Assembly (NCBI GenBank): GCA_016126655.1
Contig: CP065955.1
Span: 1,719,001 to 1,783,000 of the forward strand
Length of the DNA stretch: 64,000 bases
Source of the DNA: Aerococcaceae bacterium zg-1292
GTDB lineage: Bacteria; Bacillota; Bacilli; Lactobacillales; Aerococcaceae
Direction of reading: 5' to 3'
Positions 1-64,000 of the stretch are shown here, piece after piece. A program made the translations under genes and the position numbers. The number at the start of each line of letters is the position of its first letter. Positions within the stretch are counted from its first letter, which is position 1. The notes under the pieces were generated by a model. It saw only the letters and a list, made by a program, of their open reading frames with translations. It was not told the DNA's origin and ran no database searches.

Positions 1-892
1 TAAAATCATCGGCTGCATGATTATCAAAAGCAAATTCAACTAAAAATCGTGCTAAATACGTGGCGGCATTACGGCCTTTTTCTGGTGTCGAACCATGAGC
101 TGCTTTACCTACTAATGTAAAGACTGCCTCATCACCGTTAATGTCAACGTGCCCTTTTAAATCATGTTCATTTAAGAAATCTGCATATAAATCAGCCACA
201 CTTGGTTGTAATCCTTTTACCGTTGCGGTGACATCTTGGATAACCATATTTTCACGCAAGCCACCGTCAAAGGCAACCAAATGTTGAGCACCTTCTTGTG
301 CTTTGGAAGCCATAGACAATGTCAAACTCACATTACCTTTTTCACCATTGATAATTGGAAAGACTGCATCCGGTGAAAAACCGAAGTCAGGCATTTCCGC
401 ATGTTGAAAATAGTGATGCATACATTGCCAGCCACTCTCTTCATCGGTACCAACAATTAAGTGGATGCGTTGGTTAAATTCATACCCCAGTTCACGTAAT
501 AATTTAATCGCAAAATAGGCTGCCACCGTTGGGCCTTTATCATCACTTGAGCCACGGGCATAAATTCGATTATCTTTAACGACTGGCTCAAACGGATTAG
601 TGTCCCAACCTGTACCAACTGGCACAACATCGACGTGACCTAAAATACCTAATAATTGTTCCCCTGAACCAACTTCAACGCGTCCTGCCCATGGACCGAA
701 TTGTTTGGTTTCAAAGCCGTCTTCTTGAGCCATTTTCATAAATTCTTCTAACGCTGCTTTAGGTCCCGGACCTACCGGAGCCTCTGCTGTTGCTTTATCA
801 TCTTCTCTTACAGATGGGACACGTAATAATCGAAATAAATCTTCGAATAATTGTTCTTTGCGTTGTTCTACTTCTGCTAACCAATTTACCAT
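1..892 (-). CDS. pepV: Dipeptidase PepV (M20 family), 3' end beyond window
   Basis: This is the N-terminal 297 codons of an M20-type zinc dipeptidase that cleaves dipeptides in the cytosol. The start ATG at 892-890 follows a GGAGG site at the right spacing. Visible family motifs are the metal-binding HVDVVPVG segment near residue 87, the bridging Asp in ARGSSDDKGP near residue 119, the catalytic TDEESGW near residue 153 and FSPDAVFP near residue 178. These match the PepV/Xaa-His dipeptidase group found in lactic acid bacteria. The frame stays open to the window edge, so the C-terminal third is missing only because the window ends. It is separated from rsuA by about 380 bp and probably has its own promoter, which I could not place. 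Confidence 0.93.
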   Translation of the reverse strand, partial: MVNWLAEVEQRKEQLFEDLFRLLRVPSVREDDKATAEAPVGPGPKAALEEFMKMAQEDGFETKQFGPWAGRVEVGSGEQLLGILGHVDVVPVGTGWDTNPFEPVVKDNRIYARGSSDDKGPTVAAYFAIKLLRELGYEFNQRIHLIVGTDEESGWQCMHHYFQHAEMPDFGFSPDAVFPIINGEKGNVSLTLSMASKAQEGAQHLVAFDGGLRENMVIQDVTATVKGLQPSVADLYADFLNEHDLKGHVDINGDEAVFTLVGKAAHGSTPEKGRNAATYLARFLVEFAFDNHAADDF

Positions 893-1274
893 TGATTTTC
901 CTCCATATATTTGTTTTTATTTTTTGTATTCATTGCCTTAACAGGCATTTTTTATAATCGAAACGCTGAGATTCTTATCGTGTGCATCAACCGATACGTT
1001 CACGCTAAAGGGTTACTATTGATAACCAAAATACTGTCGTGCCTGAAATATGATTTGTCTGTTACTGCGGTCGAACTGACTCTACGACTATGACAAAAGG
1101 TTGAAGTGGAAGTACGCTCTAAGAACTGAACATAATAGCCACTTCAGCACCTGTCTTATGGCATTACTCGTACGGCAGTAGCTACTTCCTATCGCTAAGC
1201 GCTAGCACTAAGCGACTTGAGTCAACTTTACTTTTCTGAGCACAACACCCGTGATTCAAATGCGTATCTCTCGA
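893..1274. other. Intergenic region pepV-rsuA, no gene seen
   Basis: No convincing coding frame occurs here. The only reading frame (911-1093, plus strand) lacks a ribosome binding site and resembles nothing I recognise. The stretch contains some short words reminiscent of the hairpin repeat family (CCACTTCA and its complement near 1100-1150), but no pairing arms that I can align. A small hairpin with a following T run lies at 934-953. Confidence 0.5.
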
Positions 1275-1997
1275 TTATTTCAATCCATACGGTGCCAGAC
1301 TTTTACGTTCTTCATCATTGAGCGGTCGAAATTCGCCGACTGCTAAATCTTCCGGTAGTACGAGTGGACCCATTGATAATCGGTGTAGACGGACGACTGT
1401 GCAGCCAACTTTTTCAAACATCCGTTTGACTTGATGGAATTTCCCCTCTTGAATCTCCACTTCAATGCGTGATTGATACGTATCAGGATTGACATGGAGT
1501 ATCTCTAACTTAGCCGGCAATGTCGTAAAATCACCCAGATGAAGGCCTTTTTCAAATTTGACTACCATCTCTTCGGTGACGATACCATCAATTTCAGCGT
1601 AGTAACGTTTAGCCACATGACGTTTGGGTGACAAGAGTTGATGCGACAACTGACCATTATTCGTCAATAATAACAACCCAGTCGTATCAATATCCAATCG
1701 CCCTACCGGGAATAAGTTCAAATGCGACAATTCAGGTCCTATCCAATCAATCACGGTTTCATGATAATTATCCTCCGTCGCACTAATAATCCCTTCCGGC
1801 TTATTCATCAATAAATAGCTAAACGCTTCGTATTGAACCACTTCCTCGCCAACTTTGACTATATCATTTTGCTCGTCAATCGATATGACCTTTTTAACAA
1901 CCTTATCATTTACACTAACCCAGCCGTTACTCAGTAATTGTTTTACCTCTTTGCGGCTACCAAATCCTGTATGAGCTAAAAATTTATCTAATCTCAT
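1275..1997 (-). CDS. rsuA: RsuA/RluB-family rRNA pseudouridine synthase
   Basis: This 240-aa protein is a pseudouridine synthase of the RsuA/RluB/RluE/RluF family, expected to modify 16S or 23S rRNA. The N-terminal S4 RNA-binding domain (MRLDKFLAHTGFGSRKEVKQLL) covers about residues 1-55. The catalytic motif GRLDIDTTGLLLLTN near residues 98-112 carries the active-site Asp, and EGKFHQVKRMF follows near residue 184. The length fits the small-ribosomal-subunit RsuA type of Firmicutes. The start lies 1 nt from the stop of the upstream flippase gene, so the two are probably co-transcribed and translationally coupled. RsuA and RluB cannot be separated with certainty by eye. Confidence 0.9.
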   Translation of the reverse strand: MRLDKFLAHTGFGSRKEVKQLLSNGWVSVNDKVVKKVISIDEQNDIVKVGEEVVQYEAFSYLLMNKPEGIISATEDNYHETVIDWIGPELSHLNLFPVGRLDIDTTGLLLLTNNGQLSHQLLSPKRHVAKRYYAEIDGIVTEEMVVKFEKGLHLGDFTTLPAKLEILHVNPDTYQSRIEVEIQEGKFHQVKRMFEKVGCTVVRLHRLSMGPLVLPEDLAVGEFRPLNDEERKSLAPYGLK

Positions 1998-1998
1998 C

Positions 1999-4728
1999 TT
2001 AGAACATTCTCAACTTCTCTTGTAAATCCTGGTGTTTATTTCCGATAACCAATGATAATTTACCGAATAGTGCTAAAACACCACCGTAAACAACTGCGGC
2101 TAATAGTACGGTAACTAGGATTTTGATAAAGGTAACCAGGCGACCCACCGGTCCAAATAATGCGTTAAATGACACATTCCAAAAACCAGCAGACAATGCC
2201 ATTAAGACTGCAGCTGTTACAATAATGACCGTATCCGGTAACATCGCTTTAAAGTCCAACGAAACTAATTGATGAATCTTCCATAACATTAAGCCACTTG
2301 TTACTAAAAAGGCAATTAAGGTCGAAGCAAGTGCGCCATGTGCATGGAATAAAGCGACGAATGGAAACTGTAGGATGACTTTGACTAATAATCCTATCGC
2401 TAAATATTTAATCGCTAAACGACGGTAATTCATCGACTGTAAAATCGTTGATAATAAGGTATAAGCACCTAAAATAATACTCAAGTACGACGCAGTCACC
2501 AATAACCCTGGTCCTTGCTCACTACCATTGGCATAGAATAATGTATACATATTATCCGCAATACTCGCCATACCTAATGCTGCTGGTAACATAAAGATTA
2601 AAAAGACTAGCGAAATCTTCTCGATTAATTGTGCTGCCTTTTTCACTTCAGCATTGGCATATAAACGAGTAATCAATGGAATGGATGACAATGACATACC
2701 TATCGCCACAGAAATTACAATCATAATCAGTTTGTCCACGTCATGACTCATGGTACCATACATCACTTTAATATCACTTGATAAGATGGTCGTCGTCATT
2801 TCTAAAATTTGTCTAAATGAGAACAAATCAACCATTTGCGCAATAATGATACCTGAACCTAGTAAGATAAATGGCACACTGTCTACCATCAGTAATTTCA
2901 TACTCGTTTTAAAATCAAGTTCGGTGCTATCTTCTGAACGCTCAAACAACAATTGAATAATCGGGCGGCGCTTGATGTAGACAATTACCAAATAAAGTAA
3001 TGATAAAAGCGCACCGATAAAGGCTGCAAACGTTGAATGAGCAACTGCTGAGGTGACATTACCGTGCAATAGTTGCATAATTGCATAGGTTGCCACTAAT
3101 AAGTATACGACCCGTGCAATTTGTTCTAAAATTTGCGAGACAGCCGTCGGTACCATATCTCCAAACCCTTGGAAATAGCCGCGTAACAAGCTCATCACTG
3201 GTAAAATCAATAAGGCAGGTGCTAGTGAACGAATCACGACAATAGCGGCAGCCGGTGTATCTGTTGCGGAATTATATGCAATAAATGGTGCCGATATGTA
3301 GAGGAGCAGTGCCGAAATTAAACCAGTCGCTCCCATCACAATTAAACTATTTCTGAATAATTTATCGGCGACTTTATACTCTTTACGTGCATTATAATAC
3401 GCCATTTGTTTAGCAATCGCACTTGGGAACCCTGCGGTCGAAATCGCTAAAAAGAGTGAGTACGGGCGATATCCCACACTGTACAGCGCATTGGCATTGG
3501 TAAATTCTCCGCCTAACCAAGTCGCCCATGGAATGACGTATAGCGCACCTAAAATGCGTGAAATTAAGTTACCAATCGTCAACCATGCAGTGCCTTTGAC
3601 AAAGGATACTTGTTCTTCTGCCACTTCTTCGACTTGAATATCATCATGGCCTAAGACATCTTCCAATACTTTATCCGTTAAAATTGGCTCTTCAAAATAT
3701 TGGGTTGACTCGCTCACCTGTTCACTAAGCGCATCAATCGTTGAGGCATCGGCATTGTCTAAGGTAACCGGAGATGGTTCAGCTGCCGCATCATCACTTT
3801 TTACTGCTGCTTCTTCCATTGGTTGTTCATTGTCTGCATCTTGAAGCGAACTAGAAATGACACCCGTCTCCTCATCAGACTCAAGTTCTACCGATATTCT
3901 TTCCGTTTCTTTTTCGGGTGAGACTGGCTCCATCACTTCAACGGATTCAGTACGAAAAACAGCAGCGTCGTCTATCCCTTCTTCGTCATCGTCAATATCA
4001 TCAGTCACTGGCTTTCTCGCCTTTATCGCAGCCATTTTTGATTTGACTTGTTCAGATGTTTTATTGAACCATTGTCCTAATTGAACACGTGGCTTAGCAG
4101 GCATCTCTTGTTTGACTGCCGAACGCGATACGGTAGGGGATTCTTCAGCCGTTTCAGATGATTCAGCTAATTCAGACGTTTCAGCCGATTCAGCCGTTTC
4201 GACTAGTTCAGCCATTTCAGCCGTTTCAACTGCGCCCGCGTCGCTTATTTTCTCGTCCTCGAACTGATTATACGCCTCCAAATCTTCTAATTCATACTCA
4301 TCATAGACCGGCTCGTATAATGCATCCATTTTACGCGAAAGATGCTCTTTTTGCTCACGTACTTGGGCTGCTTGTTCATGTTTTTGTTGCTCACGTGCTT
4401 GACGAGATTTTTTACTTTTCGATTGATATAAAAATGGATTCGGCTCTTTCTCTATTGGCGCTTTAGCTTGGTGCACTGATGATGCAACTTCATTATTACC
4501 CTTATCACCAACGGATAAATGGTCATCTATCGATTCTTTGCGTGGCATGACCTCTAATTCATCCACGGACTTATCAAATGGCTTTGACTCCGCTCGACTT
4601 AATTGCCGAGAAAAATAATCATCATCCATCGGTTGTCTATTTGGTTGCCGTAATCGACGTAATTCATCTTTAGTAAATTGAATCGTCTCGTCCAAATCAT
4701 ATGGATTATTGTGTCGTTTATCCGACAT
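1999..4728 (-). CDS. MOP-superfamily polysaccharide flippase (YtgP/MurJ-like) with long acidic N-terminal tail
   Basis: This 909-aa protein has two clear parts. Residues 1-375 form a charged, low-complexity region rich in Glu, Asp, Ala and Ser with ETAE-like runs (about residues 165-195) and basic patches. It has no predicted membrane segment and is probably disordered and cytosolic. From about residue 377 (SFVKGTAWLTIGNLISRILG) to the C-terminus it is a 12-14 helix MOP transporter of the SpoVB/YtgP/MurJ type, which moves lipid-linked cell-wall precursors across the membrane. Normal family members are about 520-550 aa, so the tail is the unusual part. The gene is followed directly by rsuA and preceded by leuS. 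The exact substrate (lipid II or another polyprenyl-linked sugar) cannot be settled here. Confidence 0.88.
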   Translation of the reverse strand: MSDKRHNNPYDLDETIQFTKDELRRLRQPNRQPMDDDYFSRQLSRAESKPFDKSVDELEVMPRKESIDDHLSVGDKGNNEVASSVHQAKAPIEKEPNPFLYQSKSKKSRQAREQQKHEQAAQVREQKEHLSRKMDALYEPVYDEYELEDLEAYNQFEDEKISDAGAVETAEMAELVETAESAETSELAESSETAEESPTVSRSAVKQEMPAKPRVQLGQWFNKTSEQVKSKMAAIKARKPVTDDIDDDEEGIDDAAVFRTESVEVMEPVSPEKETERISVELESDEETGVISSSLQDADNEQPMEEAAVKSDDAAAEPSPVTLDNADASTIDALSEQVSESTQYFEEPILTDKVLEDVLGHDDIQVEEVAEEQVSFVKGTAWLTIGNLISRILGALYVIPWATWLGGEFTNANALYSVGYRPYSLFLAISTAGFPSAIAKQMAYYNARKEYKVADKLFRNSLIVMGATGLISALLLYISAPFIAYNSATDTPAAAIVVIRSLAPALLILPVMSLLRGYFQGFGDMVPTAVSQILEQIARVVYLLVATYAIMQLLHGNVTSAVAHSTFAAFIGALLSLLYLVIVYIKRRPIIQLLFERSEDSTELDFKTSMKLLMVDSVPFILLGSGIIIAQMVDLFSFRQILEMTTTILSSDIKVMYGTMSHDVDKLIMIVISVAIGMSLSSIPLITRLYANAEVKKAAQLIEKISLVFLIFMLPAALGMASIADNMYTLFYANGSEQGPGLLVTASYLSIILGAYTLLSTILQSMNYRRLAIKYLAIGLLVKVILQFPFVALFHAHGALASTLIAFLVTSGLMLWKIHQLVSLDFKAMLPDTVIIVTAAVLMALSAGFWNVSFNALFGPVGRLVTFIKILVTVLLAAVVYGGVLALFGKLSLVIGNKHQDLQEKLRMF

Positions 4729-4763
4729 AATTGTTACTCCTTCCTTTCTTGTTATCAGATTGA

Positions 4764-4805
4764 ACGGGTTTGGGGCATTATTTGCAAAAAGCCCCCAACC
4801 GTTCT
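4764..4805 (-). terminator. Hairpin between leuS and the flippase gene
   Basis: GAACGG and GGGGC arms pair across a loop rich in T/A. There is no T run on the minus-strand side, so this may be an attenuator or mRNA processing hairpin and not a full terminator. Confidence 0.45.
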
Positions 4806-4812
4806 TGACTTT

Positions 4813-7230
4813 TTAGTTAGCAACAATATTAACTAAACGATTCGGTACCGCAATCACTTTACGCACTGTTTTACCGTCAATCGCTTCTTGTACAGCTGCT
4901 TGTGCCAACGCTTCTTTTTCTAGGGCATCTGGAGCTAAGTCCATTGCTACCACCAATTTTTGTTTAACTTTACCATTGACTTGGATAACGATTTCGACTG
5001 TATCTTCAACGGTTAAGCTTTCCTCGTAAGTAGGCCATGCCGCATATTGGATACTGTCGCTTTCACCTAATAATTGCCAAATTTCTTCCGCCAAATGCGG
5101 TGCCAATGGCGCTAATAATTGAACAAAACCTTTTGCGTACTCAACTGGTATGACGGCTTGGTCTTTGGCTGCGTTTAAGAAAATCATCATTTGTGAAATC
5201 GCCGTATTAAAATGCAATTGTTCGTAATCGTCGGTAACTTTTTTCACTGTTTGGTGATATACACGTACTAACGCATCATTGGATTCTGGTTTAACGGTAT
5301 CTTTTAGGGTTCCGCACGCTTCATCCACAAAGAGACGCCATACACGTTCCAAGAATCGTCGGCTGCCTTCTAATCCTTTTTCGCTCCAAGCAATGGACGC
5401 ATCTAATGGTCCCATAAACATCTCATAGACACGTAGTGTATCGGCACCATATTGTGCCACTACATCATCCGGATTGACGACATTGCCTTTTGATTTAGAC
5501 ATTTTTTCATTATTAGAACCTAAAATCATTCCTTGGTTATACAAACGTTGGAACGGTTCTTTTGTTTTCACGATTCCTAAATCATATAAGAACTTATGCC
5601 AGAAGCGTGCATATAGTAAGTGTAATACCGCGTGCTCAGCGCCACCGATATATAAATCAACCGGCAACCATTCTTCTAATTTTTCTGGCGCAGCAATCGC
5701 TTCTGTATTATTCGGGTCAATGTAACGAAGGAAGTACCATGAACTACCCGCCCATTGAGGCATGGTATGTGTTTCACGTTTACCTTTTTTGCCAGTTACT
5801 GGGTCAACAACATTCACCCACTCTTCAATTTTTGCTAAAGGCGATTCACCAGTACCACTCGGTGTGATTTCATCCGTTTTCGGCAACATTACTGGCAATT
5901 CTTCTTCCGGTACAAGCGTGGTTGTCCCATCTTCCCAATGAATAACCGGTATCGGCTCGCCCCAATAACGTTGACGAGAAAATAGCCAGTCACGTAGACG
6001 ATAATTTACTTGTGCTTGACCAATTGCATGTTCAGCCAACCATTCATTCATTTTCGAAATCGCTTCGTCTTTATTTAAGCCATCTAAAAATTGTGAATTT
6101 ACATGTACACCGTCACCGACAAATGGTAATTCACCACCTTCGACGACTCGTGTAATTGGCAATTCGTATTTTGTCGCAAACTCGAAATCACGCTCATCAT
6201 GTGCCGGCACACCCATCACGCAACCTGTACCGTAAGAAATCAATACATAATCAGCTACCCAAATCGGAATGGCTTCACCAGTCGCCGGGTTTATCGCATA
6301 TGCACCGGTAAAGACACCTGATTTATCTTTATTAAGCGAGGTACGCTCCATATCACTCTTTAATTCGACTGCCTTCACATAGGCATCAACCGCTTCACGG
6401 TGACTATCGGGTACAATGGTTTTTAATAATTCATGCTCGGGTGCTAGAACGGTATATGAAGCACCGAACAATGTATCCGGACGCGTTGTATACACTTTAA
6501 ACGACGCATCTGTATCTTGTACCTTAAAGGTCACCATGGCACCTTCCGATTTACCAATCCAGTTACGTTGCATTGCCTTCACACTTTCCGGCCAATCCAA
6601 TGCTTCCAAATCTTCTAACAAACGTTCTGCATAGGCAGTAATTTTTAATACCCATTGGCGCATTGGGCGACGATAAACGGGATGCCCGCCACGTTCACTG
6701 ACTCCATCAATGACTTCTTCATTGGCCAACACCGTACCTAATGCTGGACACCAGTTCACGGACACTTCTTCTTCATATGCCAGACCACGTTTGTACAATT
6801 CAGAAAAAATCCATTGCGTCCATTTATAATATTGTGGGTCCGTCGTATTAATTTCACGGTCCCAATCATAGCTGAAACCAAGCGACTTAATTTGACGCTT
6901 AAAGTTTGCGATGTTTTCCGCAGTAAATTCAGCCGGGTCATTACCGGTATCTAATGCATATTGTTCCGCAGGTAGACCAAATGCGTCCCACCCCATCGGA
7001 TGCAAAACATCAAATCCTTGCGCACGCTTCATCCGGCTAATCGCATCAGTCGCTGTATAACCTTCTGGATGCCCAACGTGCAGTCCTTGTCCTGAGGGAT
7101 ATGGAAACATATCTAAAGCATAAAACTTCGGATGTCCTTTTCTGTCTTGTGTTTTAAATGTTTGGTTTTTCTCCCAATAATCTTGCCATTTTTTCTCAAT
7201 AATACGATGTTGATACGTCATCATCATCAC
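4813..7230 (-). CDS. leuS: Leucyl-tRNA synthetase
   Basis: This 805-aa class I aminoacyl-tRNA synthetase charges tRNA-Leu. The HIGH-type motif HVGHPEGY lies near residue 50, the KMSKSKGN loop near residue 578, and the CP1 editing domain (with [12 protein letters not shown] near residue 248) removes misactivated amino acids. The length is normal for bacterial LeuS. The start is within an ATG-rich MMMMTYQHR stretch; any of the first Met codons is possible. Expression is governed by the upstream T-box leader. One hairpin repeat (7253-7361) lies between the T-box terminator and the start codon, so it is part of the leader of every full-length leuS transcript. Confidence 0.97.
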
Positions 7231-7252
7231 TCCTTACACTCTATTTTTTCAA

Positions 7253-7361
7253 GTTCCAACTCGCTGAAATGTCATCTACTTCACAAAAAGCTTGGAATGC
7301 CAAAACGTTTCGTCACCTTTTTGCTCCAGTGGTTCATTTTAGTCCGCTCGTTGTCACACTA
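7253..7361. repeat. Hairpin repeat, GAAATG-arm type, in leuS leader
   Basis: Single copy of the dispersed hairpin family. The left arm CTGAAATG pairs with the right arm CATTTTAG (one G-U pair), and the copy ends in CGCTCGTTGTCACACTA like the other members. The inner loop differs from other copies. Confidence 0.7.
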
Positions 7362-7390
7362 AGATTTACCGATTTTGTTGTGAAAATGTC

Positions 7391-7681
7391 AAAACACCCT
7401 ATGACAAAAAGAAACCTCTCTTTATCATAGGGTGCAATTAGCACGGTACCACCTATTTTTTATTAATGATGTGTCAGTGACTACCATCATTAACCTCTCC
7501 TCTTTAACGCAGATTGACACGGTTTACTTTACTCAATCTTTTCAAGCAAACATCGATTAGATGAGTTCACTCGCTAAGCAGACTTATTTGCACCAACCAT
7601 AAGCTCTCTACACTGCATCACAACTTACTAATTCTAATCCTAGATTCTCTATTGTTTCCTGAAAATTCAATGACTTTCATA
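7391..7681 (-). promoter_or_regulatory. T-box leader (leucine) for leuS
   Basis: Read on the minus strand, the leader contains the conserved AGGTGGTACCGTG T-box sequence (7442-7454), followed by a GC-rich terminator hairpin and T run (7395-7434 and 7391-7394). Upstream is a Stem I region with AGAGAG and GGTTGGTG elements. A GAACTCA segment in the specifier loop position contains CTC (7565-7563), a Leu codon. This matches the leuS gene it precedes: uncharged tRNA-Leu would stabilise the antiterminator and allow read-through. The Stem I boundaries were placed by eye. Confidence 0.9.
7395..7434 (-). terminator. T-box terminator hairpin
   Basis: The arms CACCCTATGA and TCATAGGGTG pair perfectly over 10 bp, with a short T run beyond. 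This is the regulated terminator of the leuS T-box. Confidence 0.9.
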
Positions 7682-7687
7682 CATTTG

Positions 7688-7716
7688 ATTATGCCATAAA
7701 CCTATTAAAAAAACAA
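7688..7716 (-). promoter_or_regulatory. Promoter of leuS T-box transcript
   Basis: TTGTTT, a 17-nt spacer and CATAAT with an upstream TG (extended -10) lie just before the T-box leader on the minus strand. Confidence 0.7.
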
Positions 7717-7841
7717 ATGTTTCTTACCAAAAGTTTAAGAAAATAGCTGAAATTGTCTTCTTGAACATGGATTTTAATTCAGTATTTGTTTAAAATATGG
7801 TATAGTATAGTTAAGAAATATTATAGAAAAGAGGCGGTTTT

Positions 7842-8100
7842 GATGATGTGGATTATCTTTGTTGGGTTACTAATAATCATTGCTTGGATTGGCTATCGTA
7901 TTTATCAACGCAGTATTGATGCTGAAGTGCATTCAAGTAACAATTGGTTCTTACAACGTGTTCCTTTTTCAAGAGCACGCAGAGATTCTCGTAACAATTC
8001 TGGTTCCCGAGCTAAAATGGAATATGACCCAGAAGCAGATTATGAGTCTACCGAACTGTTTTATCATAAAAAACCGACTAATGATAAGGTTGGTAAATAA
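7842..8100 (+). CDS. Small membrane protein, unknown function
   Basis: This 85-aa protein has one N-terminal membrane helix (MMWIIFVGLLIIIAWIGYRIY) and a charged, Arg/Ser/Asn-rich cytosolic tail. I do not recognise a family. The start was set at 7842 because GAGGCGG lies 7 nt upstream; the longer frame from 7786 would add residues overlapping the promoter. An extended -10 element (TGG-TATAGT) sits at 7798-7806. A strong terminator follows, so it is a single-gene unit divergent from leuS. Confidence 0.65.
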
Positions 8101-8126
8101 TAGAAATTAACGTGAATTGTGACTAG

Positions 8127-8172
8127 AAAAATAAGCTGTCTAACTTGTTAACAAGCTAAACGGCTTATTTTC
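8127..8172 (+). terminator. Terminator of small membrane protein gene
   Basis: AAATAAGC pairs with GCTTATTTT, with an inner CTTGTT/AACAAG stem. The T-rich 3' side fits rho-independent termination. Confidence 0.8.
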
Positions 8173-8532
8173 GTCTATACATGGGTCGTGCTACAAGAAA
8201 CCTTTCATCGGGTAATAAAGGCTCTCGGACATCTTGTGGTTCCCCACAAAATGTCCGAGCCCTGCCTATTCTTCATAAAAAGCTTTATCCTTAATAAAGT
8301 AACCACTTGTTATCTGTCAGTTGCATACCTCACAATAGTTAGGCAACAACTGATACCGATTCATCTCATGACTGACACTTTAATTTATTGTTTTCGGCTC
8401 ATTGATAAACTGTGTTTCATTATCTACTGGGAAACGATACGATGGCAGATAGTCTTGTTAGTTCAACAGATACGTATTATCTACAGGCTATTGTTTATAC
8501 TATTGGTCGTGCAAACCTCTCGCTTTATAGCT
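8173..8532. other. Intergenic region with one long hairpin
   Basis: No gene is seen. A strong hairpin at 8220-8262 (GGCTCTCGGACAT pairing with ATGTCCGAGCC and an inner TTGTGG/CCACAA) is followed by TTTATTA on the minus strand. It could terminate the glucosaminidase transcript, although it lies about 270 bp past that stop codon. The rest shows no recognisable element. Confidence 0.5.
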
Positions 8533-9291
8533 CTAATCCGCAGTTGTCTCACTCGTTTGACTCTCTTGTGTTGCATCCGGTTGGTCGTATTGCTTAAGAT
8601 TCCACTCATTCATCATATTGATTAGCTTTTGAGCATAATCCGGGTCTGTTGCGTACCCTGCCGACTGCAAACCTTTTGCTTGTTCTTCTGGTGTCTTGCC
8701 ATTTTTAACAGCGGCATAAAAATTCTCGTCCCAACTCGTTCCATTAACCAATAACTGGGCGTGCGCCTCCATTGACGCTCCCCAACTCTGATACACTTTG
8801 AAACGTTGTTTCACATCAATCCATTTATCATTAACATACTCTGCGGTCATTAAGTCAACGCCATCGGGGTCACTGTCATCTGTCTTCACACCAAATAAAT
8901 TATAATACTTATCTGACAACAAACTCTGACCAAATTCAGATTCTAGCATTGCTTGCGCCATTGACACACTTGCAAAAATCCCGTATTGACGCTGTAAACG
9001 CTGAGCTACTGGCGCTATCGCCTCAACAAATTTTTTTCTGGTTTCATAGTTCGACGAAACACTTGGTGTATCGTTGACGTTTTCTTCGGTTCTTTGTAAT
9101 TGATAGATGAATAAGAAGCCTAAAAATAGAAAAATTAGTATCACAAAACTAATCACACCCAACTTTTCAAAAAACACTTTTTTAAATTGTTGAAAGTTTT
9201 TAATCTTAGTTTTTCTTTTTCTTTTGGTTGTCTTACGCCTCGCAGGCTTTTTCTTATATGTTTTCTTTTTTGTTGTTTTTTTGGCTGCCAA
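8533..9291 (-). CDS. Membrane-anchored glucosaminidase-domain protein (GH73-like)
   Basis: This 252-aa protein begins with a very Lys/Arg-rich cytosolic segment (residues 1-45). A single membrane helix follows (about 47-68, VISFVILIFLFLGFLFIYQL), then an extracellular domain. The domain resembles the mannosyl-glycoprotein endo-beta-N-acetylglucosaminidase/GH73 fold. It has the SMAQAMLESEFGQSLLS motif with the expected catalytic Glu, then YYNLFGVKTD and the SWGASMEAHAQLL segment. It probably trims peptidoglycan glycan strands at the outer membrane face. The C-terminal tail is Gln/Thr/Ser-rich. It lies downstream of the hypothetical gene at 9306-9830 with a 14-nt gap and is probably co-transcribed. 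An alternative is an inactive wall-binding homologue. Confidence 0.8.
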   Translation of the reverse strand: MAAKKTTKKKTYKKKPARRKTTKRKRKTKIKNFQQFKKVFFEKLGVISFVILIFLFLGFLFIYQLQRTEENVNDTPSVSSNYETRKKFVEAIAPVAQRLQRQYGIFASVSMAQAMLESEFGQSLLSDKYYNLFGVKTDDSDPDGVDLMTAEYVNDKWIDVKQRFKVYQSWGASMEAHAQLLVNGTSWDENFYAAVKNGKTPEEQAKGLQSAGYATDPDYAQKLINMMNEWNLKQYDQPDATQESQTSETTAD

Positions 9292-9305
9292 CTATACTCA
9301 CTTCA

Positions 9306-9830
9306 CTATTCTTGTTTTAATTTTTCACTTTCTTGATCAAACCACGTTAATAATTTAATTTCACCCGTTTCGATTTGTTGTCGAATAACACCTGGTAAAC
9401 GCAATTCCACCACATCATTGTATCCCCAAAAATTATAATCTGCAATTAATTGCAAAATCGTCATATTTGATTTACGGTTACTTGCAACTTCATTCATATC
9501 GGTATGGCGCCACTCTAAGCGAACCAGACCATGGCGCAACCATTTTTTTGCAATTTCATATTTTAAAAACAGATATTCTTTTACTGGGTCCGCCATGATT
9601 TCGGGAACAATTTCCGCATTTCGAACGACTTTTTGCACTAGCATCCATTCATAGTCGGTAAATAAGGTGGAGATAATTTTCATATTATCATACTTCAATC
9701 CTTGTTCGCCTTTTTTCCAACGGTCCCAACTCTGCGGACTGATACCTAACTGCTCGCTATAAAATGCTTTCTCACTAACATATTTCTCACGAATTGCATA
9801 AACAACAATTGGAATTAATGCACTACTCAT
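9306..9830 (-). CDS. Hypothetical protein with possible N-terminal HTH
   Basis: This 174-aa protein is not one I can assign. Residues about 18-50 (SEKAFYSEQLGISPQSWDRWKKGEQGL) look like a helix-turn-helix of the Xre type, with the rest mixed alpha/beta and acidic. The start was moved to 9830 (MSSALIPIV) because GGAGG lies just upstream; the longer frame begins inside that ribosome binding site. The hairpin repeat cluster 9842-10320 begins 12 bp before the start codon, so it forms the 5' leader. The gene is followed closely by the glucosaminidase gene. Confidence 0.7.
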   Translation of the reverse strand: MSSALIPIVVYAIREKYVSEKAFYSEQLGISPQSWDRWKKGEQGLKYDNMKIISTLFTDYEWMLVQKVVRNAEIVPEIMADPVKEYLFLKYEIAKKWLRHGLVRLEWRHTDMNEVASNRKSNMTILQLIADYNFWGYNDVVELRLPGVIRQQIETGEIKLLTWFDQESEKLKQE

Positions 9831-9841
9831 AATAACCTCCA

Positions 9842-10320
9842 TAATCTGGTTCGCTCAGCTTAACTTGACGTCCACTTCAAAAACTTCCTCTGTGCGTTTC
9901 ACGCACGCCGTCTGTTTTCTCCAGTGGTTCAAGTCAGGGCAGCTTCGCTCACACTTTGTCATAATCTGGTTCGCTCAGCTTGTCTTGACGTCCACTTCAA
10001 AAACTTCCTCTGTGCGTTTTACGCACGCCGTCTGTTTTAATCCGGTTCGTGCGGACTGCCTCGACTTCCACTTCGCATAGCTCTTGATGTGTTTACTCAC
10101 TTCTTCGACCTCTGCTCCAGTGGTTCGAGGCATAACGTCCACTCTCACACCTTGTTTTCCAGTGGTTCAAGTCAGGGCAGCTTCGCTCACACTTTGTCAT
10201 TATCTGGTTCGCTTGGCTTGACTTGACATCCACTTCAAAAACTTCCTCTGTGCGTTTCACGCACGCCGTCTGTTTTCTCCAGTGGTTCAAGTCAGGGCAG
10301 CCTCGCTCACACTTTGTCAT
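9842..10320. repeat. Cluster of four hairpin repeats, one nested inside another
   Basis: Copy 1 (9842-9961) has ACTTGA/TCAAGT arms. Copy 2 is split: its left part is 9962-10038 and its right part is 10159-10200. Between them lies copy 3 (10039-10158) with TGCCTCGA/TCGAGGCA arms. Copy 4 (10201-10320) is again ACTTGA type. Copies 1, 2 and 4 share a loop holding a GTGCGT/ACGCAC hairpin, while copy 3 has a different loop. All are in the same orientation. Confidence 0.85.
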
Positions 10321-10710
10321 TACTATTGATAATCATCTACTATATTTGATTATACACCTTTTACGTGATATTGCAAAAGAATTATGATTGGAGATTAGTA
10401 ATTCCGCCTTTTCGTGTTTATATTTTTTATTATATAAGAACAACAGTCCATTTTCAGCCTAAATATCATTTCAAGTGTATTACCATTAATAAAGACTTAC
10501 TAAAATTAACCGCTGATTCAGATACATTTTTTCAAATAATAAATACTTCCTTATTCCCCACCATCAAATCAACGAGTATTTTCTTGCGCTCCTCCTCATC
10601 AAAAAAGTAGAGAAAACGCTTGAAAAAGGTTATAATAAATTTACAAATACGAGTCGATTGAAATGAAAATAGATTATGATTCCCCATCCTAGTTGAAAGG
10701 AGATGTAAGT
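10321..10710. other. Intergenic region, possible gene remnant
   Basis: No intact gene. The minus strand reads an uninterrupted acidic segment near 10540-10620 (FFDEEERKKILVDLMVGNKE). It is stopped by TGA but appears to continue in the same frame for about 20 more codons, which could be a decayed gene end. This is weak evidence. Confidence 0.35.
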
Positions 10711-11214
10711 ATGTCGAAACCAAACATAAAAATTGGTTGGCGGACGATTAAAACAGTCGTGGCGGTTATGGTCACCTTGCTGTTATACGAATGGTTGAAT
10801 CGGCAACCTGCTACACTAGCAGCACTCGCTTGTGTCTTTACTTTACGTAATGATGTGCCAACCAGTATCAAATTCGGACGTTTTCGTGTTTTCGGAAACT
10901 CTGTCGGTGCCATCATTGCGGGTACTGTCTCACAATTAGAATTATTTTTAGGTATCGGTAATAGTTATGTTCATATTTTTGTTGTCTCCTTAGGTGTCCT
11001 ACTGATTATCGTCATTTGCAATCAGTTTAATCACAGCAGTAGTATTGTCAATGCGTCAGCCACGTATTTCGTCGTCCTACTAACGATATCGCATCATGAC
11101 CTCGTCTGGTATACGGTCAACCGGGTGCTCGACGCCTTTGTCGGCGCCACGATTGCTGTCACTGTCAACCGACTCTTGCCGGGGCCATTTGACGAAAAAC
11201 CGCCCGCCAATTAA
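10711..11214 (+). CDS. FUSC/aromatic acid exporter-like membrane protein
   Basis: This 167-aa protein has four or five membrane helices (for example residues 12-30, 58-75, 83-103 and 118-150). It matches the N-terminal membrane half of the FUSC/ArAE (DUF939-like) family, with TLRNDVPTSIKFGRFRVFGNSVGAIIAG and a C-terminal NRVLDAFVGATIAVTVNRLLP. Members of this small type are common in Firmicutes and lack the cytosolic domain of larger exporters, and their substrate is unknown. The start at 10711 is supported by AAAGGAG 8-9 nt upstream; a TTG at 10693 lies inside that site and is unlikely. It is a single gene with its own terminator at 11223-11274. Confidence 0.8.
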   Translation: MSKPNIKIGWRTIKTVVAVMVTLLLYEWLNRQPATLAALACVFTLRNDVPTSIKFGRFRVFGNSVGAIIAGTVSQLELFLGIGNSYVHIFVVSLGVLLIIVICNQFNHSSSIVNASATYFVVLLTISHHDLVWYTVNRVLDAFVGATIAVTVNRLLPGPFDEKPPAN

Positions 11215-11222
11215 TACAAAAT

Positions 11223-11274
11223 AAGCAGCATGCGACTCATTCTACTAAAGAAATGAAGTACATGCTGCTTTTAT
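11223..11274 (+). terminator. Terminator, possibly bidirectional
   Basis: AAGCAGCATG pairs with CATGCTGCTT, with an inner ACTCATT/AATGAAGT stem and a T run. It could also serve the convergent gene at 11288-13000. Confidence 0.85.
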
Positions 11275-11287
11275 TCATTATTTTCTC

Positions 11288-13000
11288 TTATTCTTTAAAT
11301 TCGTAGTAGTACAAACCATCTTCACGTTGTACCCAACGCACTGGACGGTAGTAGCCACCCGCTTCATCCCAGATAGAGTCTGCGAATCCGTCGCCATCAT
11401 TATCAGGACCATAACGACCATTGTTTGACTCAGCAGCAGGTGCTTCTTGAGTCGCCACCGTTGTAACTTCTGGTTCCGGTGTTGGTTCTGATTCAGCTTC
11501 TGGTTCTTTTTCCGTCACTTCTTTATCACCCGTTCTTAAATATTGAATGATATGATGGTTAACGGCAGCCATTTCGCTGACAGCACCTTCAACGTCCGAC
11601 ACATTATTCACGCTGGATACAATGATAAATTGTCCTTCTTCTGTTTCCACAATGGCACTATAACTTTGCGTGTTGCCATCCGCATCAGATGACGCAATTT
11701 CGTAACGTCTTGTGACACCGTCAACTTTTTCTGGGTATTTCGTTGTAACTGGTGTTTGTAAAATCCACTCTTTTAACTTCGCATCTAAAGTTTCACTAAC
11801 TAATTTATTTTCAGCGAATAAATTCAATAACGTCAACACATCTTGTGTGCTTGTCACCGCACCAGAAATATGTCCATTTTCATCTTTATTCAATAATGAA
11901 GTCACTTTAGTTGAGAAATAGTGATGCTCGGATAACCATAAGTTAAAGGCATTCGGACCACCGGTTTCTTGAATTAAATGGTTCATCGCTGTTACATCTT
12001 GTTGAATCACAGCATGCATTAATTCTTCGACGGTTTGTGTTTCATTTTCTGCCATAGTCGCAACGCCCGAAGTTTCATCTTTTGCTTTTAAGGCATCTAA
12101 AATCTTCACTGAATCATCTAAGGCTAAATCTCCTTTGTCGACTGCCTCCATGACACGATTTAACACAAACCAGCTAAACAAGTAAGAGTTTTCTGCTGCT
12201 TGGTCACTATATACAAATGGTGTGTCTTCGCCAACTTTTTTAATTGCCGCAGAAACTGTTCCTTTAGAGCCTAAACGATTGGTAATTAACTCATTAAAGA
12301 AATCTGCACGCTCTTTATCCAAGGTTACGGCTGGTAAGGTCACTGGAATTTTTTCATCAATACCGAGTTCTTTTGAACGTAAAAATACGGTTTGCTTTTG
12401 TTCATTCGCTGCAACCACTTCAACAGCTGGGTTATTAAATGTCAATGTTACTTTTTTACCTTCTTGTAGTAATGAATAGTTTTCAATCACTTTTTCAGTA
12501 CCATTGGATTCAACACCTAATTCTAATTGGCTGCGGTCAATCGTTGTGTTTTCATCCGCTAATTCTAATTCAACTTTCGTTAATGGATACGCACTCGTAT
12601 CGACAGAAGAGTTAACGACTGGTGAAGACGCTGTCGTTGTTTCTTCTTGCGTCGTTTCATCTTCAGCCATTGTAGTTTCTTCATCTGATTCAGCAGTTGT
12701 TGTTTCTACTTGTGATGACTGTTTATTACCAAAGCCAAATTGGTCCCATAATTTGGTTGCGTATTTTGGCCCAAAGGCAATTAATAAAAAGATAATAAAA
12801 ATCGTTGCAACTAATTTAATAATACTCCATAAAATGCGACCAAAATTATTTTTACGTTTTGTTTTCGGAATCACTTCGGATTCTTCGATGTATTGCTCAA
12901 CGGATTCCGATTCGATAGCTTCACTTTCTTCAAATCGATGTCCACAAAACGCACATTGGTGCTTCGAACGGACTTCCCTTTCACAGTTTGGACACTTCAT
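11288..13000 (-). CDS. Zinc-ribbon, membrane-anchored protein with degenerate beta-lactamase-like domain
   Basis: This 570-aa protein starts with a zinc ribbon (MKCPNCEREVRSKHQCAFCGH, four Cys). An acidic stretch follows, then a membrane helix (about residues 62-85), a Thr/Glu-rich linker, an uncharacterised region, and a domain shaped like a class A beta-lactamase (about residues 255-475). In that domain the SxxK position reads SYLF in ENSYLFSWFVLN, so the catalytic Lys is absent. The SDN position reads QQD and no KTG is seen, so it is probably a pseudoenzyme. The C-terminus (YGPDNDGDGFADSIWDE) is Asp-rich. The start was moved to 13000 because GGAGG lies upstream and the longer frame runs into a hairpin repeat. 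It may sense or scaffold at the cell wall; that is a guess. Confidence 0.75.
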   Translation of the reverse strand: MKCPNCEREVRSKHQCAFCGHRFEESEAIESESVEQYIEESEVIPKTKRKNNFGRILWSIIKLVATIFIIFLLIAFGPKYATKLWDQFGFGNKQSSQVETTTAESDEETTMAEDETTQEETTTASSPVVNSSVDTSAYPLTKVELELADENTTIDRSQLELGVESNGTEKVIENYSLLQEGKKVTLTFNNPAVEVVAANEQKQTVFLRSKELGIDEKIPVTLPAVTLDKERADFFNELITNRLGSKGTVSAAIKKVGEDTPFVYSDQAAENSYLFSWFVLNRVMEAVDKGDLALDDSVKILDALKAKDETSGVATMAENETQTVEELMHAVIQQDVTAMNHLIQETGGPNAFNLWLSEHHYFSTKVTSLLNKDENGHISGAVTSTQDVLTLLNLFAENKLVSETLDAKLKEWILQTPVTTKYPEKVDGVTRRYEIASSDADGNTQSYSAIVETEEGQFIIVSSVNNVSDVEGAVSEMAAVNHHIIQYLRTGDKEVTEKEPEAESEPTPEPEVTTVATQEAPAAESNNGRYGPDNDGDGFADSIWDEAGGYYRPVRWVQREDGLYYYEFKE

Positions 13001-13016
13001 AATATTCCTCCTCATT

Positions 13017-13126
13017 CTGGCTCCAACTCGCTGAAAGAACCTCCCCTTTAAAACCGTCTCTAGATGCTGCTCGCATACAGTTGACTTTTTAATCTGATTC
13101 ATTTTAGGATGCTTGTTGTCGCACTA
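13017..13126. repeat. Hairpin repeat, GAAA-arm type, degenerate
   Basis: One copy 17 bp upstream of the zinc-ribbon gene. The left arm CCAACTCGCTGAAAG and the right arm CATTTTAG...GCTTGTTG are recognisable, but the CCACTTC box is lost. Confidence 0.6.
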
Positions 13127-13246
13127 AACTATACATATTGTCCCACCTATTGTACCACATCAAAACGCCATCTGTCATTTACAAATTGATATAACTATTG
13201 CGTATCTTCTTCATTTGAGCCCTATTACATCTCACTCATTATACAA

Positions 13247-13280
13247 AACAGCCCCTACTTCCACAGAAATAGGAGCCGTT
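13247..13280 (-). terminator. Terminator of ABC exporter operon
   Basis: AACGGCTCCTA pairs with TAGGGGCTGTT (two G-U pairs), followed by a TTTTG tract on the minus strand, just past the stop of the second ABC gene. Confidence 0.85.
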
Positions 13281-13287
13281 AAGCGTA

Positions 13288-15051
13288 TTATTTAGCAAAT
13301 TGACTTTGATACAAGTCGTAATAGAATCCACCTTGTTCTAAAAGGGATTCATGCGTCCCTTGTTCAATAATTTGACCGTCTTTCATCACTAAAATCCGGT
13401 CTGCTTCTTGAATCGTTGATAAACGGTGCGCTATCACAAAACTGGTGCGCCCTTTCATCAAACGGGTCATTGCTTTTTGAATCAGTTGTTCCAAGCGAGT
13501 ATCGACTGAACTGGTCGCTTCGTCAAGAATTAAGATTTTAGGGTCTGACAATAATGCGCGTGCAATCGTTAATAATTGCTTTTGACCTAAAGAAATATTA
13601 CTGGATTCTTGATTCATCACCATATTATAGCCACCCGGCAAAGTACGTATAAAGTGATCAACATTGGCTGCTTGCGCTGCCTTAATAATTTCTTCGTCGG
13701 TCGCCTCTAAATTACCGAAACGTAAGTTTTCTTTAATCGACGCTTCATACAGCCAGGCATCTTGTAGCACCATCCCAAATTGTTTACGATACGCTTGTCT
13801 TGGTAAGTCACGAATATCTATACCATCTACTTTAATCGCTCCACCCGTCACGTCATAAAAACGCATCAATAAGTTAATCATGGTTGTTTTGCCTGCACCT
13901 GTTGGCCCGACAATCGCCACCATTTCACCCGGTTGAACATCTACATTAAAGTTTTGAATCAATGGTTCATCCGCTTTATATTGGAACGATACATTTTCAA
14001 ATGATACTTGTCCCGTCAAATCCTCCGCCAACTCACGCGTAGCAGTCACCACTTCTTCTTCCTCATCTAATATCTCAAAAATACGGTCTAAAGCTGCCTT
14101 AGCACTTTGTAGTGGTCCGGATAATTGAGTAATGGTTTGAATCGGTTGGTTCACTTGCCAGACGTATTGTACAAAAGCTTGTAAGTTACCGATGGTTAAT
14201 GTGCCTTGAATCACCATTTGTCCGCCAAATACAGCTAATAATAGATATGTAATATGCGAGACAGCACTCACTAATGGCATCATCAACGATGAGATAAAGC
14301 TCGCTTTAAATCCAGTTTGTGCCAAATCTTCAGTAATCACTTGAAAATCTTGACGCGCTGTTGCTTCACGGCCATATAGTTTGATGACATTAAAGCCAGA
14401 TAAATTTTCTTGCACATACGCATTTAAATCACCTAAAATTGTCGCCTGCCGCTTAAAATAAGGCTGCGAGCGTTTGACAATCGCTTTAGAGACAACATAC
14501 GAAAGCGGCATGCTGACAAAGATAATCAAACCGAGTAATGGGTTTAAAATCAACATCATAATGATAACCAACACAATACTTAATACTGCATTGAATATTT
14601 GTAAAATACTCTGCTGCAACGCATTCGAGACCGACTCTACGTCACTGGTCAAGCGTCCGAGCAAATCTCCAAAGGGATGTCCATCGACATAGGATACTGG
14701 CAATTGATTTAATTTTGCGCTTAAATCATGACGGATATCATGCACCGCACTTTGTACAGCATTGGCGATATAGACATTCGACCCATATGACGTCACTTGC
14801 CATAAGAAGCCACGCACAAAATAAATAATCAACCACATTAAGATATAAGGATAATTAAGCCCTGCACCTTCAACGCCTTGAACCATCGCCGCTACATTAT
14901 TGGTAATCTCAGTCATAATCAACCCGAGTACAAATGGCTCCAATACATTCATCACTGCCGCAAAGACGGTAAAGAATAAGGCTAAGTAGACTGAACCACG
15001 ATAGTTTTGTAAGTAGCGCCACGCACGTTTAAATACATTTTGTTTCTTCAT
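13288..15051 (-). CDS. Multidrug ABC exporter half, EfrB/LmrD-type subunit
   Basis: This 587-aa half-transporter has six N-terminal membrane helices (to about residue 320) and a nucleotide-binding domain. Walker A is GPTGAGKT and Walker B ends LILDEATSSVD with the catalytic Glu present. The signature is the non-canonical ISLGQ in place of LSGGQ. This complements the partner at 15064-16800, whose signature is canonical but whose Walker B Glu is replaced by Asp. Such pairs form heterodimers with one consensus and one degenerate ATP site, as in BmrCD, LmrCD and EfrAB, and export drugs or lipids. The gene follows its partner with a 12-nt gap, and a terminator ends the operon. Confidence 0.92.
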   Translation of the reverse strand: MKKQNVFKRAWRYLQNYRGSVYLALFFTVFAAVMNVLEPFVLGLIMTEITNNVAAMVQGVEGAGLNYPYILMWLIIYFVRGFLWQVTSYGSNVYIANAVQSAVHDIRHDLSAKLNQLPVSYVDGHPFGDLLGRLTSDVESVSNALQQSILQIFNAVLSIVLVIIMMLILNPLLGLIIFVSMPLSYVVSKAIVKRSQPYFKRQATILGDLNAYVQENLSGFNVIKLYGREATARQDFQVITEDLAQTGFKASFISSLMMPLVSAVSHITYLLLAVFGGQMVIQGTLTIGNLQAFVQYVWQVNQPIQTITQLSGPLQSAKAALDRIFEILDEEEEVVTATRELAEDLTGQVSFENVSFQYKADEPLIQNFNVDVQPGEMVAIVGPTGAGKTTMINLLMRFYDVTGGAIKVDGIDIRDLPRQAYRKQFGMVLQDAWLYEASIKENLRFGNLEATDEEIIKAAQAANVDHFIRTLPGGYNMVMNQESSNISLGQKQLLTIARALLSDPKILILDEATSSVDTRLEQLIQKAMTRLMKGRTSFVIAHRLSTIQEADRILVMKDGQIIEQGTHESLLEQGGFYYDLYQSQFAK

Positions 15052-15063
15052 ACTTATCGCCTC

Positions 15064-16800
15064 CTACTCTTCTACTAAACTATGTTGATTTAATTGGGAA
15101 TTGGCAATATCACGGTAAATCTCATTGGATTGCATCAATTCCTCATGCGTCCCGCGACCGACGATTTCACCATTATCCAAGACAATAATTTGATCGGCAT
15201 TCATAATTGTCCCGACTCGTTGCGCTACAATTAAGACTGTTGCCTCTTGGGTTACTTCTTTTAGACGCCGACGTAATTCAGCATCTGTTCGATAATCGAG
15301 TGCTGAAAAACTGTCATCAAAGATATAGATATCTGGTTCTTTGACAACGGCACGAGCAATGGATAAGCGTTGTTTTTGCCCGCCGGATAAGTTGACGCCA
15401 CCTTCTGACAAATGTGTCTGGAAGCGTTCCTTGGTCCGATGGATAAAATCTTTTGCTTGTGACACGTCACTGGCTTTTTCTAACTCATGGTCCGTGGCAT
15501 TGTATTTACCATAGCGTAAGTTCTCGCCAATTGTACCGGTAAATAAGAGTGCCTTTTGTGGAATAAAGCCAATTTTTTGACGCAGTGCAGTTAATTGATA
15601 ATCACGTACGTCTACTCCATCCACTAAAATACGTCCTAAAGTCACATCGTAAAAGCGCGGCACTAATTGAACGAGTGAGGACTTTCCACTACCAGTACTA
15701 CCGATAAATGCAATTGTTTCGCCAGGTTTCGTTTTAAAACTAATATTATGCAATACTGGGCTTTCCGTTTCACCAGGATAAGCAAAGGTAACATTTTCAA
15801 ACTCTAAATACCCTTTGGTTTCCGTCTCGGTTACACCTTGTTCATTGGCATCAATAGAAATCGGTAAATCCATAATCTCTTGTAACCGATGTGCCGATAC
15901 GGCTGTACGTGGGTACATCATAAATAAGTTAGCAAAAAGCATAAACGAAAATAGCGCGTGAAAGGCATACTCGACGAATGCCACTAAACTTCCTACTTGT
16001 AAAGTGCCTTCATTAATGGGTTTTAATGCAAACCAAACAATAAGTACAATCATCCAAATCAAAATATGCACGAAAATACTTGGTGCCATCCCCATCAATT
16101 TAAATAATCGTTTGGAAGTATTCGCATACTGCGCATTTTGTGTTTCAAAACGCTGCTCTTGATAGTCTTCTCTAGCAAATGCACGAATCACTCGTAAACC
16201 CGTTAAATTCTCCCGGGCATACTGGTTAATTTTATCTAAGGTCTTTTGTTGTTGCTCAGACAATGGCCGTGATTTAATCGCAATTAAATAGATGGCAATC
16301 GCTAGTAAGGGTGTGGCTAATAATAATAGCCATGCTAATGACGGACTGGTAATCAATATCATTACCACACTCGATAACATCATCAGCGGTGTAATCACAC
16401 CCATTCGTAATGATTGTTCAGCAAACTGCATCAAGACAAAGGCATCACTCGTCATTCGCGTGACCAATGACGATACACCAATTTGTTCATACTCATGGTG
16501 TGAATATTGTTGTATTTTATCAAATAAATCATTACGCATATCACGAATCATATTGGTGGTTAATTTACTCGACGCGTAGGACAAAATGATGCGCCCAGCC
16601 ATCCCCGATAAAATCAATATAAACATGATGCCCGCCCAAAAGTATAGCTTACTATAATCTTTTGGAATCATTGCCTCATCAATCATTTTTGCTAAAATCG
16701 TTGGTAAACCTAGGTTTATGAGTACAAAAAAAATAGCCCCTAGAGCATCCAACAGCAATAATTTTGGTTCTTTCTTTAAATATTGCCAAATAAAACGCAT
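15064..16800 (-). CDS. Multidrug ABC exporter half, EfrA/LmrC-type subunit
   Basis: This 578-aa half-transporter is the first gene of the two-gene exporter operon. It has six membrane helices and a nucleotide-binding domain with Walker A GSTGSGKS, a canonical LSGGQ signature and a Walker B reading IFDDSFSALD, where Asp replaces the catalytic Glu. That substitution is the hallmark of the degenerate-site subunit in heterodimeric exporters. Substrate range cannot be read from the sequence. The start ATG at 16800 is preceded by a weak GGAGAGG-like site. No regulator gene is adjacent. Confidence 0.92.
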   Translation of the reverse strand: MRFIWQYLKKEPKLLLLDALGAIFFVLINLGLPTILAKMIDEAMIPKDYSKLYFWAGIMFILILSGMAGRIILSYASSKLTTNMIRDMRNDLFDKIQQYSHHEYEQIGVSSLVTRMTSDAFVLMQFAEQSLRMGVITPLMMLSSVVMILITSPSLAWLLLLATPLLAIAIYLIAIKSRPLSEQQQKTLDKINQYARENLTGLRVIRAFAREDYQEQRFETQNAQYANTSKRLFKLMGMAPSIFVHILIWMIVLIVWFALKPINEGTLQVGSLVAFVEYAFHALFSFMLFANLFMMYPRTAVSAHRLQEIMDLPISIDANEQGVTETETKGYLEFENVTFAYPGETESPVLHNISFKTKPGETIAFIGSTGSGKSSLVQLVPRFYDVTLGRILVDGVDVRDYQLTALRQKIGFIPQKALLFTGTIGENLRYGKYNATDHELEKASDVSQAKDFIHRTKERFQTHLSEGGVNLSGGQKQRLSIARAVVKEPDIYIFDDSFSALDYRTDAELRRRLKEVTQEATVLIVAQRVGTIMNADQIIVLDNGEIVGRGTHEELMQSNEIYRDIANSQLNQHSLVEE

Positions 16801-17010
16801 TGCGTCACTCCTCTCCTTTTTTAGCTGTATGTTGAGTAGGTACTCTGCTTCAGCTAGATACTCTGCCTATTCTATCGCAAAATATCGTACCTGACAAACA
16901 AAACGGTGTATCAAATGTAATTGATGATTATAGATTGCACTAATCATTGTATGTAGCCCGCATTTCTCAAAAATAATGAAGTCAAATGGACTGATTGAAT
17001 TCATTTTCGA

Positions 17011-17039
17011 TTGAAATTGAAACGTTTCAATTATATAAT
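17011..17039 (+). promoter_or_regulatory. Promoter with a perfect palindromic operator in its spacer
   Basis: TTGAAA (17011-17016), a 17-nt spacer and TATAAT (17034-17039) form a near-consensus promoter. A perfect 16-bp palindrome, ATTGAAACGTTTCAAT (17016-17031), fills the spacer and has the central CG of LacI-family operators. A bound repressor would block RNA polymerase. The cognate regulator is not encoded nearby. Confidence 0.85.
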
Positions 17040-17097
17040 ATGAAGTGTAATGGGATATGAGTGAAACCAAATTAAGCAAGCTAAAAGGAGAGTTTTT

Positions 17098-18294
17098 ATG
17101 TCTACGTTCAAACAACGATTATTGTGGAGCCTACAAGCGATATTTCTGCTGAGTTTCATTTATCTATTTTATCAGCAGTCCAATCAAACGAGTACTCAAT
17201 ACAATATTCTCGATTACGGCGCTCAAGCGAATCGACCGAGTTTTGACAATGCGAAAATCATTAATCAACTCATCCAAAAAATTGGTAAAAATGGTGGTAC
17301 TATTTACTTACCAGAAGGTGATTTTTATATTTCAACACCTATTGTCATTGACCGTTCATACGTCACCATCATGGGCTCAAATTCAGGCCTGAGAAGTGGC
17401 GTTGATAAAGGCAATGACAAAAGCCAATCTGGTGGCGGAGGTGCGCGACTTTTAGTTAGTTCAGGAATAACCGGTATCGAGTTGAAAGATACAGATAATT
17501 CACAACGTTTATCCGGTATTACATTACGACATTTCCAAATCAAAGGCGAAGGCAATAACGGTATTGGTATTCACGGTAATCACGATAGTGACCGCATCAT
17601 GATTGATGATTTAGTCATCACCAATGTAGGAACAGGTATCCAGTTACGAGGTGCTGATGCAGCTGTGATTACGCATTCATGGATTGCTGAAACAAAGTCT
17701 TCGATAGTACTCGATGGTGCCTCACAACAAGCGCAAATTAGTAATAATGCCTTAGGTGCGCAGCCACAAGGTATTACCATTCATATGGAAAATCCACGCT
17801 GGGCCAATATTACTGGTAATAATATTTTTCCTAATGGTGCGACTGCTATTCGGTTAGAAAATGCACACCAAACTGTAATCAGCGCAAATACAATTAGTGC
17901 TTACTTTACCGGTATAATTGAACTCATGCCTAATTCAAATAACGAGCGTGGACAGCATAATCTGATTAGCAATAATGTCATTTCGCTTGAAAAATACCAA
18001 TCACATCCCGAAGGACGCAATATCAATTGGGGAATTGCGCATATCAATGCAGATAATACATTATTTTCTAATAACCAAATCGTAGCAAAAGGTATCTACA
18101 AAGATTTTACCGCAATTCAAGTGGAAGCAGGTAATATCAATCGGATTGACCACAATAACATTACTAGCACTGTACCGTCAAACCGTTTAGTCGAAATAAG
18201 TGCATCTGCAAACGATACAACCGTGCTCAATACCGTAGCGAAAGACACAATCAATGACTCAGGAAGTCATACAAAATTTGTTCCGTTACCATAA
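17098..18294 (+). CDS. Exported/anchored right-handed beta-helix protein (pectate lyase 3-like)
   Basis: This 398-aa protein has an N-terminal signal anchor (LLWSLQAIFLLSFIYLFY, about residues 9-26) followed by a parallel beta-helix. The helix opens with YNILDYGAQANRPSFDNAKIINQLIQ and GGTIYLPEGDFYISTPI, the typical start of the pectate lyase 3/GH28-related superfamily. Repeated coils rich in Asn and Gly follow (NNGIGIHGNHD, ISNNALG, ITGNNIFPNGATAIRLENA). It probably binds or cleaves an extracellular polysaccharide or phage-type glycan. The catalytic residues cannot be assigned by eye. AAGGAG precedes the ATG, a palindrome-controlled promoter lies upstream and a terminator follows, so it is a tightly regulated single gene. 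Confidence 0.8.
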   Translation: MSTFKQRLLWSLQAIFLLSFIYLFYQQSNQTSTQYNILDYGAQANRPSFDNAKIINQLIQKIGKNGGTIYLPEGDFYISTPIVIDRSYVTIMGSNSGLRSGVDKGNDKSQSGGGGARLLVSSGITGIELKDTDNSQRLSGITLRHFQIKGEGNNGIGIHGNHDSDRIMIDDLVITNVGTGIQLRGADAAVITHSWIAETKSSIVLDGASQQAQISNNALGAQPQGITIHMENPRWANITGNNIFPNGATAIRLENAHQTVISANTISAYFTGIIELMPNSNNERGQHNLISNNVISLEKYQSHPEGRNINWGIAHINADNTLFSNNQIVAKGIYKDFTAIQVEAGNINRIDHNNITSTVPSNRLVEISASANDTTVLNTVAKDTINDSGSHTKFVPLP

Positions 18295-18300
18295 AAAGCG

Positions 18301-18345
18301 ACTGGAAAAGCAATATTACGCAACATTGCTTTTCCAGTCTTATTT
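18301..18345 (+). terminator. Terminator of beta-helix gene
   Basis: ACTGGAAAAGCAAT pairs perfectly with ATTGCTTTTCCAGT and is followed by CTTATTT. Confidence 0.9.
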
Positions 18346-18352
18346 AATATTT

Positions 18353-18669
18353 TGGTCGAGGCAGGACGTTCTTGCTCGCACTATGTGTTATATTCTTGCT
18401 CGCTCGGACTGCCTCGACATCCACTTCGCATAGCTCTTGAAGTGCCGTTGGCGCTTCGGCGACCTCTGCTCCAGTGGTTCGAGGCAGAACGTCCTCTCTC
18501 GCACTATGTGTTCCAGTGGTTCAAGCCAGACCACCCTCGCTCGCACTATATGGATGCCGGCTCCAATGAGCTGAAACGACTCCACTTCAAAAGCCGCCGT
18601 TGTGCGTTCCACGCACGCCGTTGACTTTCTCCAGTGGTTCATTTCAGAGCGCTCATTGTCGCACTATAT
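18353..18669. repeat. Hairpin repeat cluster downstream of NdpA-family gene
   Basis: The order is a lone right-arm remnant (18353-18388), a complete TGCCTCGA/TCGAGGCA copy (18391-18515), and another lone right arm with TCAAGCCA (18516-18550). A complete copy with CAATGAGC/GCTCATTG outer arms and TGAAA/TTTCA inner arms (18551-18669) comes last. The middle portion matches 20264-20424, which indicates a duplicated block that has lost its outer left arm. Confidence 0.8.
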
Positions 18670-18670
18670 G

Positions 18671-19672
18671 TTACCCGTTAAATTTATTTACGATGGCTTC
18701 TACATTTTTGATGATGACTGAGATGGAGCCGTCGGGTTGGTTGATAAATTCAATGATGTCTTTGTTGTCGTATAAATCAATGGGTATGGATAATTCAATG
18801 CCGTTGGCTAGTTTGAATTTTTGCATGCTATACTTTTTCTCATATTTTGGCACATTAGTGACGACAATTTTTTCTGGCACAAACTTTTCAACGATTTCTT
18901 CTTTAGCTGCTGTTTTTGCGCCCTCATTATGTTCAAATACACGCTCAATCACTGTTTCTGCGTCAATTTCATTTGATTCGTCTAATTGCTCATAAATAAC
19001 TTTTTGTGCCATAGCCATTGCTTCATAACTTGGCTCATCAAAACGTTTCGCTACAGAGTTGACGGTTTTGCGAATTTGTTTGATATGCGTCGGTGTTGTA
19101 GCGGGTGGCTCAATTCCGATAATATGTTCAGAAAAATAAAATGTCTTCTGCCCCTCAATTTCATAACGCTTTTCTAATAACTCATATCGCATTGTTGACT
19201 TATTCAATAAAAAAGCTTCACTTGGTTTTTGCGTCGGTGCTGGTAAAATCGCATGATTTTGAATAATTTGATTGCGCACACCATCTTCCATCTCTAAATA
19301 ATGTGTAAAAGAGGTTTGATAATCTAAGCGCAAGATACCAAAATACGTTTCTTCCAACTCGTCTTTCCCTTCGAAAAATAAATAATCTGCTGCTGGAATA
19401 TTTTCAGAAGGCGCGATAATCGCGTATATTTGCTGGGCAATATCCCGTGTTAACTCAATAAAATCTGCTTGTCCATCCATGACTCGTGCATACAACTTTG
19501 AACTCATGCTTAAATCATCAAACTTAATATCTGATTTTTGAATCTTAACAACAAGACGGTTAATGTAATCTTGCACATAACCGTCTTCTAAATCCATTAA
19601 TTTATCGGATAATAATAAGTTGCCTGAATTTTTATCCAATATATGTAAAATTGCTTGTTGAATACTTAACAT
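18671..19672 (-). CDS. NdpA/YejK-family nucleoid-associated protein
   Basis: This 333-aa protein matches the 37-kDa nucleoid-associated protein family (NdpA, PF04245) across its length. It begins MLSIQQAILHILDKNSGNLLLSDK and carries the family-typical central ADYLFFEGKDELEETYFGILRLDYQTSFTHY and the C-terminal KFKLANGIELSIPIDLYDNKDIIEFINQPDGSISVIIKN. Gram-positive members are usually uncharacterised and may bind DNA. The gene starts 8 nt after the gcvH-like gene, so the two form one unit. A hairpin repeat cluster starts 1 bp past the stop codon. Confidence 0.8.
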   Translation of the reverse strand: MLSIQQAILHILDKNSGNLLLSDKLMDLEDGYVQDYINRLVVKIQKSDIKFDDLSMSSKLYARVMDGQADFIELTRDIAQQIYAIIAPSENIPAADYLFFEGKDELEETYFGILRLDYQTSFTHYLEMEDGVRNQIIQNHAILPAPTQKPSEAFLLNKSTMRYELLEKRYEIEGQKTFYFSEHIIGIEPPATTPTHIKQIRKTVNSVAKRFDEPSYEAMAMAQKVIYEQLDESNEIDAETVIERVFEHNEGAKTAAKEEIVEKFVPEKIVVTNVPKYEKKYSMQKFKLANGIELSIPIDLYDNKDIIEFINQPDGSISVIIKNVEAIVNKFNG

Positions 19673-19680
19673 CTGACACC

Positions 19681-20007
19681 TTAATCTAATGCTAAAAAGG
19701 CTGTTTCATCCACATCAGCTAACAAAACGACCCAATTATCGGTTTCATTCGTTGAATTGAGTAAAGTTGGATTGTCCACCGCTGCTTCATTAATTGCCAC
19801 AATGGTACCCTTAAGCGGACTTGGTATTTCAATCGCAGCTTTAGATGCTTCTACATTGAACAATGTGTCATCCACTTCAATTCCTCCGAGTGGTGCAATG
19901 TTCACATAGGAAATATCGCCCGCATCATCTTGTAATTCTGGCGTCATTCCAACACGGTAACCTGCTTCTTCTTTTTGAATCCATAATTGTTGATAAATTT
20001 TTCTCAT
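19681..20007 (-). CDS. gcvH: GcvH-like lipoyl carrier protein
   Basis: This 108-aa protein is a short H-protein-like biotinyl/lipoyl domain. The lipoylation region reads NVEASKAAIEIPSPLKGTI, with Lys in the expected beta-turn and an upstream Glu as in GcvH. No glycine cleavage genes (gcvT, gcvP) are nearby. In Firmicutes, stand-alone GcvH can act as a lipoate relay to other complexes or be linked to macrodomain ADP-ribosylation modules; which applies is not visible here. The ribosome binding site AGGAG supports the start. The upstream gap to rodA is wholly filled by hairpin repeats. Confidence 0.82.
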   Translation of the reverse strand: MRKIYQQLWIQKEEAGYRVGMTPELQDDAGDISYVNIAPLGGIEVDDTLFNVEASKAAIEIPSPLKGTIVAINEAAVDNPTLLNSTNETDNWVVLLADVDETAFLALD

Positions 20008-20029
20008 ATTGTTAACTCCTCGTTTTATA

Positions 20030-20424
20030 GATAGTAGAGGACATCTCGCGTCCTCGCTTGCATTATGTGGATGCCGGCTCCAACTCGCTGAAAGGACTCC
20101 ACTTCAAAAGCCGCCGTTGTGCGTTTCACGCACGCCGTTGGCTTTCTCCAGTGATTCATTTCAAAGCGCTCGTTGTCGCACTATTTTATGCCGGCTCGCT
20201 CGGGTTGGCTTGACGTCCACTTCACAAAACGCTTGAAGTGCTTATCGCACTCCGGCGCATTTTATATTCCGGCTCGTTCGGACTGCCTCGACATCCACTT
20301 CGCATAGTTCTTGAAGCGCCGTTGGCGCTTAGGCGACCTCTGCTCCAGTGGTTCGAGGCAGAACGTCCTCGCTCGCACTATGTGTTCCAGTGGTTCAAGC
20401 CAGACCACCCTCGCTCGCACTATT
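20030..20424. repeat. Hairpin repeat cluster between rodA and gcvH, with nested copy
   Basis: A right-arm remnant is at 20030-20065. A complete copy with CAAC/GTTG outer arms is at 20072-20183. A copy with GGGT...GGCTTGA left arm (20184-20263) and TCAAGCC...ACCC right arm (20385-20424) is interrupted by a complete TGCCTCGA/TCGAGGCA copy (20264-20384). The whole spacer between the rodA stop and gcvH is made of these elements. Confidence 0.85.
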
Positions 20425-20426
20425 AT

Positions 20427-21620
20427 TTAATATTCGAATTGGTCGTCGTTGGCGAACATGTAGCTGCGGTGGTGGTAGCGCATGGATAGTACTAGTCCTA
20501 CGCCGATTAAGTTACTCAATAGGGCTGAACCCCCTTGAGATATAAATGGTAATGGTACTCCGGTAATCGGCAGTAATCCGATTGACATTCCGATATTTTC
20601 TAAAATATGGAAGAGAATCATCGAAATAACGCCGGTCGCAATATAAGTGTAAAACTCATTTTTCGTCTCAAAACACGTTTGTACCATTTGATAGATTAAT
20701 ATAAAGTAGATAAATAACAGAAAGGCTGAGCCTAAAAAACCAAAGTTTTCCGCTATCGTTGTAAAGATAAAGTCAGACTCTCGTACCGGCACTAGCACTT
20801 CAGACACTCCAAAGCCTTTACCAGCTAAACCAGCTGAACCAATCGCCATAATACTGCGTGACAATTGATACGCTTGTCCTTGGGTATCACCAAATGGGTC
20901 AAGCCACGCATGGATACGTTGCAGTTGATACGGCTTGAAGCCAATTTTCATTAATAATTCTTGTTGCGTCATCGCTAAGAAAATAAGTCCACCACCAACA
21001 ATAACTACGCCTAAAAATGCCGGTGTAATAATGCGCCAACTGATACCTGACAACAAAAGCATCCCAGCAGTAATTGACATAATTACCAGGTTGGTTCCCA
21101 AGTCGTTTTGCAATTGAATTAAGAGTATGGCTGGAGCAGCAAATAATAAGACTTTACCGATTAAGAACCAATCGCTTTTTAGTGTACGATTAGTATATTT
21201 ATCATTATGCTCCGTAATCACTTTTGCTAAAAACACGATATACGCCGGTTTGAATACTTCGGATGGTTGAAAAGAAAAGGTCCCTAGACGAAACCAACTT
21301 TTCGCTCCGGTCTCAGCGGCAGTCGCTCGGTCATGAAACAGTAAGACTAATACGAGTAATATCAGTCCGAAGCCGTATAAATAGGTCGAAAGCTTCCAAT
21401 ATTGCTCACTGTCTAGTTGCATTACAAAAATAACAATAATCGCACCTATCGCGTACCAAAGCGAATGCATCAGTGTTGCCCTTAGATTATCACCAGCAAT
21501 CATCACCGTTGTTGCATACACACTGGCAATCCCGATAATTGCTAAAATAATTACGGTTAATACAATTCCATAATCGATGCGGTTATCGTTGTAGGCGGTT
21601 AAACGTCTTGTTTTTACCAT
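20427..21620 (-). CDS. rodA: Rod-shape glycosyltransferase RodA (SEDS family)
   Basis: This 397-aa SEDS protein polymerises lipid II into glycan strands with a class B PBP partner. It has about ten membrane helices. The start NRIDYGIVLTVIILAIIG is typical of RodA. The family motifs SWFRLGTFSFQPSE, GSAGLAGKGFG, VPVRESDFIFTTIAENFG (with the catalytic-site Asp) and GVPLPFISQGGSALLSNLIGVGL are all present. FtsW is less likely because of the DYG start and the VRESDFIF form. The gene ends 2 bp from the hairpin repeat cluster and is preceded 3 nt upstream by the yihY-family gene, so the two are co-transcribed. Confidence 0.9.
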   Translation of the reverse strand: MVKTRRLTAYNDNRIDYGIVLTVIILAIIGIASVYATTVMIAGDNLRATLMHSLWYAIGAIIVIFVMQLDSEQYWKLSTYLYGFGLILLVLVLLFHDRATAAETGAKSWFRLGTFSFQPSEVFKPAYIVFLAKVITEHNDKYTNRTLKSDWFLIGKVLLFAAPAILLIQLQNDLGTNLVIMSITAGMLLLSGISWRIITPAFLGVVIVGGGLIFLAMTQQELLMKIGFKPYQLQRIHAWLDPFGDTQGQAYQLSRSIMAIGSAGLAGKGFGVSEVLVPVRESDFIFTTIAENFGFLGSAFLLFIYFILIYQMVQTCFETKNEFYTYIATGVISMILFHILENIGMSIGLLPITGVPLPFISQGGSALLSNLIGVGLVLSMRYHHRSYMFANDDQFEY

Positions 21621-21623
21621 TTG

Positions 21624-22562
21624 TTATTCCCCACTTTCCTCGTTTTCTAACTGTTGATAATAGACTGATTGATACTGGTCACTTTGTGCTTTAAACACAC
21701 GTTTTTCATGTGACATTTCGACTAATTCAACATACGAATACGTATCAAAATCATGCCAGACAACCGCAACATAGGCACCAATCGCAATCACCATAATATT
21801 ATAATATAGCCAGATTAACGCGACAATAAAAATCCCAATTGCACTATTGCTGTCGATATTTTTATTAAATGATAAGTAAATCGTAAACAATTGCGAAATC
21901 AGTCCAAAACCAATCGTAGCAACGAATGCGCCCATTAAAGCATACTTAGGTCGCCATTTGACATTCGGCATAAATTGATAGATAAAAAACATCAGTAAGA
22001 ATAGTCCAATAAAACCAATCAAGCCACCTTGTTGTAAAATCGCCCCAATCAATGGAATATCAATGTGTAAAGTACTGGAAATATAGCTCAATACCACTTC
22101 ACCAAAGGTAAACACGATGGTTGTAGTAAAAATCACTAAGACAATTGCTAGCGTAAATACATAAGAAAAGCCACGTGCTATAATCGCATTATTACGTAAT
22201 GGAGCTTTAAAAATCCGGTTTAAAATCCGTTGCAACGCATTAAACACATTCGACGCCGGCCACAGGGAAATGATTAAGGCAATTGAGAACGCACTGGAGC
22301 TCGTACTTTTTAAGTAGCTGTCTAGTATTGGTAATAAAAATGAACCAACTTCGTTCGGTAATGCCCTTTCGATTAGCGACATAATCTCTTGCGCTGAAAA
22401 TGGTAATATCGATACAACGTTAGCAAACGCTAATAGTAGTGGGATAATTGCCCAAATAATATAAAATGATAACTCAGCGGCATAACTTCCAAACTTACGT
22501 TGTGGATTTAATGCGAATACTTTGAGTAATCGCTGAATCACCGTTGGTTCTGATGATTGCAT
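21624..22562 (-). CDS. YihY/BrkB-family inner membrane protein
   Basis: This 312-aa membrane protein has about six helices and the YihY/BrkB (UPF0761) signature. Visible parts are ELSFYIIWAIIPLLLAFANV near residue 28, SLWPASNVFNALQRILNRIF near residue 100, and a C-terminal ALIWLYYNIMVIAIGAYVAVV. Function is unproven; it was once called ribonuclease BN in error. It ends 3 nt before rodA and probably belongs to that operon. Two hairpin repeats begin about 12 bp upstream of its start codon. Confidence 0.85.
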   Translation of the reverse strand: MQSSEPTVIQRLLKVFALNPQRKFGSYAAELSFYIIWAIIPLLLAFANVVSILPFSAQEIMSLIERALPNEVGSFLLPILDSYLKSTSSSAFSIALIISLWPASNVFNALQRILNRIFKAPLRNNAIIARGFSYVFTLAIVLVIFTTTIVFTFGEVVLSYISSTLHIDIPLIGAILQQGGLIGFIGLFLLMFFIYQFMPNVKWRPKYALMGAFVATIGFGLISQLFTIYLSFNKNIDSNSAIGIFIVALIWLYYNIMVIAIGAYVAVVWHDFDTYSYVELVEMSHEKRVFKAQSDQYQSVYYQQLENEESGE

Positions 22563-22574
22563 ACTTGTCCTCCT

Positions 22575-22835
22575 GATTCTGGTTCCCTCGGCTTGGCTTG
22601 ACTTCCACTTCGCATTGCTCTTGAAGCGCCATTGGTGCTTCTACGACCTCTGCTCCAGTGGTTCAAGCCAGTTCAGCCTCACTCACACTATGTTTGATTC
22701 TGGTTCCCTCGGCTTGGCTTGACTTCCACTTCGCATTGCTCTTGAAGCGTCATTGGCGCTTCTACGATCTCTGCTCCAGTGGTTCAAGCCAGTTCAGCCT
22801 CACTCACACTATGTTTTCTCTCGAGGCTGAACGCC
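22575..22835. repeat. Two tandem hairpin repeats upstream of the yihY-family gene
   Basis: Two copies, 121 bp apart (about 22575-22695 and 22696-22812), have TGGCTTGA/TCAAGCCA arms and GGCT/AGCC outer arms. They differ mainly at one base pair of the inner hairpin (GCGCC...GGTGC against GCGTC...GGCGC). A right-arm remnant with CGAGGCTGAACGCCC follows. Confidence 0.85.
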
Positions 22836-22909
22836 CTCGCGCATACACCTTAATACGATACCATAATTCACCCTATTTTGCACGAAAAGCAGGGAGAATT
22901 TAATTATTT

Positions 22910-22938
22910 TTGAAGCTTCATCCAATCGGTGCTATAAT
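22910..22938 (+). promoter_or_regulatory. Promoter of histidine phosphatase gene
   Basis: TTGAAG, a 17-nt spacer and TATAAT. The predicted start of transcription near 22945 gives a 5' leader of about 210 nt. Confidence 0.85.
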
Positions 22939-22944
22939 GGTACT

Positions 22945-23154
22945 AGTTTTCCTGCCATTGGCGCGGTGAAATAGCTCACCGAATAGTGTCTGGTTGCTAT
23001 TTTCATCAATACGAAAAAGAAATACTTGTGGACTGTTATCACATATTTTTAGCAAACACTATGATTGCTATCAAACAGGCGCAAGTACGAACAAAACTTA
23101 TAAAACAAAACAGGAGGAATCATGAATTATCGATAATTCATGTAGTAGAAGTAT
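22945..23154 (+). promoter_or_regulatory. Long structured leader with 22-bp palindrome and mini-ORF
   Basis: The leader contains a GGTGA/TCACC hairpin (22974-22989) and ATAGTGT/ACACTAT segments that can pair over about 70 nt. A strong AGGAGG site is followed by a 4-codon ORF (ATG at 23122, TAA at 23134-23136). A perfect palindrome, CATGAATTAT plus CGATAATTCATG (23121-23142), overlaps that ORF. The downstream gene start at 23155 is in the same frame, with three stop codons between. Confidence 0.55.
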
Positions 23155-23826
23155 ATGTCTAAAGGAGTAACATTTTATTTTATGCGTCACGCTGAGACGA
23201 TGTTGAATCGCATGGAACGTGTGCAAGGTTGGGTCAATGCCCCACTAACAGACAAAGGAATCCGTGATACACAACGCAGTGGCCGTGGTTTAGCCGATAT
23301 CCGTTTTGACGCTGTCTACACGAGTGATTTAATGCGGACCATTGAGACTGCCAATATCATTTTAGAAGAAAATCATCATGCCGACCACTTAATACCTAAG
23401 CCGATGAAAGAGTTTCGTGAAGTTAATTTTGGCTATTACGAAGGTTTGGATGCTAATGAATTGTGGCGTGATGTCCATAAATATATGCGTGAAGTCTACC
23501 ATCTTGAATCAGTCGACAACCAAGTCCAACTCTTTTTAAATACTGTTCATGAACTTGACCCGTACAAAATGGCCGAGGATTATAAAACATTTTGGATGCG
23601 TGTAGAAAGTGGTCTGCTCTACCTTTTAAATGAACACGCAGATACCCAGCAAAATATCTTGATTGTTAGCCATGGATTAACCATACAAAACTTATTACAC
23701 GGCTTAATTGCTGATTTCAACGAAACTCAGCGCTTAAGCAATGCCTCTGTGACGAAAGTACAATACATCGATGGCCAATTTAAATTATTATCTTATAATG
23801 GCACCAGCCATTTTGTTAAAGAATAG
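23155..23826 (+). CDS. Histidine phosphatase family protein (phosphoglycerate mutase-like)
   Basis: This 223-aa protein has the RHG-type motif FYFMRHAETMLN near residues 7-18, with the catalytic His. VYTSDLMRTIETA follows near residue 57 and the second catalytic His is in NILIVSHGLTIQNLL near residue 165. It is a broad-specificity phosphatase of the GpmB/PhoE type; the substrate cannot be read. The 23155 ATG has only a weak ribosome binding site, while a strong one lies 38 nt upstream in front of a mini-ORF. Translation may depend on re-initiation or on folding of the leader. A terminator follows. Confidence 0.85.
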   Translation: MSKGVTFYFMRHAETMLNRMERVQGWVNAPLTDKGIRDTQRSGRGLADIRFDAVYTSDLMRTIETANIILEENHHADHLIPKPMKEFREVNFGYYEGLDANELWRDVHKYMREVYHLESVDNQVQLFLNTVHELDPYKMAEDYKTFWMRVESGLLYLLNEHADTQQNILIVSHGLTIQNLLHGLIADFNETQRLSNASVTKVQYIDGQFKLLSYNGTSHFVKE

Positions 23827-23843
23827 GATGACGCTCATCTTAC

Positions 23844-23907
23844 AAAAACATTTACAGCCTAGAACGCATTCATTCGTGTTTTAGACTGCAAATGTTTTAT
23901 TTTTTCA
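23844..23907 (+). terminator. Terminator of histidine phosphatase gene
   Basis: AAAACATTT pairs with AAATGTTTT with a branched inner stem, followed by ATTTTTT. Confidence 0.85.
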
Positions 23908-23941
23908 GATAAATTTTATTAACATTACTCTAACTCACTCG

Positions 23942-23954
23942 AAACACGAACGTT
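23942..23954 (+). promoter_or_regulatory. Possible PurBox
   Basis: AAACACGAACGTT resembles the PurR box AWWWCCGAACWWT (10 of 13 positions). Its centre lies about 76 nt before the predicted transcription start, the position where PurR activates in lactic acid bacteria. Confidence 0.5.
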
Positions 23955-23988
23955 TAATTATTTATCACCAAATAAAATTAATATTCAG

Positions 23989-24017
23989 TTGATTCCTTGT
24001 TGTATCTTTCATATACT
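23989..24017 (+). promoter_or_regulatory. Promoter of purine permease gene
   Basis: TTGATT, a 17-nt spacer and TATACT. Confidence 0.75.
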
Positions 24018-24061
24018 CATCGTGTATTTAAAAATATCAAATTATTTTTGGAGGACTTATT

Positions 24062-25519
24062 GTGGAAAAATATTTTAAGTTAAAAGAGCACGGCACATCG
24101 GTTTCAACCGAAATTTCAGCGGGGATAACAACCTTTTTAGCAATGTCATACATCATCTTTGTTAACCCAGCAATCTTGGCATTATCTGGTATGCCTAGCC
24201 AAGCTGTCTTTTTAGCAACGATTTTTGCAGCGGCGGTATCAACCTTAGTGATGGGACTCTTTGCTAATGTCCCTTACGCTTTAGCACCAGGTATGGGACT
24301 GAATGCATTTTTCACTTATACTGTTGTCTTTAGTTTAGGCTTCACTTGGCAACAAGCATTGTCGATGGTTTTTATTTGTGGGGTTTTCAATGTCTTAATT
24401 ACTGTAACGAAAGTCCGAAAATCATTAATTAAAGCCATTCCTGAATCTTTACAACACGCCATTTCAGCTGGTATCGGTGTTTTTATCGGTTATATCGGGA
24501 TAAAAAATGGTAACTTATTAACCTTTACAGTAGATGGACACAATTTATTATCTGTCAATGGTGGCAGTCCTACGGCAGAATCATTTCCAGGTGGGATTCA
24601 ATCAGTCGTATCCAATAGCGGCGCCCTACCAGAATTAGTTAATTTTACAAGTCCAACCTCACTATTAACTTTGATTGGCTTAGCTATTACAATTATTTTA
24701 ATGATTCGCGGTGTCAAAAGTGCCATTTTAGTTGGGATTGTCTTAACTACTTTAATCGGTATTCCAATGGGTGTAGTTGATTTAAGCAGCATCAATTGGG
24801 CAGATAATTCAGTCGTCAACGCCTTTGCTGCACTCAGCGAAACCTTTTTAGTGATTTTCAAACCGGAAGGTCTACCATCTCTATTCGCAGATATGTCAAA
24901 ACTGCCTATCGTATTAATTACCGTCTTTGCGTTTAGCTTATCAGATGTCTTTGATACGATTGGTACATTTATCGGAACAGGTCGCCGTACAGGTATCTTT
25001 ACTGCTGAAGATATTGCCGCTTTAGAAACAAGTTCAGGCTTCGATTCTAAAATGGACCGCGCACTATTCGGTGACTCCATCGGTACGTTAATCGGGGCAT
25101 TATTCGGTACATCAAACACAACAACCTTTGTAGAGTCAGCTGCAGGAATTGGTGAAGGCGGACGTACAGGATTAACTTCTGTAACCACTGCTGTGATGTT
25201 TATTTTGGCTATTTTCTTTGCACCAATTATTAGCATTGTTCCATCATCAGCCACAGCACCTGCTTTAATTATTGTCGGTATTCTAATGGTATCGTCATTC
25301 AAAGATATCGACTGGACAGACTTTGCTGAAGCCGTACCTGCATTCTTCTCTTCTGTCTTTATGGGATTAGCTTATTCTATTTCTTATGGTATCGCAGCAG
25401 GATTCGTGACCTATTGTTTAGTAAAAGTTGTCCAAGGCAAAGCAAAAGACATTCATCCAATTTTATGGGTATCCGTCGCATTATTCATATTGAACTTCTT
25501 TGCAATGGCGATGATTTAA
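24062..25519 (+). CDS. NCS2-family purine permease (AzgA/PbuG type)
   Basis: This 485-aa transporter imports purine bases by proton symport. It has about 13-14 helices and the AzgA-type signatures TEISAGITTFLAMSYIIFVNPAIL (residues 16-39), PYALAPGMGLNAFFTYTVV, the central FSLSDVFDTIGTFIGTGRRTG and FGTSNTTTFVESAAGIGEGGRTGLTS. These place it with hypoxanthine/guanine or adenine permeases (PbuG/PbuO/AzgA), not with uracil/xanthine permeases. The start codon is GTG after GGAGG. A candidate PurBox upstream suggests control by purine availability. It is a single gene with a strong terminator. Confidence 0.93.
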   Translation: MEKYFKLKEHGTSVSTEISAGITTFLAMSYIIFVNPAILALSGMPSQAVFLATIFAAAVSTLVMGLFANVPYALAPGMGLNAFFTYTVVFSLGFTWQQALSMVFICGVFNVLITVTKVRKSLIKAIPESLQHAISAGIGVFIGYIGIKNGNLLTFTVDGHNLLSVNGGSPTAESFPGGIQSVVSNSGALPELVNFTSPTSLLTLIGLAITIILMIRGVKSAILVGIVLTTLIGIPMGVVDLSSINWADNSVVNAFAALSETFLVIFKPEGLPSLFADMSKLPIVLITVFAFSLSDVFDTIGTFIGTGRRTGIFTAEDIAALETSSGFDSKMDRALFGDSIGTLIGALFGTSNTTTFVESAAGIGEGGRTGLTSVTTAVMFILAIFFAPIISIVPSSATAPALIIVGILMVSSFKDIDWTDFAEAVPAFFSSVFMGLAYSISYGIAAGFVTYCLVKVVQGKAKDIHPILWVSVALFILNFFAMAMI

Positions 25520-25534
25520 TCAATGCATCACCAC

Positions 25535-25584
25535 AAAAACTACCGTGGCATTTACATTATTGGTAAATGCTGCGGTAGTTTTAA
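25535..25584 (+). terminator. Terminator of purine permease gene
   Basis: AAAACTACCG pairs with CGGTAGTTTT, with an inner GCATTTAC/GTAAATGC stem. Confidence 0.9.
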
Positions 25585-25587
25585 TTA

Positions 25588-25735
25588 TGGTTGGCTCAAG
25601 TTGACTTGTCATCCACTTCAGACGTCTCTTTTAGGTGATTATCATACGGCGGATTTGGATGTACCTAAGCACACGTCCTCACTATGTTTTCAGTAGGTTA
25701 CATCAGGGCCACCTTGGTCTCACTATTTCCAACAA
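25588..25735. repeat. Degenerate hairpin repeats downstream of KilA-N gene
   Basis: CTTGTCATCCACTTC and CAGTAGGTTACATCAGGGC words with CACTATG ends are recognisable. The arms no longer pair well. Confidence 0.45.
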
Positions 25736-25737
25736 TT

Positions 25738-26574
25738 TTATTCTAATTTTGTTAGTGCTGTAGTATTTAATTTTTCAAGTGATAATAATTGTGTTCTCGC
25801 TAATTTTCTCAGCTCTATCATTCGTTCTTTTTGCTCAACACCTTTACTGATAAGCACTGCATTATAACTTTCCATGTTAGCAAGCACTAACAATTCATTA
25901 AGACTGGCATAGTCCCTCATATTGCCTTTGAGACTTGGATTTTCATTACGCCACTCTTTTGCCCGTTTACTAAATAATGCCACATTAAGCATATCCGCTT
26001 CACTGGCATATTTATAGGATAATTGTTCCTTAGTTAAATCAGATAGTAAATATTCCTTTATAGCATCTGTATGAATCTTATAGTTAATCTTTGAGATTTC
26101 TCTATTCAAATTCCAAGAAAGTGATAACCTCGAATTTTCGTTCGCTTTCAGTCTCTTATAGTCCTGAATTAAATATAACTTAAATTCAGCTGAAATCCAG
26201 GATGCAAATTCCATTGCTATATCAGGATGTGCAAAAGTACCTCCACCTCTACCTGATTTAGATACAATACCTACTGCATTTGTATTTTTTATCCACCTTT
26301 GAGGTGATAATGTAAAAGCATTGGTGCCTGCTTCATTTCTAAAGGAGTCGAATTCGACCCCTTTAAAATCTGGATTATGCAAAGTTTCCCATAATCCTAA
26401 AAATTCTATCGTATCCCGTACTCTAAGCCAGTTTTTTACAACATCCTTAGGCTCATGAATGTTTTTATATCTCGCTATATCAGTTAAACTAATATAATCA
26501 TTTTTACAGTCTTCTGTATAGATTTGAATATCAAATCCTTTTGCAGAAATTTTTTCTTTTTTTATCTTAGTCAT
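25738..26574 (-). CDS. KilA-N domain protein
   Basis: This 278-aa protein has an N-terminal KilA-N DNA-binding domain (about residues 20-150). The segments IYTEDCKNDYISLTDIARYKN, VKNWLRVRDTIEFLGLWE and GRGGGTFAHPDIAMEFASWISAEFKLYLIQDY are typical of the phage/poxvirus family. The C-terminal half (residues 165-278) is helical and resembles that of related chromosomal or phage-derived KilA-N proteins. KilA-N proteins occur in phages and accessory islands, often as regulators or anti-repressors. No integrase or other phage gene is nearby, so it looks like an isolated acquired gene. Degenerate hairpin repeats flank it on both sides. Confidence 0.85.
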   Translation of the reverse strand: MTKIKKEKISAKGFDIQIYTEDCKNDYISLTDIARYKNIHEPKDVVKNWLRVRDTIEFLGLWETLHNPDFKGVEFDSFRNEAGTNAFTLSPQRWIKNTNAVGIVSKSGRGGGTFAHPDIAMEFASWISAEFKLYLIQDYKRLKANENSRLSLSWNLNREISKINYKIHTDAIKEYLLSDLTKEQLSYKYASEADMLNVALFSKRAKEWRNENPSLKGNMRDYASLNELLVLANMESYNAVLISKGVEQKERMIELRKLARTQLLSLEKLNTTALTKLE

Positions 26575-26908
26575 TTTTCTCCTTTTGTTGATGTACTGTT
26601 CATAACAACTAACTATAAATAGTCACTCTAACACACACCAACGATTTTTCAGTTTTATATTTTAGTAGAAACTCTCAATATTTTATGTTCACCTAACTAC
26701 TGTACATCCCAGCGACAATATTTTCCCTTCACCTCGACAATCACTTCAAATCCCTCCACTGCACGTTTTTGGTACGCTGTCAGTTTCCTCCAATGATTCA
26801 AACCTAAGCACACGTACTCACTATGTGAATCAACGAGTCATGTCAGAGCACCTTACTCACACTATTTTTCCAGCAAGTCATGTTAAGCCTCTCCTTGTCA
26901 CACAATGT
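26575..26908. repeat. Intergenic region with degenerate hairpin repeats
   Basis: About 330 bp without a gene. From about 26735 there are three decayed copies or parts: CCACTGCACGTTTTTGGTACGCTG, CAATGATTCAAACC, and two GTCATGT...CTCACACTAT ends. Pairing is largely lost. Confidence 0.45.
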
Positions 26909-28408
26909 CTATTCTTCAGCAAATAGTTGTGCGGCTTTAACTGCGCGTTTCCATCCTTTGTAGAGGGCTTCGCGTTTTGAGGTTGTTATCGCAGGATAAA
27001 AAATTTCACCTGAAGCATTGAGTGCTTGTAAATCAGCTAAGTCTTTCCAGTAACCAATAGCTAATCCGGCTAAAAAGGCTGCACCGAGTGCAGTAGTTTC
27101 TAAATTTTTCGCTCGGGAGATTTCAATATTTAAAATATCAGCTTGAAACTGCATTAAGTATTGATTCATCGCAGCACCACCATCAACTCTCAGTTGTGGA
27201 ATCGCTAGCTGTGTATCTGCTTGCATCGTTTCAATAATGTCACGCACTTGATACGCAATTGACTGCAACGATGCCTTAACAAAATCCGCACGATTGGTCC
27301 CACGAGTCATACCAAATACCGCTCCACGTACATCCGAATCCCAATATGGTGCACCCAAACCCGTAAACGCAGGCACAATATATATCTCATCATCATTATC
27401 CGATTGGTAAGCTAATGCCTCGGAAGCTGAGGAAGTAGCGATTAATTCCAGACCATCTCGTAACCATTGAACCACACTTCCTGCCACAAAAATTGAACCT
27501 TCTAATGCATAATGAACCTGTCCATTCAAACTATATGCAATCGTCGTCAGCAGTTTATTTTGTGACAACAAACACTCAGAACCCGTATTCATAATAATAA
27601 AGGAGCCTGTGCCATACGTATTTTTTATCATCCCCGGCTCAAATGCCAATTGGCCAAATAAGGCTGCCTGTTGGTCACCAGCCATACCGGCAATCGGAAT
27701 ACGTTCACCCAATAAGGATTGTTCACTCGTATAGCCATAAATTTCTGAATTAGATTTCACCGCTGGTAGGATGGCTTTAGGTATATTTAACAGCGCCAAA
27801 ATTTCTTCATCCCACTGTAAAGTCTGAATATTAAATAACATCGTCCGTGCCGCATTTGAATAATCAGTCGCATGGACAGTACCACCCGTTAATTTCCATA
27901 ATAACCACGTATCAATGGTACCAAATAACAACTCCCCTTTTTCTGCACGTTCCTGTGCAAATGGAACATTATCCAGCAACCAACGAATTTTTGTCGCTGA
28001 AAAATACGCATCAATCACCAAGCCTGTCTTTTGGTGGAACCAATCGCTATAGCCATCTTTTTTCAATTGTTCAGCAATCGGAGCCGTTTGCCGTGACTGC
28101 CACACAATTGCATTATGAATGGGTTTCCCAGTTTTTCTATCCCAAATAACCGTTGTTTCACGCTGATTTGTGATACCAATCGCTGCAATTTGATGCGCTT
28201 GTATCCCGGCCTCGATTAAGGCTTCTGCGATGACAGATTGCACCGAATTCCATATTTGTTGCGGGTCATGCTCGACCCATCCTGGTTGCGGAAATATTTG
28301 CGGCAATTCTTTTTGTGCACTCGCCACAATTTCTGCTTGATGATTAAAAATAATCGCGCGAGAACTGGTTGTCCCTTGGTCAATCGCCATAATATAATTT
28401 TCTCTCAT
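26909..28408 (-). CDS. glpK: Glycerol kinase
   Basis: This 499-aa FGGY-family kinase phosphorylates glycerol to glycerol 3-phosphate. The start region [18 protein letters not shown], the [10 protein letters not shown] motif, the FGGY-type [30 protein letters not shown] and the C-terminal [21 protein letters not shown] are all present. The start was placed at 28408 to give the usual [10 protein letters not shown] beginning. In many Firmicutes GlpK proteins a His within an HFYG-type segment just before PIAG is phosphorylated by HPr; here that segment reads [14 protein letters not shown] with no His. glpO and glpF are not adjacent. Confidence 0.95.
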
Positions 28409-28429
28409 ACATCCACTCTTTTCAGTCAT

Positions 28430-28855
28430 TTATTTAATACCAACTCACATGAGTTTAACGAATACCTGCTGCATCACTTTTTTAAATACGCGCTCTTCTT
28501 ACAGCGATTGTACTGCCAGAATTTTGGGCTGACTTCTGCTCCATTAAGCTATCAGGCTGACTCACAGAGTTTAGGCTGACTCGCCATCTAACGGATACGA
28601 GATGACTCACTTCGTTTGAGCTGACTCGCCGTCTCTGTTTCGCTCACCGCCTAACGCAAAAACAATACGAAGTGCCTCACCGTTTTTTATTTTGCTCACC
28701 GGTTGGCGCAAAAACAATACGAGGTGCCTCACCGTTTTTGCATTTCGCTCAATGCTTGGTACAATAACAATACAAGATGCCTCACTTCATTTTAGCTACC
28801 TCGCCATCTACCTAGCATCATCCATAATCCATCAATCAAAGGCAATTCAACCTAT
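28430..28855. repeat. Intergenic region with approximately 53-bp tandem repeats
   Basis: At about 28638-28790 three imperfect units follow one another, each starting GCTCA and holding a CAAAAACAATACGA-type core followed by GTGCCTCAC. The first two units are most alike and the third is diverged. Looser GACTCGCC/GACTCAC words extend upstream to about 28550. No gene is seen. Confidence 0.65.
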
Positions 28856-29365
28856 TCACGACTGCACACAGTGCTGTTCATGCGCCAGTAACCATATTTT
28901 CTTTTCAACACCTGCGGCATAACCGGTGATAGCACCATTATGACCAACCACACGGTGACACGGTATAACTAGCGCTAACGGATTTTTGCCTACAGCACCA
29001 CCAATCGCTCGCGGCGAACGACGTGATGAGTCTGGCCATACGTGTTCAGCAATATCGGCATAACTCATCGTCTTGCCGTAAGGGATTGTCTGTAACACCT
29101 GCCACACTCGTTGCTGAAAGGCTGTACCTGCCGGTTCAATGTCCAACATATGTCCTTCTACAATGTCTCCACTAAAATAGGCATCCAACCATCTTTTAAG
29201 TATTACTACCACTTCCGGCTCACCCACACGTATCGCATTCCAATCATATCCTGTCGCAAAATAACGTTGCCCTTCAAACCAAATTCCTTTTACTGCCACT
29301 TCATTACTGACTAGCCACAACTTACCGATAGGCGAATCGTACCAATGTTTGTATAGCACAGCCAT
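28856..29365 (-). CDS. ogt: Methylated-DNA-protein cysteine methyltransferase
   Basis: This 169-aa suicide repair protein removes alkyl groups from O6-methylguanine. The active-site motif VIPCHRVVGHNGAITGYAAG near residues 134-153 carries the acceptor Cys. The N-terminal SPIGKLWLVSNEVAVKGIWF and the FQQRVWQVLQTIPYGKTMSYADIA helix-turn-helix segment match the Ogt/MGMT family. The ATG at 29365 is preferred over the GTG one codon earlier because AGGA lies 5 nt upstream. It begins 9 nt after the mutS2 stop, so it is expressed with mutS2. Confidence 0.93.
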   Translation of the reverse strand: MAVLYKHWYDSPIGKLWLVSNEVAVKGIWFEGQRYFATGYDWNAIRVGEPEVVVILKRWLDAYFSGDIVEGHMLDIEPAGTAFQQRVWQVLQTIPYGKTMSYADIAEHVWPDSSRRSPRAIGGAVGKNPLALVIPCHRVVGHNGAITGYAAGVEKKIWLLAHEQHCVQS

Positions 29366-29374
29366 CACATCCTA

Positions 29375-31735
29375 CTATTTAAAATACACAACAGTAGACC
29401 CATCACCACCTGCATTTGGTGCTGAATATTCAAAATGATCTACTTGAGAATGCTGTGACAATACCTTTTTAACACCATCACGTAATGCGCCCGTTCCCTT
29501 ACCATGAATAATAGTAACCATTGGATGATTCGACAACAAGGCAGCATCTAAGTACTGACGCAAGCGGTACAATGCCTGTTCGTAACGCTCACCCCGTAAA
29601 TCCAATGTCGTCTGCACTTTACTACCTGCTTGGCGCTGTACGTTAACTTTCGTCTTCGGATCAACTTTTTCAAGCGGTGACAATTCTTCCGACGCCAATT
29701 TCATCTTCAAAATGCCCATTTGAACAATATACTTTTCTGCACCGACTTGTTCGACAATCGTCCCACGCTGACCATAAGTTAAGACTTCGACATCATCACC
29801 CACTTTATACCGCCGTTTTTCACGCGCACGCTTTAAAATTTTGTTCTTCTTCAAATTCTCTGGCTGTTTCAACTGATCAAACGCATTACGCTTATCTATC
29901 AGCACGTGCTCTTTAATCGTCCCACGTGCGCCTTGTTCCAACTGCAAGTCACGAATTTCTTGTAAAATCTTCTCAGCTTGACCTTTCGCCTCTTCCACTT
30001 GCTCATTGGCTTGACGTTTCGCTTTTTCAACCAACTCATTTTTCTGCTCTAACCAGCGATTATACTCCGTGCGCAAATCTTTATGCAATTTTTCAGCAAG
30101 TGCTAATTGCTCCAATGCTTCCTCATGAGCCAACTCGGCTTCACGACGCTCACGTTCAAGATTAGCCACCATTTCATTGACCGATTGGGTATCTGTATCT
30201 ATCCCACTGCGTGCTTCTTCTAAAATATCTGCTCGTAAACCTAAGCGCTGTGAAATATCAAAGGCATTACTGCGACCAGGCACACCAATTAACAAACGAT
30301 ACGTTGGTGACAAGGTAGCGCTATCGAACTCCATACTGGCATTAATCGTTTTCGGTGTATCATGAGCATATAATTTTAACTCTGGATAATGAGTCGTTGC
30401 CATCACAGTCGCGTCTAATTTATGTAAATAGTTTAAAATAGCCATCGCTAACGAGGCGCCCTCTTGCGGATCCGTCCCGGAACCTAACTCGTCAAAGAGC
30501 AATAAAGACTGATGAGTTGCCTGCTCCAAAATGCGAATCGTATTTGTCATGTGACTAGAGAAGGTCGACAAACTTTGTTCAATCGATTGTTCATCACCAA
30601 TATCAGCAAAAATATCATCGAAAATACCCACTTGACTGCCTTTATCAGCTGGAATGTGCAATCCCGTTTGCGCCATCATTTGTAATAAACCCAATGTTTT
30701 AAGCAAAATCGTTTTCCCACCGGTATTCGGCCCTGTAATAATTAACGCACGGTATTCTTCACCAATAATTAAGTCATTAGCAACGATTTGTTTAGCATCA
30801 ATGAGCGGATGGCGGACTTGCCATAAAGCAACATGATTATCATCTGAAAACTTCGGACGTACTGCCTGATATGCTCTAGCGTGCTCACCACGGGCTTGAA
30901 TAAAGTCCAATTCGGCTACCATTTCCTGATTATGCATCAATTCAGCATAATGTGGCATCAGTGCCACTGAAATTTCTGCTAAAATACGTTCAATTTCTTT
31001 GCGTTCAGCAACGATTAATTCTGCCCGCTTTTGATTCAAAGCAGTCACTGCTTGCGGCTCAATATATAAGGTTTGTCCTGTACTACTTTGATCGTGCACA
31101 CGACCACCAAATTGATGGCGATATTCGGCTTTTACCGGCAAAACATACACATCATTACGCATTGTAATTAAGGTGTCTGACAATTGACTCGCTTTCGACT
31201 TCACCAATTGATTCAACTGATTACGAATTTGCGCATCAGTTTGCGTTTGTTGACGACGAATCGACGCTAATTGTGTTGAAGCCGTTGATAAGATACTGCC
31301 ATCATCAGCAACTGACTGGATAATCATTTGTTCCACTTGTGGCAAATGCACACATTGATTGACCCAATAAGTCAACGCCGGAAAATGCTTCTCTTCTTTT
31401 GCTAACTGATCAAAAAACTGAATTAATTGCTTAGTCGTTGACAAGAGTCTACCAATTTGCGCAATTTCCATACCATTCAATGTAGCTTCTAACTTTAATC
31501 GTTGCAGTGCCCGATTCAAATTCGCTAGACGCGGAATCGGCATCTGTTTTTGTTGTAATAAAATAGCTAAACTTTGTTCTGTTTCGGACTGTAATTGTTG
31601 TAGCTTCTCACGCTCATTCAATATCCGCATCGCTAAGATTTTTTCTTTTCCTAGATCTGTTTGGATAAAATGTAATATTTGTTGTTGCACTTTGCCAAAT
31701 TCTAATGTTTCGTAAATTTTTTGATTATTCGACAT
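29375..31735 (-). CDS. mutS2: MutS2 ATPase/endonuclease (ribosome rescue or recombination control)
   Basis: This 786-aa MutS2 protein has a clamp/core region and an ABC-type ATPase with Walker A GPNTGGKT (near residue 330) and Walker B LLLFDELGSGTDPQEG. A long coiled coil follows (about 510-610), then a KOW-like segment (YKVGDDVEVLTYGQRGTIVEQ) and a C-terminal Smr domain (TLDLRGERYEQAL and HGKGTGALR). It lacks the MutS mismatch-recognition domain. MutS2 limits recombination and, in Bacillus, splits collided ribosomes. The start was set at 31735, where GGGAGC lies at normal spacing. It belongs to the zapA-cvpA-mutS2 series. Confidence 0.95.
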   Translation of the reverse strand: MSNNQKIYETLEFGKVQQQILHFIQTDLGKEKILAMRILNEREKLQQLQSETEQSLAILLQQKQMPIPRLANLNRALQRLKLEATLNGMEIAQIGRLLSTTKQLIQFFDQLAKEEKHFPALTYWVNQCVHLPQVEQMIIQSVADDGSILSTASTQLASIRRQQTQTDAQIRNQLNQLVKSKASQLSDTLITMRNDVYVLPVKAEYRHQFGGRVHDQSSTGQTLYIEPQAVTALNQKRAELIVAERKEIERILAEISVALMPHYAELMHNQEMVAELDFIQARGEHARAYQAVRPKFSDDNHVALWQVRHPLIDAKQIVANDLIIGEEYRALIITGPNTGGKTILLKTLGLLQMMAQTGLHIPADKGSQVGIFDDIFADIGDEQSIEQSLSTFSSHMTNTIRILEQATHQSLLLFDELGSGTDPQEGASLAMAILNYLHKLDATVMATTHYPELKLYAHDTPKTINASMEFDSATLSPTYRLLIGVPGRSNAFDISQRLGLRADILEEARSGIDTDTQSVNEMVANLERERREAELAHEEALEQLALAEKLHKDLRTEYNRWLEQKNELVEKAKRQANEQVEEAKGQAEKILQEIRDLQLEQGARGTIKEHVLIDKRNAFDQLKQPENLKKNKILKRAREKRRYKVGDDVEVLTYGQRGTIVEQVGAEKYIVQMGILKMKLASEELSPLEKVDPKTKVNVQRQAGSKVQTTLDLRGERYEQALYRLRQYLDAALLSNHPMVTIIHGKGTGALRDGVKKVLSQHSQVDHFEYSAPNAGGDGSTVVYFK

Positions 31736-31794
31736 AATTGCTCCCTTCATTATGTATCAAAAGATAAGGCACAAAGTTCTCCTATCATAAGAAC

Positions 31795-31930
31795 TTCATG
31801 CCCGCTGTAACGAGCGTTTGACAAACCCGTTCACTCTATGTTTTATTCTATCGTTCAAGCAACCACAACGCCCACTGCTTAAAACACTTGGAGCGCTATG
31901 ATTTGTGACTGATTGCCTTCTCTTGCACTA
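31795..31930. repeat. Degenerate hairpin repeats between cvpA and mutS2
   Basis: Decayed words (GTTCACTCTATG, GTTCAAGCAACCACAACGCCC, CTTGCACTATG) show a broken copy or two in this 180-bp spacer. Confidence 0.45.
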
Positions 31931-31933
31931 TGT

Positions 31934-32485
31934 TTAACTAAATGGATTGACTTTTAGCCAGGCTTCTGCCGCCCAGTCTGAAATAATCGGTGTATTGGCT
32001 ACGATACGGTATGCTAGCGGGTTATCGACAAATTGTTGTTGAATAAATTCGACTGGTATTAATGACAAAATAAATAAGAATACATAAATCACCAAAAAGG
32101 TAATCATTAAGTTAACCACGCCACCACCAATATGATTCAAATGACGCATCATATTATAATATGTAATCCGGGTGAAAAATATAGCTAAAAACTTCGTCAC
32201 CAACCAGCCGACAAGCCAAATAATGACAAAAGTAACCGCTCGGTAAAAGGCTTGGTCAACTAAAAAACTTTGCGCTTCATTGTAAAACACTAACTGCGTT
32301 GACTGTTGAATTGACGGAAACGGCACTAGCATTTCAACGTATTTGGATAATGGTTCGTAAAACTTAGACGCTAATAAAAAGGTAATCAAGTAACCGATTA
32401 ATTGTACCAGTTGCATAATTAAGCCGCGTCTAAAACCAGTGTAAAAACTATAAGCTAATACGATTAGTATAATAATAGATAACAT
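31934..32485 (-). CDS. cvpA: CvpA-family membrane protein
   Basis: This 183-aa protein has four membrane helices and matches the CvpA family, with the N-terminal FYTGFRRGLIMQLVQLIGYLITFLLASKFY and a later VTFVIIWLVGWLVTKFLA. Homologues are linked to colicin V production in E. coli and to envelope stress tolerance elsewhere. It sits between zapA (18 nt upstream) and mutS2, the usual Firmicutes arrangement. Confidence 0.88.
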   Translation of the reverse strand: MLSIIILIVLAYSFYTGFRRGLIMQLVQLIGYLITFLLASKFYEPLSKYVEMLVPFPSIQQSTQLVFYNEAQSFLVDQAFYRAVTFVIIWLVGWLVTKFLAIFFTRITYYNMMRHLNHIGGGVVNLMITFLVIYVFLFILSLIPVEFIQQQFVDNPLAYRIVANTPIISDWAAEAWLKVNPFS

Positions 32486-32503
32486 TTATCTTCTCCTCAG
32501 ACA

Positions 32504-32806
32504 TTATTTGCGTTTGCGATAAGGAATATCGACAGGTTTAGCAGCTGCTACTTGTTGTTTCAATGCTTCTAATTCTGCTTCTAATGCCATGATTTTTTCT
32601 TCTTTAATTAACTGATCCGACAATGCATTGACTGCCATTAAAATACTGCGGTCCGACACCGACAAATCCGGTGCTAGCTCAGTTAATTGGTTTAATTGCG
32701 TATTAATTAACTCGACCACTGCCGCCATATGTTGGTCTGAGCGCTCTCCTATAATTGTATAGGGTCTGCCAGCAATCGTCACTTTAAAACGACGCTTCTC
32801 CTCCAT
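32504..32806 (-). CDS. zapA: Cell division protein ZapA
   Basis: This 100-aa protein has the ZapA beginning KRRFKVTIAGRPYTIIGERSDQHMAAVVELINTQLNQL and a C-terminal coiled coil (residues about 60-90) for dimer formation. It promotes bundling of FtsZ filaments. A weak AGGAGGGTG-like ribosome binding site precedes the ATG. It is the first gene of the zapA-cvpA-mutS2-ogt series. rnhC, its common divergent neighbour, is displaced by about 20 kb. Confidence 0.9.
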   Translation of the reverse strand: MEEKRRFKVTIAGRPYTIIGERSDQHMAAVVELINTQLNQLTELAPDLSVSDRSILMAVNALSDQLIKEEKIMALEAELEALKQQVAAAKPVDIPYRKRK

Positions 32807-33426
32807 GTAGACACCCTCCTAAATCTAATTCTAACAAGACTATTTGTCATGTCTATTCATATCATAGTTATAGCCTTGTAATTTGGTTTTTTATCTGTCT
32901 CCAATGCGCCGAAATGACTTTATGGCAAAAATAACTTTATACCAAACTCGCACTACAGTGTCGTTATCCAGTAATTCAAGGTAAAACATCTTTCATACCG
33001 TGTTATCTAGTAAATCAAAGCAATACATCTTCATACACCGTGTTATCTAGAGATTCATCTCATTACGCTCATTGTCGCACTATGGTTATATTCTATCAGA
33101 AAATGCTTTCTGTTGCATCTTTCACTCATTATAAATTTAGACTAGCGTGTTAATTATGACAATGCAAATAGTATAAAGTTGTTTAAGCGGATGGCTGAGA
33201 CCGGGTATTGGACGCTTGTCGCAGTTTTTTTCTGGCGTCAACAGCAGATGGCGATTAATCGTATCAAATTTGGCGGTTAATTGCTCTCGAATGCTAAAAA
33301 ATCGGGAAGCCTTGGGGGCACTCCCGATTTTCAACTACAAACTTTATCGAAATCATTCACACTATCATTAACGCATTGCTTATCTCATCCGAAATAAATA
33401 CATCATTATCTAACGATAGCTTGGTT
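32807..33426. other. Intergenic region: degenerate hairpin repeats and IS66-like end remnant
   Basis: Positions 32895-33085 hold three decayed hairpin repeats (TATCCAGTAATTCAAGG, TATCTAGTAAATCAAAG, TATCTAGAGATTCATCTC). Positions 33137-33331 match the leader of the IS66-like remnant at 35470-35660, including the terminator-like AATCGGGA/TCCCGATT hairpin (33299-33331). No intact gene is present. Confidence 0.6.
33210..33331. repeat. Direct repeat copy 1 (matches 35541-35660)
   Basis: About 120 bp with over 85% identity by eye to the copy at 35541-35660, in the same orientation. It runs from an ACGCTT...CAGTTTTTTTCTGGCG block to the AATCGGGA hairpin. The two copies flank the HTH-ImmA-PIN module. 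Confidence 0.85.
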
Positions 33427-33960
33427 TTATTTAGATCTTGCTTCAAGAAATTCTGTAAAGGAGGTCGCTCCTATTTTCCTTTTCTTATTTAGCATACTTG
33501 TCCAAATTGCATTACCTTCTTGTTCAGTGATTAATCGCTTACGATAAGCTTCAACTAATATATCTCCTGTTGTAATATGTTTTAATGAGTACTTATTAAT
33601 ATAATAACCAATATCTTTAAGATTATTACTACCTAAGACACCGTTATACTTCTTAGCAAGCGATATGGAGGCAGCTTCTCCACTTCCAATCACTCGATTC
33701 CCCTCAGAATAAGTGGTCAATTTTCTATATAAGGCATATTCTTCTGAACGGATATCCATACTGACAATACTGGCTGAACCTTTAGCTATTAATTTATCCA
33801 CTCTAGCTTTTAAATGAGGAATCGTAGGTCTATCAATTTCATTATACACTTCTTTGGGGATAACGATTTTGCCTGGATACATTTTTTCTAACAGACTTTC
33901 CTCATTAGACCATAAAAATGCACAGATACAATCAGTGTCAAAGAATACGGAATCAGTCAA
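33427..33960 (-). CDS. PIN-like nuclease, probable toxin of the HTH-ImmA-PIN module
   Basis: This 177-aa protein looks like a PIN-fold RNase. The N-terminal SVFFDTDCICAFLW holds the first Asp, IPKEVYNEI the next acidic residue, GEAASISLAKKY the conserved central Glu, and GSNNLKDIGYY the last Asp. The TTG at 33960 is the likely start, because GGGGAG lies 7 nt upstream inside the end of the ImmA/IrrE gene and the two genes overlap by 8 nt. The third gene of such xre-ImmA/IrrE-PIN sets is known in accessory regions and acts like a toxin or stress nuclease. The specific target RNA is unknown. Confidence 0.78.
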   Translation of the reverse strand: MTDSVFFDTDCICAFLWSNEESLLEKMYPGKIVIPKEVYNEIDRPTIPHLKARVDKLIAKGSASIVSMDIRSEEYALYRKLTTYSEGNRVIGSGEAASISLAKKYNGVLGSNNLKDIGYYINKYSLKHITTGDILVEAYRKRLITEQEGNAIWTSMLNKKRKIGATSFTEFLEARSK

Positions 33961-34711
33961 GAAGCATCTCCCCTTCTTCATCAATCCCATATACTATATC
34001 ATCTCTAAAAGCATCTAATAACAGCCCTTCGTATTTTCCTTGTGAAATCATATCTTTTTCCAAAAGTTTCTCGGTTGAGGTGATATAACTGCCAAGAACT
34101 ATTCTTCTTTTGTTTTCCGGTGCGGGGCGATAAAGCGTTGTATCGTATCCTAACTTTGCTGCAGTTTCTATAATGCTAACTTCCATATCTTTAAGCTGTT
34201 CACTTTTAAGATAGCCATCATTTAATAATCTGTATATCATAGCTTTATGACTAACACCGTAATGTTGTTCTATTTTAATGACCGATTCAACAGTAAGTTG
34301 TTTTTTGTGTTCGTTTCCTTTTATGCTTTCAACGACACCATACAGAGATGATGATGGGATTAAAAAATAAGAGGCAAATTGGTCGGCATTTTTTTCATTC
34401 TCATTACCGTCTCCAATTATGATAGGGCTCACTGTATTTTCAGTAGAATCATCAAAATACAAATGATACAACTCGTGTGCCAAAGAAAATCTTTGTCTTC
34501 CAATCGACATATCTGAATTTATTGCTATAACATTGGAAGCTTTACCTTTGTAACACACACCACTAATATTAGTACCTAGCGGATAAAACACAAGAGTGAG
34601 ATTCTCAATGCTTTGAACTATCTTAAAGATGTCAACTAGCGATTCTCCATCTACTCCTAATTTTTTTCTAAGGTTAGACGCTTTATTGCTCAAATCCATT
34701 TTATCAATCAT
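33953..34711 (-). CDS. ImmA/IrrE-family metallopeptidase
   Basis: This 252-aa protein has the zinc protease motif HELYHLYFD (about residues 79-87) with the third ligand expected in the NADQFASYFLIP segment. This is typical of the ImmA/IrrE (M78, COG2856) family. Such enzymes cleave a partner Xre-type repressor to release expression. The C-terminal about 90 residues may sense a signal. Its start ATG shares one base with the stop of the upstream HTH gene, and it overlaps the PIN gene, so the three genes are translated together. Confidence 0.92.
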   Translation of the reverse strand: MIDKMDLSNKASNLRKKLGVDGESLVDIFKIVQSIENLTLVFYPLGTNISGVCYKGKASNVIAINSDMSIGRQRFSLAHELYHLYFDDSTENTVSPIIIGDGNENEKNADQFASYFLIPSSSLYGVVESIKGNEHKKQLTVESVIKIEQHYGVSHKAMIYRLLNDGYLKSEQLKDMEVSIIETAAKLGYDTTLYRPAPENKRRIVLGSYITSTEKLLEKDMISQGKYEGLLLDAFRDDIVYGIDEEGEMLLD

Positions 34712-35049
34712 TAGTGCGCCTCCAACATCTTATCCATTTCAAATTGATTCAATGCAATTTTATTGATAATCGCTAAAGATTTAAGGTCATCAGCAGTTAA
34801 ATCATTCGTTCTAAATGACACCGCACATTGTTGTTCTTGATTATCTCCGAACAAAATATAATCTACTGTACAACAAAACAAAGCTGAAAGTTTTTCAACT
34901 ACATCTGAAGTAATATTTCTTTCTCCCTTTTCCATTTTAGCAATCATACTCTGATCTAATGATAAATACTCTGCAATCTTATTTTGAGTCAGTTTGGATT
35001 CGTTTCTAAGTGATTTTATTCTTTTTCCAATTTCAACTAAGTCCATCAT
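34711..35049 (-). CDS. Xre-family HTH regulator
   Basis: This 112-aa protein has an Xre helix-turn-helix (IGKRIKSLRNESKLTQNKIAEYLSLDQSMIAKMEKGERNI, about residues 6-45). The C-terminal part is probably the target of the adjacent ImmA/IrrE protease. The ATG at 35049 is preferred, since GGAGG lies 8 nt before it; an ATG two codons earlier is too close to that site. A 38-bp inverted repeat at 35098-35135 upstream is the likely operator, so the gene is probably autoregulated. Confidence 0.9.
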   Translation of the reverse strand: MMDLVEIGKRIKSLRNESKLTQNKIAEYLSLDQSMIAKMEKGERNITSDVVEKLSALFCCTVDYILFGDNQEQQCAVSFRTNDLTADDLKSLAIINKIALNQFEMDKMLEAH

Positions 35050-35097
35050 ATCCATTTCCTCCTCTAATATTCTCTCTATATACTATAACAAATTCCT

Positions 35098-35135
35098 GTC
35101 ATAAAGTATATACGAATATAGATATATTTTATGAC
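35098..35135. promoter_or_regulatory. 38-bp inverted repeat, probable Xre operator
   Basis: Outer arms GTCATAAA and TTTATGAC pair perfectly and the inner ATAT-rich arms pair nearly so, giving a symmetric site about 36 bp before the ribosome binding site of the HTH gene. Confidence 0.75.
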
Positions 35136-35282
35136 AACCATGCCATGGTATGGATTATTGCCGAAAGATAAGTCTAGAATATTCATATTCATTTAGCTCG
35201 ACTTGCGTTCACTTTGCATAATTCTTGAAATGCCCTAGCAATGTTACAACTATTCTGCAGTACTTTGAGCTACAACCTTTCG

Positions 35283-35550
35283 TCATACTCTATTTTTCTT
35301 AGCTGCATAATATTTAAGGCACACAGTCGATATCAGCGAATCGTAAAAGGTTATTTCTATCTGTTGGATACGAATCTTTAGTTGTGGTTCATTTTTCCGA
35401 TTATCATACTTGTTATGTTGAATAGGGTGCGGATTATGTTTGATTGGAACAATTGTTTGTTTTGTCATTGAGTTTCCTCCTAATTAGTGATACTGCTAGT
35501 ATAAGAGGTTATTTAGTCGATGAATAGATACCTGAGTTTTGGACGCTTAC
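35283..35550 (-). pseudogene. IS66-like element remnant (left end and truncated tnpA)
   Basis: On the minus strand the sequence begins GTAAGCGTCC at 35550, which matches the GTAAGCG ends of IS66-family elements. A TATACT-type promoter box and a perfect GGAGG lead to an ATG at 35468 opening a 61-codon frame (MTKQTIVPIKHNPHP...QIEITFYDSL). The middle of that frame resembles the small TnpA-type protein of IS66 elements, but it ends abruptly. No tnpB or tnpC follows. Identification as IS66 rests on the end sequence and gene position. Confidence 0.5.
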
Positions 35551-35660
35551 AGTTTTTTTCTGGCGCAACAGCAGATGACGATTAATCGTATCAAATTTAG
35601 CGGTTAATTGCCCACAAATGTTAAAAAATCGGGAGGCCTTGGGGGCACTCCCGATTTTTT
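35541..35660. repeat. Direct repeat copy 2 (matches 33210-33331)
   Basis: Same orientation as copy 1. It includes the AATCGGGA/TCCCGATT hairpin at one end and the IS66-like end at the other. Confidence 0.85.
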
Positions 35661-35661
35661 T
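35623..35661 (-). terminator. Terminator of the 2799-aa surface protein gene
   Basis: AATCGGGAG and CTCCCGATT pair, with T runs on both sides. Confidence 0.85.
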
Positions 35662-35709
35662 AGAAAGGATGGTTGCTTAAAGGATGCTTTAGTCTAGGCA
35701 AGCTAGCGA

Positions 35710-38700
35710 TTAAGCTTCTTCTTCCTCTTTTTTAGATTTAACTCCTAGAAGACCAACGCCACTAAGAATTGCGAGTGCTGCTGCACCGAAAATAGCTGTA
35801 TTGTTGCTTTCACCTGTTGCAGGTAATGTTGCAGATTTAGCCATTTGTTTCGGAGCACTTGCTTGTGAATCATCAGATTTAGGTGCTTCTTTAGAACCTT
35901 TATCTGTTGAATCATCTGTTTTTGGTACTTCTGGGCTTTCGCCAGTGTTCGGATCAACTACACTAATTGTTACGTCAATTGTGTCTTTAGAGCCATCTGG
36001 ATAAGTCACAATCACTTTACCTGTTTTCTCACCTGGTGTCTTAGTATCAATTGGTGTTTCAAACTCAGCTTTGGTGCCGTCTGGTAACTTATCGAAGTTA
36101 GCGATTGATTTCTCGGCTGTTGCTGGGTCACCTACGTTAACGGTTTGTTTTGTGCCAATTGGTTCGTGTTTGTCAGCATCTGTTTGTGGCTTAACTACGC
36201 TAACTGTTACGTCAATTGTGTCTGTAGACCCATCTGGATAAGTCACAATCACTTTACCTTTTTTCTCACCTGGTGTCTTAGTATCAATTGGTGTTTCAAA
36301 CTCAGCTTTTGTGCCGTCTGGTAACTTATCGAAGTTGGCGATTGATTTCTTAGCTGTTGCTGGATCACCTACGTTAACGGTTTGTTTTGTGCCAATTGGT
36401 TCGTGTTTGTCAGCATCCCTTTGTGGTTTAACTACATTAACCGTTACGTCAATTGTGTCTGTAGAGCCATCTGGGTAAGTCACAATCACTTTACCTTTTT
36501 TCTCACCTGGTGTCTTAGTATCAATCGGTGTTTCAAACTCAGCTTTGGTGCCGTCTGGTAACTTATCGAAGTTGGCGATTGATTTCTTAGCTGTTGCTGG
36601 ATCACCTACGTTAACGGTTTGTTTTGTGCCAATTGGTTCGTGTTTGTCAGCATCTGTTTGCGGCTTAACTACACTTACTGTTACGTCAATTGTGTCTGTA
36701 GAGCCATCTGGGTAAGTCACAATCACTTTACCTTTTTTCTCACCTGGTGTCTTAGTATCAATCGGTGTTTCAAACTCAGCTTTGGTGCCGTCTGGTAACT
36801 TATCGAAGTTGGCGATTGATTTCTTAGCTGTTGCTGGATCACCTACGTTAACGGTTTGTTTTGTGCCAATTGGTTCGTGTTTGTCAGCATCTGTTTGCGG
36901 CTTAACTACACTTACTGTTACGTCAATTGTGTCTGTAGACCCATCTGGATAAGTCACAATCACTTTACCTTTTTTCTCACCTGGTGTCTTAGTATCAATT
37001 GGTGTTTCAAACTCAGCTTTGGTGCCGTCTGGTAACTTATCGAAGTTGGCGATTGATTTCTTAGCTGTTGCTGGATCACCTACGTTAACGGTTTGTTTTG
37101 TGCCAATTGGTTCGTGTTTGTCAGCATCCCTTTGTGGTTTAACTACATTAACCGTTACGTCAATTGTGTCTGTAGAGCCATCTGGGTAAGTCACAATCAC
37201 TTTACCTTTTTTCTCACCTGGTGTCTTAGTATCAATCGGTGTTTCAAACTCAGCTTTGGTGCCGTCTGGTAACTTATCGAAGTTGGCGATTGATTTCTTA
37301 GCTGTTGCTGGATCACCTACGTTAACGGTTTGTTTTGTGCCAATTGGTTCGTGTTTGTCAGCATCTGTTTGCGGCTTAACTACACTTACTGTTACGTCAA
37401 TTGTGTCTGTAGAGCCATCTGGGTAAGTCACAATCACTTTACCTTTTTTCTCACCTGGTGTCTTAGTATCAATCGGTGTTTCAAACTCAGCTTTGGTGCC
37501 GTCTGGTAACTTATCGAAGTTGGCGATTGATTTCTTAGCTGTTGCTGGATCACCTACGTTAACGGTTTGTTTTGTGCCAATTGGTTCGTGTTTGTCAGCA
37601 TCTGTTTGCGGCTTAACTACACTTACTGTTACGTCAATTGTGTCTGTAGACCCATCTGGATAAGTCACAATCACTTTACCTTTTTTCTCACCTGGTGTCT
37701 TAGTATCAATTGGTGTTTCAAACTCAGCTTTGGTGCCGTCTGGTAACTTATCGAAGTTGGCGATTGATTTCTTAGCTGTTGCTGGATCACCTACGTTAAC
37801 GGTTTGTTTTGTGCCAATTGGTTCGTGTTTGTCAGCATCCCTTTGTGGTTTAACTACATTAACCGTTACGTCAATTGTGTCTGTAGAGCCATCTGGGTAA
37901 GTCACAATCACTTTACCTTTTTTCTCACCTGGTGTCTTAGTATCAATTGGTGTTTCAAACTCAGCTTTGGTGCCGTCTGGTAACTTATCGAAGTTGGCGA
38001 TTGATTTCTTAGCTGTTGCTGGATCACCTACGTTAACGGTTTGTTTTGTGCCAATTGGTTCGTGTTTGTCAGCATCCCTTTGTGGTTTAACTACATTAAC
38101 CGTTACGTCAATTGTGTCTGTAGAGCCATCTGGGTAAGTCACAATCACTTTACCTTTTTTCTCACCTGGTGTCTTAGTATCAATTGGTGTTTCAAACTCA
38201 GCTTTTGTGCCGTCTGGTAACTTATCGAAGTTGGCGATTGATTTCTTAGCTGTTGCTGGATCACCTACGTTAACGGTTTGTTTTGTGCCAATTGGTTCGT
38301 GTTTGTCAGCATCCCTTTGTGGTTTAACTACATTAACCGTTACGTCAATTGTGTCTGTAGAGCCATCTGGGTAAGTCACAATCACTTTACCTTTTTTCTC
38401 ACCTGGTGTCTTAGTATCAATCGGTGTTTCAAACTCAGCTTTGGTGCCGTCTGGTAACTTATCGAAGTTGGCGATTGATTTCTTAGCTGTTGCTGGATCA
38501 CCTACGTTAACGGTTTGTTTTGTGCCAATTGGTTCGTGTTTGTCAGCATCCCTTTGTGGTTTAACTACATTAACCGTTACGTCAATTGTGTCTGTAGAGC
38601 CATCTGGGTAAGTCACAATCACTTTACCTTTTTTCTCACCTGGTGTCTTAGTATCAATCGGTGTTTCAAACTCAGCTTTGGTGCCGTCTGGTAACTTATC

Positions 38701-41700
38701 GAAGTTGGCGATTGATTTCTTAGCTGTTGCTGGATCACCTACGTTAACGGTTTGTTTTGTGCCAATTGGTTCGTGTTTGTCAGCATCTGTTTGCGGCTTA
38801 ACTACACTTACTGTTACGTCAATTGTGTCTGTAGAGCCATCTGGGTAGGTCACAATCACTTTACCTGTTTTCTCACCCGGTGTTTTAGTATCTATTGGTG
38901 TTTCAAACTCGGCTTTGGTACCATCTGGCAAGTCCTTCATGTTCTCGATCGAATCTTTGGCTTTTGGTGTTTCATTCATTTTTACAGTTTGGTCTTTGCC
39001 TTTCGGTTCGTAAACATTCTTATCCAAATCTTTTACTGTAATCTTGAATTTCGCCTCAACTGGTTTACCATCTTTATCCGTTACTGGTTTGTCCTCTTTT
39101 CCAAGCACACCTACTGTTACTTCAGTTACTCCTGGTTTAGTTGGTGTACCTGTAATTACGCCCTTATCAGCATCGTATGATAATCCATCCGGTAAGCCTT
39201 TTACATCAACTTTTCCTCCAGTTGGAACTTTGGTAGCTTCAACTGTTATTGGATCAATCGGTTTATTGACTTTAGCCGTTTGGTCTTTGATTGGCGTAAT
39301 GATAGACCCTGCTGAATTTGGATCTTTTGGATTTGTTCCATCTTTTTCTTCTTCAGTATCTGGAATGCCATCACCATCATCATCTTGATCTTCTATATCT
39401 GGTGTTCCATCGCCATCTGTATCGCGATTTACTGTTACTTTAACAATTTCTTCAACTTCCTCCTCACCATTTGTAACTTTCACTGGCACTTCAATCACAC
39501 GTGATTCTTCTTTTTCTTTCCAATCGGTGATCGTTGGTTTGCCTGTTAAGTTACCTTCTTCATCAACTGATAAGCCATTTGTTGGGGTAGATGTAATTTT
39601 CGCCCCTGGTTTGTTTGTCGTTACAACATTTGTTTTATCAGGTACTGGTTGGTTTTCAGTAACAGTAGCTGATTTGGTAGTAACAGCCAATTTTTCTGTT
39701 TGATCAGGTTTTTCAACTGTAATCTTGAATGTAATAAATACTGGTTTATTATCTTTATCAAGTACCGGCTCGTTGTTCGAACCAAGAACACCTACAGATA
39801 CAATATATTTACCTGGTTCAGTTGGTGTGCCTGAAATTTGATTTGTTTTTGGATCAAAAGTTACACCTTTTGGTAAATCTTTCACATCAACTTTTCCGCC
39901 TTTAGGCACTTTAGTAGCTTTAACGGTTATCGTATTAATTGAATTACCTAGTTTAACTGTTTGGTCTTCAATTTTTTCAATTGATGCCCCTACTGAGTAT
40001 GGATCTTTCGGATTTGTTCCATCTTTTCCTTCTTCAGTATCTGGAATGCCATCACCATCATCATCTTGGTCTTTATTATCTGGTATTCCATCGCCATCTG
40101 TATCTAAAGAGAATTTAGCCATTACGTCTTCATCTTTTGTTCCATCAGCATAAGTTACAACAACTGGTACTTCAATGACTTCTGCTGTATCTTTACTTGG
40201 TCTTTCCGGAGCTTTCAAGCTAACTTCACCGGTTGTTTCATTGATTGTGGCAATGTATCCATCCGGTGCTTTGAAACCATCTTTAATCGCATATTTTGCT
40301 TTTGTTGGGGTTTCGCCATCTTTAAATGATACTGGTGACTTCGCTTCTTCGCCTGGTTTTACAAGTTTATCCTCATATGAAGGCGTGTATTTATCTGCAT
40401 CAGTCTTTTTGTCTGCTACAGTAAATTTCGCGAAAACTGTATTTGTTGTGCCATCTTTGTATGTAACTGTCACTGGTACAACAATATCTTTACCTACTTG
40501 CTCTTTTGTTGGTGTAAATGAAATTTGACCTGTCTTAGGATCTACAGCAAGGTCTTCAGGAACATCTGCACTAGGATCTAAGATGAATGCGCCTTTTTCA
40601 GCTAATGGTACATCTTTCGTCGATACTGAATCACCTTTTTTGTTCGTAAATGTAGGTGTTGTAGTCGTTTTTTCACCAACAAAAGCTTTACTATCTTTAT
40701 ATGCTGGTGTGTATGTATCTTTAAATGGTTTCGGTTCAACTGTATCTTCGCCTGGAATTGTGTCCACTGATTTATCTGGATACGTGATAGTTACTTTTCC
40801 ATCATTACCAACTTCAAATTCTGTACCATCTGGGAATTTCGGGTTAGCGTTCTTCACTTTAGTTTTCACGATTACTTTTTCGTCAGGCGTTAAATTGTTA
40901 ATGTCGTCAACTGGTGTTTTTTCTGGTGTTTTGACAGTCATGCCTTCTGCAATTGTTTTAACTTTTACTGGTACTTGTACTTCAGTTATTGAGCCATCTG
41001 GATAAGTAACGATTGCCGGAACTTTGAAGTCACCTGGGGTCTTGCCATCTGGTAATTTAGCGCCTGGTTGGACGGATACTGTAACAGGATTTTTTTCGTC
41101 ATTATATCGCGGTACTTTAACTGCTTTCTTAATCTCATCTTCTGTTGTTGCTTGTCCATATTCTTTGACAATAGACGTAACTTTCGGTGGAAAGTCCTTA
41201 TTCAACGGCTTATTAATTATAACCGCAACCTCCGTAAAGTCCGTAGTACCATCTGGATAAGTCACTTTGACTTTCACCTTATGGATACCTTCCTCCTTAC
41301 CATCTGGTAATGATTCACCATCAGCAATCTCTTTTTTAATTTTTCCTATGTGCTGATGTTTATAATCTGGGATGACCACTTGCCCAAAAATTTCTTCTTC
41401 TGTCACCTTACCACCATAGTTTTTTTGCACATGTCCACCAGGAGTTGGCTCATAAATTTCATTCATTGGACGCTGTTTCACGGCTCTTTCACCCGGAATC
41501 ATAACTTCTGAATCATCTTTGTATTTAATGGTTACAGCTCCGTCATCACCGACGGTAATAGTTGATTTATCTTTTAAGCCTGGATTAGCTGTTTCTACTG
41601 CTGCTTTGACTTTATCTTTATCATCTGAAGTTAATCTCGTAATATCATTAACCGTTGTTTTTTCTGGGTCTTTAACTTCTGTCTCATCAGCAATTTTTGC

Positions 41701-44109
41701 TTTTTCTTTGACCGTTACGGTTACTTCTACCTCATCCTCTGACCCATCTGGATACGTAACAATAGTTGGAACTTTGAAAGTGCCGGCTGTATTACCATCC
41801 GGTAAATCATTCATATCCTTAGGAACCGCTTCATAAGTATCCACATCAGTTGGATAGTCTGGAACTTCGACAGCTTGGAAGATATCTGTTAATGTTGTTT
41901 TTTGTCCTTTTTCTTTGGTAATTGGGTTAGCTTTAGGTGCATACTTTTTGTTCATCCCTTCCCCAATTGTGATTGGCACTTTAACCTCATCAAAAGTATT
42001 ATCAGGATAAGTCACTCTAACTATAGCTTCAAAGTCGCCTGCAGTTTTTCCATCAGGTAATTTTTCTGGATTAATAAGAGTTTTTGTATATGGTTTTTTG
42101 CGATTATAATTCGGCACTGTCACCTTATCAAACACTTCATCTTGCGTTACACCTTTGCCATATGGCTTTTCTATTTTACCTGTTGAAACAACTGGCTCAT
42201 AAATATCTTTATGCTGACGTTCATCTTTGATTCGATATAAGGCTGTCGCTTGAGAATTCGGAATTAAGTTACCATCTTTATCGGTAAAATATGATGTGAA
42301 CGGGAATGTATCACTCGCTAATTTTTCTAAAATCTCTTGAGGTGCATTTTTTAATTTTAAGCGGAAACCTGTGACAACTGGTTCATTGGTTCCATTGTTA
42401 AATTCAAACAATTTTGTCATTTTCTCATCAGTAATAGAACCTTTACCACTAGCATCCAAAGGTAATTTGGTAATGCTCGGCTTAGAAAGATTAGATTTTA
42501 ACGATGGCCCATAATTCACTAACCAGTCAACTTTATGTAATTCTAAACTTTCAACATAAGGAACTAACTCAGGAGCAATTTCATAATGATATTTCCATTG
42601 ACGTGTTTCCTCTCCAACCCCGATATGTGGACCATTAAGATTATAATTCCATGCATGATGCTTCACATGAGTAAAGAACACATCTAAATCTTTTCCATTA
42701 ACCTCAGCAAATCCTGAACTTGTTCCAGTAAATAATTGTTTAATATTTTTCTTTGATGATGGATTATCTTTAGGTAAGTCTTTATTGACCATAATATAAC
42801 CACTTGCTTCTGTATCGCGTTCATCTTTATTGGTGATTACGTTCCCTTTATCATCCTTAACATAGGTTCGATAGAAAACTTCCTCACCTTTTAAATCATT
42901 ACCGAAAATTTCACGAATAGTTTTAGTTAATTTGATTTTTCCTGCTTGAGAAGTACGAGATCTACCAATATTTCCACCTGCGACTAAACCACCATGATCA
43001 ATTTGAAACGGAACTTGCCAAACGTTTGTTCCTGGAATTCTAGTAAATGTTCGCGTGTGAGCATTATTAATATCTGGTGCGGTAATTTCTTTTACATATG
43101 GAGCAAGTTTTTCGTCTAATTCCATATTAATAGTCTTTTTACCACCAACTGCTAATCCAAATAAATAACTGTAATGAAAGTCGAGCTCTGATTTATCACC
43201 ATCTTTTTCAGTATTAACATCTTGAATATGTGTCGCCAACATATTGACCCCTGAATGTTTAGTACGTCCAGCATCAGGTTCCAATTCCGGAAACACATTA
43301 CTTCTTGTACCGGTTTTTACGTCTTTGGCACTGGTCAATGCTGCTGGTTTTAAGGTTGCTAAGTCTTCGTCAGGTTTCGCTTGTTCTTCTGTCTTTTGTT
43401 TTTCATCTGCAGTTTGCGCTTGTTTGTCTTCTGGCTTGACTGTTTCTTCTGTTGGTTGAACTTTGTCTTCCTCTGGCTTCAGAGTTTCTAGATTACCAAT
43501 CGCTTGTTCAAACCGGTTTACTAAATCGGTATACTTTTGAACCGCTGCATCTACTTCTTCTTGTGTTGCATTTGGGTTTTCACGTAATGCTACCACTGAG
43601 TTGTATGCTTCATTAATTTCTGCTAACAAATTAGTATAAGCATGATAAGTTGCAGCATTCATATCTGTATTTTCAGGGATTGAGATAGCCATCACACGTT
43701 TAATATTCTCTACTATCTCATCCAAACGACTGAAGTCAACTTTTTTGTTCGTTTCTTCACTAATTGCTGTGTCAGTAGTCGTTTCTGGTACTTCTTTGTT
43801 TACTGCTTCGTCTGATGTATTCTCAGCTGATGCTTCAGTTGTTTCTTCTGGTTTTACCGGTGCTTCTTCAGCAACTGGTTGAATCGGTTCTTCTTGCGGG
43901 GTCTCTGCTTCTGATGCAGGTGCTGCCTCCACTACTTCTGTTCCTTCTCCGTTGTTCACTTCTTGTGCACTAACAAGTTGATTACTCGATAAGAATGTAG
44001 CGCCAATCAGTACAGATGCTACTCCTACCGAGAATTTTTTAATCGAGTAGCGTAATTTTTTATTCGCTTCTCGTGCGCTTACAATGCGCATATTGTTTTT
44101 TCCTAACAT
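35710..44109 (-). CDS. Giant YSIRK/LPxTG surface adhesin with Rib-type repeat stalk (2799 aa)
   Basis: The signal peptide carries a YSIRK-type motif (YSIKKFSVGVASVLIG, residues 21-36) with cleavage expected after VSA (residue 48). An acidic linker follows, then a helical segment (about 128-208) and a head domain (about 270-630) of unknown fold, shared with the neighbour protein. Several YPDG-type beta domains come next, then two DTDGDGIPD...DDDGDGIPDTEE calcium-binding segments (near 1333 and 1566), each followed by an Ig-like domain. Next are 13 Rib/alpha-like repeats of 79 residues (about 1690-2717), 12 of them nearly identical at the DNA level with a 237-bp period. The sortase signal is LPATG at 2762-2766, followed by a membrane helix and KSKKEEEEA. 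It is anchored to peptidoglycan and probably mediates adhesion or biofilm. Confidence 0.93.
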   Translation of the reverse strand: MLGKNNMRIVSAREANKKLRYSIKKFSVGVASVLIGATFLSSNQLVSAQEVNNGEGTEVVEAAPASEAETPQEEPIQPVAEEAPVKPEETTEASAENTSDEAVNKEVPETTTDTAISEETNKKVDFSRLDEIVENIKRVMAISIPENTDMNAATYHAYTNLLAEINEAYNSVVALRENPNATQEEVDAAVQKYTDLVNRFEQAIGNLETLKPEEDKVQPTEETVKPEDKQAQTADEKQKTEEQAKPDEDLATLKPAALTSAKDVKTGTRSNVFPELEPDAGRTKHSGVNMLATHIQDVNTEKDGDKSELDFHYSYLFGLAVGGKKTINMELDEKLAPYVKEITAPDINNAHTRTFTRIPGTNVWQVPFQIDHGGLVAGGNIGRSRTSQAGKIKLTKTIREIFGNDLKGEEVFYRTYVKDDKGNVITNKDERDTEASGYIMVNKDLPKDNPSSKKNIKQLFTGTSSGFAEVNGKDLDVFFTHVKHHAWNYNLNGPHIGVGEETRQWKYHYEIAPELVPYVESLELHKVDWLVNYGPSLKSNLSKPSITKLPLDASGKGSITDEKMTKLFEFNNGTNEPVVTGFRLKLKNAPQEILEKLASDTFPFTSYFTDKDGNLIPNSQATALYRIKDERQHKDIYEPVVSTGKIEKPYGKGVTQDEVFDKVTVPNYNRKKPYTKTLINPEKLPDGKTAGDFEAIVRVTYPDNTFDEVKVPITIGEGMNKKYAPKANPITKEKGQKTTLTDIFQAVEVPDYPTDVDTYEAVPKDMNDLPDGNTAGTFKVPTIVTYPDGSEDEVEVTVTVKEKAKIADETEVKDPEKTTVNDITRLTSDDKDKVKAAVETANPGLKDKSTITVGDDGAVTIKYKDDSEVMIPGERAVKQRPMNEIYEPTPGGHVQKNYGGKVTEEEIFGQVVIPDYKHQHIGKIKKEIADGESLPDGKEEGIHKVKVKVTYPDGTTDFTEVAVIINKPLNKDFPPKVTSIVKEYGQATTEDEIKKAVKVPRYNDEKNPVTVSVQPGAKLPDGKTPGDFKVPAIVTYPDGSITEVQVPVKVKTIAEGMTVKTPEKTPVDDINNLTPDEKVIVKTKVKNANPKFPDGTEFEVGNDGKVTITYPDKSVDTIPGEDTVEPKPFKDTYTPAYKDSKAFVGEKTTTTPTFTNKKGDSVSTKDVPLAEKGAFILDPSADVPEDLAVDPKTGQISFTPTKEQVGKDIVVPVTVTYKDGTTNTVFAKFTVADKKTDADKYTPSYEDKLVKPGEEAKSPVSFKDGETPTKAKYAIKDGFKAPDGYIATINETTGEVSLKAPERPSKDTAEVIEVPVVVTYADGTKDEDVMAKFSLDTDGDGIPDNKDQDDDGDGIPDTEEGKDGTNPKDPYSVGASIEKIEDQTVKLGNSINTITVKATKVPKGGKVDVKDLPKGVTFDPKTNQISGTPTEPGKYIVSVGVLGSNNEPVLDKDNKPVFITFKITVEKPDQTEKLAVTTKSATVTENQPVPDKTNVVTTNKPGAKITSTPTNGLSVDEEGNLTGKPTITDWKEKEESRVIEVPVKVTNGEEEVEEIVKVTVNRDTDGDGTPDIEDQDDDGDGIPDTEEEKDGTNPKDPNSAGSIITPIKDQTAKVNKPIDPITVEATKVPTGGKVDVKGLPDGLSYDADKGVITGTPTKPGVTEVTVGVLGKEDKPVTDKDGKPVEAKFKITVKDLDKNVYEPKGKDQTVKMNETPKAKDSIENMKDLPDGTKAEFETPIDTKTPGEKTGKVIVTYPDGSTDTIDVTVSVVKPQTDADKHEPIGTKQTVNVGDPATAKKSIANFDKLPDGTKAEFETPIDTKTPGEKKGKVIVTYPDGSTDTIDVTVNVVKPQRDADKHEPIGTKQTVNVGDPATAKKSIANFDKLPDGTKAEFETPIDTKTPGEKKGKVIVTYPDGSTDTIDVTVNVVKPQRDADKHEPIGTKQTVNVGDPATAKKSIANFDKLPDGTKAEFETPIDTKTPGEKKGKVIVTYPDGSTDTIDVTVNVVKPQRDADKHEPIGTKQTVNVGDPATAKKSIANFDKLPDGTKAEFETPIDTKTPGEKKGKVIVTYPDGSTDTIDVTVNVVKPQRDADKHEPIGTKQTVNVGDPATAKKSIANFDKLPDGTKAEFETPIDTKTPGEKKGKVIVTYPDGSTDTIDVTVSVVKPQTDADKHEPIGTKQTVNVGDPATAKKSIANFDKLPDGTKAEFETPIDTKTPGEKKGKVIVTYPDGSTDTIDVTVSVVKPQTDADKHEPIGTKQTVNVGDPATAKKSIANFDKLPDGTKAEFETPIDTKTPGEKKGKVIVTYPDGSTDTIDVTVNVVKPQRDADKHEPIGTKQTVNVGDPATAKKSIANFDKLPDGTKAEFETPIDTKTPGEKKGKVIVTYPDGSTDTIDVTVSVVKPQTDADKHEPIGTKQTVNVGDPATAKKSIANFDKLPDGTKAEFETPIDTKTPGEKKGKVIVTYPDGSTDTIDVTVSVVKPQTDADKHEPIGTKQTVNVGDPATAKKSIANFDKLPDGTKAEFETPIDTKTPGEKKGKVIVTYPDGSTDTIDVTVNVVKPQRDADKHEPIGTKQTVNVGDPATAKKSIANFDKLPDGTKAEFETPIDTKTPGEKKGKVIVTYPDGSTDTIDVTVSVVKPQTDADKHEPIGTKQTVNVGDPATAEKSIANFDKLPDGTKAEFETPIDTKTPGEKTGKVIVTYPDGSKDTIDVTISVVDPNTGESPEVPKTDDSTDKGSKEAPKSDDSQASAPKQMAKSATLPATGESNNTAIFGAAALAILSGVGLLGVKSKKEEEEA
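35940..39030 (-). repeat. Thirteen tandem 237-bp Rib-type repeats
   Basis: The phrase encoding ADKHEPIG recurs with an exact 237-bp period at twelve places (ends at 36180, 36417, 36654 and so on to 38787). A diverged thirteenth unit (KNVYEPKG) lies at the N-terminal side. Units differ at a few positions (QT or QR, S or N). Confidence 0.95.
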
Positions 44110-44141
44110 AAGACACCTCTTTGTTATTAATTATGATTATA

Positions 44142-44170
44142 AGTATAGTGCTCCAAGATCAAATATTCAA
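44142..44170 (-). promoter_or_regulatory. Promoter of the 2799-aa surface protein gene
   Basis: TTGAAT, a 17-nt spacer and TATACT on the minus strand, about 35 bp before the start codon. Confidence 0.75.
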
Positions 44171-44397
44171 TACTTTTTCGGGAATTTTAACTATAATTTA
44201 AGTAGGAATTTTCCGTAATTTTTTACTTATATTGATATATATTAGTCAATTAATGCCTATAATTTGTATTAATAGATTGTGATGTTCCAGCTGGTTCGTT
44301 GTTAATTTTGAGTACTATATAATTATATAATCTTATCATCAATCGCGATAACCTTGCTATCAATTGGTTTTACTCTCTAATAATCTGATATGTTTTC

Positions 44398-44446
44398 AAA
44401 AAAAAAAAAAAAAAAACGGAAGTTCGTGACGAATCTTCCGTTTTTT
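44398..44446 (-). terminator. Terminator of the 2630-aa surface protein gene, with A19/T19 tract
   Basis: AACGGAAG pairs with CTTCCGTT. The minus-strand transcript would end in a 19-base U tract (44398-44416), an unusually long homopolymer. Confidence 0.9.
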
Positions 44447-44509
44447 GTTAAAGAAGTTATTTTTTCATATTTTTGCAGTTTTTTAAATATTGTCTGCTCA
44501 AAATAATGA

Positions 44510-47500
44510 TTAAGCTTCTTCTTCCTCTTTTTTAGATTTAACTCCTAAAAGTCCGAGACCTCCAAGAATTGCGAGTGCGGCTGCACCGAAAATAGCTGTA
44601 TTGTCACTTTCACCTGTTTCAGGTAATGTCGCAGCTTTAGCCATTTGTTGAGGCACACTTGCTTGTGAATCATCAGTTTTTGGTGTTTCATTCATACCTT
44701 TATCTGTTGAATCATCTGCTTCTGGTTTCTCAGGCATTTCTGGTGTTTCTGATGAACCGTTATCTGTCGAATCATCTGTTTTTGGTGTTTCACCTGCGTT
44801 AGAATCAACAACTTGAATGATCACGTCAATTGTATCAACTGAACCATCAGGGTAGGTAACGATTACTTTACCTGTTTTATCACCTGCTGTTGTCGTATCA
44901 ATTGGTGTTTCAAATTCAGCTTTTGTACCTTTTGGTAATTTACCAAAGTTCATAATTGATTTCTCAGCTGTTACTCCGCCACCGACGTTAACTGTTTGTT
45001 TTTGTCCAATCGGTTCGTACTTATCTGCATCCGTACTTTCTTTACCTGGTTTTGGATTAACGACTTTCACTGTTACCGTTACTTTGTCTTCTGAGCCATC
45101 TGTATAAGATACTACTACTGTTGCTGTGATTGTTCCTGGTTTAGTTGTATCCACAGGTGTCTCGAATTTAGCCGTTGTGCCTTCTGGTAAATCTTTGAAG
45201 TTGCCGATTGATTTTTCTGCAGTTACACTTCCGCCGACGTTGACTGTTTGTTCTTTGCCGACTGGGGTGTGTTTGTCTGCTAAGGTTAATTTAGATCCGT
45301 TATCGTCACGGTTAGCTTCATGTCCATTTACTGGTACTTCGATTTCTTTCTTACCTTCTGGTAAGTCTGGATCCGTCACGGTTACTGTGATTGGACCATC
45401 AACTTGTGTTCCTGGAGTTACTGACACTTTGCCATCTTCTCCAATTACTGCTGGTATTTCGTTGCCATCTTCATCCGTAGCTGTTACTTTTGTATCTTCG
45501 CCTGCGTTTTTGATGACAATTCCTGTATCTTGTGACTCATCTGTTGGATTGACTGGTTTTGCGTCACCTTCAACCATTGTCTTATCTGACTCGTTATCGT
45601 CACGGTTAGCTTCATGTCCATTTACTGGTACTGTGATTTCTTTCTTACCTTCTGGTAAGTCTGGATCCGTCACGGTTACTGTAATTGGACCATCAACTTG
45701 TGTTCCTGGAGTTACTGACACTTTGCCATCTTCTCCAATTACTGCTGGTATTTCGTTGCCATCTTCATCCGTAGCTGTTACTTTTGTATCTTCGCCTGCG
45801 TTTTTGATGACAATTCCTGTATCTTGTGACTCATCTGTTGGATTGACTGGTTTTGCGTCACCTTCAACCATTGTCTTATCTGACTCGTTATCGTCACGGT
45901 CAGCTTCATGTCCATTTACTGGTACTTCGATTTCTTTCTTACCTTCTGGCAAGTCTGGATCCGTCACGGTTACTGTAATTGGACCATCAACTTGTGTTCC
46001 TGGAGTTACTGACACTTTGCCAGCTTCTCCAATTACTACTGGTATTTCGTTGCCATCTTCATCCGTAGCTGTTACTTTTGTGTCTTCGCCTGCATTTTTA
46101 ATGACAATACCTGTGTCTTGCGACTCATCTGTTGGATTGACTGGTTTTGCGTCACCTTCAACCATTGTCTTATCTGACTCGTTATCGTCACGGTCAGCTT
46201 CATGTCCGGTTACTGGTACTGTGATTTCTTTCTTACCTTCTGGTAAGTCTGGATCCGTCACGGTTACTGTAATCGGACCATCAACTTGTGTTCCTGGAGT
46301 GACTGACACTTTGCCATTTTCTCCAATTACTGCTGGTATTTCGTTGCCATCTTCATCCGTAGCTGTTACTTTTGTATCTTCGCCTGCGTTTTTGATGACA
46401 ATACCTGTGTCTTGTGACTCATTTGTTGGATTGACTGGTTTTGCGTCACCTTCAACCATTGTCTTATCTGACTTGTTATCGTCACGGTCAGCTTCATGTC
46501 CGGTTACTGGTACTGTGATTTCTTTCTTACCTTCTGGTAAGTCTGGATCCGTCACGGTTACTGTGATTGGACCATCAACTTTTGTTCCTGGAGTTACATA
46601 CACTTCTCCATTTTGACCTGATGTTACTGGAACAACTTTACCATCTTCATCCGTAGCTGTTACTTTTGTATCTTCGCCTGCGTTTTTAATGACAATACCT
46701 GTGTCTTGTGGGTCATCTGTTGGATCGACTGGTTTTGCGTCACCTTCAACTGTTGTCTTATCTGACTCGTTATCGTCACGGTCAGCTTCATGTCCATTTA
46801 CTGGTACTTCGATTTCTTTCTTACCTTCTGGTAAGTCTGGATCCGTCACGGTTACTGTAATTGGACCATCAACTTGTGTTCCTGGAGTTACTGACACTTT
46901 GCCATCTTCTCCAATTACTGCTGGTATTTCGTTGCCATCTTCATCTTTAGCTGTTACTGTTGTATCTTCGCCTGCGTTTTTGATGACAATGCCTGTGTCT
47001 TGTGACTCATCTGTTGGATTGACTGGTTTTGCGTCACCTTCAACCATTGTCTTATCTGACTTGTTATCGTCACGGTCAGCTTCATGTCCGGTTACTGGTA
47101 CTGTGATTTCTTTCTTACCTTCTGGTAAGTCTGGATCCGTCACGGTTACTGTGATTGGACCATCAACTTGTGTTCCTGGAGTTACTGACACTTTGCCACC
47201 TTCTCCAATTACTGCTGGTATTTCGTTGCCATCTTCATCTTTAGCTGTTACTTTTGTATCTTCGCCTGCGTTTTTGATGACAATGCCTGTGTCTTGTGAC
47301 TCATCTGTTGGATTGACTGGTTTTGCGTCACCTTCAACCGTTGTCTTATCTGACTTGTTATCGTCACGGTTAGCTTCATGTCCATTTACTGGTACTTCGA
47401 TTTCTTTCTTACCTTCTGGCAAGTCTGGATCCGTCACGGTTACTGTAATTGGACCATCAACTTGTGTTCCTGGAGTTACTGACACTTTGCCATCTGCTCC

Positions 47501-50500
47501 AATTACTGCTGGTATTTCGTTGCCATCTTCATCTTTAGCTGTTACTGTTGTATCTTCGCCTGCGTTTTTGATGACAATGCCTGTGTCTTGCGACTCATCT
47601 GTTGGATTGACTGGTTTTGCGTCACCTTCAACCGTTGTCTTATCTGACTTGTTATCGTCACGGTCAGCTTCATGTCCATTTACTGGTACTTCGATTTCTT
47701 TCTTACCTTCTGGTAAGTCTGGATCCGTCACGGTTACTGTAATTGGACCATCAACTTGTGTTCCTGGAGTTACTGACACTTTGCCATCTGCTCCAATTAC
47801 TGCTGGTATTCCGTTGCCATCTTCATCCGTAGCTGTTACTTTTGTATCTTCGCCTGCGTTTTTGATGACAATGCCTGTGTCTTGTGACTCATCTGTTGGA
47901 TCGACTGGTTTTGCTTCACCTTCAACCGTTGTCTTATCTGACTTGTTATCGTCACGGTCAGCTTCATGTCCGGTTACTGGTACTGTGATTTCTTTCTTAC
48001 CTTCTGGTAAGTCTGGATCCGTCACGGTTACTGTGATTGGGCCATCAACTTGTGTTCCTGGAGTTACTGACACTTTGCCATCTGCTCCAATTACTGCTGG
48101 TATTTCGTTGCCATCTTCATCTTTAGCTGTTACTTTTGTATCTTCGCCTGCGTTTTTGATGACAATACCTGTGTCTTGTGACTCATCTGTTGGATTGACT
48201 GGTTTTGCGTCACCTTCAACCATTGTCTTATCTGACTTGTTATCGTCACGGTTAGCTTCATGTCCGGTTACTGGTACTGTGATTTCTTTCTTACCTTCTG
48301 GTAAGTCTGAATCCGTCACGGTTACTGTAATTGGACCATCAACTTGTGTTCCTGGAGTTACTGACACTTTGCCATCTGCTCCAATTACTGCTGGTATTTC
48401 GTTGCCATCTTCATCTTTAGCTGTTACTTTTGTATCTTCGCCTGCGTTTTTAATGACAATACCTGTGTCTTGTGGGTCATCTGTTGGATCGACTGGTTTT
48501 GCTTCACCTTCAACCATTGTCTTATCTGACTCGTTATCGTCACGGTCAGCTTCATGTCCGGTTACTGGTACTGTGATTTCTTTCTTACCTTCTGGTAAGT
48601 CTGGATCCGTCACGGTTACTGTGATTGGACCATCAACTTGTGTTCCTGGAGTGACTGACACTTTGCCATCTGCTCCAATTACTGCTGGTATTTCGTTGCC
48701 ATCTTCATCTTTAGCTGTTACTTTTGTATCTTCGCCTGCGTTTTTAATGACAATACCTGTGTCTTGTGGGTCATCTGTTGGATCGACTGGTTTTGCTTCA
48801 CCTTCAACCATTGTCTTATCTGACTCGTTATCGTCACGGTTAGCTTCATGTCCATTTACTGGTACTGTGATTTCTTTCTTACCTTCTGGTAAGTCTGGAT
48901 CCGTCACGGTTACTGTGATTGGACCATCAACTTGTGTTCCTGGAGTGACTGACACTTTGCCATCTGCTCCAATTACTGCTGGTATTTCGTTGCCATCTTC
49001 ATCTTTAGCTGTTACTTTTGTATCTTCGCCTGCGTTTTTGATGACAATGCCTGTGTCTTGTGACTCATCTGTTGGATCGACTGGTTTTGCTTCACCTTCA
49101 ACCGTTGTCTTATCTGACTTGTTATCGTCACGGTCAGCTTCATGTCCGGTTACTGGTACTGTGATTTCTTTCTTACCTTCTGGTAAGTCTGGATCCGTCA
49201 CGGTTACTGTGATTGGGCCATCAACTTGTGTTCCTGGAGTTACTGACACTTTGCCATCTGCTCCAATTACTGCTGGTATTTCGTTGCCATCTTCATCCGT
49301 AGCTGTTACTTTTGTGTCTTCGCCTGCATTTTTAATGACAATACCTGTGTCTTGTGACTCATTTGTTGGATTGACTGGTTTTGCGTCATCTTCAACCGTT
49401 GTCTTATCTGACTCGTTATCGTCACGGTCAGCTTCATGTCCGGTTACTGGTACTGTGATTTCTTTCTTACCTTCTGGTAAGTCTGGATCCGTCACGGTTA
49501 CTGTGATTGGGCCATCAACTTGTGTTCCTGGAGTTACTGACACTTTGCCATCTGCTCCAATTACTGCTGGTATTTCGTTGCCATCTTCATCCGTAGCTGT
49601 TACTTTTGTATCTTCGCCTGCGTTTTTGATGACAATACCTGTGTCTTGTGACTCATCTGTTGGATTGACTGGTTTTGCGTCACCTTCAACCATTGTCTTG
49701 TCTGACTTGTTATCGTCACGGTTAGCTTCATGTCCATTTACTGGTACTTCGATTTCTTTCTTACCTTCTGGCAAGTCTGGATCCGTCACGGTTACTGTAA
49801 TTGGACCATCAACTTGTGTTCCTGGAGTTACTGACACTTTGCCATCTGCTCCAATTACTGCTGGTATTTCGTTGCCATCTTCATCCGTAGCTGTTACTTT
49901 TGTATCTTCGCCTGCGTTTTTGATGACAATACCTGTGTCTTGTGACTCATCTGTTGGATTGACTGGTTTTGCGTCACCTTCAACCATTGTCTTGTCTGAC
50001 TTGTTATCGTCACGGTTAGCTTCATGTCCATTTACTGGTACTGTGATTTCTTTCTTACCTTCTGGTAAGTCTGGATCCGTCACGGTTACTGTAATTGGAC
50101 CATCAACTTTTGTTCCTGGAGTTACATACACTTCTCCATTTTGACCTGACGTTACTGGAACAACTTTACCATCTTCATCCGTAGCTGTTACTTTTGTATC
50201 TTCGCCTGCGTTTTTAATGACAATACCTGTGTCTTGTGACTCATCTGTTGGATTGACTGGTTTTGCGTCACCTTCAACCGTTGTCTTAGGATTACCTATT
50301 GTAATTGGCACTGTAACATCATCATAGGTAGTATCCGGATAAGTAACTCTGACCGTCGCTTCGAATTTACCTGCAGTTTGTCCATCAGGTAATTCGGATA
50401 ATATTTGTCCATCATTAGATGCGTTTGTTATTTTAACAATGCTTAATTCATATGGTTTTCTACGTCTATAATCCACTACGGATACCTTTTCAAAGACTTC

Positions 50501-52402
50501 TTCTTCCGTTACTCCTTCACCATACGGTTTAATAATTTCCTCTGCTTCAGCCGGTTCATAAATTTCATTGTGTGGTCGGTCGTCTTTAATTCGATACAAT
50601 GCAGTTGCTTGTGAGTTAGGGATTAACAATCCATTTTTATCTGTAAAATATGCTGTGAATGGAAAAGTATCACTTTGTAATTGCTCCAAAATTTCTTTAG
50701 GTGCATTTTTTAAATATAAGCGGAAGCCTGTCACAACAGGTTCAGTGGTTATATTGCCGAAATCCACTAATTTATTCATATCCTCATGAGTAACAGAACC
50801 TTTACCTTGATCGTCCAAAGCTAATTTCATAACACTTTTTTGAGAGCGTCCCGAATTTAATGACGCGCCATAGTTTACTTCCCAGTCAATCTTATGTAGC
50901 TCCACCTTTTCAATATAAGGAAGCAATTCAGGAGCAATTTCATAATTATATTGCCATTGACGTGTTGTAGAACCAACACCAGCGATTGGTCCACTAGTAT
51001 TATAGTTCCACAAATGATCCTTTACGTGAGTAAAGTAAACATCTAATTCATTTCCATTAGCCTCAGAAAATCCTGAGTTAGTTCCGGTAAACAACTTTCT
51101 AATATTTTTATCTTGTGATGGATTTTCTTGTGGTAATTCTTTATTAACCATAATATAAGCACTCGCTTCTGTGTCACGTCCATCTCTGTTTGTGATTACG
51201 TTACCCTTATCATCTTTAACATAAGTCCGATAGAATACTTCTTCGCCTTTTAATTCCTCACCAAAAATTTCTCCTATTGTTTTTGTCAACGAAATTTTCC
51301 CAAGTTCAGATGTATGAACCACGGCAATTAAACCACCACGCACTAAGCCTTCCTGTCCTATATGAAACGGAACCTCCCAGATATTTGTTCCTTTAACTCG
51401 AGTGAACGTTCTAATATTTTTATTATCAATATCGGGTGCTGTTATCTCTTTTACATAAGGTGCTATTTTTTCATCTAATTCCATGTTAATGGTATATTTA
51501 CCACTCACTGCTAAGCCGAATAGATAACTATAATTAAAATCAAGTTCTGTTTTATCCGCATCTTTTACTGTATCAATACTATGAATCCGTGTTGCTAACA
51601 TATTCAGTCCGTTGTCTTTTTGACGTCCTGCGTCTGGTTCTAGCTCAGAGAATGAATTATCTTTTGTACCAGTAGCCACATCTTTCGTATCTGTTAGTGC
51701 TGCAGCTCTAAAAGCAACAACTTCTTCTGTTTGTGCTGCTGATTCCAAATTTGCTAACGCTTGTTCAAGTCGAGCGGATAATTCATTATAATTTTGAATG
51801 GCTGAATCAACCTCTACTTGTGTTGTATTTGGGTTTTCGCGCAATGCTACCATCAAACTATATGCTTCTTTAGCTTCTTCTAATAATCTAGCATAATTTT
51901 GATACGCAACTGACTCTGTATCAGTATTTTCAGGAGTCGGTAAATTTAGTGCACGGTCTAGATTTTCTACAATCGTATCAAATTGGTTAAAGTCAGTTTC
52001 ACTATCTTTTTCAACTGTCTCGTCAATTAATTCTTTCGGCGTTTCTTCGCCTTGTACCTCTTCTTCAGCTGGTACTTCCGCTTCTGTAGCTGGCGCTTGC
52101 GTTACTTCTTGAGCAACTGGCTCCACTGCTTTAACCGCTTGAACATCTTTGGAACCTGCTTCATTAGCAACCGGTCCCGCTTCTGTTCCTTCTTCTTCGC
52201 CTGTACTTGTTGTTGTGTCTTGTGTAGTAGCTGCTGGGTCTTCTACTGTTTCAGCATTCGCAATCGCGATATTGCCGGCAAATAAAAGACTAGCAGAGAC
52301 AGCAACTGAAGCCACCCCGACTGATAAACGCTTAATAGCGTATTGATACTTCTTATGACATTCTCTCTCACGTCTTGCTTGGACATTATTTTTTCCTAAC
52401 AT
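44510..52402 (-). CDS. Giant YSIRK/LPxTG surface adhesin with 98-aa repeat stalk (2630 aa)
   Basis: The signal peptide has a YSIRK-like motif (YAIKRLSVGVASVAVS, residues 21-36) with cleavage near ANA (residue 50). A helical segment and the same head domain as the neighbour (about 248-608) follow, then a YPDT-type domain. Next come 17 tandem 98-residue Ig-like repeats (about 705-2372). Each contains an AKPVNPTDESQDTGIVIKN core and a VTPGTQVDGPITVTVTDP strand. Two Rib-type repeats (about 2372-2535), a Pro/Asp/Thr-rich wall region and LPETG at 2593-2597 come last. The last 33 residues are almost identical to the neighbour. The two genes are paralogues sharing head and anchor but with different stalks. 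It probably acts as a wall-anchored adhesin; the ligand is unknown. Confidence 0.93.
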   Translation of the reverse strand: MLGKNNVQARRERECHKKYQYAIKRLSVGVASVAVSASLLFAGNIAIANAETVEDPAATTQDTTTSTGEEEGTEAGPVANEAGSKDVQAVKAVEPVAQEVTQAPATEAEVPAEEEVQGEETPKELIDETVEKDSETDFNQFDTIVENLDRALNLPTPENTDTESVAYQNYARLLEEAKEAYSLMVALRENPNTTQVEVDSAIQNYNELSARLEQALANLESAAQTEEVVAFRAAALTDTKDVATGTKDNSFSELEPDAGRQKDNGLNMLATRIHSIDTVKDADKTELDFNYSYLFGLAVSGKYTINMELDEKIAPYVKEITAPDIDNKNIRTFTRVKGTNIWEVPFHIGQEGLVRGGLIAVVHTSELGKISLTKTIGEIFGEELKGEEVFYRTYVKDDKGNVITNRDGRDTEASAYIMVNKELPQENPSQDKNIRKLFTGTNSGFSEANGNELDVYFTHVKDHLWNYNTSGPIAGVGSTTRQWQYNYEIAPELLPYIEKVELHKIDWEVNYGASLNSGRSQKSVMKLALDDQGKGSVTHEDMNKLVDFGNITTEPVVTGFRLYLKNAPKEILEQLQSDTFPFTAYFTDKNGLLIPNSQATALYRIKDDRPHNEIYEPAEAEEIIKPYGEGVTEEEVFEKVSVVDYRRRKPYELSIVKITNASNDGQILSELPDGQTAGKFEATVRVTYPDTTYDDVTVPITIGNPKTTVEGDAKPVNPTDESQDTGIVIKNAGEDTKVTATDEDGKVVPVTSGQNGEVYVTPGTKVDGPITVTVTDPDLPEGKKEITVPVNGHEANRDDNKSDKTMVEGDAKPVNPTDESQDTGIVIKNAGEDTKVTATDEDGNEIPAVIGADGKVSVTPGTQVDGPITVTVTDPDLPEGKKEIEVPVNGHEANRDDNKSDKTMVEGDAKPVNPTDESQDTGIVIKNAGEDTKVTATDEDGNEIPAVIGADGKVSVTPGTQVDGPITVTVTDPDLPEGKKEITVPVTGHEADRDDNESDKTTVEDDAKPVNPTNESQDTGIVIKNAGEDTKVTATDEDGNEIPAVIGADGKVSVTPGTQVDGPITVTVTDPDLPEGKKEITVPVTGHEADRDDNKSDKTTVEGEAKPVDPTDESQDTGIVIKNAGEDTKVTAKDEDGNEIPAVIGADGKVSVTPGTQVDGPITVTVTDPDLPEGKKEITVPVNGHEANRDDNESDKTMVEGEAKPVDPTDDPQDTGIVIKNAGEDTKVTAKDEDGNEIPAVIGADGKVSVTPGTQVDGPITVTVTDPDLPEGKKEITVPVTGHEADRDDNESDKTMVEGEAKPVDPTDDPQDTGIVIKNAGEDTKVTAKDEDGNEIPAVIGADGKVSVTPGTQVDGPITVTVTDSDLPEGKKEITVPVTGHEANRDDNKSDKTMVEGDAKPVNPTDESQDTGIVIKNAGEDTKVTAKDEDGNEIPAVIGADGKVSVTPGTQVDGPITVTVTDPDLPEGKKEITVPVTGHEADRDDNKSDKTTVEGEAKPVDPTDESQDTGIVIKNAGEDTKVTATDEDGNGIPAVIGADGKVSVTPGTQVDGPITVTVTDPDLPEGKKEIEVPVNGHEADRDDNKSDKTTVEGDAKPVNPTDESQDTGIVIKNAGEDTTVTAKDEDGNEIPAVIGADGKVSVTPGTQVDGPITVTVTDPDLPEGKKEIEVPVNGHEANRDDNKSDKTTVEGDAKPVNPTDESQDTGIVIKNAGEDTKVTAKDEDGNEIPAVIGEGGKVSVTPGTQVDGPITVTVTDPDLPEGKKEITVPVTGHEADRDDNKSDKTMVEGDAKPVNPTDESQDTGIVIKNAGEDTTVTAKDEDGNEIPAVIGEDGKVSVTPGTQVDGPITVTVTDPDLPEGKKEIEVPVNGHEADRDDNESDKTTVEGDAKPVDPTDDPQDTGIVIKNAGEDTKVTATDEDGKVVPVTSGQNGEVYVTPGTKVDGPITVTVTDPDLPEGKKEITVPVTGHEADRDDNKSDKTMVEGDAKPVNPTNESQDTGIVIKNAGEDTKVTATDEDGNEIPAVIGENGKVSVTPGTQVDGPITVTVTDPDLPEGKKEITVPVTGHEADRDDNESDKTMVEGDAKPVNPTDESQDTGIVIKNAGEDTKVTATDEDGNEIPVVIGEAGKVSVTPGTQVDGPITVTVTDPDLPEGKKEIEVPVNGHEADRDDNESDKTMVEGDAKPVNPTDESQDTGIVIKNAGEDTKVTATDEDGNEIPAVIGEDGKVSVTPGTQVDGPITVTVTDPDLPEGKKEITVPVNGHEANRDDNESDKTMVEGDAKPVNPTDESQDTGIVIKNAGEDTKVTATDEDGNEIPAVIGEDGKVSVTPGTQVDGPITVTVTDPDLPEGKKEIEVPVNGHEANRDDNGSKLTLADKHTPVGKEQTVNVGGSVTAEKSIGNFKDLPEGTTAKFETPVDTTKPGTITATVVVSYTDGSEDKVTVTVKVVNPKPGKESTDADKYEPIGQKQTVNVGGGVTAEKSIMNFGKLPKGTKAEFETPIDTTTAGDKTGKVIVTYPDGSVDTIDVIIQVVDSNAGETPKTDDSTDNGSSETPEMPEKPEADDSTDKGMNETPKTDDSQASVPQQMAKAATLPETGESDNTAIFGAAALAILGGLGLLGVKSKKEEEEA
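45287..50290 (-). repeat. Seventeen tandem 294-bp repeats
   Basis: The codons for the KTMVEG/KTTVEG junction recur with an exact 294-bp period; 16 periods separate 45581 from 50285 and one further unit precedes. Units 1 and 13 share a variant cassette (VVPVTSGQNGEVYVTPGTK) while the rest read EIPAVIG. Confidence 0.95.
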
Positions 52403-52437
52403 AGTACGCCTCCTTCAAATAATTATTATCATTCTAA

Positions 52438-52466
52438 TTATAGCGAAAACCATTTATGTAGTCAAA
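52438..52466 (-). promoter_or_regulatory. Promoter of the 2630-aa surface protein gene
   Basis: TTGACT, a 17-nt spacer and TATAAT on the minus strand. AAGGAGG precedes the start codon. Confidence 0.85.
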
Positions 52467-52611
52467 CCAGTTCCATATTTTAATCAAATAATTAATCTTC
52501 AGGTTATTAAAGCGGTTTATCTATTTTTTGACATCACTAAAGTACTGATTCATATGGTATACTATAGGTATTGCTTACTAAACATTAAACTTTGTTAAGA
52601 AAGGAATTTTT

Positions 52612-53541
52612 ATGGCTCAACATACATTACTATTATCCTCAGAAATTATTCAAACAATGCAACAATATTATGCTAAGCAGATGCTTTCCGCTGTGGAATA
52701 TAGCATCTTCCGCGCCAAGAAAAATGGTGTCACCATCACTGCCTACCAAAGTGGTAAAGTATTGTTTCAAGGTGCACGTGCCATACAAGAAGCGCAAAAA
52801 TGGACTGAAGAAGAACTCGATACGTCACCGGCACCAACTAAACCTAATAATAGCACTTCGTCACTACCTGAAAACTTTAGCCAATGGACTATTATTGGCA
52901 GTGATGAAGTCGGAAACGGCAGCTATTTTGGTGCACTAACAGTCTGCGCCGTATATTTACCAGCGGATAAGCAAGATTTGATGAAAGAATTAGGTGTCAA
53001 AGATTCCAAAGCCTTGTCTGACAAACAAATCGTTAATCTTGCCTGGCAAATCAAAGCTAGCGTACCGCATCACTTAACCGTTTGTCCGCCTCATAAATAT
53101 AACGAAGCTAATCAAACACGTAATGCGAATGGTATTAAAGTCGCACTGCATAATTTTACAATTCAAAAGTTAGTCGCCAAGTTATCTGAAGAGGAACAAG
53201 CCAACTTGCAAGGCGTATTAATTGACCAATTCGTTGCTGAGAAAAAATATTATGACCATCTAAAAAAAGAACAACATCCATATACCACCAATGTATATTT
53301 TGAGAAAAAAGGAGAAAGTCATCACTTAGCCGTTGCTTGTGCTTCAATTATTGCTCGTGCTGCTTTTTTAGAGTCACTCGAAACACTTGGCAAGCAGTAT
53401 CACATCGTCTTACCATCCGGAGCGGGCGCTAATGTCGACCATATTGGTGTGCAGCTCGTTAAAAAATACGGTTCCCACATTTTGCCATCCATTGCGAAAA
53501 TGCATTTTGCGAATACGAAAAAAATTATGAACAAATTATAA
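52612..53541 (+). CDS. rnhC: Ribonuclease HIII
   Basis: This 309-aa enzyme cleaves RNA in RNA-DNA hybrids. It has an N-terminal TBP-like domain (to about residue 85) and a type 2 RNase H domain starting WTIIGSDEVGNGSYFGALTVCAVYL, with the catalytic Asp-Glu pair. KELGVKDSKALSD, GVLIDQF and the later FEKKGESHHLAVACASIIARAAFL follow. The GSDEVG form marks RNase HIII and not HII. AAAGGA precedes the ATG, and an extended -10 (TGG-TATACT, 52555-52563) is a candidate promoter. A bidirectional terminator follows. Confidence 0.95.
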   Translation: MAQHTLLLSSEIIQTMQQYYAKQMLSAVEYSIFRAKKNGVTITAYQSGKVLFQGARAIQEAQKWTEEELDTSPAPTKPNNSTSSLPENFSQWTIIGSDEVGNGSYFGALTVCAVYLPADKQDLMKELGVKDSKALSDKQIVNLAWQIKASVPHHLTVCPPHKYNEANQTRNANGIKVALHNFTIQKLVAKLSEEEQANLQGVLIDQFVAEKKYYDHLKKEQHPYTTNVYFEKKGESHHLAVACASIIARAAFLESLETLGKQYHIVLPSGAGANVDHIGVQLVKKYGSHILPSIAKMHFANTKKIMNKL

Positions 53542-53544
53542 AAC

Positions 53545-53590
53545 AGTCGCTCAATATAGTGGATTACTCCCTATATTGAGCGACTATTTG
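53545..53590. terminator. Bidirectional terminator
   Basis: AGTCGCTCAATATAG pairs perfectly with CTATATTGAGCGACT. T-rich tracts lie on both sides, so it can serve rnhC and the convergent 53629 gene. Confidence 0.9.
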
Positions 53591-53628
53591 TACTGTTTGA
53601 ACTCGATACAGATGCCTCCTCACATTCA

Positions 53629-54015
53629 TCAATGCTCGTCGGTCAACACCGATACGACCACACCATTTTTAATCACGACTTTAAATTCACCTTCATTTAC
53701 TGCATAGCGACCATTGCCCAATTCCATCGCCAACCGTCTAGTTTTCTCAGGTAATATTTTTTCGACAATTTCATCACTATCAATACCGAGCACTCGTTCT
53801 AAGTAGCGAATAATCGCATGCTCAGATACGGTAATACCTTTACTTTCTTTCGTTAAACACTCAATTTGCTGGGCTAAACTACGGATATTGGTTTCTTTTA
53901 ATTCAATCTCTTTCTTAATCGCACTCGCTTCAAATCGCAAAGATGTTAACTCTGCCTCTGCATTGGCTTTTAATGTTTGCAGCCGTTTTAGTTCTTCACG
54001 CTTTTTATTGCTCAT
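53629..54015 (-). CDS. Hypothetical protein, coiled coil plus DUF4258-like C-terminus
   Basis: This 128-aa protein has an N-terminal coiled coil (residues about 5-55, rich in Lys, Glu and Leu). Its small C-terminal domain reads VSEHAIIRYLERVLGIDSDEIVEKIL and then NGRYAVNEGEFKVVIKNGVVVSVLT. The latter recalls the HxxxRxxxR region of DUF4258-like or RelE-fold proteins, but I cannot assign it. AAAGGAG precedes the ATG. It stands alone between rnhC and trhP2. Confidence 0.75.
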   Translation of the reverse strand: MSNKKREELKRLQTLKANAEAELTSLRFEASAIKKEIELKETNIRSLAQQIECLTKESKGITVSEHAIIRYLERVLGIDSDEIVEKILPEKTRRLAMELGNGRYAVNEGEFKVVIKNGVVVSVLTDEH

Positions 54016-54232
54016 CTACGTCACTCCTTTCGTCCTTACCGATTGGGTATTTTCGTGTAGCGTCATGATACACAAGAATACCGTACTCTTGATTGCTTCT
54101 ATTTCGTTATCATTATAATAAGAAATTCTTTATCCAAAAGTCAAACATTTTCATTTAAATTTTCCTAAAAATCTAACACGCAAAACAAGGCAACAAGCCC
54201 TATGCTCGTCACCTTTACTTTAATCTTAATTT

Positions 54233-54272
54233 AAAGGTGTTGAAAGCTTCTTTTCGAAAGCCACCAACACCA
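54233..54272 (-). terminator. Terminator of trhP operon
   Basis: GGTGTTG and CAACACC arms with an inner GGCTTTC/GAAGCTT stem, then TTTAAATT on the minus strand. Confidence 0.75.
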
Positions 54273-54290
54273 ACTATTATAAAAACCTTA

Positions 54291-55529
54291 TTATTTACGC
54301 TTACGAATCATATCAAAGCGTTCAACGGGTTGTTGTACTTTAATTTTACAAATCATCATTGCATGAGGTGCCACATCAATCGGCAAATCATCTTCATCCC
54401 ATAATGCGGTTAATTCTTGCTCAAAATGACGCATTCCTGGTCCATAGAACTCAATCGTGTCGCCTACTTTAAAGTTATTACGTTGTTGAATGGTAGCGAT
54501 TTGTGTCTCTGGATCATAGTCCAGTACTTGTCCAACAAAGGCATATTGAGGAATTTTACGGCGTGCACCGAATAATTGTTCATTTTCAGTAGGGGTTGAA
54601 TAGTAAAACCCTGTCGCTAATTCACGTTGTGCGGCTTTCCACAATTCATCAATCCATTCTTGCTTCAACTCATAATTGTCCGGATCAGCACAATACGCGT
54701 CAACGGCTGCTCGGTAAACATTGGAAACAGTGGAGACGTAATGAATGGACTTCATGCGTCCTTCAATCTTCAAGCTGTCCACCCCTGCTTCTACTAAATC
54801 AGGAATGTGATGAATCATTGCTAAGTCAACGGCACTCATAGAGAATTTTTCTTCAATACCTTCTTCACCTGCACCAACCATATTACGTTCGCCACCGAGA
54901 CCGATGTCGAATAGTCCGTATTTCCAACGGCAAGATTGACAACAACCACCACGGTTGGCATCACGGTTTTCCATATGGTTAGATAATACACAGCGTCCTG
55001 AATACGAAATACACATCGCGCCATGGATAAAGGCTTCAATCTCTACATCAACGTGTTCTTGCATATCGTAAATCTCTTGCATCGACACTTCACGCGCTAG
55101 TACCACGCGCTCTAATCCTTCGTCTTTCCAAAACTTTAAGTTTTCGTAATTAGCTGCTGATGCTTGGGTTGATAAATGTATCGGTAACCCTGGCGCTTCT
55201 TCGGCACAAATCTCGATTAAAGCGACATCCGAGACAATCACGGCATCGACACCAATATCACGTAATGTACGGAAAAATTCGCCTGACCCTTTTTCGTCAC
55301 CTTCATGTGTTACCATATTGGCAGCCACGTATACTTTTGCATTGCGTTCATGCGCAAAACGTACAGCTTCAATCATCTCTTCTAATTCAAAATTCCCGGC
55401 ACGACTACGCAATCCATAGGCTTGCCCGCCGATAAATACGGCATCTGCGCCGTAATGAATGGCTGTTTTTAATTTTTCTAATGTTCCACCCGGTGCTAAT
55501 ACTTCCGGTTTTTTTGTTATTGTTCTCAT
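54291..55529 (-). CDS. trhP2: U32-family tRNA hydroxylation protein TrhP2 (YrrO-like)
   Basis: This 412-aa U32 protein is the larger of the pair required for prephenate-dependent formation of 5-hydroxyuridine at the tRNA wobble position in Bacillus (YrrN/YrrO). It begins KPEVLAPGGTLEKLKTAIHYGADAVFIGG. It has the U32 signature EAFIHGAMCISYSGRCVLSNHMENRDANRGGCCQSCRWKYGLFD, with Cys ligands for an iron-sulfur cluster. The start was moved to 55529 (MRTITKKPEV), where AAGGAG lies 9-10 nt upstream; the longer frame translates two hairpin repeats and cannot be real protein. The partner trhP1 lies upstream across a 280-bp spacer made of those repeats. Confidence 0.9.
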   Translation of the reverse strand: MRTITKKPEVLAPGGTLEKLKTAIHYGADAVFIGGQAYGLRSRAGNFELEEMIEAVRFAHERNAKVYVAANMVTHEGDEKGSGEFFRTLRDIGVDAVIVSDVALIEICAEEAPGLPIHLSTQASAANYENLKFWKDEGLERVVLAREVSMQEIYDMQEHVDVEIEAFIHGAMCISYSGRCVLSNHMENRDANRGGCCQSCRWKYGLFDIGLGGERNMVGAGEEGIEEKFSMSAVDLAMIHHIPDLVEAGVDSLKIEGRMKSIHYVSTVSNVYRAAVDAYCADPDNYELKQEWIDELWKAAQRELATGFYYSTPTENEQLFGARRKIPQYAFVGQVLDYDPETQIATIQQRNNFKVGDTIEFYGPGMRHFEQELTALWDEDDLPIDVAPHAMMICKIKVQQPVERFDMIRKRK

Positions 55530-55556
55530 TATTGGTAAACTCCTTGTTTTATTCAC

Positions 55557-55812
55557 TTGCGCTCGCACTATGGGGATTCTGGCTCGCTCGGGCTGCCTCG
55601 ACGTCCACTTCACATTGCTCTTGAAGCGTTGAGGCGCTTCGGCGACCTCTGTTCCAGTGGTTCGAGTCAGAGCGCCCGCGCTCGCACTATGCGGATGCCG
55701 GCTCGCTTGGGTTGACTTGACATCCACTTCAAAAGGCGCCTTTGTGCGCTTCTCGCACGCAGTTGCCTTTCTCCAGTGGTTCAAGTCAGTGCACCCGCGC
55801 TCGCACTATGTT
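55557..55812. repeat. Two hairpin repeats filling the trhP1-trhP2 spacer
   Basis: Copy 1 (about 55575-55693) has GGGC/GCCC outer arms and a GCCTCGA left arm whose right arm reads TCGAGTC, a partial mismatch. Copy 2 (55694-55810) has GGGT/ACCC and TTGACTTGA/TCAAGTCA arms with the GTGCG/CGCAC type loop. The trhP1 stop codon lies just beyond the end of copy 2. Confidence 0.85.
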
Positions 55813-56733
55813 TTACTTGACAAAGTTTGGTTCGTATAGGAAGAAGCCGGTATCGACGCCGCGGTTGGTTGGGTGTAGGTGGCGGATTTGTGCTTCTAGG
55901 GCTTCGCCTTGTTCGTCTGACCATTTACCAGCTTCAATCAAATCACGTGCTTGGGCAAATAATTGAACGATTTTGACAAAGTTGTCGCCGGGTGAAAAGA
56001 TTCCTTCTAATTTCCACTGCGCCACACCCATATCCGTTAATTCTTGTAAATGTTTTGCCAATAAAACATCATTATTGGCAAAAATGTGCGTCCCATTGAC
56101 ATCTTGATAGATGGAATAATGACTTTCTGGTTTACGCGGCTCTGATAAAAATAAGCCTCGGTCACGGGTGACTTCTTCTTGCTTCTCAATGAAGTTGTAA
56201 TAATTTTGTAGCAACGGACGTTTTGATTGATGGATACAAGTCGCTCCATATACTAAAAATTCTACTGGAACCACGGTCTCTTTTGCTAAAATTTTCAGTT
56301 CATCACGCGGAACTTCTCGTGCAACAACTGCACCGACAGCACCACGTTTCGCCCAAAAATTAATCGAACGACTGCTTGTCACCAACACTTGCGCATCATA
56401 GCGATACGGAATCGATATAGCTGGGTCTTTCATCAAATTGACCACACCAGGGTCACCTAATGTAATCGTGTCAACACCAATTGACTTCAAGAAAGTTAAA
56501 TACTCCGGTACTGCTTGGATGCCCTCATTATGGAAAATTGCATTGACAGCAATACTTACTTTTTTGCCATATTGATGGGCTAATTCTGTTAATACCTTTT
56601 GTTCGTCACGCGTAAACGAATGTGGCAATCTCAATCCAAATTGGTCTTCACCAAAATATAAAATATCAACACCCGCTTCTAATAGCGCTTCTGCTTGCGA
56701 AATGGATTCTACTGTTGCAATCAGTTCCACCAT
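55813..56733 (-). CDS. trhP1: U32-family tRNA hydroxylation protein TrhP1 (YrrN-like)
   Basis: This 306-aa U32 protein is the smaller partner of TrhP2. It opens with MVELIATVESISQAEALLEAGVDILYFGEDQFGLR and carries the U32 core VPVEFLVYGATCIHQSKRPLLQNYY, where most of the Cys ligands of the larger partner are absent. Length and order match B. subtilis YrrN (about 309 aa), which precedes yrrO. The start was set at 56733 because GAGGAGG lies just upstream; the longer frame adds 16 residues without a site. No yrrM-type methyltransferase gene is adjacent. Confidence 0.88.
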   Translation of the reverse strand: MVELIATVESISQAEALLEAGVDILYFGEDQFGLRLPHSFTRDEQKVLTELAHQYGKKVSIAVNAIFHNEGIQAVPEYLTFLKSIGVDTITLGDPGVVNLMKDPAISIPYRYDAQVLVTSSRSINFWAKRGAVGAVVAREVPRDELKILAKETVVPVEFLVYGATCIHQSKRPLLQNYYNFIEKQEEVTRDRGLFLSEPRKPESHYSIYQDVNGTHIFANNDVLLAKHLQELTDMGVAQWKLEGIFSPGDNFVKIVQLFAQARDLIEAGKWSDEQGEALEAQIRHLHPTNRGVDTGFFLYEPNFVK

Positions 56734-56792
56734 TGTCGTCGCCTCCTCTTTATAAAAATACTTATATATATTATCACACAATAATCAGAAAA

Positions 56793-56819
56793 AAAAGTAC
56801 TCCCCAGCAGGAGTACTCT
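56793..56819 (-). terminator. Terminator of veg
   Basis: AGTACTCC pairs with GGAGTACT and is followed by eight T residues on the minus strand. Confidence 0.92.
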
Positions 56820-57062
56820 TTAATCTTCGTTAACAAACTCTAAATCAATTGCGTGTGTTAATACATCACGATAACTGTATGAAACACGGTCAATATTATT
56901 CGCTTCTTGGTCTAAATCTACAACAAATATTGAGCGATAGGTTTCTTTTAATATGCCACGCCGTTCACGTTTTTTCTTTCTTCCCATCTGAACAGTGACA
57001 ATAATTGTTTCTCCGACATTTTCTTCTAAAAGTGACTTGATAGCAACTAAATCTTTTGGCAT
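56820..57062 (-). CDS. veg: Veg protein
   Basis: This 80-aa protein matches Veg, a small, abundant Firmicutes protein linked to biofilm gene control in Bacillus. The conserved block GETIIVTVQMGRKKKRERRGILKETYRSIFVVDLDQ, followed by RVSYSYRDVLTHAIDLEF, is clear. It has its own promoter and a strong terminator. It sits downstream of rsmA as in Bacillus. Confidence 0.95.
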   Translation of the reverse strand: MPKDLVAIKSLLEENVGETIIVTVQMGRKKKRERRGILKETYRSIFVVDLDQEANNIDRVSYSYRDVLTHAIDLEFVNED

Positions 57063-57086
57063 AGTGTTCCAACCCCTTTGTTATCT

Positions 57087-57115
57087 ATCATATCACAGAA
57101 TAGATAAAAAGACAA
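57087..57115 (-). promoter_or_regulatory. Promoter of veg
   Basis: TTGTCT, a 17-nt spacer and TATGAT preceded by TG (extended -10) on the minus strand. Confidence 0.75.
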
Positions 57116-57348
57116 TCATATCATATCACTTGTTAAAGCACAATAGTTTTTCGTAATTTTTTAAAAAGATTTTTAGCAGGTTTCAATGCTAATTCAATAA
57201 ACAGCCCCCAACAACTTATACGGATTGGCAACTATATTTATCTTATTTATCTCAGAAGACTTAATTTATCAGCACAATTATAGTTCTTAAATTATCAATC
57301 GATAGACTAAATGTGACCAACCCAATGATTTATCGTGCTGGCACAATA

Positions 57349-58263
57349 TTAACAAACTGCATCGTTTTCGCTGTCACCTGACACATTACCTAAATCCAAT
57401 GCCTGATACAATGTCGCATATTCTTGCAAGGTTAGTGATTCCGCACGACGACTTTTGTCAATATCAGCTATTTCCAGTGCTCGTTCCATTTGCTCAGCGG
57501 AACGACCTAATTCGTGTACATGACTGCGTAAATTATTCCAAATCGTCTTGCGCCGTTGCATAAAGGCAATTTGAATCAATTGTTGTAATTTTTTATGGTC
57601 ATCCACCTGAATGATAGGTTGTTCGCGCCGTACTAATTTTAAGACTGCTGAATCAACATTCGGTTTAGGTATAAAAACTCCTTTTGGTACAATAAACGCT
57701 ATTTCAGCTTGCATTGAATTTTCAATGGCTAGTGTTAATGAATTATAAGCTTTCGTATTAACAGTCGCCGTCATCCGCTCGGCTACTTCTTTTTGCATCA
57801 TCATCACCAACGCATCAAACGGTAACTCACTGTCAATAAGGTTCATAATTATCGGTGTTGTAATATAATATGGTAAATTAGCCACAACTACTAAGCGTTC
57901 TGCTTCACGTAACGATTGATATGCAGCTTCTTCAAAATTCACCTTTAAAATATCTTGATGATGGACGGTCACATTGTCGTACTCCGCTAATGTTTCTTTT
58001 AAAATCTCAATAAATCGTGGGTCAATCTCAAATGCGATGACTTCTTTTGCTGCACGCGCTAAATACTCTGTCAACGCGCCGATACCAGGACCAATCTCTA
58101 CAACTGTCGTTTGCTTATCAATCTGACCAGCAGCAATCATTTTTTCTAAAATTTGTGGCTCTACTAAAAAGTTTTGCCCTAAACTTTTCTTCATTTTTAT
58201 GTCATACTGACGCATAATTTCCACCGTTCGCGTCGGGGTGGCAATTGGACGAAATTCTCTCAT
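57349..58263 (-). CDS. rsmA: 16S rRNA dimethyladenosine transferase RsmA (KsgA)
   Basis: This 304-aa enzyme dimethylates two adjacent adenines near the 3' end of 16S rRNA. MKKSLGQNFLVEPQILEKMI, the SAM-binding VVEIGPGIGALTEYLA and the catalytic NLPYYITTPIIMNL are present, as is the C-terminal FMQRRKTIWNNL. The start was set at 58263 with AGGAG 6 nt upstream. The tandem hairpin repeat array begins about 12 bp upstream of the start, so the ribosome binding site sits at its edge. The order rnmV-rsmA-veg is the conserved Firmicutes arrangement. Confidence 0.95.
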   Translation of the reverse strand: MREFRPIATPTRTVEIMRQYDIKMKKSLGQNFLVEPQILEKMIAAGQIDKQTTVVEIGPGIGALTEYLARAAKEVIAFEIDPRFIEILKETLAEYDNVTVHHQDILKVNFEEAAYQSLREAERLVVVANLPYYITTPIIMNLIDSELPFDALVMMMQKEVAERMTATVNTKAYNSLTLAIENSMQAEIAFIVPKGVFIPKPNVDSAVLKLVRREQPIIQVDDHKKLQQLIQIAFMQRRKTIWNNLRSHVHELGRSAEQMERALEIADIDKSRRAESLTLQEYATLYQALDLGNVSGDSENDAVC

Positions 58264-58274
58264 CAATGGCTCCT

Positions 58275-59080
58275 ATTCTGGTTCGCTTGGGTTGACTTGT
58301 CTCCACTTCACATTGCTCTTGAAGCACCACTGGCGCTTCTACGACCCCTGCTCCAGTGGTTCAAGTCAGAACACCCGCACTCACACCATGTTCTATTCTG
58401 GTTCGTTCGGACTGCCTCGACGTCCACTTCACATTGCTCTTGAAGCGCCACTGGCGCTTCTACGACCCCTGCTCCAGTGGTTCGAGGCAAAACGCCCTCT
58501 CTCGCACTATGTTCTATTCTGGTTCGCTTGGGTTGACTTGTCTCCACTTCACATTGCTCTTGAAGCACCACTGGCGCTTCTACGACCCCTGCTCCAGTGG
58601 TTCAAGTCAGAACACCCGCACTCACACCATGTTCTATTCTGGTTCGTTCGGACTGCCTCGACGTCCACTTCACATTGCTCTTGAAGCGCCACTGGCGCTT
58701 CTACGACCCCTGCTCCAGTGGTTCGAGGCAAAACGTCCTCTCTCGCACTATGTTCTATTCTGGTTCGTTCGGACTGCCTCGACGTCCACTTCACATTGCT
58801 CTTGAAGCACCACTGGCGCTTCTACGACCCCTGCTCCAGTGGTTCGAGGCAAAACGCCCTCTCTCGCACTATGTTCTATTCTGGTTCGTTCGGACTGCCT
58901 CGACGTCCACTTCACATTGCTCTTGAAGCGCCACTGGCGCTTCTACGACCCCTGCTCCAGTGGTTCGAGGCAGAACGTCCTCTCTCGCACTTTGTTCTAT
59001 TCTGATTCACTTGGGTTGACTTGTCTCCACTTCAAAAAATATTTGGGGTGCTCATGCACTGCTACAAACTTTGCTGCAAG
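58275..59080. repeat. Array of seven hairpin repeats (120/121-bp period), rnmV-rsmA spacer
   Basis: The GTTCG (or ATTCAC) box recurs at 58281, 58401, 58522, 58642, 58763, 58884 and 59005. Units are of two types: A with TTGACTTG/CAAGTCA and GGGT/ACCC arms (120 bp), and B with TGCCTCGA/TCGAGGCA and GGAC/GTCC arms (121 bp). The order is A B A B B B then a truncated A. All share a GAAGC-(A/G)-CCACTGGCGCTTC loop hairpin. Confidence 0.95.
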
Positions 59081-59108
59081 GTTTCAAGCCAACGTTTCCT
59101 TATTCTGT

Positions 59109-59669
59109 TTACTCTTCTAACTGCGCTAATACTGCTTCTACTTGCTCTAACGAAATATGATAGACACTCAATTTTTTCTGCAATTGTTTCCCGTTCAAAT
59201 GCCCGATTCGTAGCTGTTCACTCAACCAGGATCGACGTTTCACGGCTTGTGGATGTCCAATGAGCCGCAGCCGGATTAAATCTGACAACTCAATCGTATC
59301 AACTGGGCCAACCTCAGGTGTCATAACATGTGCTAGTGCCTTCAAAATAGTTTCCGGCAATGCATGTTCAATGCCTAAGCTTTTATGCTCCTTACCACTA
59401 TCCGCTTCTTGCTGCGTCAAATAGGCTTGTTTTGCCTGCGGAACTAATGCAGTAACGATACGTCGAATGCGTTCGCCTTGATAATCTGGGTCAGTAAAAA
59501 TAATTATCCCAAACTGTTCACTCGCTGCTACAATTTGTTGTTGCACTGAGCGACTAACAGCTGAACCATTCGTTTCAATCGTTTTGACATAGGGACCAAA
59601 TGTTTCAATCAAACGCTTAGTATCATCCCTACCTTCAACAATAATCACTTCTTGTGGTGGCTTATTCAT
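59109..59669 (-). CDS. rnmV: Ribonuclease M5
   Basis: This 186-aa TOPRIM nuclease matures 5S rRNA. It begins with a TOPRIM motif (EVIIVEGRDDTKRLIETFG), and IIFTDPDYQGERIRRIV holds the metal-binding Asp residues. GKEHKSLGIEHALPETILKAL follows. The start was set at 59669 with GGGAGC upstream; the longer frame adds 11 residues without support. In Firmicutes it normally follows tatD directly, but here a tnpB element separates them. The array of hairpin repeats lies between it and rsmA. Confidence 0.93.
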   Translation of the reverse strand: MNKPPQEVIIVEGRDDTKRLIETFGPYVKTIETNGSAVSRSVQQQIVAASEQFGIIIFTDPDYQGERIRRIVTALVPQAKQAYLTQQEADSGKEHKSLGIEHALPETILKALAHVMTPEVGPVDTIELSDLIRLRLIGHPQAVKRRSWLSEQLRIGHLNGKQLQKKLSVYHISLEQVEAVLAQLEE

Positions 59670-59742
59670 GTATCGGCTCCCATTTAAATAAGTCAAAAGC
59701 ATTTTGCGTTGTCACTTGAGCTACTTTTTCCATATCCGCTAC

Positions 59743-59960
59743 GAAAAATATAAATAAATATCATCATTTCTTATATTTTTACTACGTGACACCTTTCGGT
59801 TATCACTTCCTGTTTCTTCGTGTCCAATCTCGGTAGGAGTATGCTCCACACCTACTATTGTTTGTTATAACACTCCACAGGCTTAAATTCCCCAGTAGCG
59901 ATGGGTACTGATGTCTTTTTTATATCACTTGTGAATAACAAGCTTGTAAATTCTTAGCTG
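59743..59960 (-). ncRNA. Probable TnpB guide (omega) RNA region
   Basis: In TnpB elements the guide RNA overlaps the end of tnpB and runs to the right end, with the guide coming from flanking DNA. This stretch has several short hairpins (for example GGTGT...ACACC and GGAGTG...CACTCC) and ends at the inverted repeat. The placement is inferred from family knowledge. Confidence 0.4.
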
Positions 59961-61110
59961 CGTTGAAATCTCGGTCTAATATAGTACCGCAACACTCGCA
60001 TTTATACGTTCGCTCACTCAATTTTAGTTGTTGTTTCTTATATCCACAACCACTACATAATTTTGAACTTGCATAAAAACGATTAATAACTACTAGCTCA
60101 ATTCCCATTCGTGCACATTTATACTCTAGTTGTTGGCGAATGGTATGGAACTTACAATTGCTTATGGCTTTTGCCAAGTGTTTATTTTTCATCATGCCAG
60201 AAACATTCAAATCTTCAATCACAATCGCTTTCGGCAATTGTTTAACAATATGTGTTGTCGCTTGATGAATATGATTGTTTCGGATATTTGTTAACGAACG
60301 ATGGATTAGCTTAATGTCCTGGATTGTTTTTTGGATATTACAACATTCTTCAATCGGACGTTTCCAGATTGGTTTACGATGACCATTGATGACTTTGAAA
60401 CTTGTTGTATTAGCCGTTAATTGTCTTGATAAATGATGTTGATAACGTCTTAGGCGTTTCGTCAATTGTTTAACACGTTTGGAATAGTTGATGTTGTCAA
60501 CCGTTCCACCATTTGAACACGTCATTAACGTTTTAACACCTAAATCAATACCTATCACTTCATTAGTTAACGATTCATCAAAAGTACAAGGTGCGTCATA
60601 AGTAAACGACACATACCAATATTTTCCGTCATAAGAGATTCGTGGATTGTAATAAAATTGATTTTTACCAATTTTGGGTAACGGTTCAGCGGTCTTTACT
60701 ACGCCTAAACGTTCGCCTTGAAACCCTTTTGGTTTCCAACGGAAACTTTCGTAGTTCACGTAAAAACTCGGGGTCGTACGTGTTTTAGATTTATATCTTG
60801 GTGCTCTAGCTAAACCTTTAATACATTTAAGTTTCGCTGTATTCCAATCTCTAACTGCTTGTTTGGCGACATTACTTCCAACTTCTGCCAACCATGGACA
60901 TTCCGTCTTTTTTAATTGTGTAATTTCTTTACGAATATTTCCCTCGCTAATATACTTTGGTTTCGTTGGGTCTTCTTTGTATGCCTCGTAAGTTTCATGG
61001 TCACGAGTAATCGCATAATTATACGCCCAACGAGCCACACCTGCTGATTTTTTGAACAAGACTTCTTGTTCTGGAGTAGGTAAAAGCCTAATCTTTTTCC
61101 CTTGTAACAT
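59920..61110 (-). CDS. tnpB: TnpB RNA-guided nuclease (IS200/IS605-type)
   Basis: This 396-aa protein is a full-length TnpB. The N-terminal helix-turn-helix region is KKIRLLPTPEQEVLFKKSAGVARWAYNYAITR. The RuvC motifs are IGIDLGVKTLMTCSNG (first Asp), IVIEDLNVSGM (Glu) and LDRDFNAAKNL (last Asp). A zinc finger CSGCGYKKQQLKLSERTYKCECCG lies between the last two. All catalytic residues are intact, so it may still cut DNA guided by RNA. The gene is not disrupted. No transposase gene tnpA is adjacent, so movement would need help in trans. Confidence 0.93.
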   Translation of the reverse strand: MLQGKKIRLLPTPEQEVLFKKSAGVARWAYNYAITRDHETYEAYKEDPTKPKYISEGNIRKEITQLKKTECPWLAEVGSNVAKQAVRDWNTAKLKCIKGLARAPRYKSKTRTTPSFYVNYESFRWKPKGFQGERLGVVKTAEPLPKIGKNQFYYNPRISYDGKYWYVSFTYDAPCTFDESLTNEVIGIDLGVKTLMTCSNGGTVDNINYSKRVKQLTKRLRRYQHHLSRQLTANTTSFKVINGHRKPIWKRPIEECCNIQKTIQDIKLIHRSLTNIRNNHIHQATTHIVKQLPKAIVIEDLNVSGMMKNKHLAKAISNCKFHTIRQQLEYKCARMGIELVVINRFYASSKLCSGCGYKKQQLKLSERTYKCECCGTILDRDFNAAKNLQACYSQVI

Positions 61111-61299
61111 CTTTTACACCCTCAATCAGTTGTCGTTAATTTTCATAAGTCATGCGGAATCTAGCCCACACTCTTAACAATTTGCTATTTAACATCAGTA
61201 CCATTGGTATCAATCCTTTCACTTTATCGTTGAGGATAGTGTACCGCATGGAATTTATTTTTGTAAATATAAGTTATACATTTATTTATATTTTTCTCA

Positions 61300-61745
61300 T
61301 TCACGCTAGAACGCAACTTCTAACGCAGTCTTATTCTCACGAATAGACCTCTCATGCTTTCACATGAGCGTAGACTATATCTTCAACTAGGTTTGTGCCT
61401 AGTTGCCACATTTTTCTTCCGCCCTTAGCTTGCAGTTTTACTCTCCCTCAAGGAGATAGTCGTTGGGGGTCTTCCGTATCTGTTATCAGACTTAGGACTT
61501 TCCCTGCTAAACATCCATTGTTACAGTACTTAGGACTAACGTTTTCTAAGGTTCACTATTTTTATCTCTTAGACACTGATTAGCTTTTGTTTCACCATAT
61601 ACTATCCTTGTTGTTTTTTCTGCTTTCGCACCACTCAGCTTACTGTTTCCAGTTACTGTTTCGGTCACAAGGCTTTAGGAGTTAAAAGCATTTAACGTGG
61701 AGTCTGCACCAATCACTTGATACAGAGGGTATGCTGTTAATATAT
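61300..61745 (-). ncRNA. Group I intron-like core upstream of tnpB
   Basis: On the minus strand a P-like element TTTAGCAGGGAAAG lies at 61499-61512. An R-like CCCCCAACGACTATCTCC is at 61452-61469. A P8-like hairpin AACTAGG/CCTAGTT (61385-61404) is followed at once by the S-like GAAGATATAGTCTACG at 61369-61384, whose TAGTC can pair with GACTA of R to form P7. Three further hairpins follow: CTCATG/CATGAG at 61351-61368, TCTATTC/GAATAAGA at 61329-61347 and CGTTAGAA/TTCTAGCG at 61304-61325. Their order fits P9 to P9.2. The 5' splice site, P1 and P3 were not located. Confidence 0.6.
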
Positions 61746-61771
61746 ATAGATTTATATTAATTTGTATAAAT

Positions 61772-62500
61772 TTATTGCAACAGTTTTGTTACCCAACCTC
61801 TGACTTGAGCCAGGGTTTCTGCTACATAATACACATATCCTGGCTCATTGCGCTTGCCTCGATAAGGTACTGGCGCTAAATACGGCGCATCTGTTTCAAT
61901 TAACAGGCGATTTTCTGGCACAATAAGGGCTGCTTTACGAACATCTTCTGCTTTTTTAAAGGTCAACACACCACTAAAGCTAATATGCATCCCTAAATCT
62001 AAAAATCGCTTGGCTTCTTCTTCATTCCCGCCAAAACTATGCATAATACCACCCGCAGCTGGCACGCCTTCATCCTTTAAAATACGGTATGTGTCCTCGG
62101 TGGCTTCACGATTATGAATCGTAATCGGCAAATGATGTTCTTTGGCAATAGCAATCTGACGACGAAATACTTGCTCTTGTACTGATTTAGGTGCAGTGTC
62201 CCAGTAATAATCTAAGCCGATTTCCCCTAACATTTTTACTTTAGGTAATGTCAACCAGTGCTCTAACTTTTTCTCAAATGCTGCACTATAATTACCAGCT
62301 TCTGTCGGATGACAACCTACAGCACTAATAATTGATTCATATTGTTCACTCAGTGCCAATGTTTTTAAAATCGTAGTTTCATCAAACCCGACGACTGCCA
62401 TATAATGAACGTGCTGTTTTCGTGCTTTTTCAATAATTTCTGCTTCAATTCCCTCGAATTGTTCCGCATTTAAATGCGTATGCGTATCAAAAAGTTTCAT
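61772..62500 (-). CDS. tatD: TatD-family metal-dependent DNase
   Basis: This 242-aa TIM-barrel metalloenzyme belongs to the TatD/YabD family of DNases and D-aminoacyl-tRNA deacylases. The metal ligands are visible in FDTHTHLN, GEIGLDYYWD, TIHNREA, GIMHSFGG and LLIETDAPYLAPVPYRGKRNEP. It is about 10 residues shorter than usual at the C-terminus, ending VTKLLQ, while most homologues extend further. The mobile element begins soon after the stop codon, so the end may have been altered. It follows metG in the conserved metG-tatD-rnmV order. Confidence 0.93.
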   Translation of the reverse strand: MKLFDTHTHLNAEQFEGIEAEIIEKARKQHVHYMAVVGFDETTILKTLALSEQYESIISAVGCHPTEAGNYSAAFEKKLEHWLTLPKVKMLGEIGLDYYWDTAPKSVQEQVFRRQIAIAKEHHLPITIHNREATEDTYRILKDEGVPAAGGIMHSFGGNEEEAKRFLDLGMHISFSGVLTFKKAEDVRKAALIVPENRLLIETDAPYLAPVPYRGKRNEPGYVYYVAETLAQVRGWVTKLLQ

Positions 62501-62831
62501 TATTATTAAAGGCTATGTCCTGTGTCTTCTTACGCACCAAACATATACCCTACTACCTCCATTTCCCTAACTTCAGTCTAAAATTAGCATTCATTGATAT
62601 ATTTGTCAAAACACATTGTGCGACATCGTGCGCTCAGAAATGAATCACTGGAGAAAGATTGCTGATGCGTCCACACGCTTCAAAAACTTTGTGAAGTGGA
62701 GGTCATTTCTGCTCGTCGGAGCCGTTATACACATTGTGCGACAGCGTGCACCTAGAAACAATTCCCTGCTTGCCGCTCGTAAAACAGTAGGAGCCAATCA
62801 CAATGACCAGCTCCCACAATCATTCAAACAA
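62501..62831. repeat. metG-tatD spacer with inverted hairpin repeat and terminator
   Basis: One hairpin repeat in the opposite orientation to the others lies at about 62612-62726. Read on the minus strand it has CAGAAATG/CATTTCTG arms and CCACTTC/CCAGTGATTC boxes. A second end fragment (CACATTGTGCGACAGCGTGC) is at 62729-62752. A terminator hairpin lies at 62790-62814. Confidence 0.75.
62790..62814 (-). terminator. Terminator of metG
   Basis: GGAGCTGGTCA pairs with TGATTGGCTCC using G-U pairs, followed by TACTGTTTT on the minus strand. Confidence 0.75.
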
Positions 62832-64000
62832 TTAACCAATCAATGAGCCATTTGGCGCATCATCTGGCGCAAATAATAAACTTAAACCATCTTCTTTTTC
62901 AGCCGATAAAATCATCCCTTGACTAAGTAAGCCCATCATCTTACGTGGTTTTAAGTTAGCTACAATTGTTACTTTGCGTCCTACTAATGCTTTGTAGTCC
63001 GGATAATATTTTGCTATGCCTGATAAGATTTGACGGTGCCCTTTATCCCCGGCATCAAGACGAAAACGTAATAATTTATTTGAACCTTTTACGGGTTCAA
63101 CATCAATCACTTCGGCGACTTTTAATTCTGTTTGAACAAATTGGTCAAACTCTACGTGTTCTACTTCCTGATGTACTAGTTTTGTTGCCGCTGGGTCCCA
63201 ATTTGTATCATCCACAGTCAAGGTATCACTATTCGTCTGAGTGACGCCACCTTTCATTTGGTCTTGAATATATTGTACTTCAACCTCAGCATCTAGACGT
63301 GGGAAAATTGGCTCGCCTTTTTTAATCACTGTCGCATTATCCGGATATTGTCCCCACGATAACTCATGTAATGGTCGCTCAACTTCTGCTTCAATTCCTA
63401 ATTGAATCAAGATTTTCCCTGGAGCTTGTGTCATAAATGGACGTAAAATAAGCGCAGTAATCCGTAAGACTTCTGCTAAATGATACATTACCGAACGCAA
63501 TTGAGGTGTTGACGCATCATCTTTCGCCAATACCCACGGTGTCGTTTCGTCAATGTACCTATTGGCACGTGAAACAATTTTCATCGTATGGTCAAGGGCA
63601 GTATTAAAGGATAAGCTATCCATTGCTTGATGATAAGCCGTTAATTCATTATCAACATAAGCTTCAAAGGTGCGGTCGACTTCATTTTCACCAAACTCAT
63701 TGGTTGGTACGATGCCATCAAAATACTTATTCATCATCGCCACTGTACGATTAAGTAAATTACCTAAGTCATTCGCTAATTCAAAGTTTACTCGATTTAC
63801 AAAATCTTCCGGCGTAAAAATCGAATCATTGCCTTGACTCATTTCACGTAATAAGTAAAAACGTGTCGCATCTAATCCATAACGTTCAATCAATTGATGC
63901 GGATAAACAGTATTACCTTTTGATTTAGACATTTTGCCATCCTTCATCAAAAGCCAACCATGCGCATAGACTTGTTGTGGAAGCGGTAATCCTAAAGCCA
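62832..64000 (-). CDS. metG: Methionyl-tRNA synthetase, N-terminal part beyond window
   Basis: The frame is open to the window edge and covers about 389 C-terminal codons. The KMSKS motif ([25 protein letters not shown]) follows the edge segment ALGLPLPQQVYAHGWLL. The anticodon-binding helical domain is complete, and a C-terminal tRNA-binding domain (FVQTELKVAEVIDVEPVKGSNKLLRFRLDAGDKGHRQILSGIAKYYP) ends with LLSQGMILSAEKED. An internal Met at 63950 is not the start. The enzyme charges both initiator and elongator tRNA-Met. It heads the metG-tatD-rnmV-rsmA-veg series. Confidence 0.96.
   Translation of the reverse strand, partial: ALGLPLPQQVYAHGWLLMKDGKMSKSKGNTVYPHQLIERYGLDATRFYLLREMSQGNDSIFTPEDFVNRVNFELANDLGNLLNRTVAMMNKYFDGIVPTNEFGENEVDRTFEAYVDNELTAYHQAMDSLSFNTALDHTMKIVSRANRYIDETTPWVLAKDDASTPQLRSVMYHLAEVLRITALILRPFMTQAPGKILIQLGIEAEVERPLHELSWGQYPDNATVIKKGEPIFPRLDAEVEVQYIQDQMKGGVTQTNSDTLTVDDTNWDPAATKLVHQEVEHVEFDQFVQTELKVAEVIDVEPVKGSNKLLRFRLDAGDKGHRQILSGIAKYYPDYKALVGRKVTIVANLKPRKMMGLLSQGMILSAEKEDGLSLLFAPDDAPNGSLIG

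Follow-up and report, generated by a model that had tools for sequence, protein, structure and literature searches.

A dispersed hairpin repeat whose fold, rather than its sequence, appears to be shared across lactic acid bacteria

Introduction

A 64,000-nt stretch of DNA from Aerococcaceae bacterium zg-1292 (GCA_016126655.1, CP065955.1, forward strand 1,719,001-1,783,000), hereafter referred to as the window, carries many intergenic hairpins that differ in their letters. An earlier note on this stretch claimed more than 20 copies with paired arms that change together and at least two kinds of loop, recognised no named element, and proposed looking for a linked transposase, such as the REP-associated tyrosine (Y1) type. 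BOX, REP, and EFAR-type repeats are usually catalogued by sequence and species, whereas the present repeat provides one architecture that is traceable across many genera sharing few letters, with phylogeny-aware support for its fold.

Results

A repeat family in the window and its chromosome

With up to one mismatch allowed, CCAGTGGTTC gave 25 matches in the window where 2.23 were expected, a count reached in none of 100 shuffles; three of the 25 matches were minus-strand CCAGTGGTGC in the apical loops of an array and not element cores. The covariance model R1, built from 59 sequences, detected 25 hairpin copies at E<=0.01 spanning 7247-62728 (Table 1), two of which match by construction because they belong to its training set. 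Nineteen copies were strong (77-116 bits) and six decayed (21.6-34.8 bits), with 24 on the minus strand and one on the plus strand. An exact pattern in the frame of the earlier note matched 217 copies on the chromosome of the window genome (G000; 94 forward and 123 reverse), and a reversed-pattern control matched none. The dispersed hairpin repeat family is thereby confirmed as real.

The copy number claimed in the earlier note was accordingly borne out, and its paired arms and both loop kinds were found among the window copies; the opposite strand was, however, more informative than the one it described. Its 'CCACTTC ... CCAGTGGTTC' is the reverse complement of 'GAACCACTGG ... GAAGTGG', and on that opposite strand constant mismatches read as G·A pairs and 55 of 59 copies have the lower folding energy.

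Table 1. Hairpin copies and interrupted host copies in the window (positions as in the window; scores in R1 bits)
Positions	Strand	Feature	R1 bits
7247..7363	-	hairpin copy between leuS T-box leader and leuS; in training set	77.2
9843..9958	-	hairpin copy; 3' end adjoins SD-like GGAGG of ORF 9306-9842	111.9
9963..10038	-	3' half of host copy interrupted by copy 10039-10154	
10039..10154	-	whole copy nested in host copy's G·A loop	109.4
10150..10198	-	5' half of host interrupted by 10039-10154; string takes in inner copy's first bases	
10201..10316	-	hairpin copy	111.9
13014..13128	-	decayed copy	34.8
18392..18508	-	whole copy following host 5' half	114.6
18512..18552	-	host copy 5' half, ends CACTGGA	
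18554..18668	-	hairpin copy, CAATGAGC/GCTCATTG type	103.7
20071..20185	-	hairpin copy	94.0
20188..20263	-	interrupted host copy, 3' half	
20266..20382	-	whole copy nested in host 20188-20263/20386-20424	114.8
20386..20424	-	5' half of host interrupted by 20266-20382; directly after upstream gene's stop codon	
22576..22692	-	hairpin copy adjoining SD of yihY-like gene	102.7
22697..22813	-	hairpin copy, tandem	103.9
25584..25727	-	decayed copy	21.6
26718..26825	-	decayed copy	29.7
31845..31932	-	decayed copy	27.1
35181..35292	-	decayed copy	22.8
55576..55691	-	hairpin copy	112.0
55695..55810	-	hairpin copy	115.5
58275..58390	-	array unit 1 of 6, adjoins SD of rsmA/ksgA	99.4
58395..58511	-	array unit 2 of 6	107.6
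58516..58631	-	array unit 3 of 6	99.4
58636..58752	-	array unit 4 of 6	108.7
58757..58873	-	array unit 5 of 6	107.3
58878..58994	-	array unit 6 of 6; in training set	107.5
58999..59116	-	decayed copy at array 5' end, after rnmV	30.0
62614..62728	+	hairpin copy, antisense to neighbours	84.4

A fold that covaries across genera

Each copy is a single hairpin of about 117 nt and near-constant size. The fold has successive stems of 8 positions, 8 bp, and 5 bp, followed by an apical stem. A 4-nt one-sided bulge separates the first two stems, a 1/3-nt loop the second and third, and a bulged G with a tandem G·A the third and the apical stem; a second tandem G·A lies near the hairpin base. The G·A columns were kept in 55, 57, 58, and 57 of 59 copies, and the G·A pairs in 246-254 of 257 copies, the latter figures being partly ascertained because the patterns that collected the G000 copies fixed the central motif and left the stem columns free.

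In a MAFFT-only alignment of 59 copies, of which 53 came from a single genus, the paired fraction of cells was 88.0% against 72.2% after shuffling, and the covariation score was 0.474 against 0.202 (slid controls 0.057-0.093). The corresponding values for 64 distinct cross-genus copies fitted to the structure model were 95.3% against 65.3% and 0.773 against 0.199 (slid controls <=0.173). In a phylogeny-aware test (an R-scape-like null on a FastTree tree, E<0.05), 19 of 29 pairs in this second alignment were significant and no other pair was, the loci being each genome's best match, fetched with R1 in a manner that favours pairing copies. Realignment of the cross-genus copies by MAFFT without structure left 18 of 29 pairs significant and added one further pair, by which the apical stem becomes longer. 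R2, a model lacking base pairs, found 50 copies in 38 of the cross-genus loci and gave a sequence-only alignment with 14 of 29 pairs significant and no other, a check that removes structure from copy finding within loci and from alignment, not from the choice of loci. Only two of 29 pairs passed in the mainly one-genus alignment. Across genera, the fold covaries beyond phylogeny, which upholds the claim that the arms change together and supports the earlier proposal of selection for the folded form or of hairpin-dependent copying.

Intrastrand template switching (quasipalindrome correction), which is established for imperfect palindromes, would also change both arms together, and covariation could then arise neutrally with no need for the fold. 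This process should erase mismatches and one-sided bulges, yet the G·A pairs are kept to the partly ascertained extent given above, and different genera retain both the 4-nt bulge and a near-constant length; we consider it very unlikely as the source of the covariation.

Distribution across genomes

Within the family, the model search found the element in 36 of 76 genomes, and within the order in 64 of 395, with copy counts being lower bounds (at least 48 in the family search and at least 9 in the order search, where reached). Copy number was uneven among the four genomes of the genus (G000 and the others, G001-G003): against the 217 exact matches in G000, the pattern occurred 19 times in G002 and was absent from G001 and G003, in which the model had one and two matches, respectively. 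The internal loops and spacing are common to genera, whereas the end sequences differ, and the same fold, not the same letters, appears across many lactic acid bacteria. The locus-level analyses of G000 covered 499,071 bases (20.6% of the chromosome) centred on copies; these copies are among the matches listed, some reverse copies beyond 1.05 Mb being left out, and gene calls in the scripts were simple ORF calls.

Empty sites, nesting, and age

The rnmV-ksgA gap and the leuS leader gap lack the element in G001, G002, and G003, and no insertion junction was readable at either because divergence or a decayed first unit hides it. Elsewhere in G002, remnants were present in one gap and in two of six further gaps, and an intact copy in one of the six; the gap equivalent to window positions 13014-13128 holds stronger copies of another type, and that equivalent to 62614-62728 holds two copies. 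Of 125 array 5' flanks, 93 ended outside any copy and 15 where the 3' end of another copy lies; the other 17 ended inside a copy, 15 of them in columns 37-43 and two elsewhere, such that in this open test nesting was concentrated at the G·A loop. A separate search for nested copies (32 rows, one without an inner copy) took only insertions after CACTGGA, and position is thus given by construction in that set. Exact 8-nt complementary host arms were present in 15 of 18 rows, at a spacing that fits one inserted copy (12) or more (3); in the remaining three, the spacing was 80-100 nt. Element copies thus occur in tandem, nested, and decayed forms, and a given gap may hold a copy in one genome and none in a related one. 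The median identity to the nearest unlinked copy was 88.8% and reached >=95% for only five of 257 copies; therefore, recent movement is rare.

An ordinary MITE, whose hairpin would be only a by-product of terminal inverted repeats and which a resident insertion sequence would move in trans through its DDE transposase, would account for the high copy number, the mostly intergenic positions, and the finding that a search for host halves separated by a gene yielded no gene-bearing (autonomous) version among the fetched loci. We nevertheless regard this as quite unlikely: the flank comparison of 98 non-nested arrays gave no clear TSD signal (highest diagonal mean z 1.2 in two cells, single cells <=2.8), stems co-vary along the length, and what genera share is the internal loops and spacing rather than the ends.

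Stop codons, gene orientation, and replication

Among 67 rows, mostly from other genera, 33 had a co-oriented ORF ending <=150 nt away, and 23 of these 33 ORFs ended -10 to +6 nt from the element. The rows include two copies named twice (L018/L223 and L049/L255) and one from G003 (L227); the count is 21 of 31 without one doubled copy and one window-genus row. In G000, 30 of 80 stop codons fell within a 4-nt window; the set used here and for the replication comparison below had lost 32 of 139 arrays (28 to short-ORF overlap, three with no locus, and one with no flanking gene), because of which distances to gene starts are approximate. Taken as raw counts, these distances show that 5' ends often coincide with stop codons, and the hairpin appears to insert at gene ends and into its own loop.

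Between co-directional genes in G000, 70 of 74 arrays were in the sense orientation (70:4). This strong co-orientation in the window genus would also fit a host function. The orientation of the bulk of copies follows the replichore; where co-directional genes run against replication, copies followed genes in eight cases and replication in one, with replichore halves assigned by position and the terminus not located. Two further arrays, near 1,540,194 and 2,057,830, run against both genes and replication. Replication as the cause of orientation was rejected on the eight-to-one count.

These results bear on a functional intercistronic RNA between a stop codon and the next Shine-Dalgarno sequence that would be bound or cleaved (e.g., by an RNase III-type enzyme), would control mRNA stability or translation, and would be selected locus by locus. 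Besides the sense orientation and the precedence of genes over replication, GGAG starts 6-7 nt past the terminal GARCC at 32 of the 123 array ends of G000, and among unlinked copies of 90-95% identity, 55 double changes keep the pair against 16 that do not, the pairs being non-independent. However, the co-orientation seen in the window genus does not extend elsewhere (13 sense and 16 antisense in 47 arrays of other genomes; 8:8 in 22 arrays of Aerococcus sp. HMSC062A02), which argues against a role in mRNA as a general rule. Some copies are nested, truncated, or decayed, and in G001 and G003, half of the genus's four genomes, the model has no more than one or two matches; this account is unlikely in our judgement.

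The transposase link suggested in the earlier note is not supported. Movement as single-stranded DNA by a Y1 transposase (IS200/IS605 or REP-associated) would suit the hairpin logic, the lack of a resolved TSD, and the strand bias by replichore, and a weak association with the element was found (p=0.038; 22 genomes with both, 14 with the element only, 14 with Y1 only, and 26 with neither). Nevertheless, 14 of 36 carriers had no Y1 match at E<=0.001, including single-contig genomes with at least 38-48 model matches, G000 has one broken Y1 locus, and orientation follows genes rather than replication. A Y1 mobiliser is largely refuted by the carriers without Y1, and we consider it highly improbable.

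Discussion

In the present study, the element is probably best regarded as a short non-autonomous mobile repeat, the identity of which is its fold and not its sequence. One strand would fold into the hairpin, and this folded strand, which may be RNA or single-stranded DNA, would be needed for spread. We infer that many Lactobacillales have a protein for which the G·A motifs and their spacing mark the folded strand, and which copies that strand into new positions; lineages in which the element is still spreading would therefore keep pairing stems. No transposase or reverse transcriptase was found linked to the element.

A broader reading, which we offer tentatively and hold to be possible rather than probable, is an order-wide class of mobile elements for which the fold of one strand is the sole defining feature. 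A widespread host enzyme would carry them in trans, reading the two tandem G·A motifs and the distance between them. Such elements would be a bacterial counterpart of SINEs that move in the form of folded RNA or single-stranded DNA and target stop codons and their own loop; if this is the case, pneumococcal BOX might be a distant modular branch.

What recognises the hairpins, and whether separately named repeats form one structural superfamily, has become testable. The covariance model finds carriers directly, and those without Y1 narrow the search for the enzyme, while the preference for the element's own loop offers a target site that can be assayed. Its hundreds of copies, most of them between genes, may in addition shape operon mRNAs.

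Regarding known repeats, Rfam at the gathering threshold returned only T-box and RAGATH-18 across the whole window, neither overlapping a copy, and a search of four element loci at E<=5 gave one weak match outside the element. A search of open-access papers turned up no description of the element. These results agree with the earlier note, which recognised no named element, and BOX is the nearest analogy found in print.

The element is MITE-like in being about 117 nt, non-coding, and dispersed in 217 exact-pattern copies. Integron attC sites are likewise defined by the fold of one strand and not by sequence. REP/BIME are high-copy extragenic palindromes, shorter than the element, with a REP-associated tyrosine transposase; the element resembles them in copy number, although its carriers do not require Y1 genes. 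RUP of S. pneumoniae, which has IS630-like inverted repeats with a TA duplication, is similar in length (~107 bp against ~117 nt). The available part of PMC3049150 gives 110 RUP copies in one genome, TIRs, TSDs, and a hypothesised IS630-Spn1 mobiliser, and reports no covariation test. Efa-1/EFAR of Enterococcus faecalis is, similar to the element, an intergenic hairpin repeat of a Lactobacillales member. EFAR, the subject of a 2007 FEMS paper, reportedly integrates into stem-loops. Compared by description only, the element is a single hairpin of ~117 nt, whereas Efa-1 is a pair of adjacent hairpins of 163 bp (PMC2267715).

BOX of Streptococcus pneumoniae and S. suis is, as the element is, a dispersed hairpin repeat. 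In PMC3049150, BOX is modular (boxA/B/C), has 125 copies in one genome with reported TIRs and TSDs, and is almost absent from other streptococci, its mobiliser not being established; the element, in contrast to this near confinement, spans families. With filters off, R1 had no match at two BOX copies (loci L357 and L358), and on that comparison the element does not carry the boxA/boxC sequence modules. One BOX copy seemingly without boxB is 115 nt long, and next to a 5-bp stem its 5' strand carries GGA. BOX repeats also insert into one another and supply the stop codon in 36 cases (PMC3049150), and the element similarly has a stop codon at or inside its 5' end (23 of 33) and nested copies, a shared habit and not homology.

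Structure and covariation of the hairpin

The most economical reading of the present results is that the element is a mobile repeat that has been selected for a fold which has to be recognised by some protein. Read on the complement of the strand used in the earlier note, the unit is 5'-CATAGTG[TC]GA-P1-bulge-P2-A-CCACT-GGA-P4...P4'-GA-AGTGG-A(CG)-P2'-P1'-GA[AG]CC-3', in which P1 and P2 have eight positions each and the bulge between them, on the 5' side, has four bases. Beyond the central stem of five pairs come a single bulged G and a tandem G·A, whose two positions hold in 58 and 57 of 59 copies. Another tandem G·A, near the base, holds in 55 and 57 of 59, and the pair adjoining it switches mainly between T-A and C-G. 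Minimum free energy folding of six copies recovered the hairpin with z-scores of -3.2 to -9.1; folding was also seen for the reverse strand, but it was weaker there in 55 of 59 copies.

Among the 257 copies from the window genome, non-canonical positions co-vary as well: alignment columns 14/114 and 15/113 hold G.A then A.G in 93 copies, G.A then C.A in 66, and Watson-Crick pairs in others, so that the lower internal loop takes alternative purine-rich forms. At most five of the eight P2 pairs are formed in 11/257 copies, and one copy (G000:C1:216570) carries left and right arms of different types, as a recombinant might.

In a MAFFT alignment of 59 copies that was not fitted to the structure, 88.0% of cells were paired versus 72.2% after shuffling, and the covariation score was 0.474 versus 0.202, falling to 0.057-0.093 when partners were slid. 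Because shuffles disregard relatedness, we also ran an R-scape-like test in which substitutions were re-dealt along a FastTree tree and significance was set at E<0.05. The earlier note had proposed that the arms change together and had named covariation beyond phylogeny as the check. The 59-copy alignment, in which 53 rows come from one genus, had little power, with 2/29 pairs significant and none among other column pairs; the proposal was borne out by the diverse data, since 19/29 pairs were significant among 64 distinct, model-fitted cross-genus copies, again with no other pairs. When these copies were realigned without structure, the 29 pairs stayed in register in at least half of the rows and 18/29 were significant, together with one additional pair that extends the apical stem. 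As the cross-genus copies had come from a structure-model search, a base-pair-free model was built; it recovered, by sequence alone, 50 copies in 38 of the cross-genus loci, and in the resulting alignment (49 distinct rows) 14/29 pairs were significant and no others.

The central stem varies across genera (CACT/AGTG, CGTT/AACG, CCTT/AAGG, GACT/AGTC and CTCT/AGAG), and U-GGA and GA-A are nearly constant. Between unlinked copies that are 90-95% identical, in comparisons that are not independent, double changes kept pairing in 55 cases versus 16 in which they did not, and single changes split 71 to 70.

Copies in the window and their placement relative to genes

The covariance model built from the 59 copies matched 25 copies in the window, of which 19 are strong and 6 are decayed, and CCAGTGGTTC is approximately ten times commoner there than expected. 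The source chromosome is a single contig of 2,424,983 bp, of which the window covers positions 1,719,001-1,783,000; an exact pattern matched the chromosome 217 times, and the reversed control did not match. Some copies are single; others form tandem arrays with a period of 119-121 bp and at most six units. In the six-unit array of the window, interiors are nearly identical, whereas units with one or the other of two unrelated arm types, TGACTTG/CAAGTCA and TGCCTCGA/TCGAGGCA, alternate, as though conversion had affected the interiors and spared the arms. Two giant ORFs probably encode surface proteins. Their tandem repeats, one set with 12 copies of 237 bp (93-95% similar to the first copy) and one with 17 copies of 294 bp (87-99% similar to the first), are overlapped by long antisense ORFs.

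Coordinates of the features discussed
Feature	Sequence	Position	Strand	Details
Element copy	Window	7247-7363		Between leuS T-box and leuS start
T-box leader of leuS	Window	7425-7650	-	Rfam RF00230, 107 bits
Giant ORF	Window	35710-44109	-	2799 aa
Giant ORF	Window	44510-52402	-	2630 aa
Six-unit array	Window	58275-58994		
RAGATH-18 RNA	Window	59807-59881	-	Rfam RF03064, 69.7 bits; close to six-unit array
Pneumococcal-type BOX	Viral contig L357	2185-2299		115 nt
Pneumococcal-type BOX	Viral contig L358	10117-10231		115 nt

In the window genome, 70 of the 74 arrays between co-directional genes are in the sense orientation, and for 30/80 co-oriented upstream genes the end falls into a 4-nt interval where the element starts. 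GGAG begins 6-7 nt after the end of GARCC in 32/123 array ends, which looks like a Shine-Dalgarno position. Adjacency to stop and start is only loosely linked: 15 cases show both, 17 show the stop alone, 20 show the start alone and 18 show neither, and short gaps alone thus do not account for both. Contact with stop codons is also frequent in a set of 67 rows mostly from other genera, in which the 5' end of the element meets them in 23/33 cases, or 21/31 without one double count and one same-genus row. A general role in mRNA is another explanation for the element; the main result against it is that orientation is unbiased outside the genus, the sense to antisense ratio being 13:16 in other genomes and 8:8 in Aerococcus, versus 14:1 in G002, a second genome of the same genus.

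Probable mobility and distribution

Of what this reading draws on, the fold, the strand asymmetry, the site of nesting, the frequent contact with stop codons, the presence or absence at given sites and the decay of copies were observed directly. The element occurs in the rnmV-ksgA gap and the leuS leader of the window genome and is absent from both sites in three others of the genus (G001-G003). Some gaps in G002 contain remnants, and the gap at 13.0 kb of the window, in which the window genome has a decayed copy, is occupied in G002 by stronger copies of another type. Whole copies are nested within other copies, in the window and elsewhere; the 5' half of the host stops at CACTGGA, the 3' half restarts at the apical stem, and the arms are complementary. 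In an open test of 125 array 5' flanks, 32 ended in another copy, 15 of them at its 3' end, 15 in columns 37-43 and 2 elsewhere, and insertion within copies is therefore concentrated at the G·A loop. Comparison of array flanks revealed no evident target duplication, and no gene-bearing version was found among the fetched loci. Movement is not recent; 5/257 copies have an unlinked relative at least 95% identical, and the median best unlinked identity is 88.8%.

Regarding the mechanism, some protein would recognise the G·A motifs, and the folded strand, either RNA or single-stranded DNA, would be copied. The earlier note had suggested a linked REP-associated tyrosine transposase. IS200/IS605 or REP-associated tyrosine (Y1) transposases accompany the element in 22 genomes, with 14 carrying the element only, 14 the transposase only and 26 neither (p=0.038); such an enzyme was rejected as a requirement in view of the 14 element-bearing genomes without it, and the one locus in the window genome is broken.

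At E<=1e-4, the covariance model matched 36/76 genomes and 10/21 genera in the family; in the order, it matched 64/395 genomes and 25/80 genera. A class-wide draw of 398 genomes (E<=1e-5) gave four matches: the window genome itself, another genome of its family, and two genomes of one family outside the order, in which the matches are weak and show a similar motif. Within the genus, the exact pattern was found 19 times in G002 and not in G001 or G003, in which the model gave one and two matches, respectively. The same frame is present in Atopococcus tabaci and Aerococcus sp. HMSC062A02. In five loci of the latter (L040, L048, L018, L025 and L052), another short palindromic stretch, which resembles GGGCTNGTACGGCTNGC, comes after the copies of one family, and the element may therefore be longer there.

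Comparison with known repeats

Efa-1, as described in PMC2267715, differs from the element in being a pair of adjacent hairpins of 163 bp. A search of Rfam with the window and four loci returned no match to the element; the earlier note had recognised no named family. The covariance model did not match the two BOX copies in viral contigs, and the element was therefore not filed as BOX. In these BOX copies, boxB is seemingly absent and GGA lies beside a five-pair stem. In the boxC consensus, GA stands opposite the GGA of boxA, and a link to the G·A motif of the element is possible; both viral copies have AA at the position of this GA. According to PMC3049150, pneumococcal BOX inserts into other repeats, supplies stop codons and has a mobiliser that is not established, habits that it shares with the element.

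What the first reader, a model, noticed from the sequence alone, without database searches (positions are those of the whole stretch)
59743..61745. Probable IStron (group I intron plus tnpB) in the tatD-rnmV gap
Upstream of an intact tnpB the minus strand shows P-, R- and S-like group I elements in order, with a P8 hairpin directly before S and three P9-type hairpins after it, ending at the tnpB element's left repeat. Known IStrons combine a 5' group I intron with an IS605-type tnpB and remove themselves from RNA. This copy has no tnpA. IStrons are best known from Clostridium and Bacillus, so one in a Lactobacillales-like genome would be informative.
Basis: partly seen in the sequence, partly recalled or inferred. 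Interest (0 to 1): 0.75.

Follow-up and report, generated by a model that had tools for sequence, protein, structure and literature searches.

The report
Self-splicing IStron transposon inside tatD
The finding is real: a 2,056-base jumping gene that carries its own RNA self-splicing intron and an RNA-guided DNA nuclease sits inside the tatD gene; it belongs to a published kind of element (group B IStrons), and its main value is a natural set of nine such copies, in three families, in one genome.

Summary
The IStron reading holds, with corrections. A covariance search finds a group I intron at window 61573-61351(-) (48.5 bits, E 2.6e-10) and, just after tnpB, a RAGATH-18 RNA (69.7 bits), the published guide-RNA scaffold of IS607-type TnpBs. 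The element is 61791-59736(-), 2,056 bp. It is not in a tatD-rnmV gap: it interrupts the 3' end of tatD. Without it, the flanks align gap-free over 444 bases to the tatD-rnmV junction of a genome of the same genus and encode a complete TatD. The ends (TGGG^TAAC...CGTAGCGG^) are those of published group B IStrons. The closest known element, SrISt1 of Selenomonas ruminantium, is 78% identical in the intron. The genome holds ten such introns. Nine belong to three IStron families, and all nine lie in protein-coding genes, in sense orientation. Only the window copy encodes this TnpB, yet two tnpB-less copies keep RAGATH-18 RNAs with different guides. Core helices show strong covariation. Splicing and TnpB activity are inferred, not shown. 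New member of a known kind.

The parts
59736..61791 (-). Whole IStron, 2,056 bp. 5' end UAACAAAACUG... after exon ...GGTTGGG (61798-61792); 3' end ...CGTAGCGG before exon ATATGG...
   Evidence: Joined flanks align gap-free over 444 bases to same-genus G002; same ends in two other own-genome copies and in SrISt1
61777..61791 (-). Left end and 5' splice site region; U61791 is the predicted first intron base
   Evidence: Sequence nearly identical at the ends of related copies
61726..61732 (-). Predicted internal guide sequence AUACCCU: pairs GGG^UA of the 5' exon/intron junction (P1). Family 2 in this genome has CGG^UA with UACCG, a compensatory change
   Evidence: Sequence; P1 itself is inferred
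61351..61573 (-). Group I intron, Rfam RF00028 match
   Evidence: 48.5 bits, E 2.6e-10; R1 model 169.6 bits
61442..61461 (-). R element / P7 5' strand GACTA, with P7.1 hairpin
   Evidence: P7 kept in 15/15 sequences; P7.1 has 3 of 4 pairs with double changes
61419..61435 (-). P7.2 hairpin (with P7.1 the IA2 mark)
   Evidence: 4 of 4 pairs with double changes
61385..61404 (-). P8 hairpin
   Evidence: 3 of 4 counted pairs with double changes
61373..61380 (-). S element / P7 3' strand TAGTC
61304..61368 (-). P9, P9.1 and P9.2 hairpins
   Evidence: P9: 5 of 7 and P9.1: 2 of 5 pairs with double changes; P9.2 from sequence
61274..61298 (-). 5' inverted repeat, AU-rich, pairs with the 3' inverted repeat
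   Evidence: 5'IR x 3'IR duplex better than 297 of 300 shuffles
59920..61110 (-). tnpB, 396 aa, RNA-guided nuclease; RuvC motifs IDLG (D189), IEDLN (E299), DRDFN (D379), zinc-ribbon cysteines
   Evidence: Pfam PF07282, PF01385, PF12323; best solved relative 8iaz; motif positions
59807..59881 (-). RAGATH-18 RNA: omega/re-RNA scaffold of IS607-type TnpB
   Evidence: 69.7 bits, gathering 44.9
59744..59759 (-). 3' inverted repeat AUUUAUUUAUAUUUUU; a local direct repeat (59781-59764) could pair with it instead
   Evidence: the local pairing is not better than chance on its own in this copy
59716..59735 (-). Predicted 20-nt TnpB guide (3' exon of tatD); would match the empty tatD site next to TTGGG
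   Evidence: Position inferred from IS607 TnpB reRNA boundaries (PMC11061315)
61792..62500 (-). tatD 5' exon
   Evidence: TatD_DNase Pfam; alignment to relatives
59661..59735 (-). tatD 3' exon, ending in the stop codon that overlaps the rnmV start (ATG at 59669)
   Evidence: Joined reading frame and relatives

Best explanation
A group B (IS607-type) IStron inserted after TTGGG in the 3' end of tatD. When tatD-rnmV mRNA is made, the group I intron, which spans the element from U61791 to G59736, most likely folds with the two AU-rich inverted repeats paired, brings its 3' end to the core, and cuts itself out. This joins ...GGTTGGG to ATATGG... and restores full-length TatD and the overlapping rnmV start. 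From RNA that is not spliced, the 3' end would instead be kept by TnpB as a guide RNA (RAGATH-18 scaffold plus about 20 nt of tatD exon). That complex would cut tatD alleles lacking the element, so that repair copies the element back in. Shown here: anatomy, exact ends, empty site, covariation and intact joined genes. Inferred: splicing, TnpB cutting, and the choice between the two fates. The window copy has lost tnpA. It could move only if an intact IS607 recombinase in the same genome (three family-2 copies) accepts its ends.
For: Group I and RAGATH-18 covariance hits. Gap-free empty site in a same-genus genome. Complete TatD after joining, aligned to relatives, versus premature stop GWVTKLLQ* without joining. 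Same ends in copies at other loci. Seven other copies restore full-length ORFs with Pfam domains on joining. Covariation, 0/500 shuffles. Ends, target and intron match published SrISt1. RuvC and zinc-ribbon motifs intact in TnpB. IS607 TnpBs use RAGATH-18-derived guide RNAs (PMC11061315). BcISt1 of the same group splices in vivo after GGG (PMC4227781).
Against: No RNA data. The Rfam score is slightly below the gathering cut-off. P3/P4 were not resolved. Some copies could be splicing-dead and recent. The local hairpin that would compete with splicing is not better than shuffles in the window copy.
Confidence: 0.93

Rival explanations
1. A dead IStron: the architecture is intact but this copy no longer splices, so TatD is made as a slightly shortened protein (GWVTKLLQ end, about 20 residues lost) and the element is tolerated.
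For: tnpA is lost; the TatD Pfam domain is still mostly covered without the last 20 residues; Rfam score just under the cut-off.
Against: The counted core helices pair in this copy, including invariant P7. Nine copies in nine genes all lie in sense orientation, and the eight that were joined give intact frames, which is expected if splicing rescues the genes (chance of 9/9 sense orientation about 1 in 512).
Confidence: 0.1
2. A plain tnpB insertion sequence that landed beside an unrelated stretch or a separate, older group I intron.
For: TnpB alone is common; solitary group IA2 introns related to IStrons exist (PMC4227781).
Against: One gap-free empty site has intron and tnpB inserted together at one point. 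The same ends recur at other loci and in SrISt1. The inverted repeats on both sides of tnpB pair.
Confidence: 0.01
3. A coding remnant or chance fold without intron function (artefact of AT-rich DNA).
For: None beyond the sub-threshold Rfam score.
Against: Covariation in 26 pairs, 0/500 shuffles, and collapse on sliding by one column; next best hit in the window 10.9 bits against 169.6.
Confidence: 0.005

Closest known systems
SrISt1, group B IStron of Selenomonas ruminantium subsp. lactilytica TAM6421 (Tourasse et al. 2014; copy on pSRC1, NC_017078)
   Same: Target TGGG; 5' end TAACAAAACTGTT; 3' end CGTAGCGG; intron 78% identical over 533 bases; RAGATH-18 RNA after tnpB (74.7 bits); TnpB 52% identical
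   Different: SrISt1 keeps an IS607 tnpA; the window copy has lost it. Host belongs to another class (Negativicutes)
BcISt1, group B IStron of the Bacillus cereus group
   Same: GG target, CGG end, IS607-type ORF B, AU-rich inverted repeats, lost or broken ORF A, ORF-less derivatives; splicing after G shown in vivo
   Different: Not compared directly here; the tnpB-less family-1 derivatives in this genome keep a RAGATH-18 guide scaffold
EfISt1, group A IStron of Enterococcus faecium
   Same: IStron in Lactobacillales
   Different: IS200/IS605 ends and target, single copy, with ORF A
Clostridium botulinum IStron studied by Zedaveinyte et al. 2024 (Science; own knowledge, not in the library)
   Same: IS607 IStron whose RNA is both intron and TnpB guide, the two being mutually exclusive
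   Different: Experimentally characterised; this one is known from sequence only
ISFba1 and related IS607 TnpBs with RAGATH-18 guide RNAs (PMC11061315)
   Same: RAGATH-18 scaffold directly after tnpB, RuvC motifs
   Different: TAM there AGGAG or GAGGG; here TTGGG is predicted from the insertion sites; no intron reported there

Membership tests
IStron | Group I intron at the 5' end of the element | tested here: met
   RF00028 match 48.5 bits, E 2.6e-10; covariation
IStron | IA2 features: P7.1 and P7.2, three P9 hairpins | tested here: met
IStron | IS ORF(s) placed after P9.2 behind a GAACGA-like motif | tested here: met
   GAATGA directly after P9.2, a one-letter variant of the published list; tnpB follows
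IStron | Intron ends coincide with transposon ends; precise insertion without target duplication | tested here: met
   Gap-free empty site, repeated ends
Group B IStron | Inserted after a GG-ending site; starts with U; ends with CGG | tested here: met
   TTGGG^TAAC...GTAGCGG^ATATGG
Group B IStron | Long AU-rich inverted-repeat stem around the ORF region | tested here: met
   5'IR x 3'IR, 3 of 300 shuffles as good
Group B IStron | IS607-type serine recombinase ORF A (often lost; not required for membership in the 2014 survey) | tested here: not met
   Absent in the window copy; a broken IS607 tnpA remains in the family-1 copy L014. Truncated or missing ORF A is common in published IStrons
IStron | Self-splicing in RNA | not testable with these tools
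   Needs RT-PCR or in vitro splicing
IS607 TnpB (RAGATH-18 guided) | RAGATH-18 RNA directly downstream of tnpB; RuvC D-E-D | tested here: met
IS607 TnpB (RAGATH-18 guided) | RNA-guided DNA cutting with a G-rich TAM | not testable with these tools
   TTGGG inferred from insertion sites only

The most novel reading that the evidence does not exclude
One TnpB, encoded only by the tatD copy, is shared by three IStron-encoded guide RNAs (tatD, a UmuC-type polymerase gene, a GH43 gene). The two tnpB-less IStrons are then parasites of a parasite: they splice on their own and keep a guide RNA so that the borrowed TnpB protects their own insertion sites.
Probability: 0.3. Interest if true: 0.55.

Novelty: new member of a known kind. 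Interest (0 to 1): 0.42.

Why it matters
The element itself is of a published kind. What is useful is the natural series in one genome: three IStron families, copies with both ORFs, with tnpB only, with scraps and with none, all inside protein-coding genes. It lets one ask whether splicing persists while the guide RNA decays after tnpB is lost, and whether one TnpB can serve guide RNAs of several copies. It also corrects gene calls: nine genes in this genome would be annotated as broken although their mRNAs are probably mended by splicing.

Tried and rejected
Placing the element in the tatD-rnmV gap: rejected, the empty site shows no gap and tatD continues after the element. Taking the element as IS605-type: rejected on ends, target and RAGATH-18. 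A bistable switch in which the 3' inverted repeat pairs either with the 5' repeat (splicing) or locally (guide RNA): the first pairing is better than most shuffles in all nine elements checked (0 to 14 of 300 as good), the second is not in the window copy (79 of 300 as good), so it is kept only as an idea. Finding P3 and P4 by covariation: not resolved. Naming the species: a 16S search in named draft genomes gave only fragments, and in plasmid records the listed full-length matches reach at best 90% (Aerococcus, Enterococcus, Bacillaceae), so the host is left unnamed. TnpB tree: the window protein groups with SrISt1, the G090 IStron and a Turicibacter TnpB (96/92), but its own branch is long.

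Full report
Observation. On the minus strand, Rfam finds a full-length group I intron match at 61573-61351 (48.5 bits, E 2.6e-10, gathering 50) and a RAGATH-18 RNA at 59881-59807 (69.7 bits, gathering 44.9), the latter directly after an intact tnpB at 61110-59920.

Statistical support. I aligned the core of 15 related introns, from this genome, from relatives and from loci of TnpB relatives in named Clostridia. RNAalifold gave 44 pairs. For 42 of them counted separately, 96.0% of cells pair, 26 pairs have changes on both sides (shuffled mean 14.4) and the covariation score is 0.521 against 0.224, with 0 of 500 shuffles as high; sliding by one column drops pairing to about 40%. P7 (GACTA/TAGTC) is invariant in all 15. 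P3 and P4 were not resolved. A covariance model of this core scores the window 169.6 bits, the next place in the window 10.9; the window was one of its training sequences.

Exact ends and place. Copies at other loci in the same genome share sequence from TTGGG|TAAC to CGTAGCGG. Removing 61791-59736 leaves flanks that align over 444 bases without a gap, 83% identical, to the tatD-rnmV junction of genome G002 of the same genus. The joined frame reads ...AQVRGWDMEKVAQVTTQNAFDLFKWEPIHE*, the normal TatD end seen in 18 relatives; unjoined, TatD stops at ...RGWVTKLLQ*. The tatD stop overlaps the rnmV start. So the 'gap' is the element itself.

Which kind. Published group B IStrons (IS607-type) insert after GG-ending sites, begin with U, end with CGG, carry an AU-rich inverted-repeat stem and have often lost ORF A (PMC4227781). 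All of this holds here, ORF A being missing in this copy. The closest annotated element is SrISt1 on a Selenomonas ruminantium plasmid: intron 78% identical over 533 bases, the same TGGG^TAACAAAACTGTT start and CGTAGCGG end, IS607 transposase and TnpB annotated, TnpB 52% identical. SrISt1 is listed in the 2014 survey. The window TnpB has the TnpB/Cas12f-type Pfam domains and its best solved relative is 8iaz. RAGATH-18-derived RNAs are guide RNAs of IS607 TnpBs (PMC11061315).

Copies in this genome. DNA and model searches find ten introns. Family 1 (target TTGGG): the window copy, L014 in a UmuC/ImpB-type polymerase gene (1,128 bp, broken tnpA and a tnpB scar) and L015 in a GH43 gene (743 bp, no ORF). 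Family 2 (target AACGG): three copies of about 2.4 kb with intact IS607 serine recombinase and TnpB, in a GNAT gene, a LOG-family gene and a Fic-domain gene (the last named from its flanks only). Family 3 (target TGGGG): three ORF-less copies of about 705 bp in a YhcG-type nuclease gene, a response regulator gene and a comGA-like gene. For seven of the copies besides the window one, joining the flanks gives an intact open frame with the expected Pfam domain; the Fic copy was not joined. All nine lie in sense orientation. The tenth intron (2171744-2172090) is a degenerate-looking element.

P1. The predicted pairing of the 5' exon end with the internal guide changes in step between families: GGG^UA with UACCC (family 1), CGG^UA with UACCG (family 2), GGG^U with GCCC (family 3). 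This agrees with the published finding that a group B IStron splices after G.

Guide RNAs. The window TnpB is the only one of its kind in the genome, but RAGATH-18 is present in three copies, at 69.7, 59.9 and 52.7 bits. In L014 all consensus pairs are standard, in L015 one is broken. Each copy would have a different guide, the first 20 bases of its own 3' exon.

Distribution. In 76 genomes of the family, 5 have a match to the intron model; three other genomes of the same genus have none. The element also occurs in G090 of the same order inside a comFA-like gene, with a TnpB 50% identical, and in two genomes of one genus of the family inside an rluD-like gene (gene names from the reading frames, not tested by profile). 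Twelve of 65 TnpB-relative loci from named genomes have the intron upstream. IStrons in Lactobacillales are not new: EfISt1 of Enterococcus faecium was published in 2014.

Mechanism. Shown: anatomy, ends, empty site, covariation, intact joined genes. Inferred: self-splicing that restores tatD and the overlap with rnmV; TnpB loaded with the 3' end of unspliced RNA, cutting element-free tatD next to TTGGG; mutual exclusion of the two fates, as reported for a C. botulinum IStron by Zedaveinyte et al. 2024 (own knowledge). The pairing of the 5' and 3' inverted repeats is well above shuffles in all elements tested; a competing local hairpin is not in the window copy.

Verdict. A sound first-stage finding and a new member of group B IStrons. 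Interest is moderate, carried mostly by the nine-copy series in one genome.

Noticed in passing
window 58273-59008: Array of 6.1 copies of a 121-base unit (90% match) between rnmV and ksgA, with an internal palindrome GAAGCGCCACTGGCGCTTC; near-copies of the core sit at window about 22621-22767 and at G000 1488.6 kb.
   Followed up: partly
G000:C1:2171744-2172090 (L087): A tenth group I intron (54.7 bits, above the Rfam cut-off) with the same core, followed by scraps that look like a decayed tnpB; probably a remnant of a fourth IStron.
   Followed up: partly
L019, L020, L021 (G000 446.8, 2194.2, 1918.3 kb): Three near-identical ORF-less IStrons of about 705 bp that Rfam misses at E 0.01 but a family model finds at about 123 bits; no RAGATH-18.
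   Followed up: partly
L016, L017, L018 (G000 1512, 952, 264 kb): Three 99%-identical complete IStrons with intact serine recombinase and TnpB, probably still mobile; target AACGG, no RAGATH-18 match, so a different guide RNA family.
   Followed up: partly
window 62520-62830: Between metG and tatD lies a stretch with repeated ACATTGTGCGAC motifs, not analysed.
   Followed up: no
phage collection, e.g. AP018714 20699-20927: Sequences 79% identical over about half of the IStron intron occur in large Enterococcus phages, with further matches in Staphylococcus and Lactococcus phages; presumably phage group I introns, a possible source of the intron half.
   Followed up: no
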